Shown piece by piece: positions 1-64,000 of a stretch of 64,000 nt of DNA. Location of the stretch: NCBI GenBank assembly GCA_903813345.2, contig CAIIXF020000004.1, positions 600,513 to 664,512 of the forward strand, in the 5' to 3' direction. A model generated the notes under the pieces. That model saw only the letters and a list, made by a program, of their open reading frames with translations. It was not told where the DNA came from and searched no databases. The position numbers were made by a program, and so were the translations under genes. Position 1 is the stretch's first letter, and the number at the start of each line of letters is the position of its first letter. Source of the stretch: Owenia fusiformis (Eukaryota > Annelida > Polychaeta > Sabellida > Oweniidae).

Positions 1-721
1 GCTTTAACTGACAATATAATGTAATTTTAATGGAATATTTTAACGTTAAGTTACCTCGACCTAAGGCATAATGATAGTCCTATTAATTATGGACTTAAAT
101 ATATTATAAGTCGTGTGGTCTTTAAAATTCATTTTGCGAAACATGGTTGGTATATGATAGTTTGGTTTTTCTTATTTGTTCTGAACTAAAAACATGTTAA
201 TAAAATGAGCTCAGTTCTTCCTACATTGCCATTCTTGGCATTTGACTGAATATAACTGAAAATGATATCCGAAATATAACACCATAATCCATAACTTAAG
301 TCCTTTAATTGTATACACTTGCTTCAATTAATAAATTACAAAACATTATTGAAAATAATAGTAAATTTATTATGAAAATAGAATATTCAATTCTCAAACA
401 ATCATTAAAGTATTAATAATGATATGTAAATCTAATCGCACTAGTTTATAACTATAATTTCAACGAATATCAATATTTCCATGCAGCTGTTTATGGAATA
501 GTTATTCCATCGACACGTTTAGTAACTTGTTCAAAATTGCATTCAGCCGCACGCCGGTACTGAAAATCTGAGTGACCACGACTTAAGGAATAACGATTAC
601 TTATCATTGTTATCTTTGATTGTCCCAATTATCTATCATTCGATTATAATTATTGACTAGTGTTTTGTCATAAGTAAAGTGCGTTAGTTCCAAACCAAAG
701 AGTCTCTTAGTTCCATTATCG
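1..721. other. AT-rich intergenic DNA, no gene seen
   Basis: I see no conserved coding sequence, RNA gene or ordered repeat here. It lies downstream of the minus-strand CIB gene and may include distal 3' flanking sequence. Confidence 0.5.
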
Positions 722-880
722 AGTGCAACTGCGGGCTGTCGGATTAACCTACTATTTTATTATACAAACTCATACAGATATGTATAGTCCCTACTACTAT
801 TCAAATTTCTTATTCATATTTAAATGAGTTTGTCATTAAAAAAAGAGGTTAATCCGCCAACCGACAACTGAATTCGTGGA
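722..880. mobile_element. Short MITE-like inverted repeat, copy 1
   Basis: The ends read GCGGGCTGTCGGATTAACCT and, inverted, AGGTTAATCCGCCAACCGAC, around an AT-rich core. The same family with the same outer motif (CGGCTGTCGG next to an AATTC) recurs at 25918-26085. There is no coding capacity, so this looks like a short non-autonomous DNA transposon. The superfamily is not clear. Confidence 0.6.
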
Positions 881-1162
881 TGCTACCTAAATAGATGTAA
901 AGTCCACTTTGCCTCATTTCTGAACGGTGTTTGATACAAAGTACCTAAATCTAGTTAACGTCACTGCATAGTTTAGTATAATTTACAGTCACACACTATG
1001 TACATTTGAGTCCATGTCAGGTTCATGGACCATTGGAAGGAGTTGGAATTATTAATGGTTCACTTTCCCAGAGTGTTCAATATTGGGAATGTTTTACACA
1101 GATGAGTTTAGAACTCGATAATTGCAATTGTTGTGAATTTTCTTGGAACAGATTTCTTCAAT

Positions 1163-1717
1163 TTACAGTCGGATTCTAAAGGCATTAATGAAATCGGGTG
1201 CCTTGGAGATCACGTGTTCGAATTCAGCGAAGGATAACGAAGCATCATCATCAAGATCGGCTTCTTCAAAAATGTTATCAATGAGCTGTTGCATGTCTTC
1301 ATCTGACAGTCTCTGATCCCCTGTAAGTCTGTCAATCACTTCCTTAAGATCTCTGCTTGAGATCATATCATCCTCGTCGAAGTCATAGATGCGGAATGCG
1401 TATTCGACCTTGACATTCTTTGGTGCTGCGTCGCTGAAAACTGACATCATGTCGAGGAAATCTTCAAAGGTCAAATCACCGTCGCCGCTCGATGAAAATA
1501 CTTTGCAGATTCGATCCCTGAATGGGTTGACTTTCAACTCAGGGAGCTCAAGTATTGTTTCTATAGGAAGAGTAGCATTTTTGTCAGACGTTACAGCATT
1601 TGTGTCCAGGAGCTTGAAGCGTTTGTGGACGTGTAGGATCTCCTTCTTTGTAAAATACGTGAGCTCTTGATAATCCTCGAGCTCTTGCTCAGTGAAAGCA
1701 CTCTGAGAACTACCCAT
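1163..1717 (-). CDS. Calcium- and integrin-binding protein (CIB1-like), intronless
   Basis: The 184-aa protein is close to the usual CIB length (about 190). It starts MGSSQS, a good N-myristoylation signal (Gly2, Ser6), so membrane attachment is likely. The family signatures ELPELKVNPFRDRICKVF and FEDFLDMMSVFSD are present. Two C-terminal EF-hands look able to bind Ca2+: DFDEDDMISSRD, with Asp at position 12 as is typical for CIB EF3, and DLDDDASLSFAE, with the usual Glu. The N-terminal two are degenerate, as in the family. The tail FEHVISKAPDFINAFRI matches CIB1. CIB proteins are EF-hand adaptors that bind integrin alpha tails and kinases. The frame is intact from ATG to TAA without introns, whereas vertebrate CIB genes are multi-exon, so this may be a functional retrocopy. 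The family assignment is firm; which CIB paralogue it matches is not. Confidence 0.9.
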   Translation of the reverse strand: MGSSQSAFTEQELEDYQELTYFTKKEILHVHKRFKLLDTNAVTSDKNATLPIETILELPELKVNPFRDRICKVFSSSGDGDLTFEDFLDMMSVFSDAAPKNVKVEYAFRIYDFDEDDMISSRDLKEVIDRLTGDQRLSDEDMQQLIDNIFEEADLDDDASLSFAEFEHVISKAPDFINAFRIRL

Positions 1718-2895
1718 AGTTACAGTGTATGCTTATGATTTGGAAATCAACAGTAAAATGTCAATTCATATAGCTAGAATGTCCTGAACCTTGAGAGTTA
1801 TTTCACTTGGTATATTATAGTCTCTGTCTCAGTTCCGAATTCTACACATATCAACCCAGAACACAACCGACTCCCTTAGACTCGTATAATAGTCCAGTAC
1901 AAATACGTTGATTCAACCTCTAGTACCTGAGTACAGTTCGTGTATAAACAGTGGTGATTCACATAACACAGTTCGTCCAACGTACTAACAACTCCCTACT
2001 TCTATCTAAACGATGTCCTCTACAGCAATCTAGTTATACTACACTCCCAGCTAACACAGTCTAAACATACTAGCCCCGATTACCATGTATCCAATCTCTA
2101 TTCCAACGATCGACTAAAGTTCGATATCAAAATGGCCGACTCTTATTTACACCAATACTTAGTAATTTCTCTTCCGCTTTAGTTCAATATAAGCACAGCA
2201 CTCTGATAAATACAAAGCGACCGCTTATAATACCTGAATATTGATATTGATCGTGACTGTGGTATTGGTTTATACCTACGTCATTAGCGACTCGGCTGTA
2301 TGCTATTTATAGTTACAAGTAACAGGCTGCCCGCCGTGGTTATATTTAAGCGTTCGCATTGTGTATGGAATAGGAATATAATGGTAGATGCACAATAAGA
2401 TAACTTTTATGTAATTTTCACGAATAACATTGACAAACAATTCATGAAAAATGTGACATTTTTCACATTTATTGGCACGTTTTATAGTATAAACACATAC
2501 AGTGATGGACATAATATTTTTTAATCTCTTAACTTTTAAATCCCGCTTTAATTTTTACGAACTTACGCTATTGTAAAAACTAATTCAAGACAAAATGATC
2601 TAGCCCATGGAGTTTTTAAATATCTGTGTGAACGGATATGAACGCTATTTTAGAAACAAAATCATATGGATTTATTTCAATATCAAAAAGGTCCCTCACC
2701 TTTGATGGAGTTATTTCGTCATTGTTATCAGGTTGTTAATTAATATATAAATAATTTAGTTAATTATTGATCATCTTTCGATTTCATTAATTCAATTAGT
2801 AAACACTTGTACTGTGTGGGTGTGGACTATATACGGAGACTATAAAGATACTTGAGACGATACAATTGATCACTGAATACACTCAAATTCCGTGA
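1718..2895. other. Intergenic DNA, no gene seen
   Basis: This presumably contains the promoter and 5' UTR of the CIB gene on the minus strand. I see no convincing TATA box or other coding sequence. Confidence 0.4.
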
Positions 2896-3150
2896 TTATA
2901 TAAACATAAGTGGAATAACAGTGTTGATATAATCATTGATATTATTTAAACAATGTATAGAATAATATATAGATAATAATGTATGAATAATGTGTTCCAG
3001 CAATTGTTCATTCACAAGTTGCGCAACATTATCACAAATCCATCCATCCAGGGCATTTTCTTCAACGTTTTCAAAGTTGGGAACAAAATTGTTGCATCGG
3101 ACGGTGATAACCATCAATGCTATAACTGCACATATTCTTATGAATAACAT
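2896..3150 (-). CDS. Small ORF with a signal-peptide-like N-terminus, unrecognised
   Basis: An 84-aa frame starts at ATG 3150. Its N-terminus has a basic residue, a hydrophobic run (ICAVIALMVITV) and then RCNN, the layout of a cleavable signal peptide. An acidic stretch follows (FENVEENALDGWICDNV). The second half is AT-rich and low in complexity (SIYYSIHCLNNINDYINT), so the real coding part may be a first exon ending near residue 50. I recognise no family. It could be a chance frame in AT-rich DNA. Confidence 0.2.
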   Translation of the reverse strand: MLFIRICAVIALMVITVRCNNFVPNFENVEENALDGWICDNVAQLVNEQLLEHIIHTLLSIYYSIHCLNNINDYINTVIPLMFI

Positions 3151-3924
3151 ATACAATTTTATATATTCTCTTAAATTGTACACCTTACTCAATTTATTAC
3201 ACTATAATGTTTTCTGACCCGAACATCTTTTTCAAAGGGAGCATTTCAAAAGATCGATGTCGGAATATTAATTGTATTTGAACAGAAATGGGGCGTCATT
3301 AGCCTTAACATCATTTCTGTTTTTTTATAAGTGAAATTGTGTTGGATATAAACTCAGGATTCTAAAGTGAGATACAAAAGATGATTTTATGCTGATACTG
3401 TAAGAAATACCCATTGGAATAATATAAAAAATGACTGTATTTCATATTGTGTTAGATATACGTGTTGCTTCAAGCAATGACGCACATCGACATTTCTCAA
3501 ACGCAGTTATGAGGGGGGTTCACAGATTAACTGTTCAAAAACAATTGGTAATCCTACATTAGACTTTTGAGATGCTCCCTAAACTGACTCCAATTGATAT
3601 TGGTTCTGTCACTGGGTAGCCTATATGGGGCGAGACTGAACGTTTTCCATTTTGCTCACACAGTGAGCCTATGGGATCGCTTAGGCGTCCGTCAGTTGGT
3701 CCGTCCGTCATTTATCTTTTGATGTCACAATGTGGTGACCTGAAAATATTTACATATATTTCCATCATGACATTGGAAGTATTATTGAAAGCTAGAATTG
3801 CAGGCTCATTTTATTGATTAAAAATAAATATCTATTATCCGCTTTTAAGTCAGACGTAAAAAACAATATGCTTGTTAAAGCGTGATGGAACCAGCTAATA
3901 ATAGATAAGGACTTTGGATCTTTT

Positions 3925-5055
3925 GAGATGTCACATTACACATAATTAGGACTCATATGTCGCGTTACACATAATTAGGACTCATATGTCACGTTACACA
4001 TAATTGGGACTCATATGTCAGATCACACTTATAATTAAGACACATAGGTCACATTACACATATAATTAGGACTCATATGTCACGTTACACATAATTGGGA
4101 CTCATATATCACATTACACATATAATTAGGACTCATATGTCACGTTACACATAATTGGGACTCATAGGTCACATTGCACATAATTAGGACTCATATGTCA
4201 CGTTACACATAATTGGGACTCATATGTCAGATCACACTTATAATTAAGACTCAGAGGTCACCTTGCACATAATTTGGACTCATATATCACATTACACATA
4301 TAATCAGGACTCATATGTCACGTTACACATAATTGGGACTCATAGGTCACATTGCACATAATTGGGACTCATCTATCACATTACACATAGAATTAGGACT
4401 CCTATGTCACGTTATAATTAGGAATCATATGTCACGTTACACATACTTAGGACTCATATGTCACGTTACACATAATTAGGACTCATATGTCACATTGCAC
4501 ATAATTAGGACTCATATGTAACGTTATAATTAGGACTCATATGTCACGTTACACATACTTAGGACTCATATGTCACATTACACATACTTAGGACTCATAT
4601 GTCACGTTATAATTAGGACTCATATGCCATGGTACACATACTTAGGACTCATATGTCAAATTACACGTAATTAGGACTCATATGTCACATTACACATACT
4701 TAGGATTCATATGTCACATTACACATAATTAGGACTCATATGTCACGTTGTATTCATATGTCACGTTACACATACTTAGGACTCAAATGTCACATTACAC
4801 ATATAATTAGGGCTCATATGTCACGTTATATATAAATAAGACTCATATATAAATAAGACTCATATGTCACGCTATGCCACGTTACACATACTTAGGACTC
4901 ATAGCTAGGGTCACATTGCACATAATAGGACTCATAGGTCACGGTACACATACTTAGGACTCATATGTCACGTTATATATAATTAAGACTCATATGTCAC
5001 GTTATAATAGGACTCATATGTCACATTACAGATTATTAGGACTCATATGGCACAT
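3925..5055. repeat. Minisatellite, unit about 29 bp
   Basis: Around 40 degenerate copies of a unit of about 24-29 bp built on TTAGGACTCATATGTCACG plus TTACACATAA. Units vary in length and sequence (ATTGGGACT, ACTTAGGACT, shortened GTTATAATTAGG forms), so this is an old, diverging array. It does not touch any exon that I can see. Confidence 0.9.
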
Positions 5056-5541
5056 TACACTCATGTTTTATGGTAAGTATGGATTACTCCGATAAGGATG
5101 GGTTCTATTATTGGTAGATATCTTTCCATGATAGGATTAACTTAAAATTAAAGAAAAGGGTTGTACACTTGGTTGTAGGTTTTTGCTCTGGGGGTGTTTT
5201 GTAACTAAATATTTTTCTCTAAGAGAACGTCTACTCAGTTAGAAGTCAATACCACCTCACTTAGACACATTACCACCAGAAAACGAGAGTAGCTCTCATA
5301 ATCATTTGGTATAACTTTGTATCAAGGGATTCCCTTTCCTTAGTATTCCCTACATGTTCCTTCAAGCCTTATCGGATCTATCACTTGGATACAACGTGAA
5401 CCAATACCAAATCTGAAATCTCCCCACCCCTTCACTACCACATGGAATCAGCGACCGTTCCCGTCCTACAGTGAACAGTGAGATTCATTCAGAAAATTAA
5501 AACATATACTATTTGTATCTTATAAAGGTCAAGTTCGGTTG
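5056..5541. other. Intergenic DNA, no gene seen
   Basis: No coding sequence or ordered repeat is visible between the minisatellite and the 5' region of the 2A/TPR gene. Confidence 0.4.
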
Positions 5542-5823
5542 CTAAGGCCATATCCATGGCACATATCCGAATGGATTCTTGGCACAGAAATAAAACAGTA
5601 CATGTACATTATTGAAATGATGAGAAACATATGTGTTAGAAATAGGATCATCTTCTAGAGAGCTGTGTATATTCAGATTGGATTTTATGTTAACTTCCCC
5701 TATTGCAGGTTTTAGAACAGCCCGATGATCAAAACAATCCGGTTTGTGTGTCTTAGTGACCTTAAAAAAGTGTTTTCTGTTAACACTTTCTAATTCACTG
5801 AAAACGGGAAGTAGTAGTTTCAT
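5542..5823 (-). CDS. Hypothetical small ORF divergent from the 2A/TPR gene
   Basis: A 93-aa ATG-started frame begins 96 bp upstream of, and divergent to, the start of the 2A/TPR gene. The start MKLLLPVFSELES is only weakly hydrophobic, and I recognise no domain. It could be a first exon from a shared promoter or simply a chance frame. There is no independent evidence for it. Confidence 0.15.
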   Translation of the reverse strand: MKLLLPVFSELESVNRKHFFKVTKTHKPDCFDHRAVLKPAIGEVNIKSNLNIHSSLEDDPISNTYVSHHFNNVHVLFYFCAKNPFGYVPWIWP

Positions 5824-5918
5824 TTGCGAGAATTTATGAAAGTAAAGCTAGTGAAGTATTACAAGTACACTGTACATGTAGAGTAAAGCACTGTTTGATA
5901 TAGAAGGAATATGTGAAG

Positions 5919-8900
5919 ATGGGGAATAGTCTTCAGCAATGGCGCTCTGCAATAGGGACATTAAGCCAACCGACATCATGTACTAGTCCAACGTTTAAAT
6001 TTACAAGATGTTGGACAACAAACCACCCATCTGGTACATTGACAAACATGTCCACAACTAAATCCAAGAGCCTGAGTGGAAGCCGGACAACTGAACACAA
6101 GCACCAAGAGGAAGTGGACAATTTTGACCATGAGCCACCCACCGAGAAGTCAGTGTGGAAGCGGGGATGGATAAAGAGGTTAACAATGCGAGAGATTTGG
6201 TTGAAGATGGCGCCTACCCTTCTTGTTATCTTACTCATCGCGTTGATGATTGGTGGGGTTGAAGTAAATCCCGGTCCGAGGCCAGGTAATTAACCGTTGC
6301 TAATATTTTTGCATCACCTTAATCCTGGTAATTACCTCTTTTATATTTTGGCACCATGCACCCACCCCCTACTCATATTCGTAAAAATAATATTTTCGTC
6401 CATTATGAACACACACAATACATTTTCACGTGTATTTTGAAGAGCAATGATAAATCTGCGACCTATGTTTTTGATTTCTTGATTTTTTATAGTTAAACTA
6501 TCAAGTGTATATAAAACATGGGGATTACAATGTTACAATGTATTGGGGGGGGGGTGCATACATATGAAGCATCAAAAAGCTGTATCATATATCTCTTACC
6601 TTTAGGTTGTGCCATACTTAGATATAGTTAGATTCATGGCATATTCTTAAAATGTTTTGCGGCAATAAAAACATCTATATAATATGTATATGCCGAAAAT
6701 AATTTGAGATTATGTTTACAGGTAATTCATCAGAAACCGATGCCTGTCAAGATTACCTCCAAATTGATGAAAATGCTGCCCAAGTGAACAAGCCACATTC
6801 TGCTGGTGAGTCTGCTTTGTTTGTTTCTATTTTGAAACCTAGAATTATCAAGAATTACTAAATTAACTTAATTAATCAATCCAATAAATTAAAATTAAAT
6901 TTTATTACTATTTACCTCGAAGTTAATCCTTGTTTTTTCATGTAACTCGGGAATGTAACTAAAGTATACCATTAATTGATAAAACTTTACTAGACAATAT
7001 TTGGAATAGATAATTAATGGAATAGAATAGGTTGAATATTGATGTGTTTCTTTTGTTAGTTTGATTTGAACTATGTATTTACTATAAAGGTTTACTATTA
7101 CTCGTTTCTTCTACATTAGTTCTTGTAGTTGCCTTATTCAATGTACCATCAAACGTAACCAGATAAACCTTTTCTTAGGGATTGTTTGAATGAAATTGGT
7201 AAAATAGTATTGTACACTGTGAATTATCAAATATGTTTCAGAGGCTACACAAGGTATGTACGAAATTGGACGAGAACTCTGTAGAAAGGATTGGAAAACT
7301 AGAGACATGGACGAAACAGAGCTGAGTAAACAGATTGATTTGTTTCGCCAACTAGCTGTTGAGTACAAAAAATTATTTGAAGAACCGCAACATATTGAGG
7401 GCTGGTATTTCGTTCGATCTGCAGGTCTTCTAAATGCAGCTTTGAATTGTATTAAGAGACTAAAGACACTTCAGGGAGATTCCTTGATTGGGATAGAGAA
7501 TGACTGTACTGAAATGTTGCAGGAATTGGAAACGACGTTTTTGAAGAGGGTTAACAAGCACATCGAAATCCCAACCAAAAAGTTGACACAAAAGTATCAA
7601 GAGGAACTGAAGCAGTTGAGACAATTTTCTGATTGTACGATCAATTCAATTGTCAAAGATGACATGAAAATCGATTTAGAAACAGTTGAAATGACAGTAG
7701 CAGACGAGAGGCGAACAATACAAAACAGCAAGGCATTTTATAATGAGCTCACCAACAAACTTGTGAGTTTTTATGGGTTACTTATAGATGATTGTCTGAA
7801 TGTTTTGGGTACACCGAATTGTAGTTTCTGTTTTGTAGGTCTGGGATCTTTGGCAAGACAAGAAGCAACAGCATATTCGGATCTAGAGTCTGCAATCATA
7901 TTTGATGACACTGGTAAGTCGGACGAGGAAATAGACCAGCTAAAGGTAGAATTTAGGCTCATCGTGCATTATTTGCACTTTAAGATACTCAACCTCGGGG
8001 AGACTGTCATTCCAAGTTTAAGTATTCCAGTGTTGAACGACTTTAACAAGGAATTGACAGGAGAATTCAAAGAAAACAAATTCTTTGATTCAATTTCTCC
8101 CCAAGGATTGTGTTTTGATGGTGCCATGCCATGGGCGAGTAAAACCCCGATTGGCCGTAGCACTACAGAAAATAAACCTGCAAGAGAGCTGATTATGACC
8201 CCAGACGAGATGTCTGAATGCCAAAAGGAAGATGTTTGTTTGAAAGAAGGCTATCACTTGAGTGACGTTCTCATGACAACCAGGCTGGTATATGGAGACG
8301 GCGATGTACACGATAGATACAAATCGAAACTCAGAGACATCTTGAAATCAGATTCGAAGCAATGTCCAGGCATTACCATAGGGGGTGTCAGGGCAACCGA
8401 AACATTAAAAGAGGATTTGGATAAATATGTAAGGAATCCTCTTTCACCAGAAACACTGAGTAAGCAAGTACATGTCAAAAAGGACATATACAGGTTTGCG
8501 ACGATGTCTGTAAATTCACTAAAGCTAAAATATGGCTGCGTCGCCCAATCCCCTCTTAATGTTTTAGAGGAATTATACGATAGGAGTCTATTGACTGAGA
8601 GGGCCAAGATAGACCTTCAGGTAATGGTCTGCTCTTGTATTAATCTCCGGCATTTGACTTACAACAAATATAAAAGACAAAAAGAGTTCATATCATTCGT
8701 TTCAAGACCCCCTGAGGCTGAACAAGAACGCCCAATAGATTCAAGAGAATCGCTATCTGTTCGGGATTTCAGTGCAATTTACCGATTTTTTCTAACATTC
8801 CTACCCTGGGTAAATTTCTTAAAAGCGGCAATTGAGAGCAAGATTAAAAATTGGAAGTATTTACCCAGGTATATAGAAAGCAGTGAACGAATAAAAGGAA

Positions 8901-10537
8901 TGCTGCATAAAGAAATGAACTTTTTTGAAAATGCTTTATTGGCTTTCAAGAAAGAAGAGACACAAATTATGAACTCAGTTCATGAGACCAACAAAGAGCA
9001 ACTTGTTGAAATCCAGGCAAGCATAGGTTCGCTTTATAAAACAAACTCCATGTATGAAGATGCCCTGAAGTACTACAATAAAGCACTTGACTTGGAGATG
9101 GCTATACATAATGACCAATACCATGCACATATTGCATCATTACTGGACAATATAGGCGAAATATACTGGTCACTAGCAGAATACAAAAACGCCCAAAAAT
9201 ATCATAAACTCGCTCTGAAAATGTTTAAAATATTGTGCAAGTCGGATACATTTGATAACAACGTCGCAAAGTCTTTAATGCATTTGGGTTGGGTTCATAT
9301 GTGGTTATCTGAATACACTGTTGCATTGTCATATTTAACTGAAAGTAGGGACATTTTTGAACGTATCAATGGTAATAATCCAGATCGTGACTTTGCAAAG
9401 CTGTTCGAAGGTCTTGGACTTGTATCAAGTTATAAATCTGACTTTACTCAAGCGCTATCATATCATTATGAAAGTTGTTCAATGAGAAAGAAGATCTGGA
9501 TTGATGTCCCACATGCTGATATTGCCATGTCTTTGAGTAACATTGCTGTTGTGTATTCTAAGCAAGGTGACCTTACCAATGCCCTGTCTTACCATACTAA
9601 TGCTCTTGCAATGTGGAGGCAGGTCTACGGGGACAAGCCTCATGCTAGTATTGCCACATCAATGAGTAATATCGGCGCTGTGTATTCCCACAAAGGTGAT
9701 CTCACCAATGCTCTGTCTTACCACAGTGAAGCTCTTATGATGAGGAGAGAGGTCTATGGAGACAAGCCTCATGCTAGTATTGCCAATTCAATGAACAACA
9801 TTGGTAGGGTTCATTATAAACAAGGTGATCTCATCAATGCACTTTCTTACCATACTGAAGCTCTCATGATGAAGAGACAAGTCTATGGAGACAAACCTCA
9901 TGCTAGTATTGCCATTTCAATGAATAACATTGGTGGAGTATATTGTAAACTAGGTGATCTCACAAATGCCCTGTCTTACCATATTGATGCTTTAACAATG
10001 AAGAGCCATGTCTACGGAGACAAGCCTCATGCCAGTATTGCCACATCAATGAATAGTATTGGTGATGTATATTATCAGCTAAGCGACCTCACCAATGCCC
10101 TGTCTTACCACATTGGTGCTCTTACAATGAGGAGACAGGTCCACGGGGACAAGCCTCATGCTGATATTGCCAACTCATTAAACCAAATTGCTGCTGTGTA
10201 TTCTCAGCAGGGTGACCTCACCAAAGCCCTGTCTTACCATAATGATGCTCTTGCAATGTGGAGACAGGTCTATGGAGACAAACCTCATGCTGATATTGCC
10301 ACATCATTGTACAACATTGGTAGTGTGTACTATGAGCAAGGTGACACAAACACGTCCTTGCAATACTACACCGACGCCCTGACATTGTTCAGACAAGTTT
10401 ATAATGATAAGCCTAATGACAATATCACTTTAACATTGGACAACATCGCAAATGCATATCGCGAACAAGGTGACATGACCAACTATAAAAAGTATTCCAA
10501 TAAGAGTGAGGACATGAAGAAGAAACTTAAGCAATGA
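5919..10537 (+). CDS. 2A-like peptide / nucleotidyltransferase-like / 12-TPR protein, three exons
   Basis: Exons 5919-6285, 6722-6805 and 7242-10537 join in frame (367, 84 and 3296 nt; donors GTAATT and GTGAGT, acceptors TTACAG and TTTCAG) into about 1248 aa. ATG 5919 (MGNSLQQWRSAIG) is preferred; the frame continues upstream only through a GTG. Residues about 99-111 are hydrophobic and run straight into a 2A-like motif ending at Pro120. Around residues 350-366 lies GLGSLAR followed by YSDLE, the Gly-Ser then Asp-x-Glu/Asp pattern of DUF294/GlnD-like nucleotidyltransferases; LVYGDGDVHDRY further on also fits that group. Residues about 740-1240 hold 12 TPRs of 42 aa, kinesin-light-chain/TPR_12 type. 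Proteins with this domain order are known from cnidarians and invertebrate deuterostomes, as I recall. I infer an intracellular sensor or scaffold role; neither substrate nor function is known. Confidence 0.85.
6207..6278 (+). other. 2A-like ribosome-skipping motif fused to a hydrophobic segment
   Basis: In exon 1, residues 97-120 read MAPTLLVILLIALMI and then GGVEVNPGP. The consensus for 2A peptides is D-x-E-x-N-P-G-P, where the ribosome releases the chain at Gly and restarts at Pro. Here E, N, P, G and P are all present, but the usual Asp is Gly (codon GGG 6255-6257). Known 2A-like sequences often follow a hydrophobic stretch like this one and, in sea urchin NLR proteins, can double as a signal sequence, as I recall. 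Skipping would release a 119-aa N-terminal peptide and start the enzyme-TPR part with Pro-Arg-Pro. Activity with Gly in place of Asp is uncertain. Confidence 0.75.
9548..10400 (+). repeat. Near-identical 126-bp TPR repeats inside the coding sequence
   Basis: TPRs 5 to 11 are tandem 126-nt units sharing long runs at DNA level, for example CCTCATGCTAGTATTGCCA and GGTGATCTCACCAATGC. TPRs 1 to 4 are far more diverged. Such similarity at synonymous sites points to recent internal duplication or gene conversion. Confidence 0.85.
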
Positions 10538-11850
10538 ATGAAGTGAGTACAGTTCTAGGCAATCAAGATTACATAGAAAGTATTCCAAGGAGAGAATGAA
10601 GATGGAGAAACTTAAGCAGTGAATGGAGTGAGTAGAAAACCAGGGAATTGAGATTACATAGAAAGTATTGCAAGGTGAGAGAAGATGGAGAAACTTAAGC
10701 AGTGAATGGAGTGAGTAGAAGACAAGACAATCAAGATTACATAGAACGTATTGCAAGGAGAGAGAAGATGGAGAAACTTAAGCAGTGAATGGAGTGAGTA
10801 GAATACCAGGGAATCAAGATTACATAGAAAGTATTCCAAGGAGAGAATGAAGATGGAGAAACTTAAGCAGTGAGTAGAATACCAGGGAATCGAGATTACA
10901 TATAAAGTATTGCAAGGAGAAAGAGAAGATGGAGAAACTTACCCCCCATCACACCAAACTAGTTCTTACCCGTTCTTGCCAGTCCTACGAAAACGTCGTA
11001 AAATGGGCTTAATCTGGCTGTGGTCGGGAAATATGTCTAAAATAATTAGCTACTTCGTTCATAAACAGTCTTTAATACGTCCATCTCATTCGCAGTTCGT
11101 TCAGGTCGCACCACATCGGTGTACAACGTCGTTTAACGCGTCCCATGGTCTAGAAGGTCATCATGACTGATTACAGAACGCTATGGTCGCCATCGAATTC
11201 TGAATCGATTCAAAATTCTAAATCACATTCCCCATCCGGGAAAGTCCATGAAGTTCGTAAACAGACCGTAGAACGTTGTAGCTACGTTCATTCAGTTCGC
11301 ACAGTTTAAAAACCGATTCGGCAACGTTTTGACGATCACCAGAAAATTTTGAGCATGCTCTAAGTACTGGAGGACCTACTCGTCCTAGTAATTTCATGAA
11401 GTTTGTAAACAGATCCCAAACGGTTCTTAGTGGGGTCTTAGTACGTCAAATCCGTTCGTGCACAGTTTAAGCTTGTTTTCGAGAACGTAGTGAGAACTAG
11501 TTTGGTGTGATAGTAGGGTTAAGCAATGAATGGAGTGAGTAGAACACAAGAGAATCAAGATTACATAGAAAGTACATGTATTGCATTGAGAGAATGAAGA
11601 TGGAGAAACTTAAGCAGTGAATGGAATGAGTACAGTACTAGGGAATCAAGATTACATAGAAAGTATTCCAAGGAGAGAATGAAGATGGAGAAACTTAAGC
11701 AATGAATGGAATGAGTAGAGTACTAGGCAATCAAGATTACATAGAAAGTATTCCAAGGAGAGAATGAAGATGGAGAGACTTAAGCAGTGAATGCAGTGAG
11801 TAGAAAACTAGGGAATCAAGATTACATTGAAAGTATTCCAATGAGAGATG
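10487..11850 (+). repeat. Tandem array of the TPR gene's 3' coding end, about 84-bp unit
   Basis: The last codons and stop of the TPR gene (KYSNKSEDMKKKLKQ and stop) plus about 40 nt of 3' flank are repeated about nine more times downstream. Each copy reads roughly AAGTATTCCAAGGAGAGAAT and then GAGAAACTTAAGCAGTGA, which would encode KYSKERMKMEKLKQ and a stop. Units start near 10577, 10659, 10743, 10827, 10903, 11566, 11656, 11741 and 11827. A MITE at 10942-11518 splits the array. The first copy is the true gene end; the rest should be 3' UTR or intergenic. Confidence 0.9.
10942..11518. mobile_element. Harbinger-type MITE, copy 1, 577 bp
   Basis: The inverted ends share ATCACACCAAACTAGTTCT. 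The insertion is flanked by TTA on both sides (10939-10941 and 11519-11521). The target is known because it landed in an array unit whose uninterrupted sequence is AAACTTAAGCA, so the TTA duplication is directly visible. TTA/TAA duplications are typical of PIF/Harbinger elements. A second copy in the opposite orientation lies at 29369-29948. There is no transposase. Confidence 0.9.
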
Positions 11851-12052
11851 AAGCAGAAGATTAAACAAATAATTTTGGGGGAGGGCGTCTACCCTCATTT
11901 TCACTTGAAATAACAACTCTTCATCTTGCTTGGGTGGATAAGATTTATTGCAATATAATATTGTTTCATCATATAAAGATTCACGATTTCTTCAGGTCAA
12001 CAAACAAAATGACACTTTTTTGTTTGTAAAGAGTATCTTGCACTATAACAGA
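11851..12052. other. Short spacer, nothing seen
   Basis: AT-rich DNA between the TPR tail array and duplicated block A. Confidence 0.4.
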
Positions 12053-12056
12053 TAGA

Positions 12057-12972
12057 GAAAACAAACAAGTAAATACATTTCATAATTGTACAAAGTTTAT
12101 TTGTATAGAATCATAAAAATTACAATACCTGTAAAATAATGTTATGATACAATGTATGAATATACTACAATTTATAATAATATGGTATGGGACATTACCG
12201 CTTTACGATAGTCCTGCACCAAGCCCCTGTTTTAACTCCCCTCATTCTCTCAAATGCAAGGATTGAGAAGGGGGAATTAGGGACTTAGTGCAAGACTTGT
12301 TAAAAAGTGTATTTACTATAAATGTAGCCTTTACCTTGAATTACTTGATCTAGTGACAAAGCACACATAATTTTGCTTTAATATGATCTAGTTCCACTTT
12401 AAGGGGTTGTTTCCAAATATCAGCAGGTATGGAGTTATGTCATTCATTTTGTTTTATCATTACCCTCAGCTATCACATCCCCTAAAACTTAATTTTAAAA
12501 ATTACATTCTAGATTGATATTTTTCAAAATAAAATTCTCATTTACCCCCTCCCCAAAACTAAAAACAATATACATCCAAAGCAGTTGATATTTGGAATCA
12601 ATTCCTGCTAAATTATCAACCATGTTCAACAATAATACAACCATGTTCAACAATAATACAACCATGTTCAACAATAATACACTCCACTCCATAAGTTTGG
12701 CAACAGGAAGTTTTTACTGGATAACATATCATGGCCTCAATATTTGAGCCTAAAAAGTTTGTGTTGAATTTTGTTCCTTAGTTACGATAGTGTTGCCATT
12801 TAAGACAGATTTGATGTTTTTATATCGCCAAACATGAACAGGTTTTTAATGAGTCATCTAAAAGGAAACTTCTGGTTGTCAAACTTATGGAGAGGAGTGT
12901 TACATAACACGGAAGCAAAAAGAAAAGTTCCAAGCCGAGCTATAAATAGATTTGTACAAATACTAACAGATT
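12057..12972. repeat. Duplicated block, copy A, near-identical part
   Basis: About 915 bp match 26826-27733 in the same orientation with only scattered single-base differences and a few small indels. The block contains three copies of an 18-bp AATACAACCATGTTCAAC-type repeat. No intact conserved coding sequence is visible in either copy. It could be a dispersed repeat family or a recent segmental copy. Confidence 0.9.
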
Positions 12973-13099
12973 TAATCTCCGTGCAGATTATCTTCAAATC
13001 CTCAATTAAGGCAATGGAGAGGAGAATTGCAGATATACAGAGTGTTTATAAAGTTTCTTTACAATTACAATCAAAGTCTGTGCAAACTGTAAAGATACA

Positions 13100-13165
13100 T
13101 CATGATATACCATGACATCTCATTTCTTCTCAGCCCTGAGATGCCATGATATAATGAGCTTGATT
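13100..13165. repeat. Small imperfect hairpin
   Basis: TATACCATGACATCTCATT and, inverted, CTGAGATGCCATGATAT flank a short loop. There is no assigned role. Confidence 0.4.
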
Positions 13166-13529
13166 TGGCGATCCAGGAGAGCCCAAAATTGAGGATTTTT
13201 GAGATCTTTCATCCCAGCTCATATTTCATTTAATTGGGGTCATTAAACTTGTGTACACGTACCTGTGCTAATATCTGCTGTTAAATACAATGCCTATTAT
13301 GTAATGTATTGACATTAGGTAAATGATTACATGATAACTATCATACTTATTGACAGTTATAACTCTTCCCATCTGATGTGCTCAGATCACAGAATATGCC
13401 TCATAATATCAGAGCATGTTTCAGGTGAAACAGAAAGATGCTATGAGTATCAGAATGGTAAAGATACTTAATGGCCACCCTGCATTTATACATATGTACA
13501 GTAAAATCTGTTAAATCTCATATACTATA

Positions 13530-13852
13530 TTGTATGTCGCGGGACTATATGATAGATTATATACATGCGCATACTGGTAAAAATGGTACCATAACTTCCA
13601 TTAAAAGAACAGAGAAAATATTGTTTTCCAAATAATTCATCAAGAACAAAAAACATAAATCGCTTTACTTTAATGTAAGACGATACAAGTTCATAATCTT
13701 AGGAACATATAATTTCACTTATTTTCATACAACTTGCTATAAAAAAAACAGTTATCAAATAGTGCAATTCTTGATTTTTCTTGATTTGCTAATTTTTCTT
13801 GCACCGTGTTTACATTAATGTATTTGATTGATCACACACGAGGGGCGTATTA
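13530..13852. repeat. Duplicated block, copy A, diverged part
   Basis: Starting at ACTATATGATAGATTATATA this stretch aligns with 29298-30186 (outside the MITE there), with many substitutions and indels. It ends at the insertion point of the DDE transposon. Its continuation after the transposon (15097-15245) also aligns with copy B. Confidence 0.8.
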
Positions 13853-15096
13853 GGGATGTTTCAGCTATTCGGAATCTGAAAGTGAGCTTTACAGGGAAAG
13901 TGAAAGTCAGATTTCAGGGGTCATGTCATAAGGGTTTAGAAAGAAACAACAATTTATTTCCAAAATTTATTTATGAGTTTTTTGAAACTGTTGGTGAAAC
14001 AGTTAATACGTTTCATGAAATGGTTGGTAATTTTCTGCCTAGAACTTTTGGTATGCGACATAACATGTCACCTCACAATAGACTACTCCTCACATTGATC
14101 TGGCTGAGATCGTACCCTTGTCTACTCTCCCTGATGTTCGATGTTAGCATTACAACTGTGTCACGAGTCATTAATGACGTTTGGCCAATATTATGGGAAC
14201 TATATGCATCCAATGTACGCTGGCCATCTCTTGAAGAATGGAATACAATGAGGAATAATTGGAATGATCTCCCATTTGCAATTGGCTCTATTGATGGAAC
14301 ATCCCATGAAATTAACAGGCCAGAAAATGAACCCCAATCACTTTTTTACTCTGGAAATAGAGGATACCATTGTATGCATACCCAAGTAATAGTAGATAAT
14401 AACAATGACCTTCGTTATGTCCATAGTGGCTTTTTAGGTCATATGAATGATGTACAAACATTTGACTATATGGCAAATATTGGGCCTGGGGTCCTTTAGT
14501 ATTCCCTGTAGACTTTTAGCTGATAAAATATATCCATGTCGATACCCACTCCTTAGGAAGTATAAAAGTTCTGAAATACGCAGAAAACCCCTAAATTTAC
14601 GTAAAAAATGTACTAGTAAGCGGCTAAACAGAAAAATTGGGAGTAGGCGGAGTTAGGTAGAGCATGTGATTGGTCACATCAAGGTTTTTAAGGTTATAGG
14701 TACACTTTTTCGCCACCCACGACAACATCTGGCAAAGCTCACAGAATTGTGTGCCAGTCTTGGTATAAGGAGGGTTAATCTCTTTGAGACTAGCTACTTA
14801 AACTGCTCAATCAACTGTTCTATCAATACATGTAATATTCAGTACAAGAGAATATACTTTGTGTCATATTTCTAATAAATGTAATCCACAGCGAATAACA
14901 AATAAAAGCATCTTGAAATTATTTTAATGTTGCTATATTCTTTAAAAAGCACATAGATGTTTTTAGCTTTGAAACTATTGATTTATCAGTTATAATAAAC
15001 GTTTAATGCAACTGAACTTATGACATGACCCCTGAAATCTGACTTTCACTTTCCCTGTAAAGCTCACTTTCAGATTCCGAATAGCTGAAACATCCC
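13853..15096 (+). mobile_element. DDE transposon with 80-bp perfect terminal inverted repeats
   Basis: The first 80 bp (starting GGGATGTTTCAGC, ending GTCATGTCATAAG) are repeated exactly and inverted at the end. The direct repeat TATTA flanks both sides (13848-13852 and 15097-15101). Copy B of the surrounding duplicated block has no insertion at the matching place, giving an empty site. Perfect terminal repeats suggest a fairly recent insertion, although its transposase is broken. Harbinger or a related IS5-like DDE_4 group is likely. Confidence 0.9.
13939..14875 (+). pseudogene. Broken DDE_4 (Harbinger-like) transposase
   Basis: The first frame runs to 14499 and includes AIGSIDGTSHEINRP (first catalytic Asp) and SGNRGYHCMHTQVIVD, with the second Asp in GHMNDVQTF. 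A frameshift near 14485-14500 moves the reading to the frame containing SIPCRLLADKIYPCRYPLL. A TAG follows at 14654-14656, immediately before VEHVIGHIKVFKVIG, which carries the expected catalytic Glu. All three catalytic positions are therefore recognisable, but the chain is interrupted twice and the copy cannot be autonomous. The DDE_4 fold is clear; the exact superfamily is not. Confidence 0.85.
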
Positions 15097-15245
15097 TATT
15101 ACCCCATTGATTCTGAAATGATACCATGGCAACAAAGTGGTGTATCAGTATTTAGAAGCATATCAGTATTCATTATATTTCAATGATCGTTTATAGTTAT
15201 CAACCATGCTTTTGTATTTGTCTCTGTGTAGCACTTTTCATTGCT
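15097..15245 (-). pseudogene. Degenerate copy of a FARP terminal exon in duplicated block A
   Basis: On the minus strand AAGTGCTACACAGAGACAAA at about 15218-15240 is identical to the core of FARP terminal exon c (30984-31047). The preceding splice acceptor and the Trp-Met-Glu codons are lost. The nearby sequence matches the exon c surroundings, but the 29-bp repeat is present only as a single degenerate unit. This copy is a fossil and not an exon of a gene here. Confidence 0.75.
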
Positions 15246-16624
15246 TATTTCTTTAATGTACATATTACACAGAAAATACACACTGCAAGGGAAAACGTTC
15301 ACATAAATATACGAACATGCGTTCGTTGAATTATGACTCACCCTTTCGACAGTCGATAAATACCAGATACAAAATTTAAAAAATCGTAACAACGTATTGT
15401 GTCATTTGTAATCCAATGTTTATCTGATACTTTCAAATGTATCACTCACTAATCACACGTAAGGAACTTACTTAATCACTCCGGGATTCCCATTTTAGTG
15501 CTCGAAGCGCTAAAATTTTGGTAATCCAACGTATCAAATTGAGACTGTATGGCGTTCTCACCTTGTGGAGAATGTCATATACGTTGCGGTAAATGCTATA
15601 TGCCGCAAGTGAGTATGACATTTTACGAAGGTGAATATCGGGTATTCAGTATTCACTCTATCATATGTCATTGCAGAATATGCCATAGTCACTTGCAAAA
15701 TCTGTCATATACCGCGGTCGAATATTGCATACTCACCCGTATTACGAATACCGCACAACCATAAATACGTATATGGCATATTTCGCATGACATTTGACTC
15801 TAATCTTTTAAATATATAGAAATAAGTTCAATGAATCAATAACTTTTAAACAAGGTCTGGGGTCATATGAACTCTCTCAAACGCTCGAATAGAGCTAAGA
15901 AAGATCCTAATCATCCAATTGTGTGCAAAGTAAAAATAAAACAAGCCTGAAAACTGGACTCAAAATTGTAACCATACATATACCCGATTTGAGGATATAA
16001 AAATTAAATACTAGTATAACAAGTTTGTTTGTTATTGTAAGTGTTAGTATTGCTGTTATCATCTTTCCTTATATGGTAAAGAGGCTATCTTAACATTAGC
16101 TTAACATTCTAGTTAAGATAGCTTTACTTTAGCAGAGAATCTCTTTTCGGACATTTTTAGCAACTTCATTAATCATTTAGATGCAAACTTCAAAACTACA
16201 TAAGTAACTATGAAAATTCTAAATTCTATAAAAACCATTGGGATCTGCTGAGAACCAGAATACAACCATAGCCTAATGTAACTTTTCAGCATTAGAATAG
16301 GATTTATCCTGAACATTACAATAAATATTGGAGCCTTATTCAACAAACGTATGTTGGATTTTATGTTGGATATTGGATCCAGTAACATTATTCTATTATC
16401 TTTTAAACACTTAAGATCAAAAAAGAGTTAATGTGTAACACGCTGAACACTAAAAAAGAGTAACTGATTCATGCTCATAAAACAATCATAAGCTTCCTCG
16501 TTCGTCGCATGATTAAAACAGAAACCTTTGGACCTGGAATATCTGTACATGATATAGCTTCTAGGCGTAAGAGGATAGAAGCACACCTCGCTGATTAGTC
16601 AAAATGGCCACTGCCAAAGCTTCC
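15246..16624. other. Intergenic DNA with weak palindromes, no gene seen
   Basis: 15549-15780 contains repeated GTCATATACG/CCGCA-type motifs in both orientations, probably a decayed small transposon. The rest is AT-rich without a recognisable gene. Confidence 0.4.
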
Positions 16625-17274
16625 TAGTCAACTCGTACCCAAGACAACTCGTACCCAAGTCAACTGGTACCCAAGACAACTTGTACCCAAGATTATTTGC
16701 AGTATTATGGGTGCATATTAGGGGGAAATTGAGTTTGTAATGCTTTCATGTTGTAATGTGAATCAAATAAGCATCAATATTTTGGGGAATTTAGAAGACA
16801 TTTTTTCTCAATGGATCAGTAAAGCATTTTTTTATTAAATAAAAGAAGTGCTTAAAGCGCTGGTTCTCAAAATTTTTTTGTCAAACATATATATAAATAA
16901 ATATAATTACAACATTAGATCTGACACTTGTTCCAAACACTCATTAACATACAATATTTTGAAAAATGATTATGAATATGTGGAATAAACATATGTCTCT
17001 TCACTTGAACATCCTGAATCTGTGACCAATATAAAATAATAGTCAAAATAAATTGACACTCAGCTCAAAATGTCACAAAATTAAATCAATTTCTTCCGAA
17101 AATTCTTCTTCAAACTTCAAACTATTCTGAACACTATGTTACAATTATAATATGTATATCTATTCACATTCCCAGTCCAATGCTTGATTCAAAACAAAAT
17201 ATATACTTGGGTACGAGTTGTCTTGGGTACGAGTTGTCTTGGGTACGACTTGTCTTGGGTACGAGTTGACCAGT
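16625..17274. mobile_element. Foldback element whose ends are short tandem repeats
   Basis: The left end holds four units of about 16-17 bp, GTCAACTCGTACCCAAGA type. The right end holds four units in inverse orientation, CTTGGGTACGAGTTGTC type. About 520 bp of AT-rich DNA lies between. This is the layout of foldback transposons. The right end lies 30 bp upstream of the TRIM start codon and its units read through in frame with it. Confidence 0.8.
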
Positions 17275-17304
17275 TACCCTGCCAAACCTGAAATTGATCC
17301 TTTG

Positions 17305-18471
17305 ATGGAATCGATGAGGTGCTCCATATGCGCCGAAGTGCTAGACGATCCAAGATCGTTGCCGTGTATGCATAGCTATTTTAGGAAGTGCATTCAGAAT
17401 ATAATAGACAGTAAAAATCACGATGGTCATTTTCCGTGTCCCATTTGCAGAGAATTATGTCCGATACCAGATCAAGGCGCTGCAGGACTGAAGAATAACT
17501 ATTTTGCTAGTTCTGTTTTGGAAGTTATTAAAGAGAGAACTGTTGGAACGGTCGGAAATTGTGATATCTGCCATAAAGATGAAATAAAAGCTCCCGCGAC
17601 ATCAAAATGCGTTGAATGCAATGAAAAGCTTTGCAAAGATTGCGAGCGAATTCACAGAAGGTTACGAGTGACACAGCTGCATCACGTACTTAACTTGACC
17701 GGAGACACGGCGCTGGATTCTAAAGTCGCTGTTGATATGGTGTCGAAGAGAATTCTTTACTGCCAGATGCATGCTAACGAACCACTAAAGTACTTCTGTG
17801 AGGATGACCAATGTCTAATTTGTCAGGACTGTTTCGCATTCAAACATCAAGGGCACGTCTTAGTAACTATTGAAGAAACTGCAAAATCGAACATGGGGAA
17901 ATTGCGCTCTGTTATTGACCTAGGGAAAGAAAGATCAGAAAAAATCGAAAACTGCATTAATCAAAATCATGCTAGAAAACAGTCAATTGAAAAAAACATT
18001 GAAAAATTAACATTGCAACTTGACGTGGACAAAAAATCAGTACACGATAAAGTAGATGCCCATTTTGAAGCTCTTAAATCAAATATGATGTCCATTGGCG
18101 GTGCGGCGATAAAATCCACAATCGGTCGTTTAGCAGACCTTCAATTCGACAAAAATGCTATCGATGACACAGTGAAACAGACACACGGACACACTGCCGA
18201 TATAGTCTCCATGCTGCCAGAAGTGACATCAAAACTAGAGAGTTGGTCATCGGAACAATACTTCCCTGCCCAAGAATCCGAGCCTTTGATCGAAGTCCAT
18301 CCAAGTAGGATCACAGACGGTGAAAACATATCGTTAGCGAAGGTCGTCTATATTAAGTCAGCTACTACAGCGATTCCTCCAGAGCGTGTTCAAAAGGTTG
18401 TTTTTGATTATTCAAGGAGATCTAGACTCACTAAAATGGTATCTTCGTTTGAATATATATTTAAGCAATAA
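17305..18471 (+). CDS. TRIM-like protein: RING, two B-boxes, coiled coil
   Basis: ATG 17305 is preferred; the open frame upstream is foldback-element sequence. Residues 6-48 form a C3HC4 RING (CSIC, CMH, CPIC), but the fifth zinc ligand is Phe26 (TTT 17380-17382) where Cys is expected. A B-box 1 (CDICHKDE, CVECNEKLCKDC) and a B-box 2 (CQMH, CEDDQCLICQDC, HQGH) follow, then a helical coiled-coil region (about residues 190-290). TRIM proteins are usually ubiquitin ligases or innate-immune and RNA-regulating scaffolds. No NHL, filamin or SPRY domain follows. The frame stops at 18471 just where a foldback element begins. A GTATCT donor at 18439 could instead join to an exon at 19745 in the same phase. 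The missing ligand makes ligase activity doubtful. Confidence 0.8.
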   Translation: MESMRCSICAEVLDDPRSLPCMHSYFRKCIQNIIDSKNHDGHFPCPICRELCPIPDQGAAGLKNNYFASSVLEVIKERTVGTVGNCDICHKDEIKAPATSKCVECNEKLCKDCERIHRRLRVTQLHHVLNLTGDTALDSKVAVDMVSKRILYCQMHANEPLKYFCEDDQCLICQDCFAFKHQGHVLVTIEETAKSNMGKLRSVIDLGKERSEKIENCINQNHARKQSIEKNIEKLTLQLDVDKKSVHDKVDAHFEALKSNMMSIGGAAIKSTIGRLADLQFDKNAIDDTVKQTHGHTADIVSMLPEVTSKLESWSSEQYFPAQESEPLIEVHPSRITDGENISLAKVVYIKSATTAIPPERVQKVVFDYSRRSRLTKMVSSFEYIFKQ

Positions 18472-18477
18472 TTTAGG

Positions 18478-19545
18478 CTGCATTTTTGAACTGTCTGCGG
18501 CGCGAGTAAATTGCGTAATATTTAATGAGTTTTTCTCCCGGGTATCACGAAAAAGAACAGTAAGCCCCTCATCGCAAATGCTTTCAACAAAAATAGCTCA
18601 TCTAACACCCCAGTCACATTTCCTACGTCGACCGTGCGGTCTATCATTTCTGCGGTCAGTTACATTTCTACGCTCGCCGTAGAATTTCTGCGGTCGGATA
18701 CTTTTGCAGTCACATTTCCGACGGCAGCCGCACGGCGAGTTTTTGAATTTCTGTTGATTTGATTTAAGGTTAATTTTATTTTATTTTATCTACATCAGTA
18801 CAATTTATAAATGTTGTTTGTAGTGTTACACCCCAGTCACATTTCCCACGGCCGCCGTGCGGTCTATCATTTCTGCGGCCAGTAGCTTTCATACGCTCGC
18901 CGTAGAATTTCTGCGCTCTCATACTTCAGCAGTCACATTTCCCACGGCAGCCGCACGGTGAATTTTAAATTTCTGTTGATAAATAATACTTTTTTCATTT
19001 TATTTACATCAGGACAATTTATAAATGTTATTCATAGTGCTAGGATGTAATATCAAATGAAAAGTGATCGTGAAACATTGACAAATAATGATTCAATCCT
19101 GTTGAGCCAGTTGATTTCTACGGGGACCTCAGAAATAAAAAATATTATAACTCCGAGTTATAATTTCTACGGCGACCCTGCGGCCTGTAAAAAACTGGAT
19201 ACGCCGTACGGAAACCGCGAGGCGAGCGTAGTTTTTCTACGCTCGCCGCAGAAATTCACTGATTTAATTGATCTGCGGTTGACGCACAGCCCCCGTACGA
19301 CAAATGTGACTGGGGTGTAAGCGCACTTCTCACATGCACCAGCGATAGCTGGCGTGGGTGAAGACAAGTTTACACAGCGGTATTAAACGGTTTAATACGC
19401 TTGGATGAGCTGTTTTAGTTGAAAGCATGTGACCATGTAATTTGCAATGCGGGCTTATTATTTTTCTTTTTCGCGATACTATGGAGCAAAACTCATTAAA
19501 TATTAAGAGATTTACTCGCGCCGTGGGTACTTCAAAAATGCAGTT
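18478..19545. mobile_element. Foldback element flanking a nested MITE
   Basis: The arms 18478-18603 and 19400-19545 are inverted copies (shared stretches such as GGCGCGAGTAAAT and ATATTTAATGAGTTTT). The space between them is mostly filled by the TAA-flanked MITE at 18606-19317. The element begins seven bases after the TRIM stop codon. Confidence 0.8.
18606..19317. mobile_element. Harbinger-type MITE, 712 bp, TAA duplication
   Basis: Ends CACCCCAGTCACATTT and, inverted, AAATGTGACTGGGGTG, with TAA on both sides (18603-18605, 19318-19320). A second internal copy of the left end starts near 18832, so the element carries an internal duplication. No coding sequence. Confidence 0.85.
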
Positions 19546-19553
19546 TAGTTGTG

Positions 19554-19655
19554 TAATGCCTGGGTCACACTTGCCCCGATTAGTACAATTGTGAAAAAAT
19601 ACTCAATCGACGGGGAGCCGGTCGATGAATCGGCGTAAATGTGGCTCGGGCATTA
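19554..19655. mobile_element. Very short MITE-like inverted repeat
   Basis: TAATGCCTGGGTCACACTTG and, inverted, AAATGTGGCTCGGGCATTA bound about 100 bp. It sits between the foldback element and the next exon candidate. Confidence 0.6.
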
Positions 19656-19744
19656 ATAATTATTCAATTTATATAATCATTGTCAATCTATATAGAGCTC
19701 ATGTACAAGTGCAATCATGAGTGACTTCCTATATATGCTTCCAG

Positions 19745-20080
19745 ATCGCATCCATGCTCGAGCAAGGTGTAAATGTTAGTACAGATATGTCCGTCCATGA
19801 TCCTGCGTTTTCGGTCCCAATGCTTACTCCCGTGTGGGTTTTTATTTCTACACGGCAAGGCGATGAACTACAAGAAATACAAGACAGGAACAACGTCGAG
19901 TTCACAGTAGCGAAAACTTCGGGCGAACTGGTAACTCTTGCTGTGAATCCAGGTAAAGACCATAAACAGTGCAGAAGAGACAGAGGAGTCGATGATTTAA
20001 TAAAACTGCATGATGATATTTCACCAAGAATTTTCTCGTACATAGCAGCATGGAGGTACCATAATCGATTAGTCATATAA
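19745..20080 (+). CDS. Probable downstream exon of the TRIM-like gene
   Basis: A good acceptor (ATGCTTCCAG) is followed by a complex, non-repetitive frame: IASMLEQGVNVSTDMS, then LTPVWVFISTRQGDELQEIQ and FTVAKTSGELVTLAVNPG. The phase fits a donor at 18439 in the TRIM frame, which would give a 489-aa product. The alternation resembles a small alpha/beta (KH-like) fold, but I recognise no family. It ends at TAA 20080, exactly where the next inverted-repeat arm starts; an internal GAG/GTACCA donor near 20053 is also possible. The link to the TRIM exon is inference. Confidence 0.45.
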   Translation: MASMLEQGVNVSTDMSVHDPAFSVPMLTPVWVFISTRQGDELQEIQDRNNVEFTVAKTSGELVTLAVNPGKDHKQCRRDRGVDDLIKLHDDISPRIFSYIAAWRYHNRLVI

Positions 20081-20777
20081 ATCCGACCGTTGTATGCTGT
20101 TCTTCGATATTCCTTGTTCTTATTTGGATATTTATTTTTTATCATTTTCTTAGCATATACGGTCGTAGATATAATTGCTAACGCTTTTCTGGCCTGTCTG
20201 GGTAACCATAGTTACCATACTAACCAAAGTCACACAAATTATCGAGTAATTATTTAGCTCCAACATCAAAGTGTTAAATCTTACCTTAGACATGTAAAAC
20301 GCTTGATAATTGACGAAATATAATCAATAGAATTATATTTTCATTATCGCCGGCCATGTTGTTTCCGGTAGTCTAAATGTAAAACATGTATCGAAACGGA
20401 ATCATAATTATTTATTACACAGAGATCGATTCCAAAGCCGTTCTCTCATACTTATTACTTTTCTCTACTTTTCCGAATAACTTCCCTTATTAACGACACT
20501 GCTTCCCTTTCAACTGAATCTTCGTGTAACAAATACTTATGATTTCGTTTGATATAGTTTTACATCTAGACTCAGATTAACCCGGTGTAACAGGAGTATA
20601 AGTCCCTTTGGAAAACAAGTCCGTAGGACTTGCATTCCTAGGAACGTAGTAGTATACGTTGTCCTAGTCGGACATATATTCCAAGCTATAATATATATGA
20701 AAAATTCCTACGGACGTATATTCCTGACGGACTTGGATTCCTGCTACAGCATTGACAGGAATTTAGGTCCATGAAAC

Positions 20778-21314
20778 CATGGGCTTTCAACTAGAAGGGT
20801 ATGCAACTCTATGTAATAACATGAGACTTTCAAAATGAGCAATGACATGCTTCCCTTTTATGGCAATATTTCAAAAAGTATTAGATAAATGTATATGTTT
20901 TAGTATTATTTTGAATAAAAATCAATTTTTAATATGATTTAAGCATAAAATATATTCAATATCATATAAAAGCAAACAAAAGAGACCAATAAGAATAGGA
21001 GTTATCAAGATGTTCTCTTTGAGTATTGCATTGTGGGTAATTATTCAAGAACACATTCCAATAAAAACATAATTTGTGGGAGAATGTTCACTTTCTGTAT
21101 TGTCATAATTATGATGAATTCCAATTTTTATTAAATTATCAAGATGTATGTAGAAGATCATGTTTTCATTTTTGAGTTATTTCTTTTAATCATCAATAAA
21201 AAGTACAAAATAAGATTTTCTTGGAATGTGTACATTCTCCAATTTTGAAAACCCATGGCAATGTTTATGTATGAAATATGGGAAGTTGCCTACCCTTCTA
21301 GTTGAAAGCCCATG
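20778..21314. mobile_element. MITE, 537 bp, 7-bp duplication
   Basis: Ends CATGGGCTTTCAACTAGAAG and its inverse, with ATGAAAC repeated directly on both sides (20771-20777, 21315-21321). It is inserted at the edge of the middle inverted-repeat arm. It has no coding sequence. Confidence 0.85.
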
Positions 21315-21374
21315 ATGAAACTCAATATTGATCATATAATTAGTCTGTACATAAATATACCAAGAAAAACGTAT

Positions 21375-21460
21375 TTGACTAGCTCATTGAGTAGAGCGTT
21401 TGGTAGTAACAGATATTTATAATCTAGTAAGAAGTAGAACCCTTGTTCGACTCCCCTTGG
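21375..21460 (+). repeat. tRNA-derived sequence, possible SINE head
   Basis: An A-box-like TAGCTCATTGAGTAGAGCG and a B-box-like GTTCGACTCC lie about 50 bp apart. The stems do not pair as in a functional tRNA, so this is probably a tRNA-derived SINE promoter or a pseudogene. Confidence 0.5.
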
Positions 21461-21983
21461 TTTCCCATTTCTTTTTTATATTTTTTCATTTAATTTTATT
21501 TTGGGAAGGTCGGACTTATTTTAAGCTTTAATATTCACGCAACAACATTGATAACGTATAGTGACAAAATATACCGTCGTGCACTTCAGATGTACAGTGT
21601 CACTTTTAATTGATTTGAAGCAAATCCTATGATGTAGGTTTGATGTGCGTTTTAAGAATAATCTGAGGAAAACAAAAGGTTTTTATTTTTAATTTCGTGC
21701 GTATTCGCTTCGATAGACTTTTAGCTTGCTGATTACGTTGAACGATTTTCGAGCAGTAATTTTTTTTTCGGAGAAAATCTACCCCAAAAACTTATTGGTT
21801 AGAAAATGTTTGTTTTTTCACATTTCCTTTAATAATTTTTTCCCGTGTCCACTGAAAGTGTAGATTATTTTTATGAGAATATGTTGTCTCAAATACAATT
21901 TTTAAAATCTAAAATAATTTATGTACTCATCTTAAAGGTGGAAATAAAGAAACATAAACATAAACATAAACATAAAACTACAG

Positions 21984-22864
21984 ACGTGTCGCAAAAAGGT
22001 GGCGAATTTGTTTTTAAGGGTATCGCGTGAATGTAATTTTGATCCCCCGGATTATAAGATAATATTCTAATTAAAGTTATATATCATTTTAAAGCTGTTT
22101 CGATGAAATTTTTAGATCAACTACTCTCCGTTCACGATTCTTGCGCGTTCTTTTTTAAAAAACAGTTTTTTACCAAAACATCTGGCAAATATCCCCTGTT
22201 GACACGTTACATTTTGAATTATTTTTCGTCTTTAAACGCTCATAACTCAAACAATATATGACTATTATACTTATTTTTCGTCTTGATAAAGGTAGATGGA
22301 TGTTTTATTTCAAAGGATGAATTTTAGTAAGCGTCCCATATTGTGACGTCATAGAGTTTGAAAAATAGAATCTGTTGACAGCGACCTTTTTTGCTCATTT
22401 TTTGTTACCTTCAACTTTTCAGGTGAACATTAAACAAAAAATACGAGATCAATTTTTAATAAATCATAAATGATTATTTTGCTCTTAAACTTAATAGTTG
22501 AGTGTTTGTGTGTGTGTTGATAGTATGTGTTTTCTGTTGTATGTGGAAAAGTGGAGGACGAAAGGTTTTCAAAATTCATTAAAATAGGGCTAATTTACGC
22601 CATTCGCCTATTTTCAAGCACAGCAACACGTATATTTATTTCACCAAAAATATCAATTGACTCGTGTTTTATGATGCTCCTATCCCATTGTTAATACATG
22701 TACGATATCGGAGTTATTCGACTTAAACATTTTGAGATATAGAGGCAAATGTGGAGGACGAAAGGATTTCCATATGTGTACATTTTTCTCAAAAAACGTC
22801 ACATTCTGTGGTGTTAAAAAGCGAAAATGTGTAACAATACGTGCGCGACCTTTTTGCGACACGT
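21984..22864. mobile_element. MITE-like element, about 880 bp
   Basis: ACGTGTCGCAAAAAGGT at the left is exactly inverted at the right (ACCTTTTTGCGACACGT). No coding sequence; it sits inside the inner inverted-repeat pair. Confidence 0.7.
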
Positions 22865-23012
22865 CACACAATTCAGGATGGTCGAAGATTTGATAAATAT
22901 AATGTATCGGGTATAATTAAGAAATCGGAAATGTACGTTGTCAATCCCACTGTACGGTGTCAGTGTTATTGAAATTCATGAAATGTAATATTAAACAATG
23001 CAATAATTTTAT

Positions 23013-25545
23013 TATCCAATCGAAGTTCGGAGGGATATAGGGAACGCCTCCGTCCTTTCATCCATCCGTCCGTCCGTCCGTCCGTCCATCGGGTTTTGCT
23101 TCAAATCAGTTAATAGTGACACCGTTCATCTAAAGTGCAATAACCCAAATACCGTTGGCCCGATTTTGTTGATATTTTGTACAAATTCTGCTCGAAAGCC
23201 AATTTTCAAAATGGCCGCTCATTTAAAACAGCGGCCATTTTAGTGCCGATTTTACAGTAATTTAGGCACAACATGTAAAACTGTAATGGGAATATGTTTT
23301 AGATTGAGAAAATATAAAGGATATCAATAAAAATAGAAATGTAGATATCGAAGAAGCATATTGCAGCCATCTCGAAAAATGGCGGCCTTTACACGCTATT
23401 TTATAATTCTTGCTGAAACTTGAAAAGTAGTGGAGCGATTTTTTCGTATTTGGTATGTGAATACTTTAAGCGAGGTACATTGTCTAAAGACAATTTTGGT
23501 AGATATTTTAACGTTTTTTACTATCACTCGAAAAGTAGTGGAACAATTTTTTTCACATTTGATATGTGAATACTATAAGCATGGCTAACTGTCTATTGGC
23601 ATTTTGGGGAGTAGGCGGCCATTTTGAAAAATGGCCACCATTTTTACGTGTGTTTTTTACCTTTTTCACTATAACTCAAAAAGTAATAGGGCGCCTTTGT
23701 TCATATTTGATACGTGAATACTCATAAGCATAGCACACTCTCTTCTGACATTTTGGCAAGTAGACGGCCATTTTGAAAAATGGCTGCCATTGACGTGTGC
23801 GAAGGGTGATCATGAATTTATGGACCGTTGGCTCTATTATCTATTTTTGCAATTTATATTCTTTCCTAGTCAAAAAATTATCGAAGGAAATGTAAAAAAA
23901 ACCAACCTTTTCCAACCGATAAATTTTGTGGGTAGATTTAAGTAACGAAAAAAGAGAATCTGTTAACGTAATCAGAAAGATAAAAGTCTTTCGAAGCGAA
24001 TACACAAGCAATTAAAAAATGAAATCCTTTATATATTCCTCAGATTAGATTTTTAAGACGTACAACAAACCTACATCATAGTTTTTGTTTCAAATCAGTT
24101 AATGGTGACACAGTTCATCTACATTGTACGACGGTATATTTTGTCACTGTACGTTATCGATGGCTAGGCGTAAACAATAAACCAACACATATTTGATTTG
24201 GTAAGTGTGGTGAGTAAATATATTGGAATTCCGAGATATTTTCAGACATTTTATACATGCAGTTAACCAATTCAAATTGTATTGTCATATTTTGCCCGTG
24301 AATAAAAAAAATAACATGCAATATTTATGGGTTGGATGTTTTATAGTTAACTTTATGGAAACTTGAATTGAAAGGTTGACATGTTAAGGTAAAATAGTTT
24401 ACATGGACTTAAATTTCTGACAGGCATCCAGGAATACAAGTCCGCCTCGGACTACTCATTCTAGGCATAGGACATACAGTCCTAAGGAAAATGTGTCCGA
24501 TGGACTTATTTTCCTAGGTATGCAAGTCCCTGGACTTATTTTCCTAGGACTTAGTGTCCGACGGACCTGCATTTCTAGGAAAATAAGTCCATCGGACATA
24601 ATTCAGCGTGGACATGTGAAACTGTCACACCTGACGTGACCTTGGTATGGCAAAATGAAAAAATTTTAAAATTCAAGCGGCATGCTTATATTTCTTCAAC
24701 TAGAAAATGGCAACTCCACGGGGTAGCAAATCCCAACGAACACTATATAAATCATCAATCTGTACAGTCACAATGTAATATTTACTCTAAATCTATGTAC
24801 TCTTACCTTCAATAAATATTTTAAATCATTGTAGTATCATGTAACCATACTTTCAAGATAACTCTAAGTAATGGCGAATTTCTGCTCTAGTCAGCCATTT
24901 TGAATTTTCAGAGGCGCAAATCAGAAAAACAATGCCATTATTGTAATCTGCTCTGAAATTCCTTCAATTTGAGTATAATATAGCCATTCTTTTAAGAGAT
25001 CAGAAAATAATTGTGAAATCCGGCATTAGGCGGCCATTTTGATTTTTTGAGGCCCGAATCAGAAAAACGTTACAATATTTGCAATCTACTCTAAATTGCC
25101 TTTCATTTGAGTATAATAAAGCTATACTTCAAAAACATCTCAAAATTAACGCAAATTCCTGTTTTCCCGATCCCCCATTTACGGCCCCTGGGGGTCAGGT
25201 GAAAAACCCTGGATATATGTGAAATAGATAGATGTTGTTAATATACTACAAAAATTTCAAATAGTAATATTTATTATTTTGGTTTAAAATGAAAAACATA
25301 AGATTTTTGCGAAAAATTCCCGCCATTTTTAAACTGGCGGCCATCTTAAAAAAAAGTGTACACCAATATACATCTTTCCACCAAATATGAAAAAAAATTG
25401 TCAACCAGTATTCGAGTTATCTTCCGGACAGACGGACGGACTGACTGACGGACTGACAGACTGACGGACAGACAGACTGACGGACGGACGGACGGAGGGC
25501 TTCACTATATCCCTACAGAACTTCGTTCGTTGGGATAATTACCAA
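23013..25545. mobile_element. Non-autonomous element with GTCC-rich ends
   Basis: Left end GAAGTTCGGAGGGATATAGG plus runs of CCGT; right end the inverse, with runs of ACGG. In between are many copies of the palindrome-prone TTTTGAAAAATGGC followed by GGCCATTTT. It partly overlaps the inverted-repeat arms, so its limits are approximate. Confidence 0.5.
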
Positions 25546-25917
25546 GCGTTTAACGTGCCTAAGGCAAGATTAAATACTTTATAGTTGAAGCAAAGAAATC
25601 ATTTGTGTGAATTTGGTTGGGTAGACAGGCCAGGAAAGCATTTCCCGCAATATAGATACGGGGAGTGTGTATGACCCTCGTATGCAAGAAAATAAGAAAA
25701 AATAAATATCCAAATCAGAAAAAATAACAACAAATAACACCATACGAGGGTCAGATTTATAGTGACTAATAATCGATGAGATGGTTAAAAAATCTTCAAA
25801 TGATCAAATATACGCGTGAGCTCCGTGTGTTCATTCATTCATAGACCTTTCAATATCTGCGAGGTGATCACTCCTATCATCATAAAGAGGTTTTAGTCAC
25901 GGTGACTAAGGTAGTTT

Positions 25918-26085
25918 TCGCGAATTCAACTTTCGGCTGTCGGCTACCGGATTTAACTTTTATTTTATGGGCAACTCGTTTGCATATGCATAGAAATTGC
26001 AACTATTCCATTCCTATTTAAATGAATTGGTCCTAAAATAGTAGAAATATCCGGTAGCCGACAGTTGCATTCGCGAATACATGGA
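25918..26085. mobile_element. Short MITE-like inverted repeat, copy 2
   Basis: Arms CGGCTGTCGGCTACCGGAT and, inverted, ATCCGGTAGCCGACAG with a core rich in A and T. Same family as 722-880. Confidence 0.7.
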
Positions 26086-26099
26086 AAGTTTGAGAACTG

Positions 26100-26821
26100 T
26101 GAGTTAGCAAACTGCACTAATGTTATATCCACCATATATTTAAAAATGGTGGTTTGCCTTTTCTCAATTGATTTTGTTAAATAAATCTTAGAGGATTCGA
26201 AAAATAGCCCCTTTTATCCTATTTTGCAAGGATAATGCTAGATCGAACATCACATGAAGATATATTTGATACATGGATCAAGATATCGTATTTTATCAAA
26301 AATCTCCGAATCATTGAATGATTAAGCCAAATTAATACTGTTTGTTAATTTGTTTAAGAATCTGTCCAAAAAATTGACAGACAATTAAAATTGATATTTG
26401 ATGGTTTCAAAAGTGATGTTCCAATTTTTTGTCAATTTACCCTTTAGTTTTAGTCTTTTTAATTTTCTTCCCAAATGTTTTTTTCGAAACCTTAATCGAC
26501 ATTTCTTCGCTTTTTTAAAAGTTATCTTTATTTTAAAAAGTTTTGCCAAGATTGTTTTCATCTTTTTTCCAATGGGATACACAATCCTATGGTTTTTGAA
26601 AAATATCAATTATATCCACTTACAGATATCAATATTTTCACTCATTCGCTGCACTCACTCATTAAGATATCAATCCACTCATGAATAAACATGATATTTT
26701 TTATGATCATAGGACATTCCTATATTAACTCAGTGTAGATAGACTTCCCTAAAAATATTCACCACATTTTCACCACATTCTTTCTTTTCTTAGTCAATTT
26801 TAAATCCATGCTCATGGTTAC
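26100..26821. other. AT-rich DNA, no gene seen
   Basis: Overlapping short frames on both strands here are lysine/phenylalanine-rich shadows of AT-rich DNA. I see no conserved feature. Confidence 0.4.
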
Positions 26822-26825
26822 AGAC

Positions 26826-27733
26826 AAAACAAACAAGTAAATACATTTCATAATTGTACAAAGTTTATTTGTATAGAATCATAAAAATTACAATACCTGT
26901 AAAATAATGTTATGATACAATGTATGAATATACTACAATTTATAATAATATGGTATGGGACATTACCGCTTTACGATAGTCCTGCACCAAGCCCCTGTTT
27001 TAACTCCCCTCATTCTCTCAAATGCAAGGATTGAGAAGGGGGAATTAGGGACTTAGTGCAAGACTTGTTAAAAAGTGTATTTACTATAAATGTAGCCTTT
27101 ACCTTGAATTACTTGATCTAGTGACAATGCACACATAATTTTGCTTTAATATGATCTAGTTCCACTTTAAGGGATTGTTTCCAAATATCAGCAGGTATGG
27201 AGTTATGTCATTCATTTTGTTTTATCATTACCCTCAGCTATCACATCCCCTAAAACTTAATTTTAAAAATTACAATCTAGATTGATATTTTTCAAAATAA
27301 AATTCTCATTTACCCCCTCCCCAAAACTAAAAACAATATACATCCAAAGCAGTTGATATTTGGAATCAATTCCTGCTAAATTATCAACCATGTTCAACAA
27401 TAATACAACCATGTTCAACAATAATACAACCATGTTCAACAATAATACACTCCCCTCCATAAGTTTGGCAACAGGAAGTTTTACTGGATAACATATCATG
27501 GCCTCAATATTTGAGCCTAAAAATTTTGTCTTGAATTTTGTTCCTTAGTTACGATAGTGTTGCCATTTAAGACAGATTTGATGTTTTTATATCGCCAAAC
27601 ATAAACAGGTTTTTAATGAGTCATCTAAAAGGAAATGTGTGGTTGTCAAACTTATGGAGAGGAGTGTTACATAACACGGAAGCAAAAAGAAGTTCCAAGC
27701 CGAGCTATAAATAGATTTGTACAAATACTAACA
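26826..27733. repeat. Duplicated block, copy B, near-identical part
   Basis: Matches 12057-12972 in the same orientation, with a handful of differences. Both boundaries are sharp: the copies share AAACAAACAAGTAAATAC at the left and ACAAATACTAACAGA at the right. Confidence 0.9.
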
Positions 27734-29297
27734 GAATTATGGCTCATTAGTCATTAAACATTAATAAAATTCCTTAGCATATGATATTTGTGACTTCAAC
27801 ATGACTTATTATTTCAACATGACTTCTTTGACTTCATATTACATCATGACTGCTGTTGAACATTTTGCAACAGCTTTAAATACTGTGCCACAGATGAAAC
27901 TAAAATAAGATTAAATATATAACATTTAGGCCAAGAAAAAATGTGTTTTTAGTTGCCATGGTTTCAAAATTTAGCCTCAGGCTATTTTGGAAATTTTATG
28001 TTAATTTATGTTCTGCTTTTCATAAAACCCAGAAACAACTTTTTTCCCCAGACTATTTCAAGTTTTAATATTCATGAGTAATTTTTGTTAATAATTCACC
28101 TTAACTTCAACTCACAATCAACCACTCCCAGGTTTATCCATCAATCTGGCATCAAGGTCTTGTGTAACCCCCTCCCTAATACACACATGGCTTTAATTAG
28201 AGAAATATAAAATTAGGAGGGGGAGGGGGCAGACACATGACACAATACTATAAAGTTGTAATCCTGCTTTACATAATTGGTACTTAAAGTGGCAACAAAG
28301 ACTAAAGGCAAGTTGAGAGTAAATTAGGAAATTGTCAATTTTTCGATTTCATCATTCCTCTCATGTCTATTTTCTAAAGGTTCAACAATCCTGAGTTTTT
28401 TCCAGATTATTAATTTTTAGATTTTTATCAAGATCATCTGCCAAAAATTAAAATTAAAAAATATGTAGTTTCATCATAAATTCCAAAGTCAACAAATTTC
28501 ACAGTTTTCTGAATAAATTAAGATTTTAAGAACAACATTGGGATGATTTTTCAAAAAATTGCTTCCAATGTTTTAACTCTATGTCTCTCTATGTCTCTCT
28601 AGTCTTTGCTTCCCCTTAAACTCATAACTTAAATTATTAATTACTAATAATAGTCCTATACTAAAACATTTGGCAAAACTTGCCTGTTATTCATGTTATC
28701 AACTTCATCTTGTTATCACAAAATAACAGTGAATGTGCAGTGAATAATAATTTTACTTAAATATGCAATTCTTCTAAAAGTTCAATAGTTGGTACAGATA
28801 ATCTTGTTTCAATACCCTTTTGACCCAGTGATGGGCAGATGGGGGTGATTACTGCTTAAACTACTCTCATTTGAGACAATGGAGGAAAGAACCATAAAAA
28901 TACAGGGTGGATATAAAGTCTCTTAACACTTTACATAGACTCCTGTTTTGTAAATTTTAAGAGGCATTATGGACATCCTGAATAAGTATACAATAAGTGT
29001 ACAATTCAAATAATGTTAAATCAAATACCACGTGCAGTGATTGACTTTTAGAGTTCAGATTAGTAAGGGTTTACATACAAGTTTCTATGACATGGGAGTC
29101 CATGGGAGAATAATAAAATGAGACTGGAGTGTTTACATTAGAGGTGTTTGAATTAAAAGTAATATTTAAATCAACTGTTTTTACAGTACGAATGGATATC
29201 TTCTATCATACAGTCACAAAATCTAGTAACTTAGTTAGTCTGTAATATATTATATATATATTTATGGAGGGGTCATTTGAAGTCCGGGTGTTTTTGA
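27734..29297. other. Intergenic DNA downstream of FARP, no gene seen
   Basis: AT-rich and without a recognisable gene, apart from the 80-bp element at 28902-28981. It may include FARP 3' flanking sequence. Confidence 0.4.
28902..28981. mobile_element. 80-bp MITE-like element, copy 1
   Basis: ACAGGGTGG at the left and CATCCTG at the right, with internal TCTTAACACTTTACAT. A second copy at 46503-46580 shares the ends and interior. Confidence 0.5.
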
Positions 29298-30205
29298 GAC
29301 TATATGATAGATTATATACGTGCACATACTCAAAAAATATGCCGCCATAGCCACAATATATGTGCTTACCCTACTATCACACCAAACTAGTTCTCACTAC
29401 GTTCTCGAAAACGGGCTTTAACTGTGCACGAACGGATTTGACGTACTAAGAACATACTAAGAACCGTTTGGGATCTGTTTACAAACTTCATGTAACTACT
29501 AGAACGAGTAGGTTCTCCAGCACTTAGAGCATGCTCAAAATTTTCTGGTGATCGTCAAAACGTTGCCGAATCGGTTTTAAACTGTGTGCGAGCTGAATGA
29601 ACGTAGATACAACGTTGTACGGTCTGTTTACGAACTTCATGGACTTTCCCGGACGGGGTGTGTGATTTAGAATTTTGAATCGATTCAAAATTCGATGGCG
29701 ACCATACCGTTCTGTAATCAGGTCATGATGACCTTCTAGACTAAGGGACGGTTTCTACTACGTTGCACACCGACGTAGTGCGACCTGAACGAACTGCGAA
29801 TGAGATGGACGTATTGAAGACTGTTTATGAACGAAGTAGCTAATTATTTTAGACATATATCCCGACCGCAGCCAGATTGAGCCCGTTTTACGACATTTTC
29901 GTAGGACTGGCAAGAACGGGTAAGAACTAGTTTGGTGTGATAGGGGGGTTACTGTGTGACTTCCATTGAACGAACAGAGAACATTTTGTTTTTCAAACAA
30001 TTCATAAGAACAAAATAAGACATATAAGTTCAAAAATCTTAGAAACACAATAATTTCACTATTTTTATTAGACTACATACAACTTGCTGTAAAAACCTAT
30101 AACCAAACACGTGCAATTCTCATTGAAAACGTGCTCATTTTTCCTGCACTGTTTACATAATTGTATTTGATCACACATGAGGGGCGATGCTGTTATTAAA
30201 GAGCA
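29298..30205. repeat. Duplicated block, copy B, diverged part
   Basis: Aligns with 13530-13852 and continues across the empty site of the DDE transposon. It is interrupted by the MITE at 29369-29948, which copy A lacks, so each copy gained its own transposon after the duplication. Confidence 0.8.
29369..29948. mobile_element. Harbinger-type MITE, copy 2, 580 bp
   Basis: Inverted ends as in 10942-11518, in the opposite orientation, with TTA on both sides (29366-29368, 29949-29951). Short ORFs inside are by-products. Confidence 0.9.
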
Positions 30206-30526
30206 CTGATACTAAAATGTTACCATGGCAACATTTAAGTGTTACCATGGTGACATTTAAGTGTAACCATGTTGACACCAATGCATAACTATGCTTTCTT
30301 TGTCGTTATTTCCATGCATGATTTAGATCATGATCATAGCGACTTAGTCATTGTAGTTATATATTTTGCAACAATGCAATTAGTAATGAGCTTCCAAGGT
30401 TACATGCCAGCAATAGTGAACAGTGTCAATATTTAACTAGTTTCCATAATGACCTGCAATATCAAGCAGTATAAATACTTAGTTAGCTTCCATAGTAGTG
30501 TATCAGTATCAGTATTTATTACAGCC

Positions 30527-30993
30527 TCAATGATTATTCTTTGAATGTTCATTGTTCAATGATTATTCTTTGAATGTTCATTGTTCAATGATTATTCTTT
30601 GAATGTTCATGGTTCAATGATTATTCTTTAAATGCTCATAGCTCAATGACTATTCTTTGAATGTTCATAGTTCAATGATTATTCTTTAAATGTTCATAGT
30701 TCAATGATTATTCTTTGAATGTTCATAGTTCAATGATTATTCTTTGAATGTTCCTGGTTCAATGATTATTCTTTGAATGTTCATAGTTCAATGATTATTC
30801 TTTGAATGTTCATGGTTCAATGATTATTCTTTGAATGTTCATAGTCCAAAGATAATTCTTTAAATGATCATAGTTCAATGATTATTCTTTAAATGTTCAT
30901 AGTTCAATGATTATTCTTTAAATGTTCATAGTTCAATGATTATTCTTTGAATGTTCATGGTTCAATGATTATTCTTTGAGTGTTCATAATTCA
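30527..30993. repeat. Minisatellite at the end of FARP terminal exon c, 29-bp unit
   Basis: About 16 copies of TTCAATGATTATTC plus TTTGAATGTTCATAG. The array starts over the stop codon of exon c: on the minus strand the exon ends GAATTATGAACACTCAAAG and each repeat reads CTATGAACATTCAAAG. The related fossil at 15180 has a single degenerate unit. Confidence 0.9.
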
Positions 30994-31047
30994 CTAACAG
31001 GCTCTTGTATTTGTCTCTGTGTAGCACTTCTCATGGTCTCCATCCAT
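30984..31047 (-). CDS. FARP: FARP alternative terminal exon c
   Basis: Acceptor GATATTGCAG, then WMETMRSATQRQIQEPVSEL and a stop. It enters in the phase left by exon 36200-36351 (Arg codon split AG/A). It encodes the end of the last PH2 helix (Trp-x-Glu...Ser-Ala-Thr) like exons a and b. The stop codon lies at the edge of the 29-bp minisatellite. Confidence 0.75.
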
Positions 31048-34000
31048 CTGCAATATCCAACATTCAAAAGTTTATAATAAATATCCAAAAATACTATATT
31101 AATTTGATATCTATCAATCCTGGTTATTACATAGTAGATAGGGTGACCCACCAGTAGAGATCATGTGATTATTTAATCAACCAATCACCATGCAGTAGAT
31201 ATCAGGTGACTGATCTATCAACCATTCACGAATCACAATACTAGCAGAGATCATGTGACTGTTCAATCAACCAATCATCACATCAGTAGAAATCATGTGA
31301 CTCTTCTTCTGCCAATCAGCTATTAGCAAATAATATAATAGTGTTCTTTGAGCCAATCAGCTTTGAGTTCAGGACCCATGATTGTATATACAACCAATCA
31401 ACTGTTAGAATACCTTAAATGGAGTGATGATGAGACAAGCAGATGTGTAGGCATTCATGCATAAAGCTTTTTACTTGGTCATTTGTGTATGCAGTCATGC
31501 AAAGGCATCATGAAAATAAGTAATTTCCTATTGGCTATTATACCACTTGTGACACACATTATTTCCATAAAAGGGCACACCAGTATCAAAATGTATTTGT
31601 GGTGTGTCATGAACTTCTAATTCATCTGTGGTGTGTCATGTTATCAGAATTAGTTTGTGCTGCCATTTTGGCATATCCATTTCATAACTATCAATCTTAA
31701 ATTGTTTTCACAGAATTGTGAAATTTGTTGCTCATTGCACAGAGGCCACCAATAGATGGAGATGTTATAGCACTGTTGTAATTACGCTGTTACTTGATGT
31801 CCTTGAAATTGTTGTGACAAAACAACATTGCCATGACAACGCATTATCATCCAAATTTAGTTTCTAATGTAATCAATAGTATTTGTTGTATTTCATTGTT
31901 AGCTGGTTGCTATGGTGAGTTAGTTGGATGATCACTGGGGATAAATCATATTTGGCGGCTGACTGCTCTCTAGTCGCTCAAAGAGTCGAGTTCTCTTGGC
32001 GCTTTGTGTGGCACTACTAAGTGTCTCCACCCACCTACAAAAGCAGTGCATCGTGGGAATTATATGCATACACACACTCAAATATCTACTTTTATACATT
32101 TCAAAGGACCACTTCATATGAATAGTGTTTAAATCAGTGCCACTTTCACAATTTCTCAGTGAATCAAAAAAACTGATCTATTCTTGCAATGGTCCTGTAA
32201 AAGTATGTCTGTCCCCTTAAAAATTTGCATTTTCTACAAAATTTTGCGAATATGATTTTGAATTTTGCGATTTAAAACTGATATCTCTCTGGAGTGAATA
32301 GCATTCAAGAAGGTTATGCACTATGCGTCTAGTTGTGTAAAAAACGATCTAAATTTCTTGCTTTTTGTGTTTTTCTATGCGAGAAATTTTGCGAGACCCC
32401 CCATTTAGCTGAATTGCATTGTGATCGCAAAAACACATATTTCTAAGGGGACAGGTATGTAAAAAGTTAGTATACAGATGCCTCATTATCATCTTGCTTC
32501 ATAACATCAAGAACATTACATAAATAATGTACATTGATAGAATCATTGATTGAGTAGAAATACATATACAGTACACATTACATAGCCTGGCTTTGTGTTT
32601 TGAAAATGCAACAAGATGACAATAAGCTTTCATTTTAACAACAAACTAGCTATATCTACATTTATATAAAGGTTTATTAGAGGCTAGAAAATGTGAGATC
32701 TTTAATATACAGATAATACTTTTCTATATATTTCATAATAAATACTTATGAATGTTATCCTTGAGATTTTAGCTCATCTATGAGATACAACAACATACAA
32801 TAAGTACCACTACTGACTACTTAAAGCTCACTAAATATTAATAGCATGGAAATGTAACACAAGATTCCACTCATGTCATTCTATATTATGCAGGAAGTTT
32901 TAAATGAAACATTGGAAAAGCATTTAACTTTAGCACACTTTATTAATTTTAGACAACAGCGATTAAAACACGCAAACTGGAAAGGTAAAAACAGAGAGAG
33001 AATTAAAAAATTAAGGAAATACGATAACAAAACATCAATGCACCCTTCCCAATAATGGTGGTCATTATTTCTGTTAACATCCATGTTGACAGCCATACTG
33101 ATTCAAGAATATTCAATTACCATGGTAACAACAACTAATTCTAGAATATACAATCACCATGGTAACAGCAACTTTCTGGACCTAATCCTCGATTAATTAT
33201 CTATTTGTTCTGTTCTCTTTTTTCATTCCCACCTCACAAAAACAGTTTTTTCAAAAGTTGTTTAAAAATGATGGCCACAAAATTATGTCATGTGTTCTAC
33301 ATAGACATTTTGGAAGTCTTTAATTGTAGAAATAGTGATAAACGATACCATATAACTGCACGTTAAAAACTGTATATACATATAAATCAATAATAGCTTT
33401 TCCCCACAGCCCAAAGCAACATTAACTTTGTTCTTGGGACATTTTTTGATGTTTCAATTAAAAGAATGACATGATGTTATTGCCAATATCATGCAAAAGT
33501 GAACAGCTATACACATATAATAGTTTAGGTGTTACAATATTCAATATATTCCAGCGTAAAGAAGAAATATACAAATCAGAAGTAAAATTAGGGAAAGACA
33601 AACTTATATTGAACCCAAAAAAGCACACTGACAATGTGGATGACCAACAAAATATGATCCTAACACCCCTTTCAGCAATCATCTTCATGTGGAAGATTCT
33701 ATTCTAATTGCAAGAATGGACTAGTCCATATAGTGAAAAATGATGCATAATAGGGGTGTATGGTTGGATGACAGCTATACCACATACATCTTCATACCTA
33801 AGATGATATTTAAGGCAAACGTTAATGCTTGGTGTTTACTCCAGTTGCCCCTCTGAGTTGACTGTCACTTGAGTTGATTGTGGCACTATTTATCACTTCC
33901 AGCCACCTATAGCCAATCAGATACCAGATAATATAATAAATGACCAATCAGATGGCTTGTTTGATAAGAATTAACCAATCAAATGCCTTGTCTGTGATAT

Positions 34001-37000
34001 ATATTACAACCAATCAGACACCATACTAAATTCAAGATTATTGAAGAACTGGATCCTTAGAATCTGATGTAATCTTAACAACCAATCAGATTTTTTAATT
34101 ATTGATCATGTGACTAATAGAGCATCAGTGACTAGTGGAGCATGCATTCTATTCTTATGTGCCTGAATACTAAATATAAGAAGTCAATACTGAGACCCTC
34201 TGAGAAATATCAAGGAAGTGAAATGCACAAAATGGGTTCAGTATGGTATAACTGCAATTTTGAAAACAAATCAGGACTTTAAACAAGTCACAGTTGAATT
34301 GATACGTCGAATCATTAAAAGCATTAACCATCATTCAAAGAAACACTTTCAAAGGAAACTAAATACATTTTAACCCATGGGGGTACTAAAGATTGTGAGT
34401 CAATTAATTGGATTATATTTCTACAAACAAACCTATTGACTTCCAACATGAATTCAATATATTGGATAGAATGATGATGTCATAGATTGTTCTTTTTCAA
34501 AGTTAGCAATAAGTGGGTCTAGTGGGGGGGGGGTTCACTCTAAATAATTTGGGTAGGCATGTGCAGCAGGGGCAATTTTGCCTTAAAGATTCTCGCAATC
34601 TTTATCCAATCAGCGTTTGCGATGTGTATCGGCTCACATATAAAAGGCGAATCCAACTCAAATCCATGCAGGGGTGTATGAGGTACTCGAATAGGAAAGA
34701 GCTCGTGAAATCTAAATTTATATGTACATGGTCAATGTCTACACATGTTTGGAGTTATTGAAGAAAATGTGATATGGGTGTGGTTCTGAATTTGAAGGCA
34801 TTGCTGGAAAATATGATTTTAATACGTGAAATTATATCTACAAGATATAAATACAGCACTAAAAATAACAGTACACATGAAGTACATGTATGATTATGTC
34901 CAGAAATGTTTGAAACCCTTACGGAAAATTCTGTCTGCATTTTGTCACCATTGCTCTTTCTTCCCGCATTCTAGTGCTGTTTGAATGAATATATTTATTA
35001 ATGTATTTCTAACTAAAATATATCACATTTTTTTATAAACCACAAACATTTAGATCATAAAAAAATATTCAATACTTGAGTGCAAGGGTTACTAAGTTGA
35101 CACAGTAAATGACCACTGTGATACAATGATATTGTGTTAGTCCATGTACACAGCGTATTCTGCTAATACACATTTGCTAACACCCCTCACTTTCATAGTG
35201 AAGTGACTAATTGGTTTATGTTTACGTTTTAATGTGTTTTGTGTTCCTGCAAGGGGGGCCAGTAAAGTAGACTAACATGTTTGCATGGCAAGTTTTGATC
35301 GAATATGTGAGACACTTTAAGGCATAAACCATGGAAGCTGGCCAATCTGAGAGGAAGAAAACATGGAAAAGGACGATTCTCGGTTTGGAGAACAGTCTCC
35401 CGGGCTAATAATTTTTTTCATGAAAAATATAGAAATATTACCCAAATTAAACTATGAATATTCAAAAGAGGACATTTAAATCTACAAGATGTAAAAATAA
35501 CAAATTGGTCTGAAGCAGGGATAATGCTCAATTAGACCGATTCAATAAAATACAAGTCTCGATTTGGGGAAAAAAGTTCATCAGTGTAATGCACTAATAC
35601 GTTTTTGCAAAAAATCTAGAAATATTACCCAAATTAAATTATGACTATTCGAAAGAAGACATTCAAATCTATATTATGTAAAAAAATTAAATTTGTCCGA
35701 AGCAGGGATAATGCTCATTTATATTGATGAACTTCGTTCTCCAAACCGAGAATCGTCCTTTGCAGAAGAGAGAGCCTTTTTTAAGTCAAAAATCAGTTTT
35801 TCTACAAATAAGGTAATAAATCGGTAAAATCAGTTGGCGAGGTCTGGAATTAATCACCTAAAAAGTGGATTTTAAAGTTATACACCAATATTTCAGGAAA
35901 TTTACTCCCTTTTATAAGTCCGAGAGGAAGTATACATGGAAACTTTCAATCTCGAGAGGAAGTTGACATGGAAAAAATGCTCAAAAAGGGGGTCTTCAGC
36001 GTGGCACATAGGTGTTAAGAGGTATATTGGCGTAAACGCCCGGGGGTTTACCCTGTATTTGCTTGGGCTGATTGCTACCTAACCTGTGACATCATCGATC
36101 TAGTCAATATATCATAGTGTCTTTATTATACCAAAATGTGGCAGGATTAATTGGAGAGGTATATTGCTCTGTACTGAGACTACCTGCTGAAATACCCACC
36201 TTTCAAATGTGTATTCACTTTCCGCTCTGAAGAAGTATACATGATTCTTAAACTGCAGTTTAAATACGTAGTCTTTATGGATATTATCACTTTCTGCTGG
36301 TGTTGTCACGCTGTATCCTAGCAACGGTAAACTAGCCAATGGAAAGTCATCCTTGAAAAGAAACAATGGGATTGATTGGATAAAGAATATGCATCTTGTG
36401 CACTGTCAGGTATGTATACATAAAGGTTTTTTGATAATGAATTGGATATTGTCGTCATTCAGATTCAAATATCAAAATTCCTGAGGGTTTTTTATTTTAT
36501 TTTTTATTTATTTGGAAACTACACTTTTACAACAGCAGCACACAAAAATTGGTGCATCCATTTAAATTACAGTTACATGAAGATAAAAACTGTAGTTCAG
36601 ACAGTGCATTAATAAGTTGACTAAAATCTTGATTAAAATCATTGTATTAAAAACTTGAACTTAATGGAAAATAATGGAAAACCATAGTCATAATAGCTCT
36701 TTCATTTACACTTACTTGAAAAGTTTTGTAGAAAAATAAGCAAAAGTTAGTGAAGACAACCCATAATTTCTGCCAGCCATTGCTGTTCTTGAACTTTCTC
36801 AGTAGATAGCCACTCAGTTGGTTCTGAAAAACATGACTCGCACATGTACGTTTTATATCAAGGAATAATCTGCAAATTAAAAATTGTTTTCCAATTAAAA
36901 AGGACTATTTTGTCAGAAAGCCTCATTAAAAAAAACTATGCCTTGTTTTGAAGGAGGCAAAAATGCACTTCAAGCCTCTAAATGAAAAACTTGTGACCAA

Positions 37001-40000
37001 TTTACAAAGAAGTTCCATTTTAAGGCCCCAAATGAATGAAACTTAGGTTTATGTATTTAATACCATGGAAATACCTTGGCTGCTTCATATTATGTTTAAG
37101 ATTGCATCATATTTTAAATAAAGAACTTTATTGAATATCAATATGGCAACAAGCCCACATGGTCATATTTTATTTGAGAGGATCTTTCACATATTTTACC
37201 TCTATTGCCACGTAGTGATCATGTATGCTAACACTTGTATTCCTAATATTCTATTATTTTACCTCTATTGCCACGTAGTGATCATGTATGCTAACACTTG
37301 TATTCCTAATATTCTATTATTTTACCTCTATTGCCACGTAGTGATCATGTATGCTAACACTTGTATTCCTAATATTCTATTATTTTACCTCTATTGCCAC
37401 GTAGTGATCATGTATGCTAACACTTGTATTCCTAATATTCTATTATTTTACCTCTATTGCCACGTAGTGATCATGTATGCTAACACTGGTATTCCTAATA
37501 TTCTATTATTTTACCTCTATTGCCACGTAGTGATCATGTATGCTAACACTTGTATTCCTAATATTCTATTATTTTACCTCTATTGCCACGTAGTGATCAT
37601 GTATGCTAACACTTGTATTCCTAATATTCTATTATTTTACCTCTATTGCCACGTAGTGATCATGTATGCTAACACTTGTATTCCTAATATTCTATTATTT
37701 TACCTCTATTGCCACGTAGTGATCATGTATACTAACACTTGTATTCCTAATATTCTATTATTTTACCTCTATTGCCACGTAGTGATCATGTATGCTAACA
37801 CTGGTATTCCTAATATTCTATTATTTTACCTCTATTGCCACGTAGTGATCATGTATGCTAACACTTGTATTCCTAATATTCTATTATTTTACCTCTATTG
37901 CCACGTAGTGATCATGTATGCTAACACTTGTATTCCTAATATTCTATTATTTTACCTCTATTGCCACGTAGTGATCATGTATGCTAACACTTGTATTCCT
38001 AATATTCTATTATTTTACCTCTATTGCCACGTAATGATCATGTATGCTAACACTTGTATTCCTAATATTCTATTATTTTACCTCTATTGCCACGTAGTGA
38101 TCATGTATGCTAACACTTGTATTCCTAATATTCTATTATGTTACCTCTATTGCCACGTAGTGATCATGTATGCTAACACTTGTATTCCTAATATTCTATT
38201 ATTTTACCTCTATTGCCACGTAGTGATCATGTATGCTAACACTTGTATTCCTAATATTCTATTATTTTACCTCTATTGCCACGTAGTGATCATGTATGCT
38301 AACACTTGTATTCCTAATATTCTATTATTTTACCTCTATTGCCACATAGTGATCATGTATGCTAACACTTGTATTCCTAATATTCTATTATTTTACCTCT
38401 ATTGCCACGTAGTGATCATGTATGCTAACACTTGTATTCCTAATATTCTATTATTTTACCTCTATTGCCACGTAGTGATCATGTATGCTAACACTTGTAT
38501 TCCTGTGCCAACAAACATGCATCGTTGTATTCGCACGGTGCTGGATCTGTTTCTCACCACCAGAGAGCGCTGCAGTCTGATCATCTTGAAGATCGCTACT
38601 GTCAAGACCCTCAGAGCCTGCAATAAAGGAGGATATTACCCATGGTTCCCGTAAATGAAGAAGGTGGTTATTATAGCTCCTGATTGGTTTACAGCTCAAA
38701 ATTATGAAAATAGTTTTTAAAACTTGGCAGGCACATTTCCTGAAGCATATAGCAATAGCTTTGTAGATGTACTATGCACATATTACAATTATTTCTCCTC
38801 TCTATTATTATGGTAAGTACATATTTGTCACTCTTATTACAGTTAATATATTACTCACTAGCATTTGACTTTAAGCTCTGGAACTTGATCTTTTCATCCC
38901 CCTGCTCTTTAGCTTTAAGTATTGCCTCAACCAAATCTTCTATCCATTTGTCTTTCTCTTCCTGTGTGGATGCTGCCACCATTAAACAACGGTTGCCACC
39001 ATAAATAGCAAAACTATTGGCCACGTCCATCTTTGAGCCATTTTCTTCAACCTAAAGGTAGAATGATCTCCATGATTACAACAAGAATTCCATGATTTTT
39101 ACAATGAATTCCATCATCAACAATAAAATTCCATGATAATAACAATGAATTCCATGATAACAACAATGAATTCCATGATTATAACAATGGATTCCATCAT
39201 TACAACAATGAATCCCAAAATAACAGTAAATTCCAAAAATTATAACCATGAATTCCATACGCACAACAAGTATGGTGTATTTATTATAGATGGACAATTT
39301 GGAGATTACATAGGTGTCACACAATATATTAAGATAAAATGACGGTCTGAGAGACAATATAAATACAACTGTGCCAACTTATATAAAAAATAAATACTTA
39401 CAATCATCCCTCTTAGGGGTAATTGACCATGAACTTTGAACTGTAACGTGGGCGTGGCTGTACGACTTGTATACACAAGCATATCAGAGAATAGGAAAAA
39501 CATTCGCTGTTGGTAGCCTTTCCGTGATAGTTTTTGTAAGCATCCCTCGCGAATGAATTCTCTGATGGGCTGTACTAGGTTATCTATTCCTACCAAATCT
39601 CTTTGTAATTCTACTAGTTTCTGGAGATTTTCCTGAAATGAAATTTCATAATAGTGAGAAAGGGAACATAGGGCTTCCTAATGGACTAACATTGGAGAAG
39701 GTATTCAATTTAATCAGTTTTACTATGGTACAATCGATTTTGTCATAAACTATCATGAGTAAAAACACATGTAAAATAATCATCAGAGTGAAAATACATG
39801 TAAGATAATCATCATAATGAAAATACATGTAAAATAATCGTCATAATGAAAATACATGTAAAAATACATGTAAAATAATCATCATAGTAACGATACATGT
39901 AAAATAATCATTATGAAAATACATGTAAAAATACCCAGCATTTTGATTTTGTTTTGGGACTTCTTTTTGTGTTTTTCTTTTGTGGCAATCATTCATGCAA

Positions 40001-43000
40001 AGAGTACTTGTCAAGAAAATATTTTCCCAACATCATGTTAAGTTTATTAGATCATACCATTAAAACAACTATAACTACTCTATATAATTACATGCAATTT
40101 TTATATTATAAATGGAGAAAGTAATGTTCTTTGTCTTACCAGATGTCTGACTTGGTCCTCAAACCTGGATGTGATTTCTTTAACCTTCTGAAGAGCCTCA
40201 TAACAATCCCTATAGTCATTATGGTCATTATTGTAGTGACTAAGCAGGCCTGTAATATATAGTATATATAGATCATAACAATCCCTATAGTCATTATGGT
40301 CATTATTGTAGTGACTAAGCAGGCCTGTAATATATAGTATATATAGATCATAACAATCCCTATAGTCATTATGGTCATTATTGTAGTGACTAAGCAGGCC
40401 TGTAATATATAGTATATATAGATCATAACAATCCCTATAGTCATTATGGTCATTATTGTAGTGACTTAGCAGGCCTGTAATATATAGTATATATAGATCA
40501 TAACAATCCCTATAGTCATTATGGTCATTATTGTAGTGACTAAGCAGGCCTGTAATATATAGTATATATAGATCATAACAATCCCTATAGTCATTATTGT
40601 AGTGACTAAGCAGGCCTGTAATATATAGTATATATAGATCATAACAATCCCTATAGTCATTATGGTCATTATTGTAGTGACTAAGCAGGCCTGTAATATA
40701 TAGTATATATAGATCATAACAATCCCTATAGTCATTATGGTCATTATTGTAGTGACTAAGCAGGCCTGTAATATATAGTATATATAGATCAGAACAATCC
40801 CTATAGTCATTATGGTCATTATTGTAGTGACTAAGCAGGCCTGTAATATATAGTATATATAGATCATAACAATCCCTATAGTCATTATTGTAGTGACTAA
40901 GCAGGCCTGTAATATATAGTATATATAGATCATAACAATCCCTATAGTCATTATGGTCATTATTGTAGTGACTAAGCAGGCCTGTAATATATAGTATATA
41001 TAGATCATAACAATCCCTATAGTCATTATGGTCATTATTGTAGTGACTAAGCAGGCCTGTAATATATAGTATATACAGATCATAACAATCCCTATAGTCA
41101 TTATGGTCATTATTGTAGTGACTAAGCAGGCCTGTAATATATAGTATATATAGATCATAACAATCCCTATAGTCATTATGGTCATTATTGTAGTGACTAA
41201 GCAGGCCTGTAATATATAGTATATATAGATCATAACAATCCCTATAGTCATTATGGTCATTATTGTAGTGACTAAGCAGGCCTGTAATATATAGTATATA
41301 TAGATCATAACAATCCCTATAGTCATTATGGTCATTATTGTAGTGACTAAGCAGGCCTGTAATATATAGTATATACAGATCATAACAATCCCTATAGTCA
41401 TTATTGTAGTGACTAAGCAGGCCTGTAATATATAGTATATATAGATCATAACAATCCCTATAGTCATTATGGTCATTATTGTAGTGACTAAGCAGGCCTG
41501 TAATATATAGTATATATAGATCATAACAATCCCTATAGTCATTATGGTCATTATTGTAGTGACTAAGCAGGCCTGTAATATATAGTATATACAGATCATA
41601 ACAATCCCTATAGTCATTATGGTCATTATTGTAGTGACTAAGCAGGCCTGTAATATATAGTATATATAGATCATAACAATCCCTATAGTCATTATGGTCA
41701 TTATTGTAGTGACTAAGCAGGCCTGTAATATATAGTATATATAGATCATAACAATCCCTATAGTCATTATGGTCATTATTGTAGTGACTAAGCAGGCCTG
41801 TAATATATAGTATATACAGATCATAACAATCCCTATAGTCATTATGGTCATTATTGTAGTGACTAAGCAGGCCTGTAATATATAGTATATACAGATCATA
41901 ACAATCCCTATAGTCATTATGGTCATTATTGTAGTGACTAAGCAGGCCTGTAATATATAGTATATACAGATCATAACAATCCCTATAGTCATTATGGTCA
42001 TTATTGTAGTGACTAAGCAGGCCTGTAATATATAGTATATATAGATCATAACAATCCCTATAGTCATTATGGTCATTATTGTAGTGACTAAGCAGGCCTG
42101 TAATATATAGTATATACAGATCATAACAATCCCTATAGTCATTATGGTCATTATTGTAGTGACTAAGCAGGCCTGTAATATATAGTATATACAGATCATA
42201 ACAATCCCTATAGTCATTATGGTCATTATTGTAGTGACTAAGCAGGCCTGTAATATATAGTATATACAGATCATAACAATCCCTATAGTCATTATGGTCA
42301 TTATTGTAGTGACTAAGCAGGTCTGTAATATATAGTATATATAGATCATAACAATCCCTATAGTCATTATGGTCATTATTGTAGTGACTAAGCAGGCCTG
42401 TAATATATAGTATATATAGATCATAACAATCCCTATAGTCATTATGGTCATTATTGTAGTGACTAAGCAGGCCTGTAATATATAGTATATATAGATCATA
42501 ACAATCCCTATAGTCATTATGGTCATTATTGTAGTGACTAAGCAGGCCTGTAATATATAGTATATATAGATCATAACAATCCCTATAGTCATTATTATGG
42601 TCATTATTGTAGTGACTAAGCAGGCCTGTAATATATAGTATATACAGATCATAACAATCCCTATAGTCATTATGGTCATTATTGTAGTGACTAAGCAGGC
42701 CTGTAATATATAGTATATACAGATCATAACAATCCCTATAGTCATTATGGTCATTATTGTAGTGACTAAGCAGGCCTGTAATATATAGTATATACAGATC
42801 ATAACAATCCCTAGAGTCATTATGGTCATTATTGTAGTGACTAAGCAGGCCTGTAATATATAGTATATACAGATCATAACAATCCCTATAGTCATTATGG
42901 TCATTATTGTAGTGACTAAGCAGGCCTGTAATATATAGTATATACAGATCATAACAATCCCTATAGTCATTATGGTCATTATTGTAGTGACTAAGCAGGC

Positions 43001-46000
43001 CTGTAATATATAGTATATATAGATCATAACAATCCCTATAGTCATTATTGTAGTGACTAAGCAGGCCTGTAATATATAGTATATATAGATCATAACAATC
43101 CCTATAGTCATTATGGTCATTATTGTAGTGACTAAGCAGGCCTGTAATATATAGTATATACAGATCATAACAATCCCTATAGTCATTATGGTCATTATTG
43201 TAGTGACTAAGCAGGCCTGTAATATATAGTATATATAGATCATAACAATCCCTATAGTCATTATTGTAGTGACTAAGCAGGCCTGTAATATATAGTATAT
43301 ACAGATCATAACAATCCCTATAGTCATTATGGTCATTATTGTAGTGACTAAGCAGGCCTGTAATATATAGTATATAGATCATAACAATCCCTATAGTCAT
43401 TATGGTCATTATTGTAGTGACTAAGCAGGCCTGTAATATATAGTATATATAGATCATAACAATCCCTATAGTCATTATGGTCATTATTGTAGTGACTAAG
43501 CAGGTCTGTAATATATAGTATATATAGATCATAACAATCCCTATAGTCATTATGGTCATTATTGTAGTGACTAAGCAGGCCTGTAATATATAGTATATAT
43601 TCCATTCTATTGAGGTGAATACATGTTCATCTTTCCCCCGCAGCCCGAAGGGCAAGGGAAATATACCTGAGGGAAAGATGAACATGTATTCACCGAAAAT
43701 AGAATGGAATATTTGATTTATTATATCATTTGAATGTTCTACAAATTAAGTGTTTTTCTTTTAATCATTTAATACATAGATACAAAACATGTGCCCATCA
43801 GAATAACCACTCTAACTACAGCCACTCTTAGATGCAAGATATTGCCATCTTTCATCCTCAACTTTCTACCGTGGTATATACTCCGTGGTATATACATCGT
43901 GGTATATACAGTTGAAAACGAGGCTGCGTCTGGAGACTGTAGGAATCAATGAAATACACCTTAATATTTTTAATCATGTGATCGGTTCTTATCCAATGAG
44001 AAAGTGAGAAACATTTTAATGATATAATAAATAGATATATTTAGATATGATATAATGTAATATCACAGATAATAAAAAAACCATGGTCAATGTTGTACAG
44101 ATCATGGTCATTAATATAACAACTATGGTAACCATATATAACATCCCATTACTATGATTGTAGACTTACGTGTGAGTATAAGCTGATAGTGGAGCAGCCT
44201 CTGGGCAGGTTTTAGAAGGAATGTATTCAAAGGCAGGTAGCAAACCTTCTGACCCTCAAATTCTTTATAGATTGTTTCAAATTTGCGATTAGTTCTCTGA
44301 GCATTTTGGATCTCGTTCAAAATCTCCTCATGTTTTTCTATGTAGTTTATGTATAACTGAAACAGATATTTTCCATGTTATTTGTATGGCATATAAATCA
44401 AGGCATTAACATACATATGTCACCATCTACCACTAGTTAAAGATACCGATCGGCAACGTCATTTGTTCCAGAAACCAATAACTGAACAACAATTGCAGCG
44501 CCATCAACAAAAAATTGGAGACTTTTTACAAATTATCACCACTAAGGGTAGTAACATAATAAACATATATTTTTAAACATACAGGGCGGATATGCTTTTG
44601 TAATATTGCATTAAATAGCAGTTATAGGCTGACAAAATTGAATGTGAAGTCTATTTCTTTATTTATGTTTTGGTTTACATACTGGACATGAAATGCAGCA
44701 GAACTTCTGTAATCCAAAATCCTCTCAATGTCAACTGTTGTTCTAAGTCTCAATTTTATTATCACCTATTGACTCATATATACATAAGAGAAAAACCTTG
44801 AAATGTGAACACCTGCTAATCCAAACACTTTGAAATGAGAAGTGGCATTTGTTTTAGACTGAGGTTAAACTGTATAGAGTCCAATGAATCACTTTTGCCA
44901 CCTTAAGACCATTGAGTGTTTTACTGTATAGAGTCCAATGAATCACTTTTGCCACCTTAAGACAGTTGAGTGTTTTACTGTATAGAGTCCAATGAATCAC
45001 TTTTGCCACCTTAAGAGTGTTGAGCCACCTTAAGACCGTTGAGTGTCAAAATGTTAGGGAAATCCATTTACCTGTAGGACCTCCATATTATTCAGCATGA
45101 CATCACCAATCCGTCTGTATTCCCCATTCAGATGAGCATTGGACTTGCCCTCCCTGGAAGTAAGATAACATTGATAAACAGACATTCAGGCCAAGTTTTA
45201 ACATACAATTTAGTTTTTCTTCTACTTCAGTTACTTTAATTCAATAAGTGCATTAGAACTAAGTTATGGAACTCAAAGAGGATATGATGACGTCTGCTTT
45301 GAGTCTGATGCATTATGGGAGGAAATATCTGCCATAATCAGAGATTTTGGGAACATTATATGCAGTTTATTATGATATTAAAAACGCAGGGGATAAAAAG
45401 TCTGTCAGGCTCAAAACTATTTAGGGTTCTAAAATGCAAAAATTCCTATATATCATTTATAACACTGCCATTTGTTGGACTATCATATGAAATAAATGTC
45501 CATAAGATAAACTCACCAGAAGGCCAACCTCTGTTCAACCTCCCTAAGGAACTGACAGTGTTGTTCATAAAGAGGGTCAAGGTGAGAGAACATCAAGTGC
45601 ATCAGAGTCTCTGGCCACACATCTTCCTTGCTAGCTGCATTACGGAACCACTGAAACAGGAAACGTCTGCTATTATCCAGGTGCATTATGGGAGGAAACG
45701 TCTGCTACTAGCCAGATGCATTATGGGAGGAAATGTCTGCTTTAAGTCAGAATCATTATGGGAGTAATATCAATAGCTTATAAATTCAAAACATGAGAGA
45801 TATAATGAAAGAAATCAATATATTTTATTAAGTCATGCAAAAAACATGGCCATATTATATATAAACTTCTTCAAACAATTTCCTTTAATTAGATTGATGC
45901 AGACCAAGAAATAAACGTTTCGACTAAAAAATCTCTAGCTGGCTGGCTAAGATTGTATAACCTTGACAAAACAGTTTTTCTTTGGCTATGAGAGGTCTTA

Positions 46001-49000
46001 GAATAGAACATAATATAACTGTCAAAATCATGTAGACAGTACATGTAGTTGCAAACTAAAACATTGATAGACTATGTATTAAACGTTGGTTCAAGAATGT
46101 TAGTAAAACTACAAGAGATAGATTGTTGTAGTCCAGAGGGGTGAAGTATGTTTAATGGAAGAGCTATAACATGAGTACTGTTATATATTGTAATAAAGTA
46201 TATTGAATATGATATACAAAATGGGGAAGGCACATTGCCTTTAGGTCCTTTTAACCCAGCCAATGTGAGTCAAGATCTGAGATATAATCAAGTGCTAAAT
46301 TAACAGACAGTCTAACACAAAGACACAAGAAATGCTTCAAATTAAGCTATCCTTCCCTCATTCATATTGGAGCATTCCCCATGTGACCAATGTACATGTT
46401 TCCTCTGGGCTGTGCCTCAGACCACAGACAGTATCCGTACCCAATCCTACCATGTAAACCTACATGGTATCATGGATAGTGAGAGGCTTCTCCATATGAT
46501 ATACAGGGTGCCCATAATATCTCTTTACACTTTACATCAGCTTTGTATTGTAATTGTAGAGACGTTACAGACACCCTGTACGTCTACCAAGAGTCAACAG
46601 AACACAGTATTCTAGGGTCTCTCATGTGGATGGTACCTGGACATTCCAGTTTTCTGTATGAAAAAATCCTGCATGGAACAATTGTTACTGACAAGAACTG
46701 AATTTGTGCTAGGATTTTCATAAGGTATGATTCAATCTTAAAAACCTGACCTAGATACCACAGACTGCATTTGGGTAGAGATTAAATATAGAAATACTAA
46801 AATTTTATATGGGATTTACTACAAATCTCCAAATTTAGATAAAAATCAAGAAAAGATATTTTTTGATACCGCTGAAAACACTTTTAAGCAGGCCTCTAAA
46901 TGCCAGTGTGATTACCTACTGATAAATGGGGATTTTAACTCTAAGAACAAAAAATGGTGGTCTAAGGGGCAAACTGATTCAAATGGGGAAAGACTTGATG
47001 AAATTTTGATGGAATGTAACCTTGTTCAACTTATCCATGAAGCCACAAGAATAACTAATCAATCACGATCATGTATTGACCTAGCAATAACTAATTCACC
47101 TGATCTGATAAGGGAATCTAAAGTGACTCATCCAATAAGCTGTACTGACCATTCAACATTGGAACTTACATTTCCAATGAAAATTTTAGGAACTTCTAAA
47201 CATCAAAAACGTATTTGGAAGTATGACCAATCTAACATAGAGCGAATAAACAGCCAAATATTTGACATAAACATTGAACAAAGATATAATGAATGCAATG
47301 ATATTGACCAATTAACAGAAACATTTACTAGAGATGTATTTAACATCTTTGAACAAAACATTCCAAATAAAATAACTACCTTTAATTCAAAAGATCAACC
47401 TTGGATAAATAACGATATTAAACACCTGATTAGGAAAAAATCACAATTTTATGAACGGTTCAAAAATTCAAACAAGCAGATTGACAATGATAACTATAAA
47501 CTTTTAGCTCAGCAAGTTAAAGATAAAATCACTGAAGCAAAAGAAAATTACCATTCCAAAATATGTGACAACCTTGAGGCAGAAAATAATGGAAACAACA
47601 AATACTGGGCAATCATTCAAAAACTTTTAAATAGAAAATACTATACTGGATTTCCCTCTTTGATCTTTGGGAATCTACTTGCAACTACAAGCCTTGAAAA
47701 GGCAAATTTGTTTCTATCTTTTTTTACATCAAAATATCACACTGACCACAATTTTGACCATTCACTCCCACAATTTAATAAAAGAACCCATATCAAAATG
47801 GATAACTTAAGCACATCATCAGAAGACCTTGACCTTATTATTAAATCACTAAAAAAGAATAAAGCAGCTGGCTTAGATAATGTAACCAATGATATGATCA
47901 AATTAGCTTCCCCATCACTATCAGTTAAGCTTGCTGACCTCTTTAATCTTATCTTCAAGACTGGAGAATTTCCAACTATATGGAAGGAAGGCAACACCAT
48001 CCCCATCTTCAAAAAAACCGACAGATCAGCTATTGAAAATTATAGACCTATAACTTTACTTCAAGGATTTTCAAAAATCCTGGAGACAGTTGTCCACTCT
48101 CAAATTACCGAGCATATTTTTAGAAACAAACTACTCTTTGCAAAACAATCCGGATTCTTAGCTGGTCATAATACTGAACTCCAAATTACGGCTATCATTG
48201 ACTTTATTTTGAATGAATTCGAAAAAGGGAAATGTGTAAATGCCTGTTTCCTTGATATCAGTTCTGCGTTTGATTCTGTTCCGCACTCTCTACTTCTCCA
48301 TAAACTAGAATCTTACGGAATTTCTGGTATGACCCTAACACTTCTTAAATCCTACCTCTCAGAAAGAAAAATCTGTGTAACAGTTGATGATGTAAAATCG
48401 AACTTTTCAAATATCGGATACATTAACACAGGAGTACCTCAGGGATCTGTCCTTGGGCCACTCCTATTTCTCATCTACATAAACGATCTTCCTGACAACC
48501 TCAGATCAGAATGTTATATTTATGCGGACGACACGTCAGCCTATGCCTCTTTCAATATCGATGATAACCAAACCTTTGACCTGCAACATGATCTGAACAT
48601 AATTGAACAGTGGTCTATTAAATGGCATTTACAATTTAAAGCATCAAAAAGTGCTCACATGATATTCCAACCCAAGAATATTAATAATTTTGACATTATG
48701 CCCTTATTCTTTGAAGGTGTTGAAATCCCATACAAAACTTCCCATAAACACCTGGGATTCACTTTTGACCACCGATTAAAATTTGATGTACATATAAGTG
48801 AACTTGCCAGCAAGGTGCAAAAACAACTCAATCCACTGAAATCACTATCTTATAAATTAAAATCTAGGCACCTTGAACTTATATATAACTCCTTTATTTT
48901 ACCACACCTGGACTATTGTAGTTCAATCTATGGCTCAAGCACAGCTCAAAATTTGATAAAACTAGACAGATTGCACTATAGAGCAGCACTCAGCTGCTCT

Positions 49001-52000
49001 GGGGCATTACATGGATCAAGTACTCTTAAAACTCTTGATTGCCTGAAGTGGAAACCACTTGAGTCCAGAAGGAGAGACAAAAATCTTATTATTATGTTTA
49101 AAATTTGTAGAAATATGGCACCCGATTATATTGTTGAATGTTTTGACCATTATAAATCTGAGCAAAGAAGGGTTCTCAGAACCCATAGACCTTTCCAAAT
49201 ACCGGTTAAATCAAGTGCACGACTAATTAATGGACCAGTGCTAAGATTGATCTCTGAATGGAATAAGTTATCACTAGAAGAGAGGTCTACTCCCACCATC
49301 TCTTTGTTCAAAAGTAAAATCAAAAAGAAATCTTCAAAGTTTAATGACTTCAATACAACTTCTAAACTCAATCTTTCTCGAAAACAAGAAATTACCTTAA
49401 ACAGAATTAGATGCGGACTCTATTTTGAATCTCAAAAGTTTGCTCATAATTTTCCCAACACAACTAATCTATGTGTCTGTGGTAAGAGTGCAACCCCTAA
49501 ACACCTGATTCTGCAATGTAAGCGCCATTCAACACAAAGGAAAAACCTTGAAGAAACCCTTGAGCAGCAAAACCTTGAGACCCATCTCAGTGGACAAGAC
49601 AAAATTGAATTTTTAATTTTCAAAAATTCATTCTCAATTCAACAAGATTCTCAACTAAAAGGAAGGTTCGTTGATTTTATTCTTAGCTTAACCTAACCTA
49701 TTTTATTTTGATTTACTTTTCACCATTAGGTGTAGGCTACTAGTTAGCACATTTATATGTATAACTCACTCAATTAATTAAATTAATTTAATTTATATTC
49801 ATTTCAAAACGCTAGCCTGTAATGCACATTGCGCTAGGCAGCGACCTGTGTAACTCTTTTGACTGCAATATGATTGAAATAAATGTATAATGAACCGAAA
49901 ATCTTAAAAAGTCCCGGAATTTTTTTTTTTACAAATTTTGTGAAAATTTTGCAAATTCTGTAGAAAAACTGCAAATTCTGAAAAGTCTGCAAATCCTGCA
50001 TATTTTTGAGAAACTGGCAATTGTGTAGCGCGATCAAACAGAACTCTGGAAAGTTTCACATCCCACATTGAGAACACACAACTAAAAACTGTTAGTAAAA
50101 TTATTCCATCATCATCATCTAACCAACTAAAACAAAACAAGTTCTAATGGAGGAGGGTAAGACCAACTAAGGGCCTAAATAGGAGGGCCTAAATGATTAT
50201 GGCCTAAATAGGAGGGCCTAAACAGTGTTTTTCCTAAGGCAAAATACATCACAGGACCACCGGACTGACAGGTTCTACATTTTGGCCAGTCCATACCAAA
50301 ACTCATCGGACATTCGGACCTGTAACTTCAGTTTAATCACCGGTCCGTGTGAAAACTAACCAGTCCAAGACTAAGAGAGAAATGAAAGTAACAAATTTTA
50401 GAGCGAATTTCTTGCGAATTCAGTTTCAAATCAGCCCATAATCGCATGTTTTTATACATGTTAAAGGTGACCTACTTCTCAGCGTACACTTAAACAGGCA
50501 ACATGCCTATTTTTGAAGAAAAAATGATGAAATATTATTTTAGACATGTTACTCTCACACTCAATCAAATATGATTAAAACTTTAATTTGGGATAATACT
50601 GAAGTGAAAAAAAAATTACTCGCATAGAAAACAGCATTTGAAGTTCAGATATCCAAAAAAGTGAATTACCACTTTTCACAAAGTGGATCTTTTAGATAAC
50701 TCTTGGATTAAAAGATGGCGTATGTTTGAAAATTCTATCAAAATCAAAGGATAATGTCATGCAAAAAACTTCGCCATCTTTCATTAGCATTGCTAAAAAC
50801 TTGACATATATAAATTGATAGATTGAAAATATTTTTTGATAATCTAGTGACAACTCTGATGTGGTCTGTTTGAGGTGTTTTTGGTGTCAAATGAAAGATC
50901 AGGTACTTATCAATCCATTGGAAATACTATGAAGATCAAAAGTAAAACTTCAATTTCCCAATAATATGCATTTATTCCCTTTAACTGCAAATTATATTGA
51001 ATTCGGACGAAATTTCCGAAAAAATCATCAAAAAATTAACTTTAAAGTTTACATTATTAATGCGCATGCGCATAATTCTATCGTTTTGAAAATGCTTTTG
51101 ATTGGTCGATCAACTAAAATTCACGTGCCATCACTCGTGGCTCACCATGAGGTCTGCATGCTTACGAATACGGTTTCACGATAGCCCTGATAAACAGGCG
51201 TAATAATCATGGGAATCTCGAAAACGATCCAATATATGACAAAATTAACCAACCAATCAGCGATCAGATTTTGCAATGATACCGAAAGATAAACCAAGGG
51301 CGAACGTAATACCTGGATCGTTCGCAAATTGGCGTTCGGTTTTTTACCGCACCCGATTTGAATTAGCCAATAAAACCTCACGCGGTGAAAAAATCGAGAT
51401 GATTACCCAAGAGTCTAATCAACCAATCGGAGAACAGTTTCTGTTTGATGCTGATAAAAAAATGATGATACGTAAACATCCTCCCGTGCAGCCAATTTCA
51501 CTAATATGATTTTTAGAATTTCAAGGTTTTACCGTAGATATAATGAGATTTCAGACAGCGATCGGACCAAATTTGGGAGTAAAGAAATGATTTTAGATGA
51601 AGAACCGGACACAGGCAGAATTGAGGACTGGCTACTTGATAAAATTCATTAGTCCGAAGCCCACATCACCGGAGATGTCCTATGGTCCGACGCTTAGGAA
51701 AAACACTGGGCCTAAATGTAAGGACCTAATGTAACGGCTTACCGTATCTTTAAACCACTGGAAGTAAAGCAAAACAGTAAAAGAATTTTGAAAAATTCAC
51801 AAAAGATGATAATGAAATATAAGAAACTAATGAAAACAAGCATAAAAATGAAGTGGTACCTAATTCTCATTTTTGGAATATTTTCGGAAAATATGAATAT
51901 CTTATTGAAACACTTATTTGTGGACTGGATACAACTTCATATTGGCAAAATGATGAGAGGATAGAAAGTTTGGCTCTTCAGTTTGGCTTGGTTTAAACCT

Positions 52001-55000
52001 CTCTGAGAAAATACATCTTGCTTTTTATGTACACAGATCAAATCAGGTGGATTTGAAAAATCCCTTTCTTGAAAATGTGAGCCACCTTTTATAAATCCCT
52101 CCCCCCCTTATGGAGACAGTACCACTTCATCTAATGTATGAATTACAAGAACTGCTATTTGTTTAGAACAGAGTGGCAAACTCAAACGTGTCATAAATCA
52201 CTCAGAATTACAGAGTGTTCATAAATCACTAAGAATTACAGAGTGTTCATAAATCACTCAGAATTACAGGGTGTTCATAAATCACTTAGAATTACAGGGT
52301 GTCCTTAAACCACTCAGAATTACAGGGTGTTCATAAATCACTCAGAATTACAGAGTGTTCATAAATCACTCAGAATTACAGGGTGTTCATAAATCACTCA
52401 GAATTACAGAGTGTTCATAAATCACTCAGAATTACAGGGTGTTCATAAATCACTTAGAATTACAGGGTGTCCTTAAACCACTCAGAATTACAGGGTGTTC
52501 ATAAATCACTCAGAATAACAGAGTGTTCATAAATCACTCAGAATTACAGGGTGTCCTTAAACCACTCAGAATTACAGGGTGTTCATAAATCACTCAGAAT
52601 AGCAGGTGCACAGGGTGTACAACAATACATAGCAGTGCAGACATGTGCAGACATGTGCAGACATGATTGTCATAATCAGAAAAATAAGCACGGTAACCTA
52701 AAGTTAAATCACTCAATGAAACGTGATAGATTAAGGTATATACAAAGGATATAAAGCGAATCAAATCAAAAATGTTCGACTAAAGGCTTGAGATTTTATA
52801 AAGTGCTAAATGCCTGAAAGAAACACCATTTTAACAATCCCAACACCAATCCTACCATTGTGACATTCCCACCATTGTGACATTCTCAACAGTGTGACAT
52901 TCCCTCCATTGTGACATTCCCACCATTATGACATTCTCAACATTGTGACATTTCCTCCAGTGTGACATTCCTACCATTGTGACATTTCCAACAGTGTGAC
53001 ATTTCCTCCAGTGTGACATTCCCACCATTGCGACATTCTCAACATTGTGGCATTCCCTCCATTGTGACATTCCCACCATTGTGATATTCTCACCATTATG
53101 ACATTCCCAACATTGTGACATTCCAGTCACTATGGTATCTCATAATTTAGATGCTGTCACTGACTGTACACATAGGCTATAAGAAAATCAATAACTTACA
53201 ACTGTCAAGACCTCCAAATCTTTCTTGTAAGTGCGCTCTGTCATCAGCAACTCTTTGGCAATGTAGTAAGCCCTATCAGCTGGGTACTTCTAAAACACAT
53301 AAACATTATAATTACATCAGGTTAAGATAAGAAAATGTTGTCCATAGAATTCTATTCCCGAGGTGGAGCAAAATTCTCATTTCAAGCGTGTGCACCTTGG
53401 TATTTAAATGCATGCGAGTTTATTGTGAAAATCTCAAGTGGGTGAGGGCCCACTTGCTCCCATGCTGGGGAAATCAATGTATACAACTTTTTTGTATCTG
53501 ATATGTATTTAATTATTTATCAAAAATCACAAACATATTTACATAACAGTGATATTAACACCCAACAAAGGGTGATTAAATTCATCAACAACTATTACTA
53601 AAAACTTCAACAAAAAGCTCAAACTTCTTTCATATCTGCACTGGAAAATTGGAGCAATTTGAAACTACAGGTGTTTGTAAATACTCATGTTATCTTATAA
53701 GTCAATAAGCATTTTTGCGAGGGTCTAGTTAGCATTAAAGAGGCACTAAGCAATTATTCTAACCTTTTGATTTTAATTAACTTGTTATATTAATTTCTCC
53801 AAAATAATTTGATATACCTTTCCTTTCAACATTAATTTGTACCTCATCCTTTAGATAAATGTGCACGCCCCATCCTTTAGATATATATCTTTTATTGACT
53901 CTTTAGATGTCATATGATGACATATTAGTCACTAAGGTAGAGCAGTTCTTCCCATTGTCGAGTTGAAGAACTGGTATCTTTATCCTGGCTAGAACCATAG
54001 ACAATTCTAGGCAGCGCCAGCCTTTTATCGAGTTAGCAGCACTCTAGTAATCGCCAGTATAGTTCAGCAGTCATAGGTCAAAGACAAATCACAAGAAGTG
54101 CTGTGACCTGTGCCTTAACCACTAGGCCAACCCGGCGACCACAGGTGTATCATATACATACAATCAAACATTATTTTACCTTTCTCCTTCCGTCATCCTC
54201 AGAGTCATGCTGATGTACAGGAGACCCCATACTAGCTGCACTAAGTTTATCTGATGTTGTAGAGCGAGATTTTGGCAATGAACGCTCATTTTCATCCCTA
54301 GTTACTGTGGTTACCACCGTTTCCTTGGTGATCTGAAGAGATAGGGGAGGAGGGTGCTAAGTGGGATGAGACAGAATAGAAACAGACTAGTGCACAGATA
54401 TTAGAAAATTACCCAGAGTTCATAGGAAAGTAATCTAGCCTCTGATTTTGCGATTTGAAATTGACCAATCAAAGAGCATATTTTAACCAAAGAGCACATT
54501 AAACCAATAACTGAGCATATAGGGAGGGGATCATCTTTAACGGAATACAACCACCTTATGCTTGTTAAAAAGAACAAGATCCTCGGACAAGTACCAATGA
54601 TTTTACAGTTTGACATCTGTCCAGTCAAAGAACATTTAGTCAAGGGTCATATTTAAGGGAATAGTTTGTCAACTTTTGAAAAGGGTAGTTGATACATTAT
54701 TAGAAAACATGGCAAGTTAGGAGAGATATTGTGTGGCATAACTGTGCATTAGGCTATTTCAGGAAAGGGTGCTACTTCTTTACCAAACTACATACACTGC
54801 CAGTACATCACACAAACCCAAAAATACAAATATATGCAATTTCCCCGATTAAGAATTATTTTTTGTTAGATCTTTAAAACAGAATTTGAATCACTGGTTG
54901 CTTTATTTGTAATTTCTATCTAAAAATTATATAGTACAGATTCTAAGTATTGACATAAAATTGTTTATATTCACGTCAATGTAGCGATAATATGAAAGAA

Positions 55001-58000
55001 TTCAAATAGAGCATGACGTGATGAAATTGTGGTAAAATGAAAAATTTGATGAAAAAGATGTGAAAAAATGTTGCATTGGATGAAATCACCAAATTCCAAA
55101 ATGATCTTAGTATGTTTGTAATAATTCACCAATTGTTAGAAAGGTGTATATTGTGATATATAATCTGGCAGTGTATTAGAATTAGCAAGCTCTTTATTTC
55201 TACATAGCTCTACAAGTAGATTATTAACTTATGTGCATTTAGTCATTAGACTAGTTTGCACTAAACCTCAACCTTCAGTATCATTAACATATGTGATATC
55301 AACATTTTTTTATCCTTTCATCTGGGGGTTTTAGGGCCATTATAAATAATACCGTCCAAACTATTTTTACTTTTAGGGTCATTATCAATAATACTACAAT
55401 TTCTTTATTGATTTTTTCATTTAGAAATTTTTAGGATCTAAACAGCTAAGTAGCTGTTTTTGTTGATTAAGATTTTCTGATTTTCATTCTAGGGGGCGAG
55501 ACAAAATATTAACTTTGTGTTATAATGTACATTGGCATTTTGACTTGACCCCTAAATACATTTCAATAATATCACATATGTTATTGACAAAGATTATAAT
55601 TGCAATTACACTACATTTCTAAGTTTCATTAGGAGGATAACTGAAAGCCATTAATCACCATAGAAACATTAATATTATAAAATGACAGCTTTTGGCAACA
55701 TGAAAAAGCTTCTAAAGCCATTTCTAATAATTACTTTATATATACCAATGGAAAGCTAGATTTGAAAAATGTGAAAAATGGTCGACCCATCACCTTTGTA
55801 TGATGACAGGTGACATGAGACACTGTGAAACAACAGACTCAGTCTTTAATACAATATAAAACACTGACGCTTTGATGAGGTTACCATGGCCTTTTATATT
55901 GTACTATGGCATTGTATATTGTACTATGGCCTTTTATATTGTACTATGGACTGGATGTGTGTATCAGAAATGTGTAAATTACAAGACATACAGAAATCTC
56001 TAAAATTAAAAGATTAAATTAGTGTCCTCCTAAATTCTCAAAAACCAGGTGCAAAAATTCATCTCTCATTTTCTAACTAAAAATCATATCCAAGACTCGT
56101 CAAAATATGGCAATTTTTCAAAAATTAGACAAAAATTGCCATTACTGATAAACTGATATTCAACAAGGTGGAGGATAAAATGCATGTTGAAAATCGGGTG
56201 CAGCACCTGGTTGTTTCAAGAAATTGGGGAGATCACTAGAAAAGTGAATGTGAGAGGTCATAATGATGATGTCATAATTACCTTAGTTGCCCTAGCAACA
56301 GATGGCGAAACAGAATTGACTTCCTGTAGAGGTTCTGGGGGAGGTGGAGGGAGTGGTTCTGGTTCATCATCATCCTGCAAAATATGCGCATATAAATGAG
56401 TCAATTATATATGCGCATTTAAATGAGTTCATTATATATGCGCATACTGATGAGGTAAATATGTATGCACATATTGATGAAATAATAATGTATACCTAAT
56501 ATACATGTTATATATGTAATGCATATATTAAAGGCAGAATCTGATCTATAGGGGGTGACAAAATTACAAGCAACATGTATAATTGACCTACCAATCTATT
56601 CCTTACAATATCAAATACAATATCTCCCAAAAGATTCACAATATGTTATAAATTGGTGAAGTTATTAATGATTCAAAGTGCAAAAATGATTGAAAATTGT
56701 TTAAATTCTCCCAAATAATAAGAATGGGAACCATTCTTATAGAAAAATAATACATTATTGTAAAAATATTTAGTTTTCCTGGAATAAAGTATGCACTTTT
56801 GTGATTTTTAGAAAATACATATGACAAGGAATGACATGAACCAAAAATGTTCTAAAATTGAAACATTTTTGTTTAGCCTGCTCGCTATATCTGATTCTCT
56901 CTTTAACTATTTTTGTATGCAGATACTACTTTGTGCTGATATTCAAGTTCTTTGAGGTGACACAAACCTGAATATATCTCTGGGAGGATGTAGTTGTTGT
57001 TGTGGTTACCGTGGTAACTGACTGAACTTGTGACCTTTGTTGCTCTATTTCCAAGGCATCTGAATAGGAGGGAAGTGGACTCACGTGACCGTTCTCTTTG
57101 GGTGACGATATGATAGGCTCAGACCTAGAAATAACAGAAATTTAATGCAATAAATAATAAAAAGATTAGGAAATGGGAAGAACACTTGAATCATTATGCA
57201 TGCATGTTTGAATGATTGATTATATATGCGCATATTGATGATTAAATTATACATGCGCATATTGATGATTTTATTATGTATGCACATATTGATGATTTAA
57301 TTAAACATGCGCATAGTGATGAGTTTATTAAGTATGTGCAAATTGAGAAGTTAATTTCAAATGTGCATATTAGTAAGTGATGAACTACTTTCATTTTAAG
57401 ATTATCTCAGAATAATACAAAGAGTCCATATTGCATTTAATCAAACCCAACTAACAACAAAACTTATAATTATAAAAAAACATAAATAACATCAACTACA
57501 TAATACTAATAATTGTTCAACAATAATTTCTTCTATCACCCAGTAAGGTTAGTAATATAATATTACTCAAAGCATGTATGAGAACAACATCTATTATTAG
57601 TTAAACCCTACTAGTCTAGAAAGGGATGAATGCCAAACTCTGAAGAGTGATTAGTTAAACACCACAAGAAAGGTCTATGGTAGGACATACAGTATGTGAT
57701 GGACATTAAGGTAGGCAGGTAGGAGTTGAGTGAAATGTGCATAATATCTGAAAATGAGTTCACTAGGCTCACCTTAAGATTGCAGTCAAACTGCAGGAAG
57801 CTCAGGGCTTTATTTATTGGGTTTTAATTTTGAGATCTTGTGAGTTTCAGGGGAGGTTTGAGACTATTTCAAGATCATTGAGTCATTTTGACATTTCACA
57901 AGATTGACCTCAATTGATTTTTCTGATTTTGCGAGATTTAAAAGAAAGCTTGTTATATTTCGGTATGCAAAGGAAAGGTTCAACTCTGACATCATAATTA

Positions 58001-61000
58001 AAGTTATTTAAATTTCAACATAATTCTTAAGTTACCCAGGCAATCCAAAGCTAACTTGTAAGCCACATAGAAAGAATATAGAACAGATAGGCTTATACAC
58101 AAACTGGGTCACGAGCAATCAGGTATAAAATATTCCCACTGGACCCACCTTAAGGCTGTGTAAAGTTGAGAGGATACAACAAAATGCTAATGTGCCCGAA
58201 GACTGCCAATAGATGGCACAACCCACAGTTGGCTGGATTTTATGTATTGACTGAACATACATGTATAATTTAAAATAATCAAAAATACTCAGAGCAACTA
58301 ACACAAATCTTCCTTCATGTAGAAAAGTCAAAATAAAGGTTTGATTGATGAAGTGTATTTGTGTTGAAATAAAGCAATATTTACATGTTAACATAACATA
58401 ACATATTAACAGGAAGTGCATATCAATTCACTTTTGACCTGCCATCTATATGAGTCAACAAGCTCATTAAGTAACATAACCATAGACAGGATTAGCGTAG
58501 AGAATTGAAATGTTCGCATTATAACTTAACATTACAACATTGCCTTTAGGTAAGTTTACTGATGAAACATGAAATGAAGAAATAAACCCAAAATTGATGT
58601 TTTATTTATGTTTTAGTAATACACAAAAAGCATATTGCAACACAAAAGATAAAAATCCAAGAAAAGCAGTGCAATGATATGAAAGATCTAAAGTGCCACA
58701 ACAAAGCCCAACACAGGTTATATGTCACAAAGGATATATTGTCACAAAGGATATATTGTCACAAAGGTGATTGTGTCACAAAGGTGTATGTATCACAAAG
58801 GTGATTGTGTCACAAAGGTGTATGTGTCACAAAGGTTACTATACCTCTCTGGCTGCACTCTGTTAAGAACAAACATGCAATACATTACAATATTTAAACA
58901 AAGGATAATATAGTTTTTCCTTTTGGGTGTTATTATTTTCTGCAGGGCGTAATGAATTGAAATCAATAGTAATGCAGACAGCCATTTTTAAAGTTGCAAA
59001 TAAAAATTATTTTTGAAAGTTCTTAAAGTGCATTAAAGTGCTAAAATGCAAAATATGTTAAGGTGATGATTGACAAAGGTGATTATTACAAACACAATAT
59101 GATACAATACAATATGTCTATATTGGAAGTTGTTAAGCACAATTTGGTGATTTGCAAAGGAGGGGGTGACCATAATTGATTAACTCACCCTGTAGTAAAA
59201 GTTGGCCGTTCTCGCACTCCAGCTTCCTCCCTCATAGCTTCAGCAACTTCACTAATATTTTGATAATCGGGAGCAGGAGACCTAAATCTGGTGGCAAAAA
59301 CAAACAATATACAAAATATAAGAAAACCAAATCAAAGTGAAGTTGATGAAATAAAATGTATGTTATAGAGAACATGCAAAATATGATGTACATATGAACT
59401 GAGTTTAAAATAATGAAATAAAAGAAGCATTCGTAAACTTAAGAATTTCTAAGTCTCGTTCTCTTGCAATGATGTCACAATGTCCATATCAACAACAATT
59501 CATTCATGAATCATAAATTCGTGGACGATTTTGGTAATGCAACCGCCGTTCCAGGCATGTAATACACACTTTAAATGACATCGAAAATAAAGAAATTCAG
59601 GCATTACTGTACATTCACATTTTAGAGAAAAAGTCTGAAAGGCATGACAATATTTTCACATACCTGGGGTGGCGCGTCCTTTCTTCATCTTCCTCTAGAA
59701 TTTCTGGAATATTCCCAACTTCAGACGATCGTGATAATTCATGCTCCTCAATTTCCGGGTGATGAAGTTGCGAAAATACGGGAGCAGACATTTTTCTATC
59801 CACCATTTGTTTGTTTGTGGATGGTGGTGAATCGTAAGTATTATCCACCGCAGCTTTTGTCCGTTGAGACCGAGGTGATTTTTCTGATAAACTACCTGCA
59901 GAAGCTAGAACAATTTGAAAATCATTAGTCATGAAGTCCTTTAAACCTGTAAACTAAATCACTAAACGTGTAAACTAAATCACTAAACCTGTAAACTAAA
60001 TCACTAAACCTGTAAACTAAATCACTGTGCTCATTCTTCATTTTCACATAATTTTGCTCACAATGAAAAGAATGCGAATAAACCATTCATGAGTTCAACT
60101 TTTCTGATAAACTTTAATGTTTCTGAAGTTTCTGATAAACTATCTAAAATCTTTTCCTTTTTTGAAGTAAAAATGAAATAGTTTGTTCATTACTTATTAC
60201 ACCAACTAAAAACTTCAAGAAATTTTGGTTAAAGGAACCTATCCAGTCGAGTCCCTGGTAAAAATGGTGCAGAAAGTTATTGAAATAAACCATATTTTGA
60301 CAGCTAATCATTGCAAACTGGTGAAGCGTGTCAAGACTGAAATGGAACATCCACAAGACATATTAGGGTTCATTTGATAAATCAATGGAAATTTTTGAGG
60401 AACAACCTGCCCATCCCAAGGACTGAAATGAATAAATGTTTTGCAAAATTCCACATAAGATGTCAATGTTTCAATGTGAACATATGACCATTATGATGTC
60501 AATGTTTTAATTTGCACAAATGGTGTCAATGTTTTGATGTCAACAAATGATGTCATGTTTCAATGAACACATATAAACATTGAATTGTCATTGTTTAATG
60601 TCATATATTGATGTCAGTGTTAAACATCTATATATGGTTATTCGAATGTCAATGTATAAATTTTGAACAGAAAATCTTTATTAAATTTTTGTGTGGAATA
60701 TATCCTCCCTTAGAGGTGACATCAACCAATATTTCTGAATGATTTATTTCTAAAATCAAATCCTGATGTCAACAATTGATCAACATGATGTCAATATTTC
60801 AATTAGTGAAATGATGTCAGGGAAGTAATGAAGACACTGATATGAGAAACTAGTGATAAATGGGATCATAAATCAAAACCCAAATTATAACATTTCGAAA
60901 GTGAGCTCTGTACTAAACTGACAATGTCAATCATGTATGGCTAAATATTCACTCAAGATCAGCTAGTAATAAAACAACTTCACATTAAATGGACAAACAA

Positions 61001-62801
61001 AACTTTTATCAACAAAAATAACAAATTATAATAATTATCCAACAGAAATTTTCATATATAAGACATAGTACCATGGGTACTTGGCTCACAAGAGGTTGTT
61101 TGAATCTATATATGCTACTTATTTAGGACACACAGACTGGCAGTTAGATATACTGTCCAGACATACAGACAGACTGGGTGATTGTGTTAGCCCACTCTAA
61201 GTGAGCTAAAACGCATTATAACAGAAGTACCTTATATACCTTTGCACAAAGCAAATGTATTAAAATAGAGCAAAGCATTACCTTATTCCAAGCAGTCCTC
61301 CTGTCCACATGTCTATAAGCCCAGAGTTTACCTCATACCCATAGTTTGCAATCCAAGCATTCCATTGTTAATGTGTTATATTATAAACTAATAGCAGATA
61401 AATGATGCGGAACAGTCAACTGCATGCTTTTCATAATCTGCTATTAATTGGGAGGCCAAGGGAAAATATGTGTCAAGGTGAAGGTAATTTTTCTTAATCG
61501 TTAAAAATCAAATGGACAATGAATTTTAATGAAGATGGTGTCTAATGTTTTGATTAAAATACTTTCGCTTCAAATGATATTTTCACCTGACCCAATAAAT
61601 GGTGTTAATTCATTCACTTCATATGATATTTTCACCTGGCCCAATCAATGGTGTTAATTCATTCACTTCATATGATATTTTCACCTGGCCCAATCAATGG
61701 TGTTAATTCATTCACTTCATATGATATTTTCACTTGGCCCAATCAATGGTGTAAATTCATTCACTTCATATGATATTTTCACCTGGCCCAATCAATGGTG
61801 TTAATTCATTCACTTCATATGATATTTTCACCTGGCCCAATCAATGGTGTTAATTCATTCACTTCATATGATATTTTCACCTGGCCCAATCAATGGTCTT
61901 AATTCATTCACTTCATATGATATTTTCACCTGGCCCAATCAATGGTCTTAATTCATTCACTTCAAATGATATTTTCACCTGGCCCAATCAATGGTGTTAA
62001 TTCATTCACTTCATATGATATTTTCACCTGGCCCAATCAATGGTGTTAATTCATTCACTTCATATGATATTTTCACCTGGCCCAATCAATGGTCTTAATT
62101 CATTCACTTCATATGATATTTTCACCTGGCCCAATCAATGGTCTTAATTCATTCACTTCATATGATATTTTCACCTGGCCCAATCAATGGTGTTAATTCA
62201 TTCACTTCATATGATATTTTCACCTGGCCCAATCAATGGTGTTAATTCATTCACTTCATATGATATTTTCACCTGGCCCAATCAATGGTGTTAATTCATT
62301 CACTTCATATGATATTTTCACCTGGCCCAATCAATGGTGTTAATTCATTCACTTCATATGATATTTTCACCTGGCCCAATCAATGGTGTTAATTCATTCA
62401 CTTATTATGATATTTTCACCTGGCCCAATCAATGGTGTTAATTCATTCATTTCATATGATATTTTCACCTGGCCCAATCAATGGTGTAAATTCATTCACT
62501 TCATATGATATTTTCACCTGGCCCAATCAATGGTGTTAATTTATTCACTTCATATGATATTTTTACCTGGCCCAATCAATGGTGTTAATTCATTCACTTC
62601 ATATGATATTTTCACCTGGCCCAATCAATGGTGTTAATTCATTCACTTCATATGATATTTTCACCTGGCCCAATCAATGGTGTTAATTCATTCACTTCAT
62701 ATGATATTTTCACCTGGCCTAATCAATGGTGTTAATTCATTCACTTCATATGATATTTTCACCTGGCCCAATCAATGGTGTTAATTCATTCTTTGAAATC
62801 A
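30984..62801 (-). CDS. FARP: FARP1/2 orthologue (RhoGEF), C-terminal part, at least 16 exons
   Basis: Sixteen exons join in phase into about 730 aa plus alternative ends: linker (62763 to 54180), DH domain (53200 to about 39600), PH1 (39632 to 38859), linker and PH2 (38617 to the terminal exons). Signatures matching FARP1/2 include KVCYLPLNTFLLKPAQRL, REFIREGCLQKLSRKG, QQRMFFLFSDMLVYTS, HRANTTMHVCWHRNTSVS, LWVVFTNFCLFFYK and HVYFFRAESEYTFERW. FARP proteins are FERM-DH-PH-PH guanine nucleotide exchange factors for Rac/Rho-type GTPases, working at membranes in neurons and in adhesion signalling. The N-terminal FERM exons should lie beyond 64 kb. Three phase-compatible terminal exons (a, b, c) imply alternative C-termini. 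Exons are listed separately. Confidence 0.9.
31048..31931. other. FARP intron/3' region with degenerate repeats
   Basis: 31140-31400 has degenerate units of about 55 bp built on ATCATGTGACTG and AACCAATCA. Nothing else is recognised. Confidence 0.5.
31932..32034 (-). CDS. FARP: FARP alternative terminal exon b
   Basis: Acceptor TTTTGTAG, then WVETLSSATQSAKRTRLF, ERLESSQPPNMIYPQ and a stop. Same phase and same Trp-x-Glu...Ser-Ala-Thr start as exons a and c, with a longer basic tail. The similarity to the human FARP1 end (WMEVIRSATSSASR) supports it as PH2 sequence. Confidence 0.8.
32035..33821. other. FARP intron, no other feature seen
   Basis: AT-rich; two CCATGGTAACA motifs near 33120-33170. 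No coding sequence. Confidence 0.4.
33822..33906 (-). CDS. FARP: FARP alternative terminal exon a
   Basis: Acceptor TTGGCTATAG, then WLEVINSATINSSDSQLRG, ATGVNTKH and a stop. Its start is closest to the vertebrate WMEVIRSAT. It is the first terminal exon met downstream of 36200-36351. The upstream intron holds repeated ACCAATCAGA motifs (33905-34090). Confidence 0.8.
33907..36199. other. FARP intron
   Basis: Contains the CCAAT-like repeats next to exon a and the inverted-repeat element at 35368-35763. No exon seen. Confidence 0.5.
35368..35763. mobile_element. Inverted-repeat element in a FARP intron
   Basis: AAGGACGATTCTCGGTTTGG is inverted at the right end (CCAAACCGAGAATCGTCCTT). Inside, a block of about 110 bp is present twice in direct orientation (35417-35535, 35604-35720). 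No coding sequence. Confidence 0.7.
36200..36351 (-). CDS. FARP: FARP exon: PH2 core
   Basis: DDFPLASLPLLGYSVTTPAE, then NIHKDYVFKLQFKNHVYFF and RAESEYTFER. Acceptor CTTTTCAAG, donor GTGGGT, 152 nt. It ends with two bases of an Arg codon, completed by any of the three terminal exons. Confidence 0.95.
36716..36823 (-). CDS. FARP: FARP exon: start of PH2
   Basis: NQLSGYLLRKFKNSNGWQKL, then WVVFTNFCLFFYKTFQ. Acceptor TTTTTCAG, donor GTAAGT, 108 nt in phase 0 at both ends. Strong match to FARP1/2. Confidence 0.95.
37194..38459 (-). repeat. Splice-donor minisatellite: 20 extra copies of a FARP exon end
   Basis: Exactly 20 units of 63 bp with no indels and very few substitutions. On the minus strand each unit is the last 44 nt of exon 38460-38617 (AATACAAGTGTTAGCATAC to GGCAATAGAG) joined to the first 19 nt of the intron (GTAAAATAATAG). 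Every unit therefore carries a copy of the splice donor. In the exon frame GTAAAATAA stops immediately, so use of a later donor would truncate the protein. The long plus-strand open frame through the array is a by-product. Confidence 0.95.
38460..38617 (-). CDS. FARP: FARP exon: PH1-PH2 linker, source of the donor array
   Basis: SEGLDSSDLQDDQTAALSGG, then HRANTTMHVCWHRNTSVS and IHDHYVAIE. Acceptor TTTATTGCAG, 158 nt. The motif HRANTTMHVCWHRNTSVS is conserved in FARP1/2. The donor GTAAAA is the first of 21 identical ones. Confidence 0.95.
38859..39051 (-). CDS. FARP: FARP exon: PH1 second half
   Basis: VEENGSKMDVANSFAIYGGN, then RCLMVAASTQEEKDKWIEDL, typical of PH strands 5-7 and the C-terminal helix (Trp). 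Acceptor TACCTTTAG, donor GTGAGT, 193 nt. Confidence 0.9.
39076..39255. repeat. Minisatellite, about 20-bp unit
   Basis: Degenerate copies of AACAATGAATTCCATGAT in the PH1 intron. Confidence 0.7.
39402..39632 (-). CDS. FARP: FARP exon: end of DH and start of PH1
   Basis: ENLQKLVELQRDLVGIDNL, then REFIREGCLQKLSRKGYQQ, RMFFLFSDMLVYTSRT and FKVHGQLPLRGMI. Acceptor CATTTCAG, donor GTAAGT, 231 nt, phase 0. Very close to human FARP1/2. Confidence 0.97.
39770..39935. repeat. Minisatellite, about 29-bp unit
   Basis: About five copies of AAATACATGTAAAATAATCA with ATCATAATG spacing. Confidence 0.7.
40140..40249 (-). CDS. FARP: FARP exon: DH helix, source of the acceptor array
   Basis: After a split Arg: LLSHYNNDHNDYRDCYEALQ, then KVKEITSRFEDQVRHL. 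Human FARP has LCAHYSPGHRDYADCHEAL at this place. Donor GTAAGA, 110 nt. The first 51 nt and the preceding intron end form the 75-bp unit repeated upstream. Confidence 0.95.
40250..43596 (-). repeat. Splice-acceptor minisatellite: 45 extra copies of a FARP exon start
   Basis: 45 units, mostly 75 bp, precede exon 40140-40249 in transcription order. Each joins 24 nt of intron end (CTATATATACTATATATTACAG) to the first 51 nt of the exon (GCCTGCTTAGTCACTACAAT on to GGGATTGTTATG). Five units lack 9 bp, one has 3 extra, and one near 43370 lacks 2 bp. Excluding the three distal units beyond that 2-bp loss, all 42 nearer units are open in the exon frame (GLLSHYNNDHNDYRDCYD, LYILYIT). A second frame is also open. 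Confidence 0.97.
43597..43712. repeat. Near-perfect hairpin next to the acceptor array
   Basis: Arms of 41 bp (ATATTCCATTCTATT, GTGAATACATGTTCATC) face each other across a 33-bp loop. It lies within 20 bp of the distal end of the array. It is probably a tiny transposon. Confidence 0.85.
43713..44169. other. FARP intron, no other feature seen
   Basis: A triple CGTGGTATATACA motif near 43870-43910; otherwise nothing recognised. Confidence 0.5.
44170..44356 (-). CDS. FARP: FARP exon: DH core
   Basis: LYINYIEKHEEILNEIQNA, then KFETIYKEFEGQKVCYLPL and NTFLLKPAQRLLHYQLILT. KPAQRL is the conserved DH signature in the GTPase-contact region. Acceptor CTGTTTCAG, donor GTAAGT, 187 nt. Confidence 0.97.
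44865..45050. repeat. Three tandem copies of about 52 bp
   Basis: TGTATAGAGTCCAATGAATC plus ACTTTTGCCACCTTAAGA, three times, ending 20 bp from exon 45072-45153. It does not overlap the exon. Confidence 0.8.
45072..45153 (-). CDS. FARP: FARP exon: DH
   Basis: EGKSNAHLNGEYRRIGDVML, then NNMEVLQ. Human: GDHQRIGDILLRNM. Acceptor TTACTTCCAG, donor GTAAAT, 82 nt, phases fit both neighbours. Confidence 0.93.
45290..45775. repeat. GCATTATGGGAGGAAA repeats on both sides of an exon
   Basis: TGCATTATGGGAGGAAA plus TCTGC occurs at about 45308 and at least twice at 45680-45740, with a degenerate third nearby. The exon 45517-45650 lies between them. A related GGAAACGTCTGC touches the acceptor. Confidence 0.6.
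45517..45650 (-). CDS. FARP: FARP exon: DH
   Basis: WFRNAASKEDVWPETLMHLM, then FSHLDPLYEQHCQFLREVEQ and RLAFW. Matches human VWFRS...SNIDPVYEFH...EVEQRLALW. Acceptor TCCTGTTTCAG, donor GTGAGT, 134 nt. Confidence 0.95.
45776..46502. other. FARP intron, no other feature seen
   Basis: Unordered AT-rich DNA. No exon or transposon recognised. Confidence 0.4.
46503..46580. mobile_element. MITE-like element, copy 2
   Basis: ACAGGGTG at the left and CACCCTGT at the right, with TCTTTACACTTTACAT inside, related to 28902-28981. Confidence 0.55.
46745..49696 (+). CDS. LINE ORF2: partial endonuclease plus reverse transcriptase
   Basis: An uninterrupted frame of about 983 codons runs from the truncation to TAA. 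The endonuclease remnant has [22 protein letters not shown] and CTDHSTLEL. The reverse transcriptase has [56 protein letters not shown] and the catalytic YADDT, followed by a [10 protein letters not shown] and HLGF thumb region. A Cys-rich end ([16 protein letters not shown]) is typical of Jockey/CR1-type elements. There are no stops or frameshifts, so the insertion is young, but without the start of the endonuclease it cannot be fully active. The first internal ATG is at 47006. Confidence 0.92.
   Translation, partial: [983 protein letters not shown]
46745..49899 (+). mobile_element. 5'-truncated non-LTR retrotransposon with 11-bp target duplication
   Basis: AATCTTAAAAA flanks the element on both sides (46734-46744, 49900-49910). 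It starts inside the endonuclease domain, so it is 5'-truncated, and ends after a tail with GAAATAAATGTATAATGAA. It is antisense to FARP in the 7.5-kb DH intron. Jockey/CR1-like by its coding sequence. Confidence 0.92.
50223..51709. mobile_element. Non-autonomous hAT-like element with perfect 8-bp duplication
   Basis: Ends CAGTGTTTTTCCTAAG and the inverse CTTAGGAAAAACACTG. GGCCTAAA is repeated exactly on both sides (50215-50222, 51710-51717). An 8-bp duplication and CAGTG ends fit hAT. The 1487 bp contain only short frames and no recognisable transposase. It is inserted in a short GGCCTAAAT repeat within a FARP intron. Confidence 0.9.
52196..52605. repeat. Minisatellite, 28-bp unit
   Basis: About 14 copies of AAATCACTCAGAATTACA plus GGGTGTTCAT. 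Confidence 0.9.
52850..53130. repeat. Minisatellite, about 18-bp unit
   Basis: About 15 copies of CATTGTGACATTCCCAC with variants CTCAACAGT and CCTCCA, 70 bp downstream of the donor of exon 53200-53289. Confidence 0.9.
53200..53289 (-). CDS. FARP: FARP exon: start of the DH domain
   Basis: KYPADRAYYIAKELLMTERT, then YKKDLEVLTV. Human: PTDRAYFIAKE...TERTYLKDLEVIT. This is the first DH helix (CR1). Acceptor TGTTTTAG, donor GTAAGT, 90 nt, phase 0. Confidence 0.96.
53290..54179. other. FARP intron with a possible SINE
   Basis: On the minus strand GGTTGGCCTAGTGGTTAAGG (about 54115-54135) is an A-box-like tRNA-derived head. No clear B box was found, so the SINE call is weak. Nothing else seen. 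Confidence 0.35.
54180..54332 (-). CDS. FARP: FARP exon: linker before DH
   Basis: ITKETVVTTVTRDENERSLP, then KSRSTTSDKLSAASMGSPVH. Ser/Thr-rich, unstructured. Acceptor ATCTCTTCAG, donor GTAAAA, 153 nt, phase 0. Assigned by position, splice sites and phase rather than strong similarity. Confidence 0.8.
54333..56281. other. FARP intron, no other feature seen
   Basis: AT-rich; 55880-55940 has three copies of CTTTTATATTGTACTATGG type. No exon seen. Confidence 0.4.
56282..56374 (-). CDS. FARP: FARP exon: acidic-proline linker
   Basis: DDDEPEPLPPPPPEPLQEV, then NSVSPSVARATK. A proline-rich stretch that could bind SH3 or WW domains. Acceptor ATTTTGCAG, donor GTAATT, 93 nt, phase 0. Confidence 0.8.
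56385..56490. repeat. ATATGCGCAT repeats, first array
   Basis: Units of about 27-29 bp with TATATGCGCAT and an A/T-rich GATGA spacer, beginning 10 bp inside the intron. The same family lies at 57215-57365 in the neighbouring intron. Confidence 0.75.
56968..57124 (-). CDS. FARP: FARP exon: Ser/Thr-rich linker
   Basis: SEPIISSPKENGHVSPLPSY, then SDALEIEQQRSQVQSV and a TTVTTTTTTSS run. Acceptor GTTATTTCTAG, donor GTTTGT, 157 nt. Phases match both neighbours. Confidence 0.8.
57215..57365. repeat. ATATGCGCAT repeats, second array
   Basis: About six units of TATATGCGCATATTGATGAT type, decaying toward the end. Confidence 0.75.
57366..59188. other. FARP intron with a short repeat
   Basis: 58719-58835 is a 17-18-bp array of GTCACAAAGGATATATT/GTGTATGT. 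No exon is recognised. Confidence 0.5.
59189..59281 (-). CDS. FARP: FARP exon: linker
   Basis: SPAPDYQNISEVAEAMREEA, then GVRERPTFTTG. Acceptor CAGATTTAG, donor GTGAGT, 93 nt. Phase fits both neighbours. Confidence 0.8.
59664..59904 (-). CDS. FARP: FARP exon: linker
   Basis: SAGSLSEKSPRSQRTKAAVD, then DSPPSTNKQMVDRKMSAPVF and EIEEHELSRSSEVGNIPEIL. Low complexity, rich in Ser and Glu, probably a flexible phosphorylatable region between the FERM part and DH. Acceptor TTGTTCTAG, donor GTATGT, 241 nt. Confidence 0.8.
59938..60025. repeat. Minisatellite, 22-bp unit
   Basis: Four copies of AAACCTGTAAACTAAATCAC, 35 bp upstream of the exon acceptor. Confidence 0.85.
60455..60830. repeat. Degenerate GATGTCAATGTTT repeats
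   Basis: Irregularly spaced copies of GATGTCAATGTTT with TTCAATGTGAACA-type spacers; an old array. Confidence 0.6.
60831..61566. other. FARP intron, no feature seen
   Basis: No exon, transposon or ordered repeat recognised. Confidence 0.4.
61567..62762 (-). repeat. Splice-donor minisatellite: 24 extra copies of a putative FARP microexon end
   Basis: 24 units of 49 bp, very uniform. On the minus strand each joins AATTAACACCATTGATTGGG plus CCAG (end of the putative exon 62763-62801) to GTGAAAATATCATATGAAG (start of the intron). As in the array at 37194, the true copy is the one next to the exon and each further unit repeats the donor. The exon frame stops at TGA just after the donor. Confidence 0.9.
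62763..62801 (-). CDS. FARP: Putative FARP microexon
   Basis: 39 nt: acceptor ACCTTTGCAG, then ISKNELTPLIGP with one base left over, donor GTGAAA. The phase (one base) fits exon 59664-59904, which starts with two bases, giving an Ala codon. There is no strong family similarity in this linker. The fact that an array of the same design as the one at 37194 ends here supports it. Confidence 0.5.
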
Positions 62802-64000
62802 CTGCAAAGGTAATTTTTTTTTCACCAGGTGTATCTACTGTCTCTCTCCAAACATACCAATCATATCAACCCATACTGAATAAATAAGGCCCATACAGAC
62901 TAAATGCCTGTTTAGCAGGGACTATGCCAAAAATTCCAAACATTAATCTTTGCTTAATGGTTTTGCTTTTGTTTTTGCATGCAAGTCCCGTTTTGAATAA
63001 CAAAAAAGTCTGGTCACGATCCTTTGCAGAGAACATTTGGCATTGATACCTGATCTGATGACATTGATGAATAAATGATCTTTGGTTCTGCCCTGCAACC
63101 ATGATCAGCACTGAGTGTGGCCACCCAATTATTTTTGAAAACATATAATCAATCTGAAAAAGCCTAACTTCCATTTAGCCATTAATAAGGCACACATTCC
63201 GGCACATATAGCAGCACACATTCAATCCCTTACCACCATGCCTTAATTGTAATATACCAGCACACATTAGGGCATATATAACAGCACACATTCAATCCCT
63301 TACCACCATGTTTTAATTGTCAGATAATGACTTATTACAAGCACCGCAACACCAATGGAGTAAATTTATTCTTACCAAAAATATTTCTCGATGATGACAA
63401 CATATCAATGATGACAGAAAAATATGTCTTCCAATAGTGAAGACTAGATTCAGGATTATAAGATATATTAATTTTCTTTCTCTATGAACTGTCGGCAAGT
63501 CAGTTGTAAAACAATCTGTAAAGTAACAAACAGTTGAAGCACATTTTGAAGCACTATATACATACATACCTTTGATACACTACAGCACGCTTTAATATAC
63601 TAAAGCACATTATCATTCACTAGAGCAAACTTTAATATACTAGAGCACACTTTAACATATAAGAGCACATTAATACTCAATATAACACACTTTAACATAC
63701 CAGAGCACACTTTAACATGTAAGATCACATTATTACTCAATATAACACACTTTAACATATAGCAGTACACTTTAACATATAAAATCACATTATTACTCAC
63801 TAAAGCACACTTTAATATACTAGAGCACATTATTACTCACTAGAGCACAGTTTATAAACATACTAGAGCACACTTTAACATACCAGAGCACACTTTAACA
63901 TGTAAAATCACATTATTACTCACTAGAGCACACATTGATATATCAGAGCACACTTTAACATATAGGAGCACATTGTTACTCACTAGATCACACTTTTACA
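62802..64000. repeat. FARP intron with two short repeat groups
   Basis: 63186-63305 holds two copies of about 60 bp with GCACACATTCAATCCCTTAC. From 63597 to the end is an array of GAGCACACTTTAACATA alternating with CACATTATTACTCACTA, continuing past the window. No FERM exon is visible. Confidence 0.6.

Follow-up and report, generated by a model that had tools for sequence, protein, structure and literature searches.

Tandem repeats that span exon-intron junctions are best known from amphioxus genes. Mirages, tandem duplications of intron-exon borders, were described in the globin genes BflGb6 and BflGb9 in a paper whose available text also cites Adh3 and other amphioxus loci as cases (PMC3087553), and TnC and PGBD5 are further mirage genes (PMC3902484). 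According to the available portions of these papers, the border repeats lie on the donor or the acceptor side, many copies of the splice signal are present, and one authentic border appears in the transcript. The arrays analyzed here share these features. They differ in having a spiralian host and up to 46 copies, and in being known from genome sequence alone, whereas RNA and allele comparisons exist for amphioxus, where Adh3 is reported to show array instability. The available text of PMC3087553 and PMC3902484 gives neither a frequency nor an enrichment of mirages, whereas both are estimated here from a sample of genes.

Other systems resemble these arrays in part, as far as the available text of each source goes. 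Among variable internal tandem repeats of human segmentally duplicated genes, minisatellites can sit at an exon-intron boundary (PMC2812944), but there the genes are young paralogs with changed exons and novel introns, whereas here conserved genes keep unchanged exons. In a potato RdRp gene (PMC4974935) and in fission yeast (PMC3629103), tandem duplications likewise include splice signals, but they create a new intron, whereas here the repeats fill a neighbouring one. Earthworm metallothionein genes carry large minisatellite arrays in intron 1 (PMC12783039), which are alike in being large minisatellites in an annelid intron; units spanning a border are not described in the accessible part of that report. 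Within the open-licence literature, in a search worded in part for amphioxus or lancelet, none of the titles and abstracts listed dealt with spiralian mirages, and in the same literature no paper names both Owenia and minisatellite. What is new here is the taxon, the frequency and the measured enrichment, while the arrays themselves are of the amphioxus kind in a phylum far from it. Mirages, so far described in a few amphioxus genes, thereby become a frequent, countable feature of a distant animal group.

Results

Three arrays at exon borders of a FARP gene

The window is a stretch of 64,000 nucleotides from Owenia fusiformis (assembly GCA_903813345.2, contig CAIIXF020000004.1, positions 600,513 to 664,512), and the FARP gene that harbours all three arrays lies on its minus strand (Table 1). 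Joined translations of the FARP exons aligned over 448 residues both with FARP2 (4gzu_A, E 9.9e-187) and with FARP1 (4h6y_A, E 6.6e-162). The same strand carries FERM_C matches upstream of array 3, at distances of 25 and 37 kb, so that the gene name FARP fits, and the upstream FERM_C exons and the DH-PH exons presumably form one FARP transcript. A minus-strand frame that stays open for about 1548 codons and has no Pfam match (L002, 1240-5886) has the FERM_C matches on one side of its stop and the DH-PH exons of FARP on the other; it is perhaps an alternative last exon. Between FARP exons, an unbroken ORF of 984 codons with RVT_1 and Exo_endo_phos_2 domains (46742-49696, plus strand) is a retroelement of the non-LTR type.

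Table 1. Exons and tandem arrays. Positions are those of the window unless another interval is named.
Feature	Position	Strand	Side	Unit and copies	Remarks
Array 1	37192..38504	-	donor	63 bp x 20.8, 99% match	TRF; unit is exon end plus donor
Array 2	40198..43600	-	acceptor	75 bp x 46.0, 96% match	TRF; unit is intron end, acceptor and exon start
Array 3	61564..62791	-	donor	49 bp x 25.1, 97% match	TRF; unit is small-exon end plus donor
FARP exon	38460..38617	-			ends in HVCWHRNTSVSIHDHYVAIE; array 1's exon-proximal copy fills its last 45 bp
FARP exon	40140..40249	-			(R)LLSHYNNDHNDYRDCYEALQKVKEITSRFEDQVRHL; starts with array 2's exon-proximal copy
Probable 39-bp exon, ISKNELTPLIGP	62763..62801	-			edge of array 3; splice sites and phase, without homology support
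83-bp array	10521..10941	+		83 bp	begins in last four codons and stop of TPR gene, continues into 3' flank
L005			donor	125 bp x 9	by eye
L007			donor	34 bp x 4	by eye; 4 nt of exon only
L011			donor	83 bp x 7.2	by eye
L013			donor	41 bp x 4	by eye
L020			donor	129 bp x 7	by eye
L036			donor	91 bp x 3.1	by eye
L038			donor	57 bp x 16.9	by eye
L011			acceptor	91 bp x 11.8; 260 bp x 4.2	by eye
L025			acceptor	42 bp x 3.5	by eye
L032			acceptor	29 bp x 6.5	by eye
L038			acceptor	154 bp x 2; 76 bp x 4.2	by eye
L044			acceptor	53 bp x 2.2	by eye
L059 (CCT)			acceptor	86 bp x 1.9
L060 (CCT)			acceptor	83 bp x 4.4	cut by stretch end
L045, kinesin exon	G000:C2:23264500-23270500	-	acceptor	159 bp x 17.9	18 equal kinesin matches

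A sequence-only reading of the window had placed the arrays almost where TRF finds them, leaving out part of the exon-side copy, and had described each as part exon and part intron with the splice site included. The latter description was borne out, for arrays 1 and 2 by the alignment with FARP2 and for array 3 by splice sites and phase only. The FARP2 alignment runs without a gap through AIE/NQLSG at the border of array 1 and ILT/RLLSHY at that of array 2, so that the conserved protein results only from the exon-proximal site, and by the same alignment the FARP exons flanking the arrays are unchanged; this homology is consistent with undisturbed regular splicing. At array 3, an acceptor, a donor and a phase fitting the next exon were read for the 39-bp exon.

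With the slash marking the splice site, the unit of array 1 contains the donor GCAATAGAG/GTAAAATA (coding strand GAG/GTAAAATA), that of array 2 the acceptor TATATATTACAG/GCCTGCTTAGTCAC (coding strand TTACAG/GCCTGC) and that of array 3 the donor ATTGGGCCAG/GTGAAAATA (coding strand CCAG/GTGAAA). Many copies carry the splice signal: GAGGTA occurs at 21 sites in array 1, spaced 63 bp apart; TTACAG at 46 sites in array 2, with spacings of 75 (38), 66 (5), 73 (1) and 78 bp (1); and array 3 has 25 sites 49 bp apart, 24 of them reading CAGGT and one CAAGT. In each array a single intact border copy stands at the edge and the remaining copies lie in the intron, an architecture that equals that of the amphioxus mirages; the likeness, to which the earlier reading had pointed, is apt by the available text of both amphioxus papers (PMC3087553, PMC3902484). 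That reading had further described expansion as always on the intron side, with one intact copy left at the exon. The intact edge copy is indeed present, but it is no evidence on mechanism, since any tandem duplication across a border leaves one by topology.

Variant copies are scattered among the others along all three arrays, as in minisatellites with turnover by unequal exchange. By eye, array 3 has a diverged copy at its intron-side edge; array 1 shows no such edge. The units of the three arrays had no match in the assembly outside their own arrays (for the array 2 stretch, among the 40 of 892 candidates scored), and for this reason each array probably arose locally. No allelic contig was found for the stretches A1, A2, A3, L038 and L011, with 40 of 892, 40 of 1481 and 40 of 3224 candidates scored for three of them. 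A dispersed element at 43583-44042, with dozens of matches on other contigs among 40 of 892 candidates scored, adjoins the intron-side edge of array 2.

Three such arrays in one gene had been suspected to exceed chance, and the count agrees: 3 of 14 FARP arrays contain a junction where 0.67 are expected (P 0.026), and a count restricted to arrays of 2.8 or more copies that match at 90% or better gives three of six against 0.35 (P 0.003). FARP was chosen for its arrays, and the independent test is therefore a sample of other genes.

Junction arrays in other genes

We sampled 18 myosin-head and 24 kinesin stretches (16 and 24 genes by position), fetched from match positions. Exons were located from Pfam matches together with tblastn searches that used exons of paralogues. 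Once arrays had been collapsed, the map covered 215 kb and held 263 exons with 492 junctions. Larger myosin, kinesin and CCT genes were left out, a choice made from coordinates before any sequence was seen. Arrays were TRF calls with a period of at least 20, a match of at least 80% and at least 1.8 copies, and arrays of 2.8 copies or more that match at 90% or above were termed young. The null expectation for each array was the probability that a segment of one unit's length, set down anywhere in the same stretch at random, takes in a mapped junction, meaning 5 nt or 3 nt of both exon and intron; both rules are given because the real donor of L007 leaves 4 nt of exon in its array. Two exons and one donor of the map were set by hand after the arrays had been seen, and a tblastn piece inside the L036 array was taken out by hand.

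Our results showed that 13 of 43 arrays in the 42 stretches contained a junction under the 5-nt rule, against 5.69 expected (P 0.0012), and 15 of 43 under the 3-nt rule, against 6.04 (P 0.00016), the latter count taking in one further array beyond those inspected by eye. The excess lay in young arrays, 9 of 19 with a junction against 2.45 expected by the 5-nt rule (P 7e-5) and 10 of 19 against 2.62 by the 3-nt rule (P 1.6e-5). The other arrays showed no clear excess (4 of 24 against 3.24, and 5 of 24 against 3.42, respectively). When L011 and L038, with three junction arrays each, were removed, young arrays still gave 4 of 13 against 1.07 (5 nt, P 0.013) and 5 of 13 against 1.18 (3 nt, P 0.0027). 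Without the two hand-set exons the counts were 12 of 42 against 5.40 and, for young arrays, 9 of 19 against 2.36; this map still includes L007 by way of a donor that was afterwards corrected. The null also places units inside exon interiors, where selection would remove duplications; leaving these out would raise the expectation modestly, by estimate rather than computation.

Two earlier exon maps were replaced. Real exons were absent from a Pfam-only map (8 of 40 arrays, expectation 3.25, P 0.008), and an intermediate tblastn map (10 of 42 against 5.12, P 0.018) was superseded.

By eye we confirmed 14 junction arrays in the 263 myosin and kinesin exons (Table 1). Two further arrays, L012 2311-2430 and L038 6243-6401, look junction-derived or start at a donor and were excluded from the counts by eye, and L045 stands outside all counts because it was fetched for its array. 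As a forward check we took four CCT chaperonin genes under the same TRF settings, having noted before the sequences were seen that about two junction arrays were expected. They held two arrays, both over acceptors of conserved exons, an outcome that random placement would give with a probability of about 0.03. The CCT genes add 27 exons, bringing the total to 16 junction arrays in 290 mapped exons, about 1 in 20. The check proposed with the sequence-only reading, a comparison of junction overlap with shuffled positions, gave a positive result in the myosin and kinesin sample and in this small check. Within one genome, in the myosin, kinesin and CCT families plus FARP and on an inferred exon map, junction arrays are a common class and not an oddity of FARP, and young multi-copy arrays hold a junction at about four times the random rate.

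An array of the same architecture at a stop codon

The window also contains an 83-bp array that starts at the end of a TPR gene (ORF 7223-10537; Table 1). It has the same architecture, with no splice site involved. A second array with a related unit (83-85 bp) lies at 11519-11853 on the plus strand, with about 580 bp of unrelated sequence in between. A plus-strand ORF at 5904-6293, upstream of the TPR gene, ends in GGVEVNPGPRPGN, which we take to resemble a 2A-type ribosome-skipping motif. An identical 21-bp unit, 3.1 copies at 100%, occurs at 12617-12681 and at 27385-27449, 15 kb apart.

Discussion

Origin of the arrays

We consider it probable that these arrays are mirage-type minisatellites, in which a duplicated junction was multiplied and homogenised and is hidden by exon-proximal splicing. 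A short local tandem duplication (units are 29-260 bp in the survey) would first cover a splice junction, the duplicated unit would then be multiplied and homogenised, and the spliceosome would pick the exon-proximal copy of the site. With that site in use, the other copies go out with the intron, splice sites included, and the protein is unchanged. Duplications wholly within coding exons would be weeded out, so that junction-spanning ones survive where they arise. Exon-proximal splicing of the arrays, like expansion by slippage or unequal exchange and an origin of the first duplication in end joining, is what we infer from their structure. Brief stretches of shared or filler sequence at the ends are expected from end joining or template slippage, and the small sample at hand includes about 3 nt of filler in array 2 and GAA common to both ends of array 3, both by eye. 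Edges were clean in only some arrays, where the excess over whole units was -10 in array 1, -3 in L005, 0 in L007, +2 in L013 and +15 in the 76-bp array of L038.

The arrays set 2 to 46 near-identical splice sites side by side in conserved genes and form a natural test of the spliceosome's choice of the exon-proximal site. Tolerance through such splicing explains how the arrays can exist but not the roughly fourfold rate among young ones, which points to some bias to exons or borders on top of tolerance. A duplication bias to exons and borders, followed by loss inside coding sequence, would cover both the enrichment and the stop-codon array. If the enrichment holds genome-wide, it would point to mutation that is biased towards the borders of exons and steadily supplies introns with added length and with new splice sites.

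That mutation itself is aimed at exons or junctions through transcription, splicing or exon chromatin, with coding-interior duplications lost and border ones kept, is a possibility we treat as somewhat doubtful. The enrichment of young arrays speaks for it, it would cover the stop-codon array too, and three junction arrays each in L011 and L038 (P 0.04) are what a gene-specific rate would produce, though they make only a weak cluster. The arrays fall on donors (6 or 8, by rule) about as often as on acceptors (7), and a single splice signal is therefore a poor candidate for the trigger. Duplication started by splice sites as such, which the sequence-only reading had put forward beside tolerance, goes beyond these data: the stop-codon array has the same architecture, and the excess is clear only in young multi-copy arrays. 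The broader proposal, that mutation directed to exon borders keeps starting tandem duplications at junctions genome-wide and fills introns with very many decoy sites, is tentative and strikes us as rather doubtful; if true, splice-junction minisatellites would be a leading class of young tandem repeats in genes.

Tolerance could instead act alone, with duplications starting at random everywhere and junction arrays merely surviving, so that their number in FARP and in the sample is chance. The survival argument is sufficient by itself for this, older or low-copy arrays show no clear excess, and an array like that at the stop codon needs no splice site. Tolerance alone, however, permits junction arrays to be as frequent as intronic ones and not more so per length, whereas 9-10 of 19 young arrays contain a junction against about 2.5 expected, and both CCT arrays lie over junctions. 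We regard this explanation as unlikely.

We think it very improbable that the extra copies are functional and that alternative site use yields protein variants. Array 2 is open throughout in the frame of its exon, at 25 residues per unit, and would allow a long isoform, but its insert would interrupt the DH domain that aligns gaplessly to FARP2, and in array 1 a stop codon follows directly behind the donor. Unit lengths divisible by three number 6 of 20 (5 of 17 in an earlier set), the neutral share, which fits copies that are untranslated; for want of such a bias we discarded a reading of the arrays as coding repeats. Misassembly as the source of the multiplied copies is hardly credible, for although copy numbers come from assembled sequence, distinct units stand at some twenty junctions and the arrays contain scattered variant copies and unit-length variants.

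Additional observations in the assembly

The O. fusiformis genome was reported at 505.8 Mb in 12 chromosome-scale scaffolds, with the Hox cluster on chromosome 1 and with genome and RNA-seq data public, according to the available text of PMC9977687. The assembly used here comprises 498 Mb, of which twelve contigs of 32-62 Mb make up 477 Mb, and its Hox cluster lies on contig C1. We take the homeodomains of this cluster to be of the Lox2, Lox4, Antp, Lox5, Scr, Dfd, Hox3 and lab types, together with two adjacent ones of the Post2 type, a set that marks the genome as spiralian and not amphioxus. Mitochondrial COX1 had no match in the assembly, and the loci retrieved up to the Hox survey had a GC content of 34.7%. 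The Post2-type pair closes the cluster, its members separated by about 350 bp (L046, G000:C1:17970400-17971000), and is possibly another tandem exon duplication. In a myosin heavy chain gene on the minus strand (G000:C9:37986009-37994334), twelve successive matches cover one stretch of the myosin head (about positions 18-84) and are probably alternative exons.
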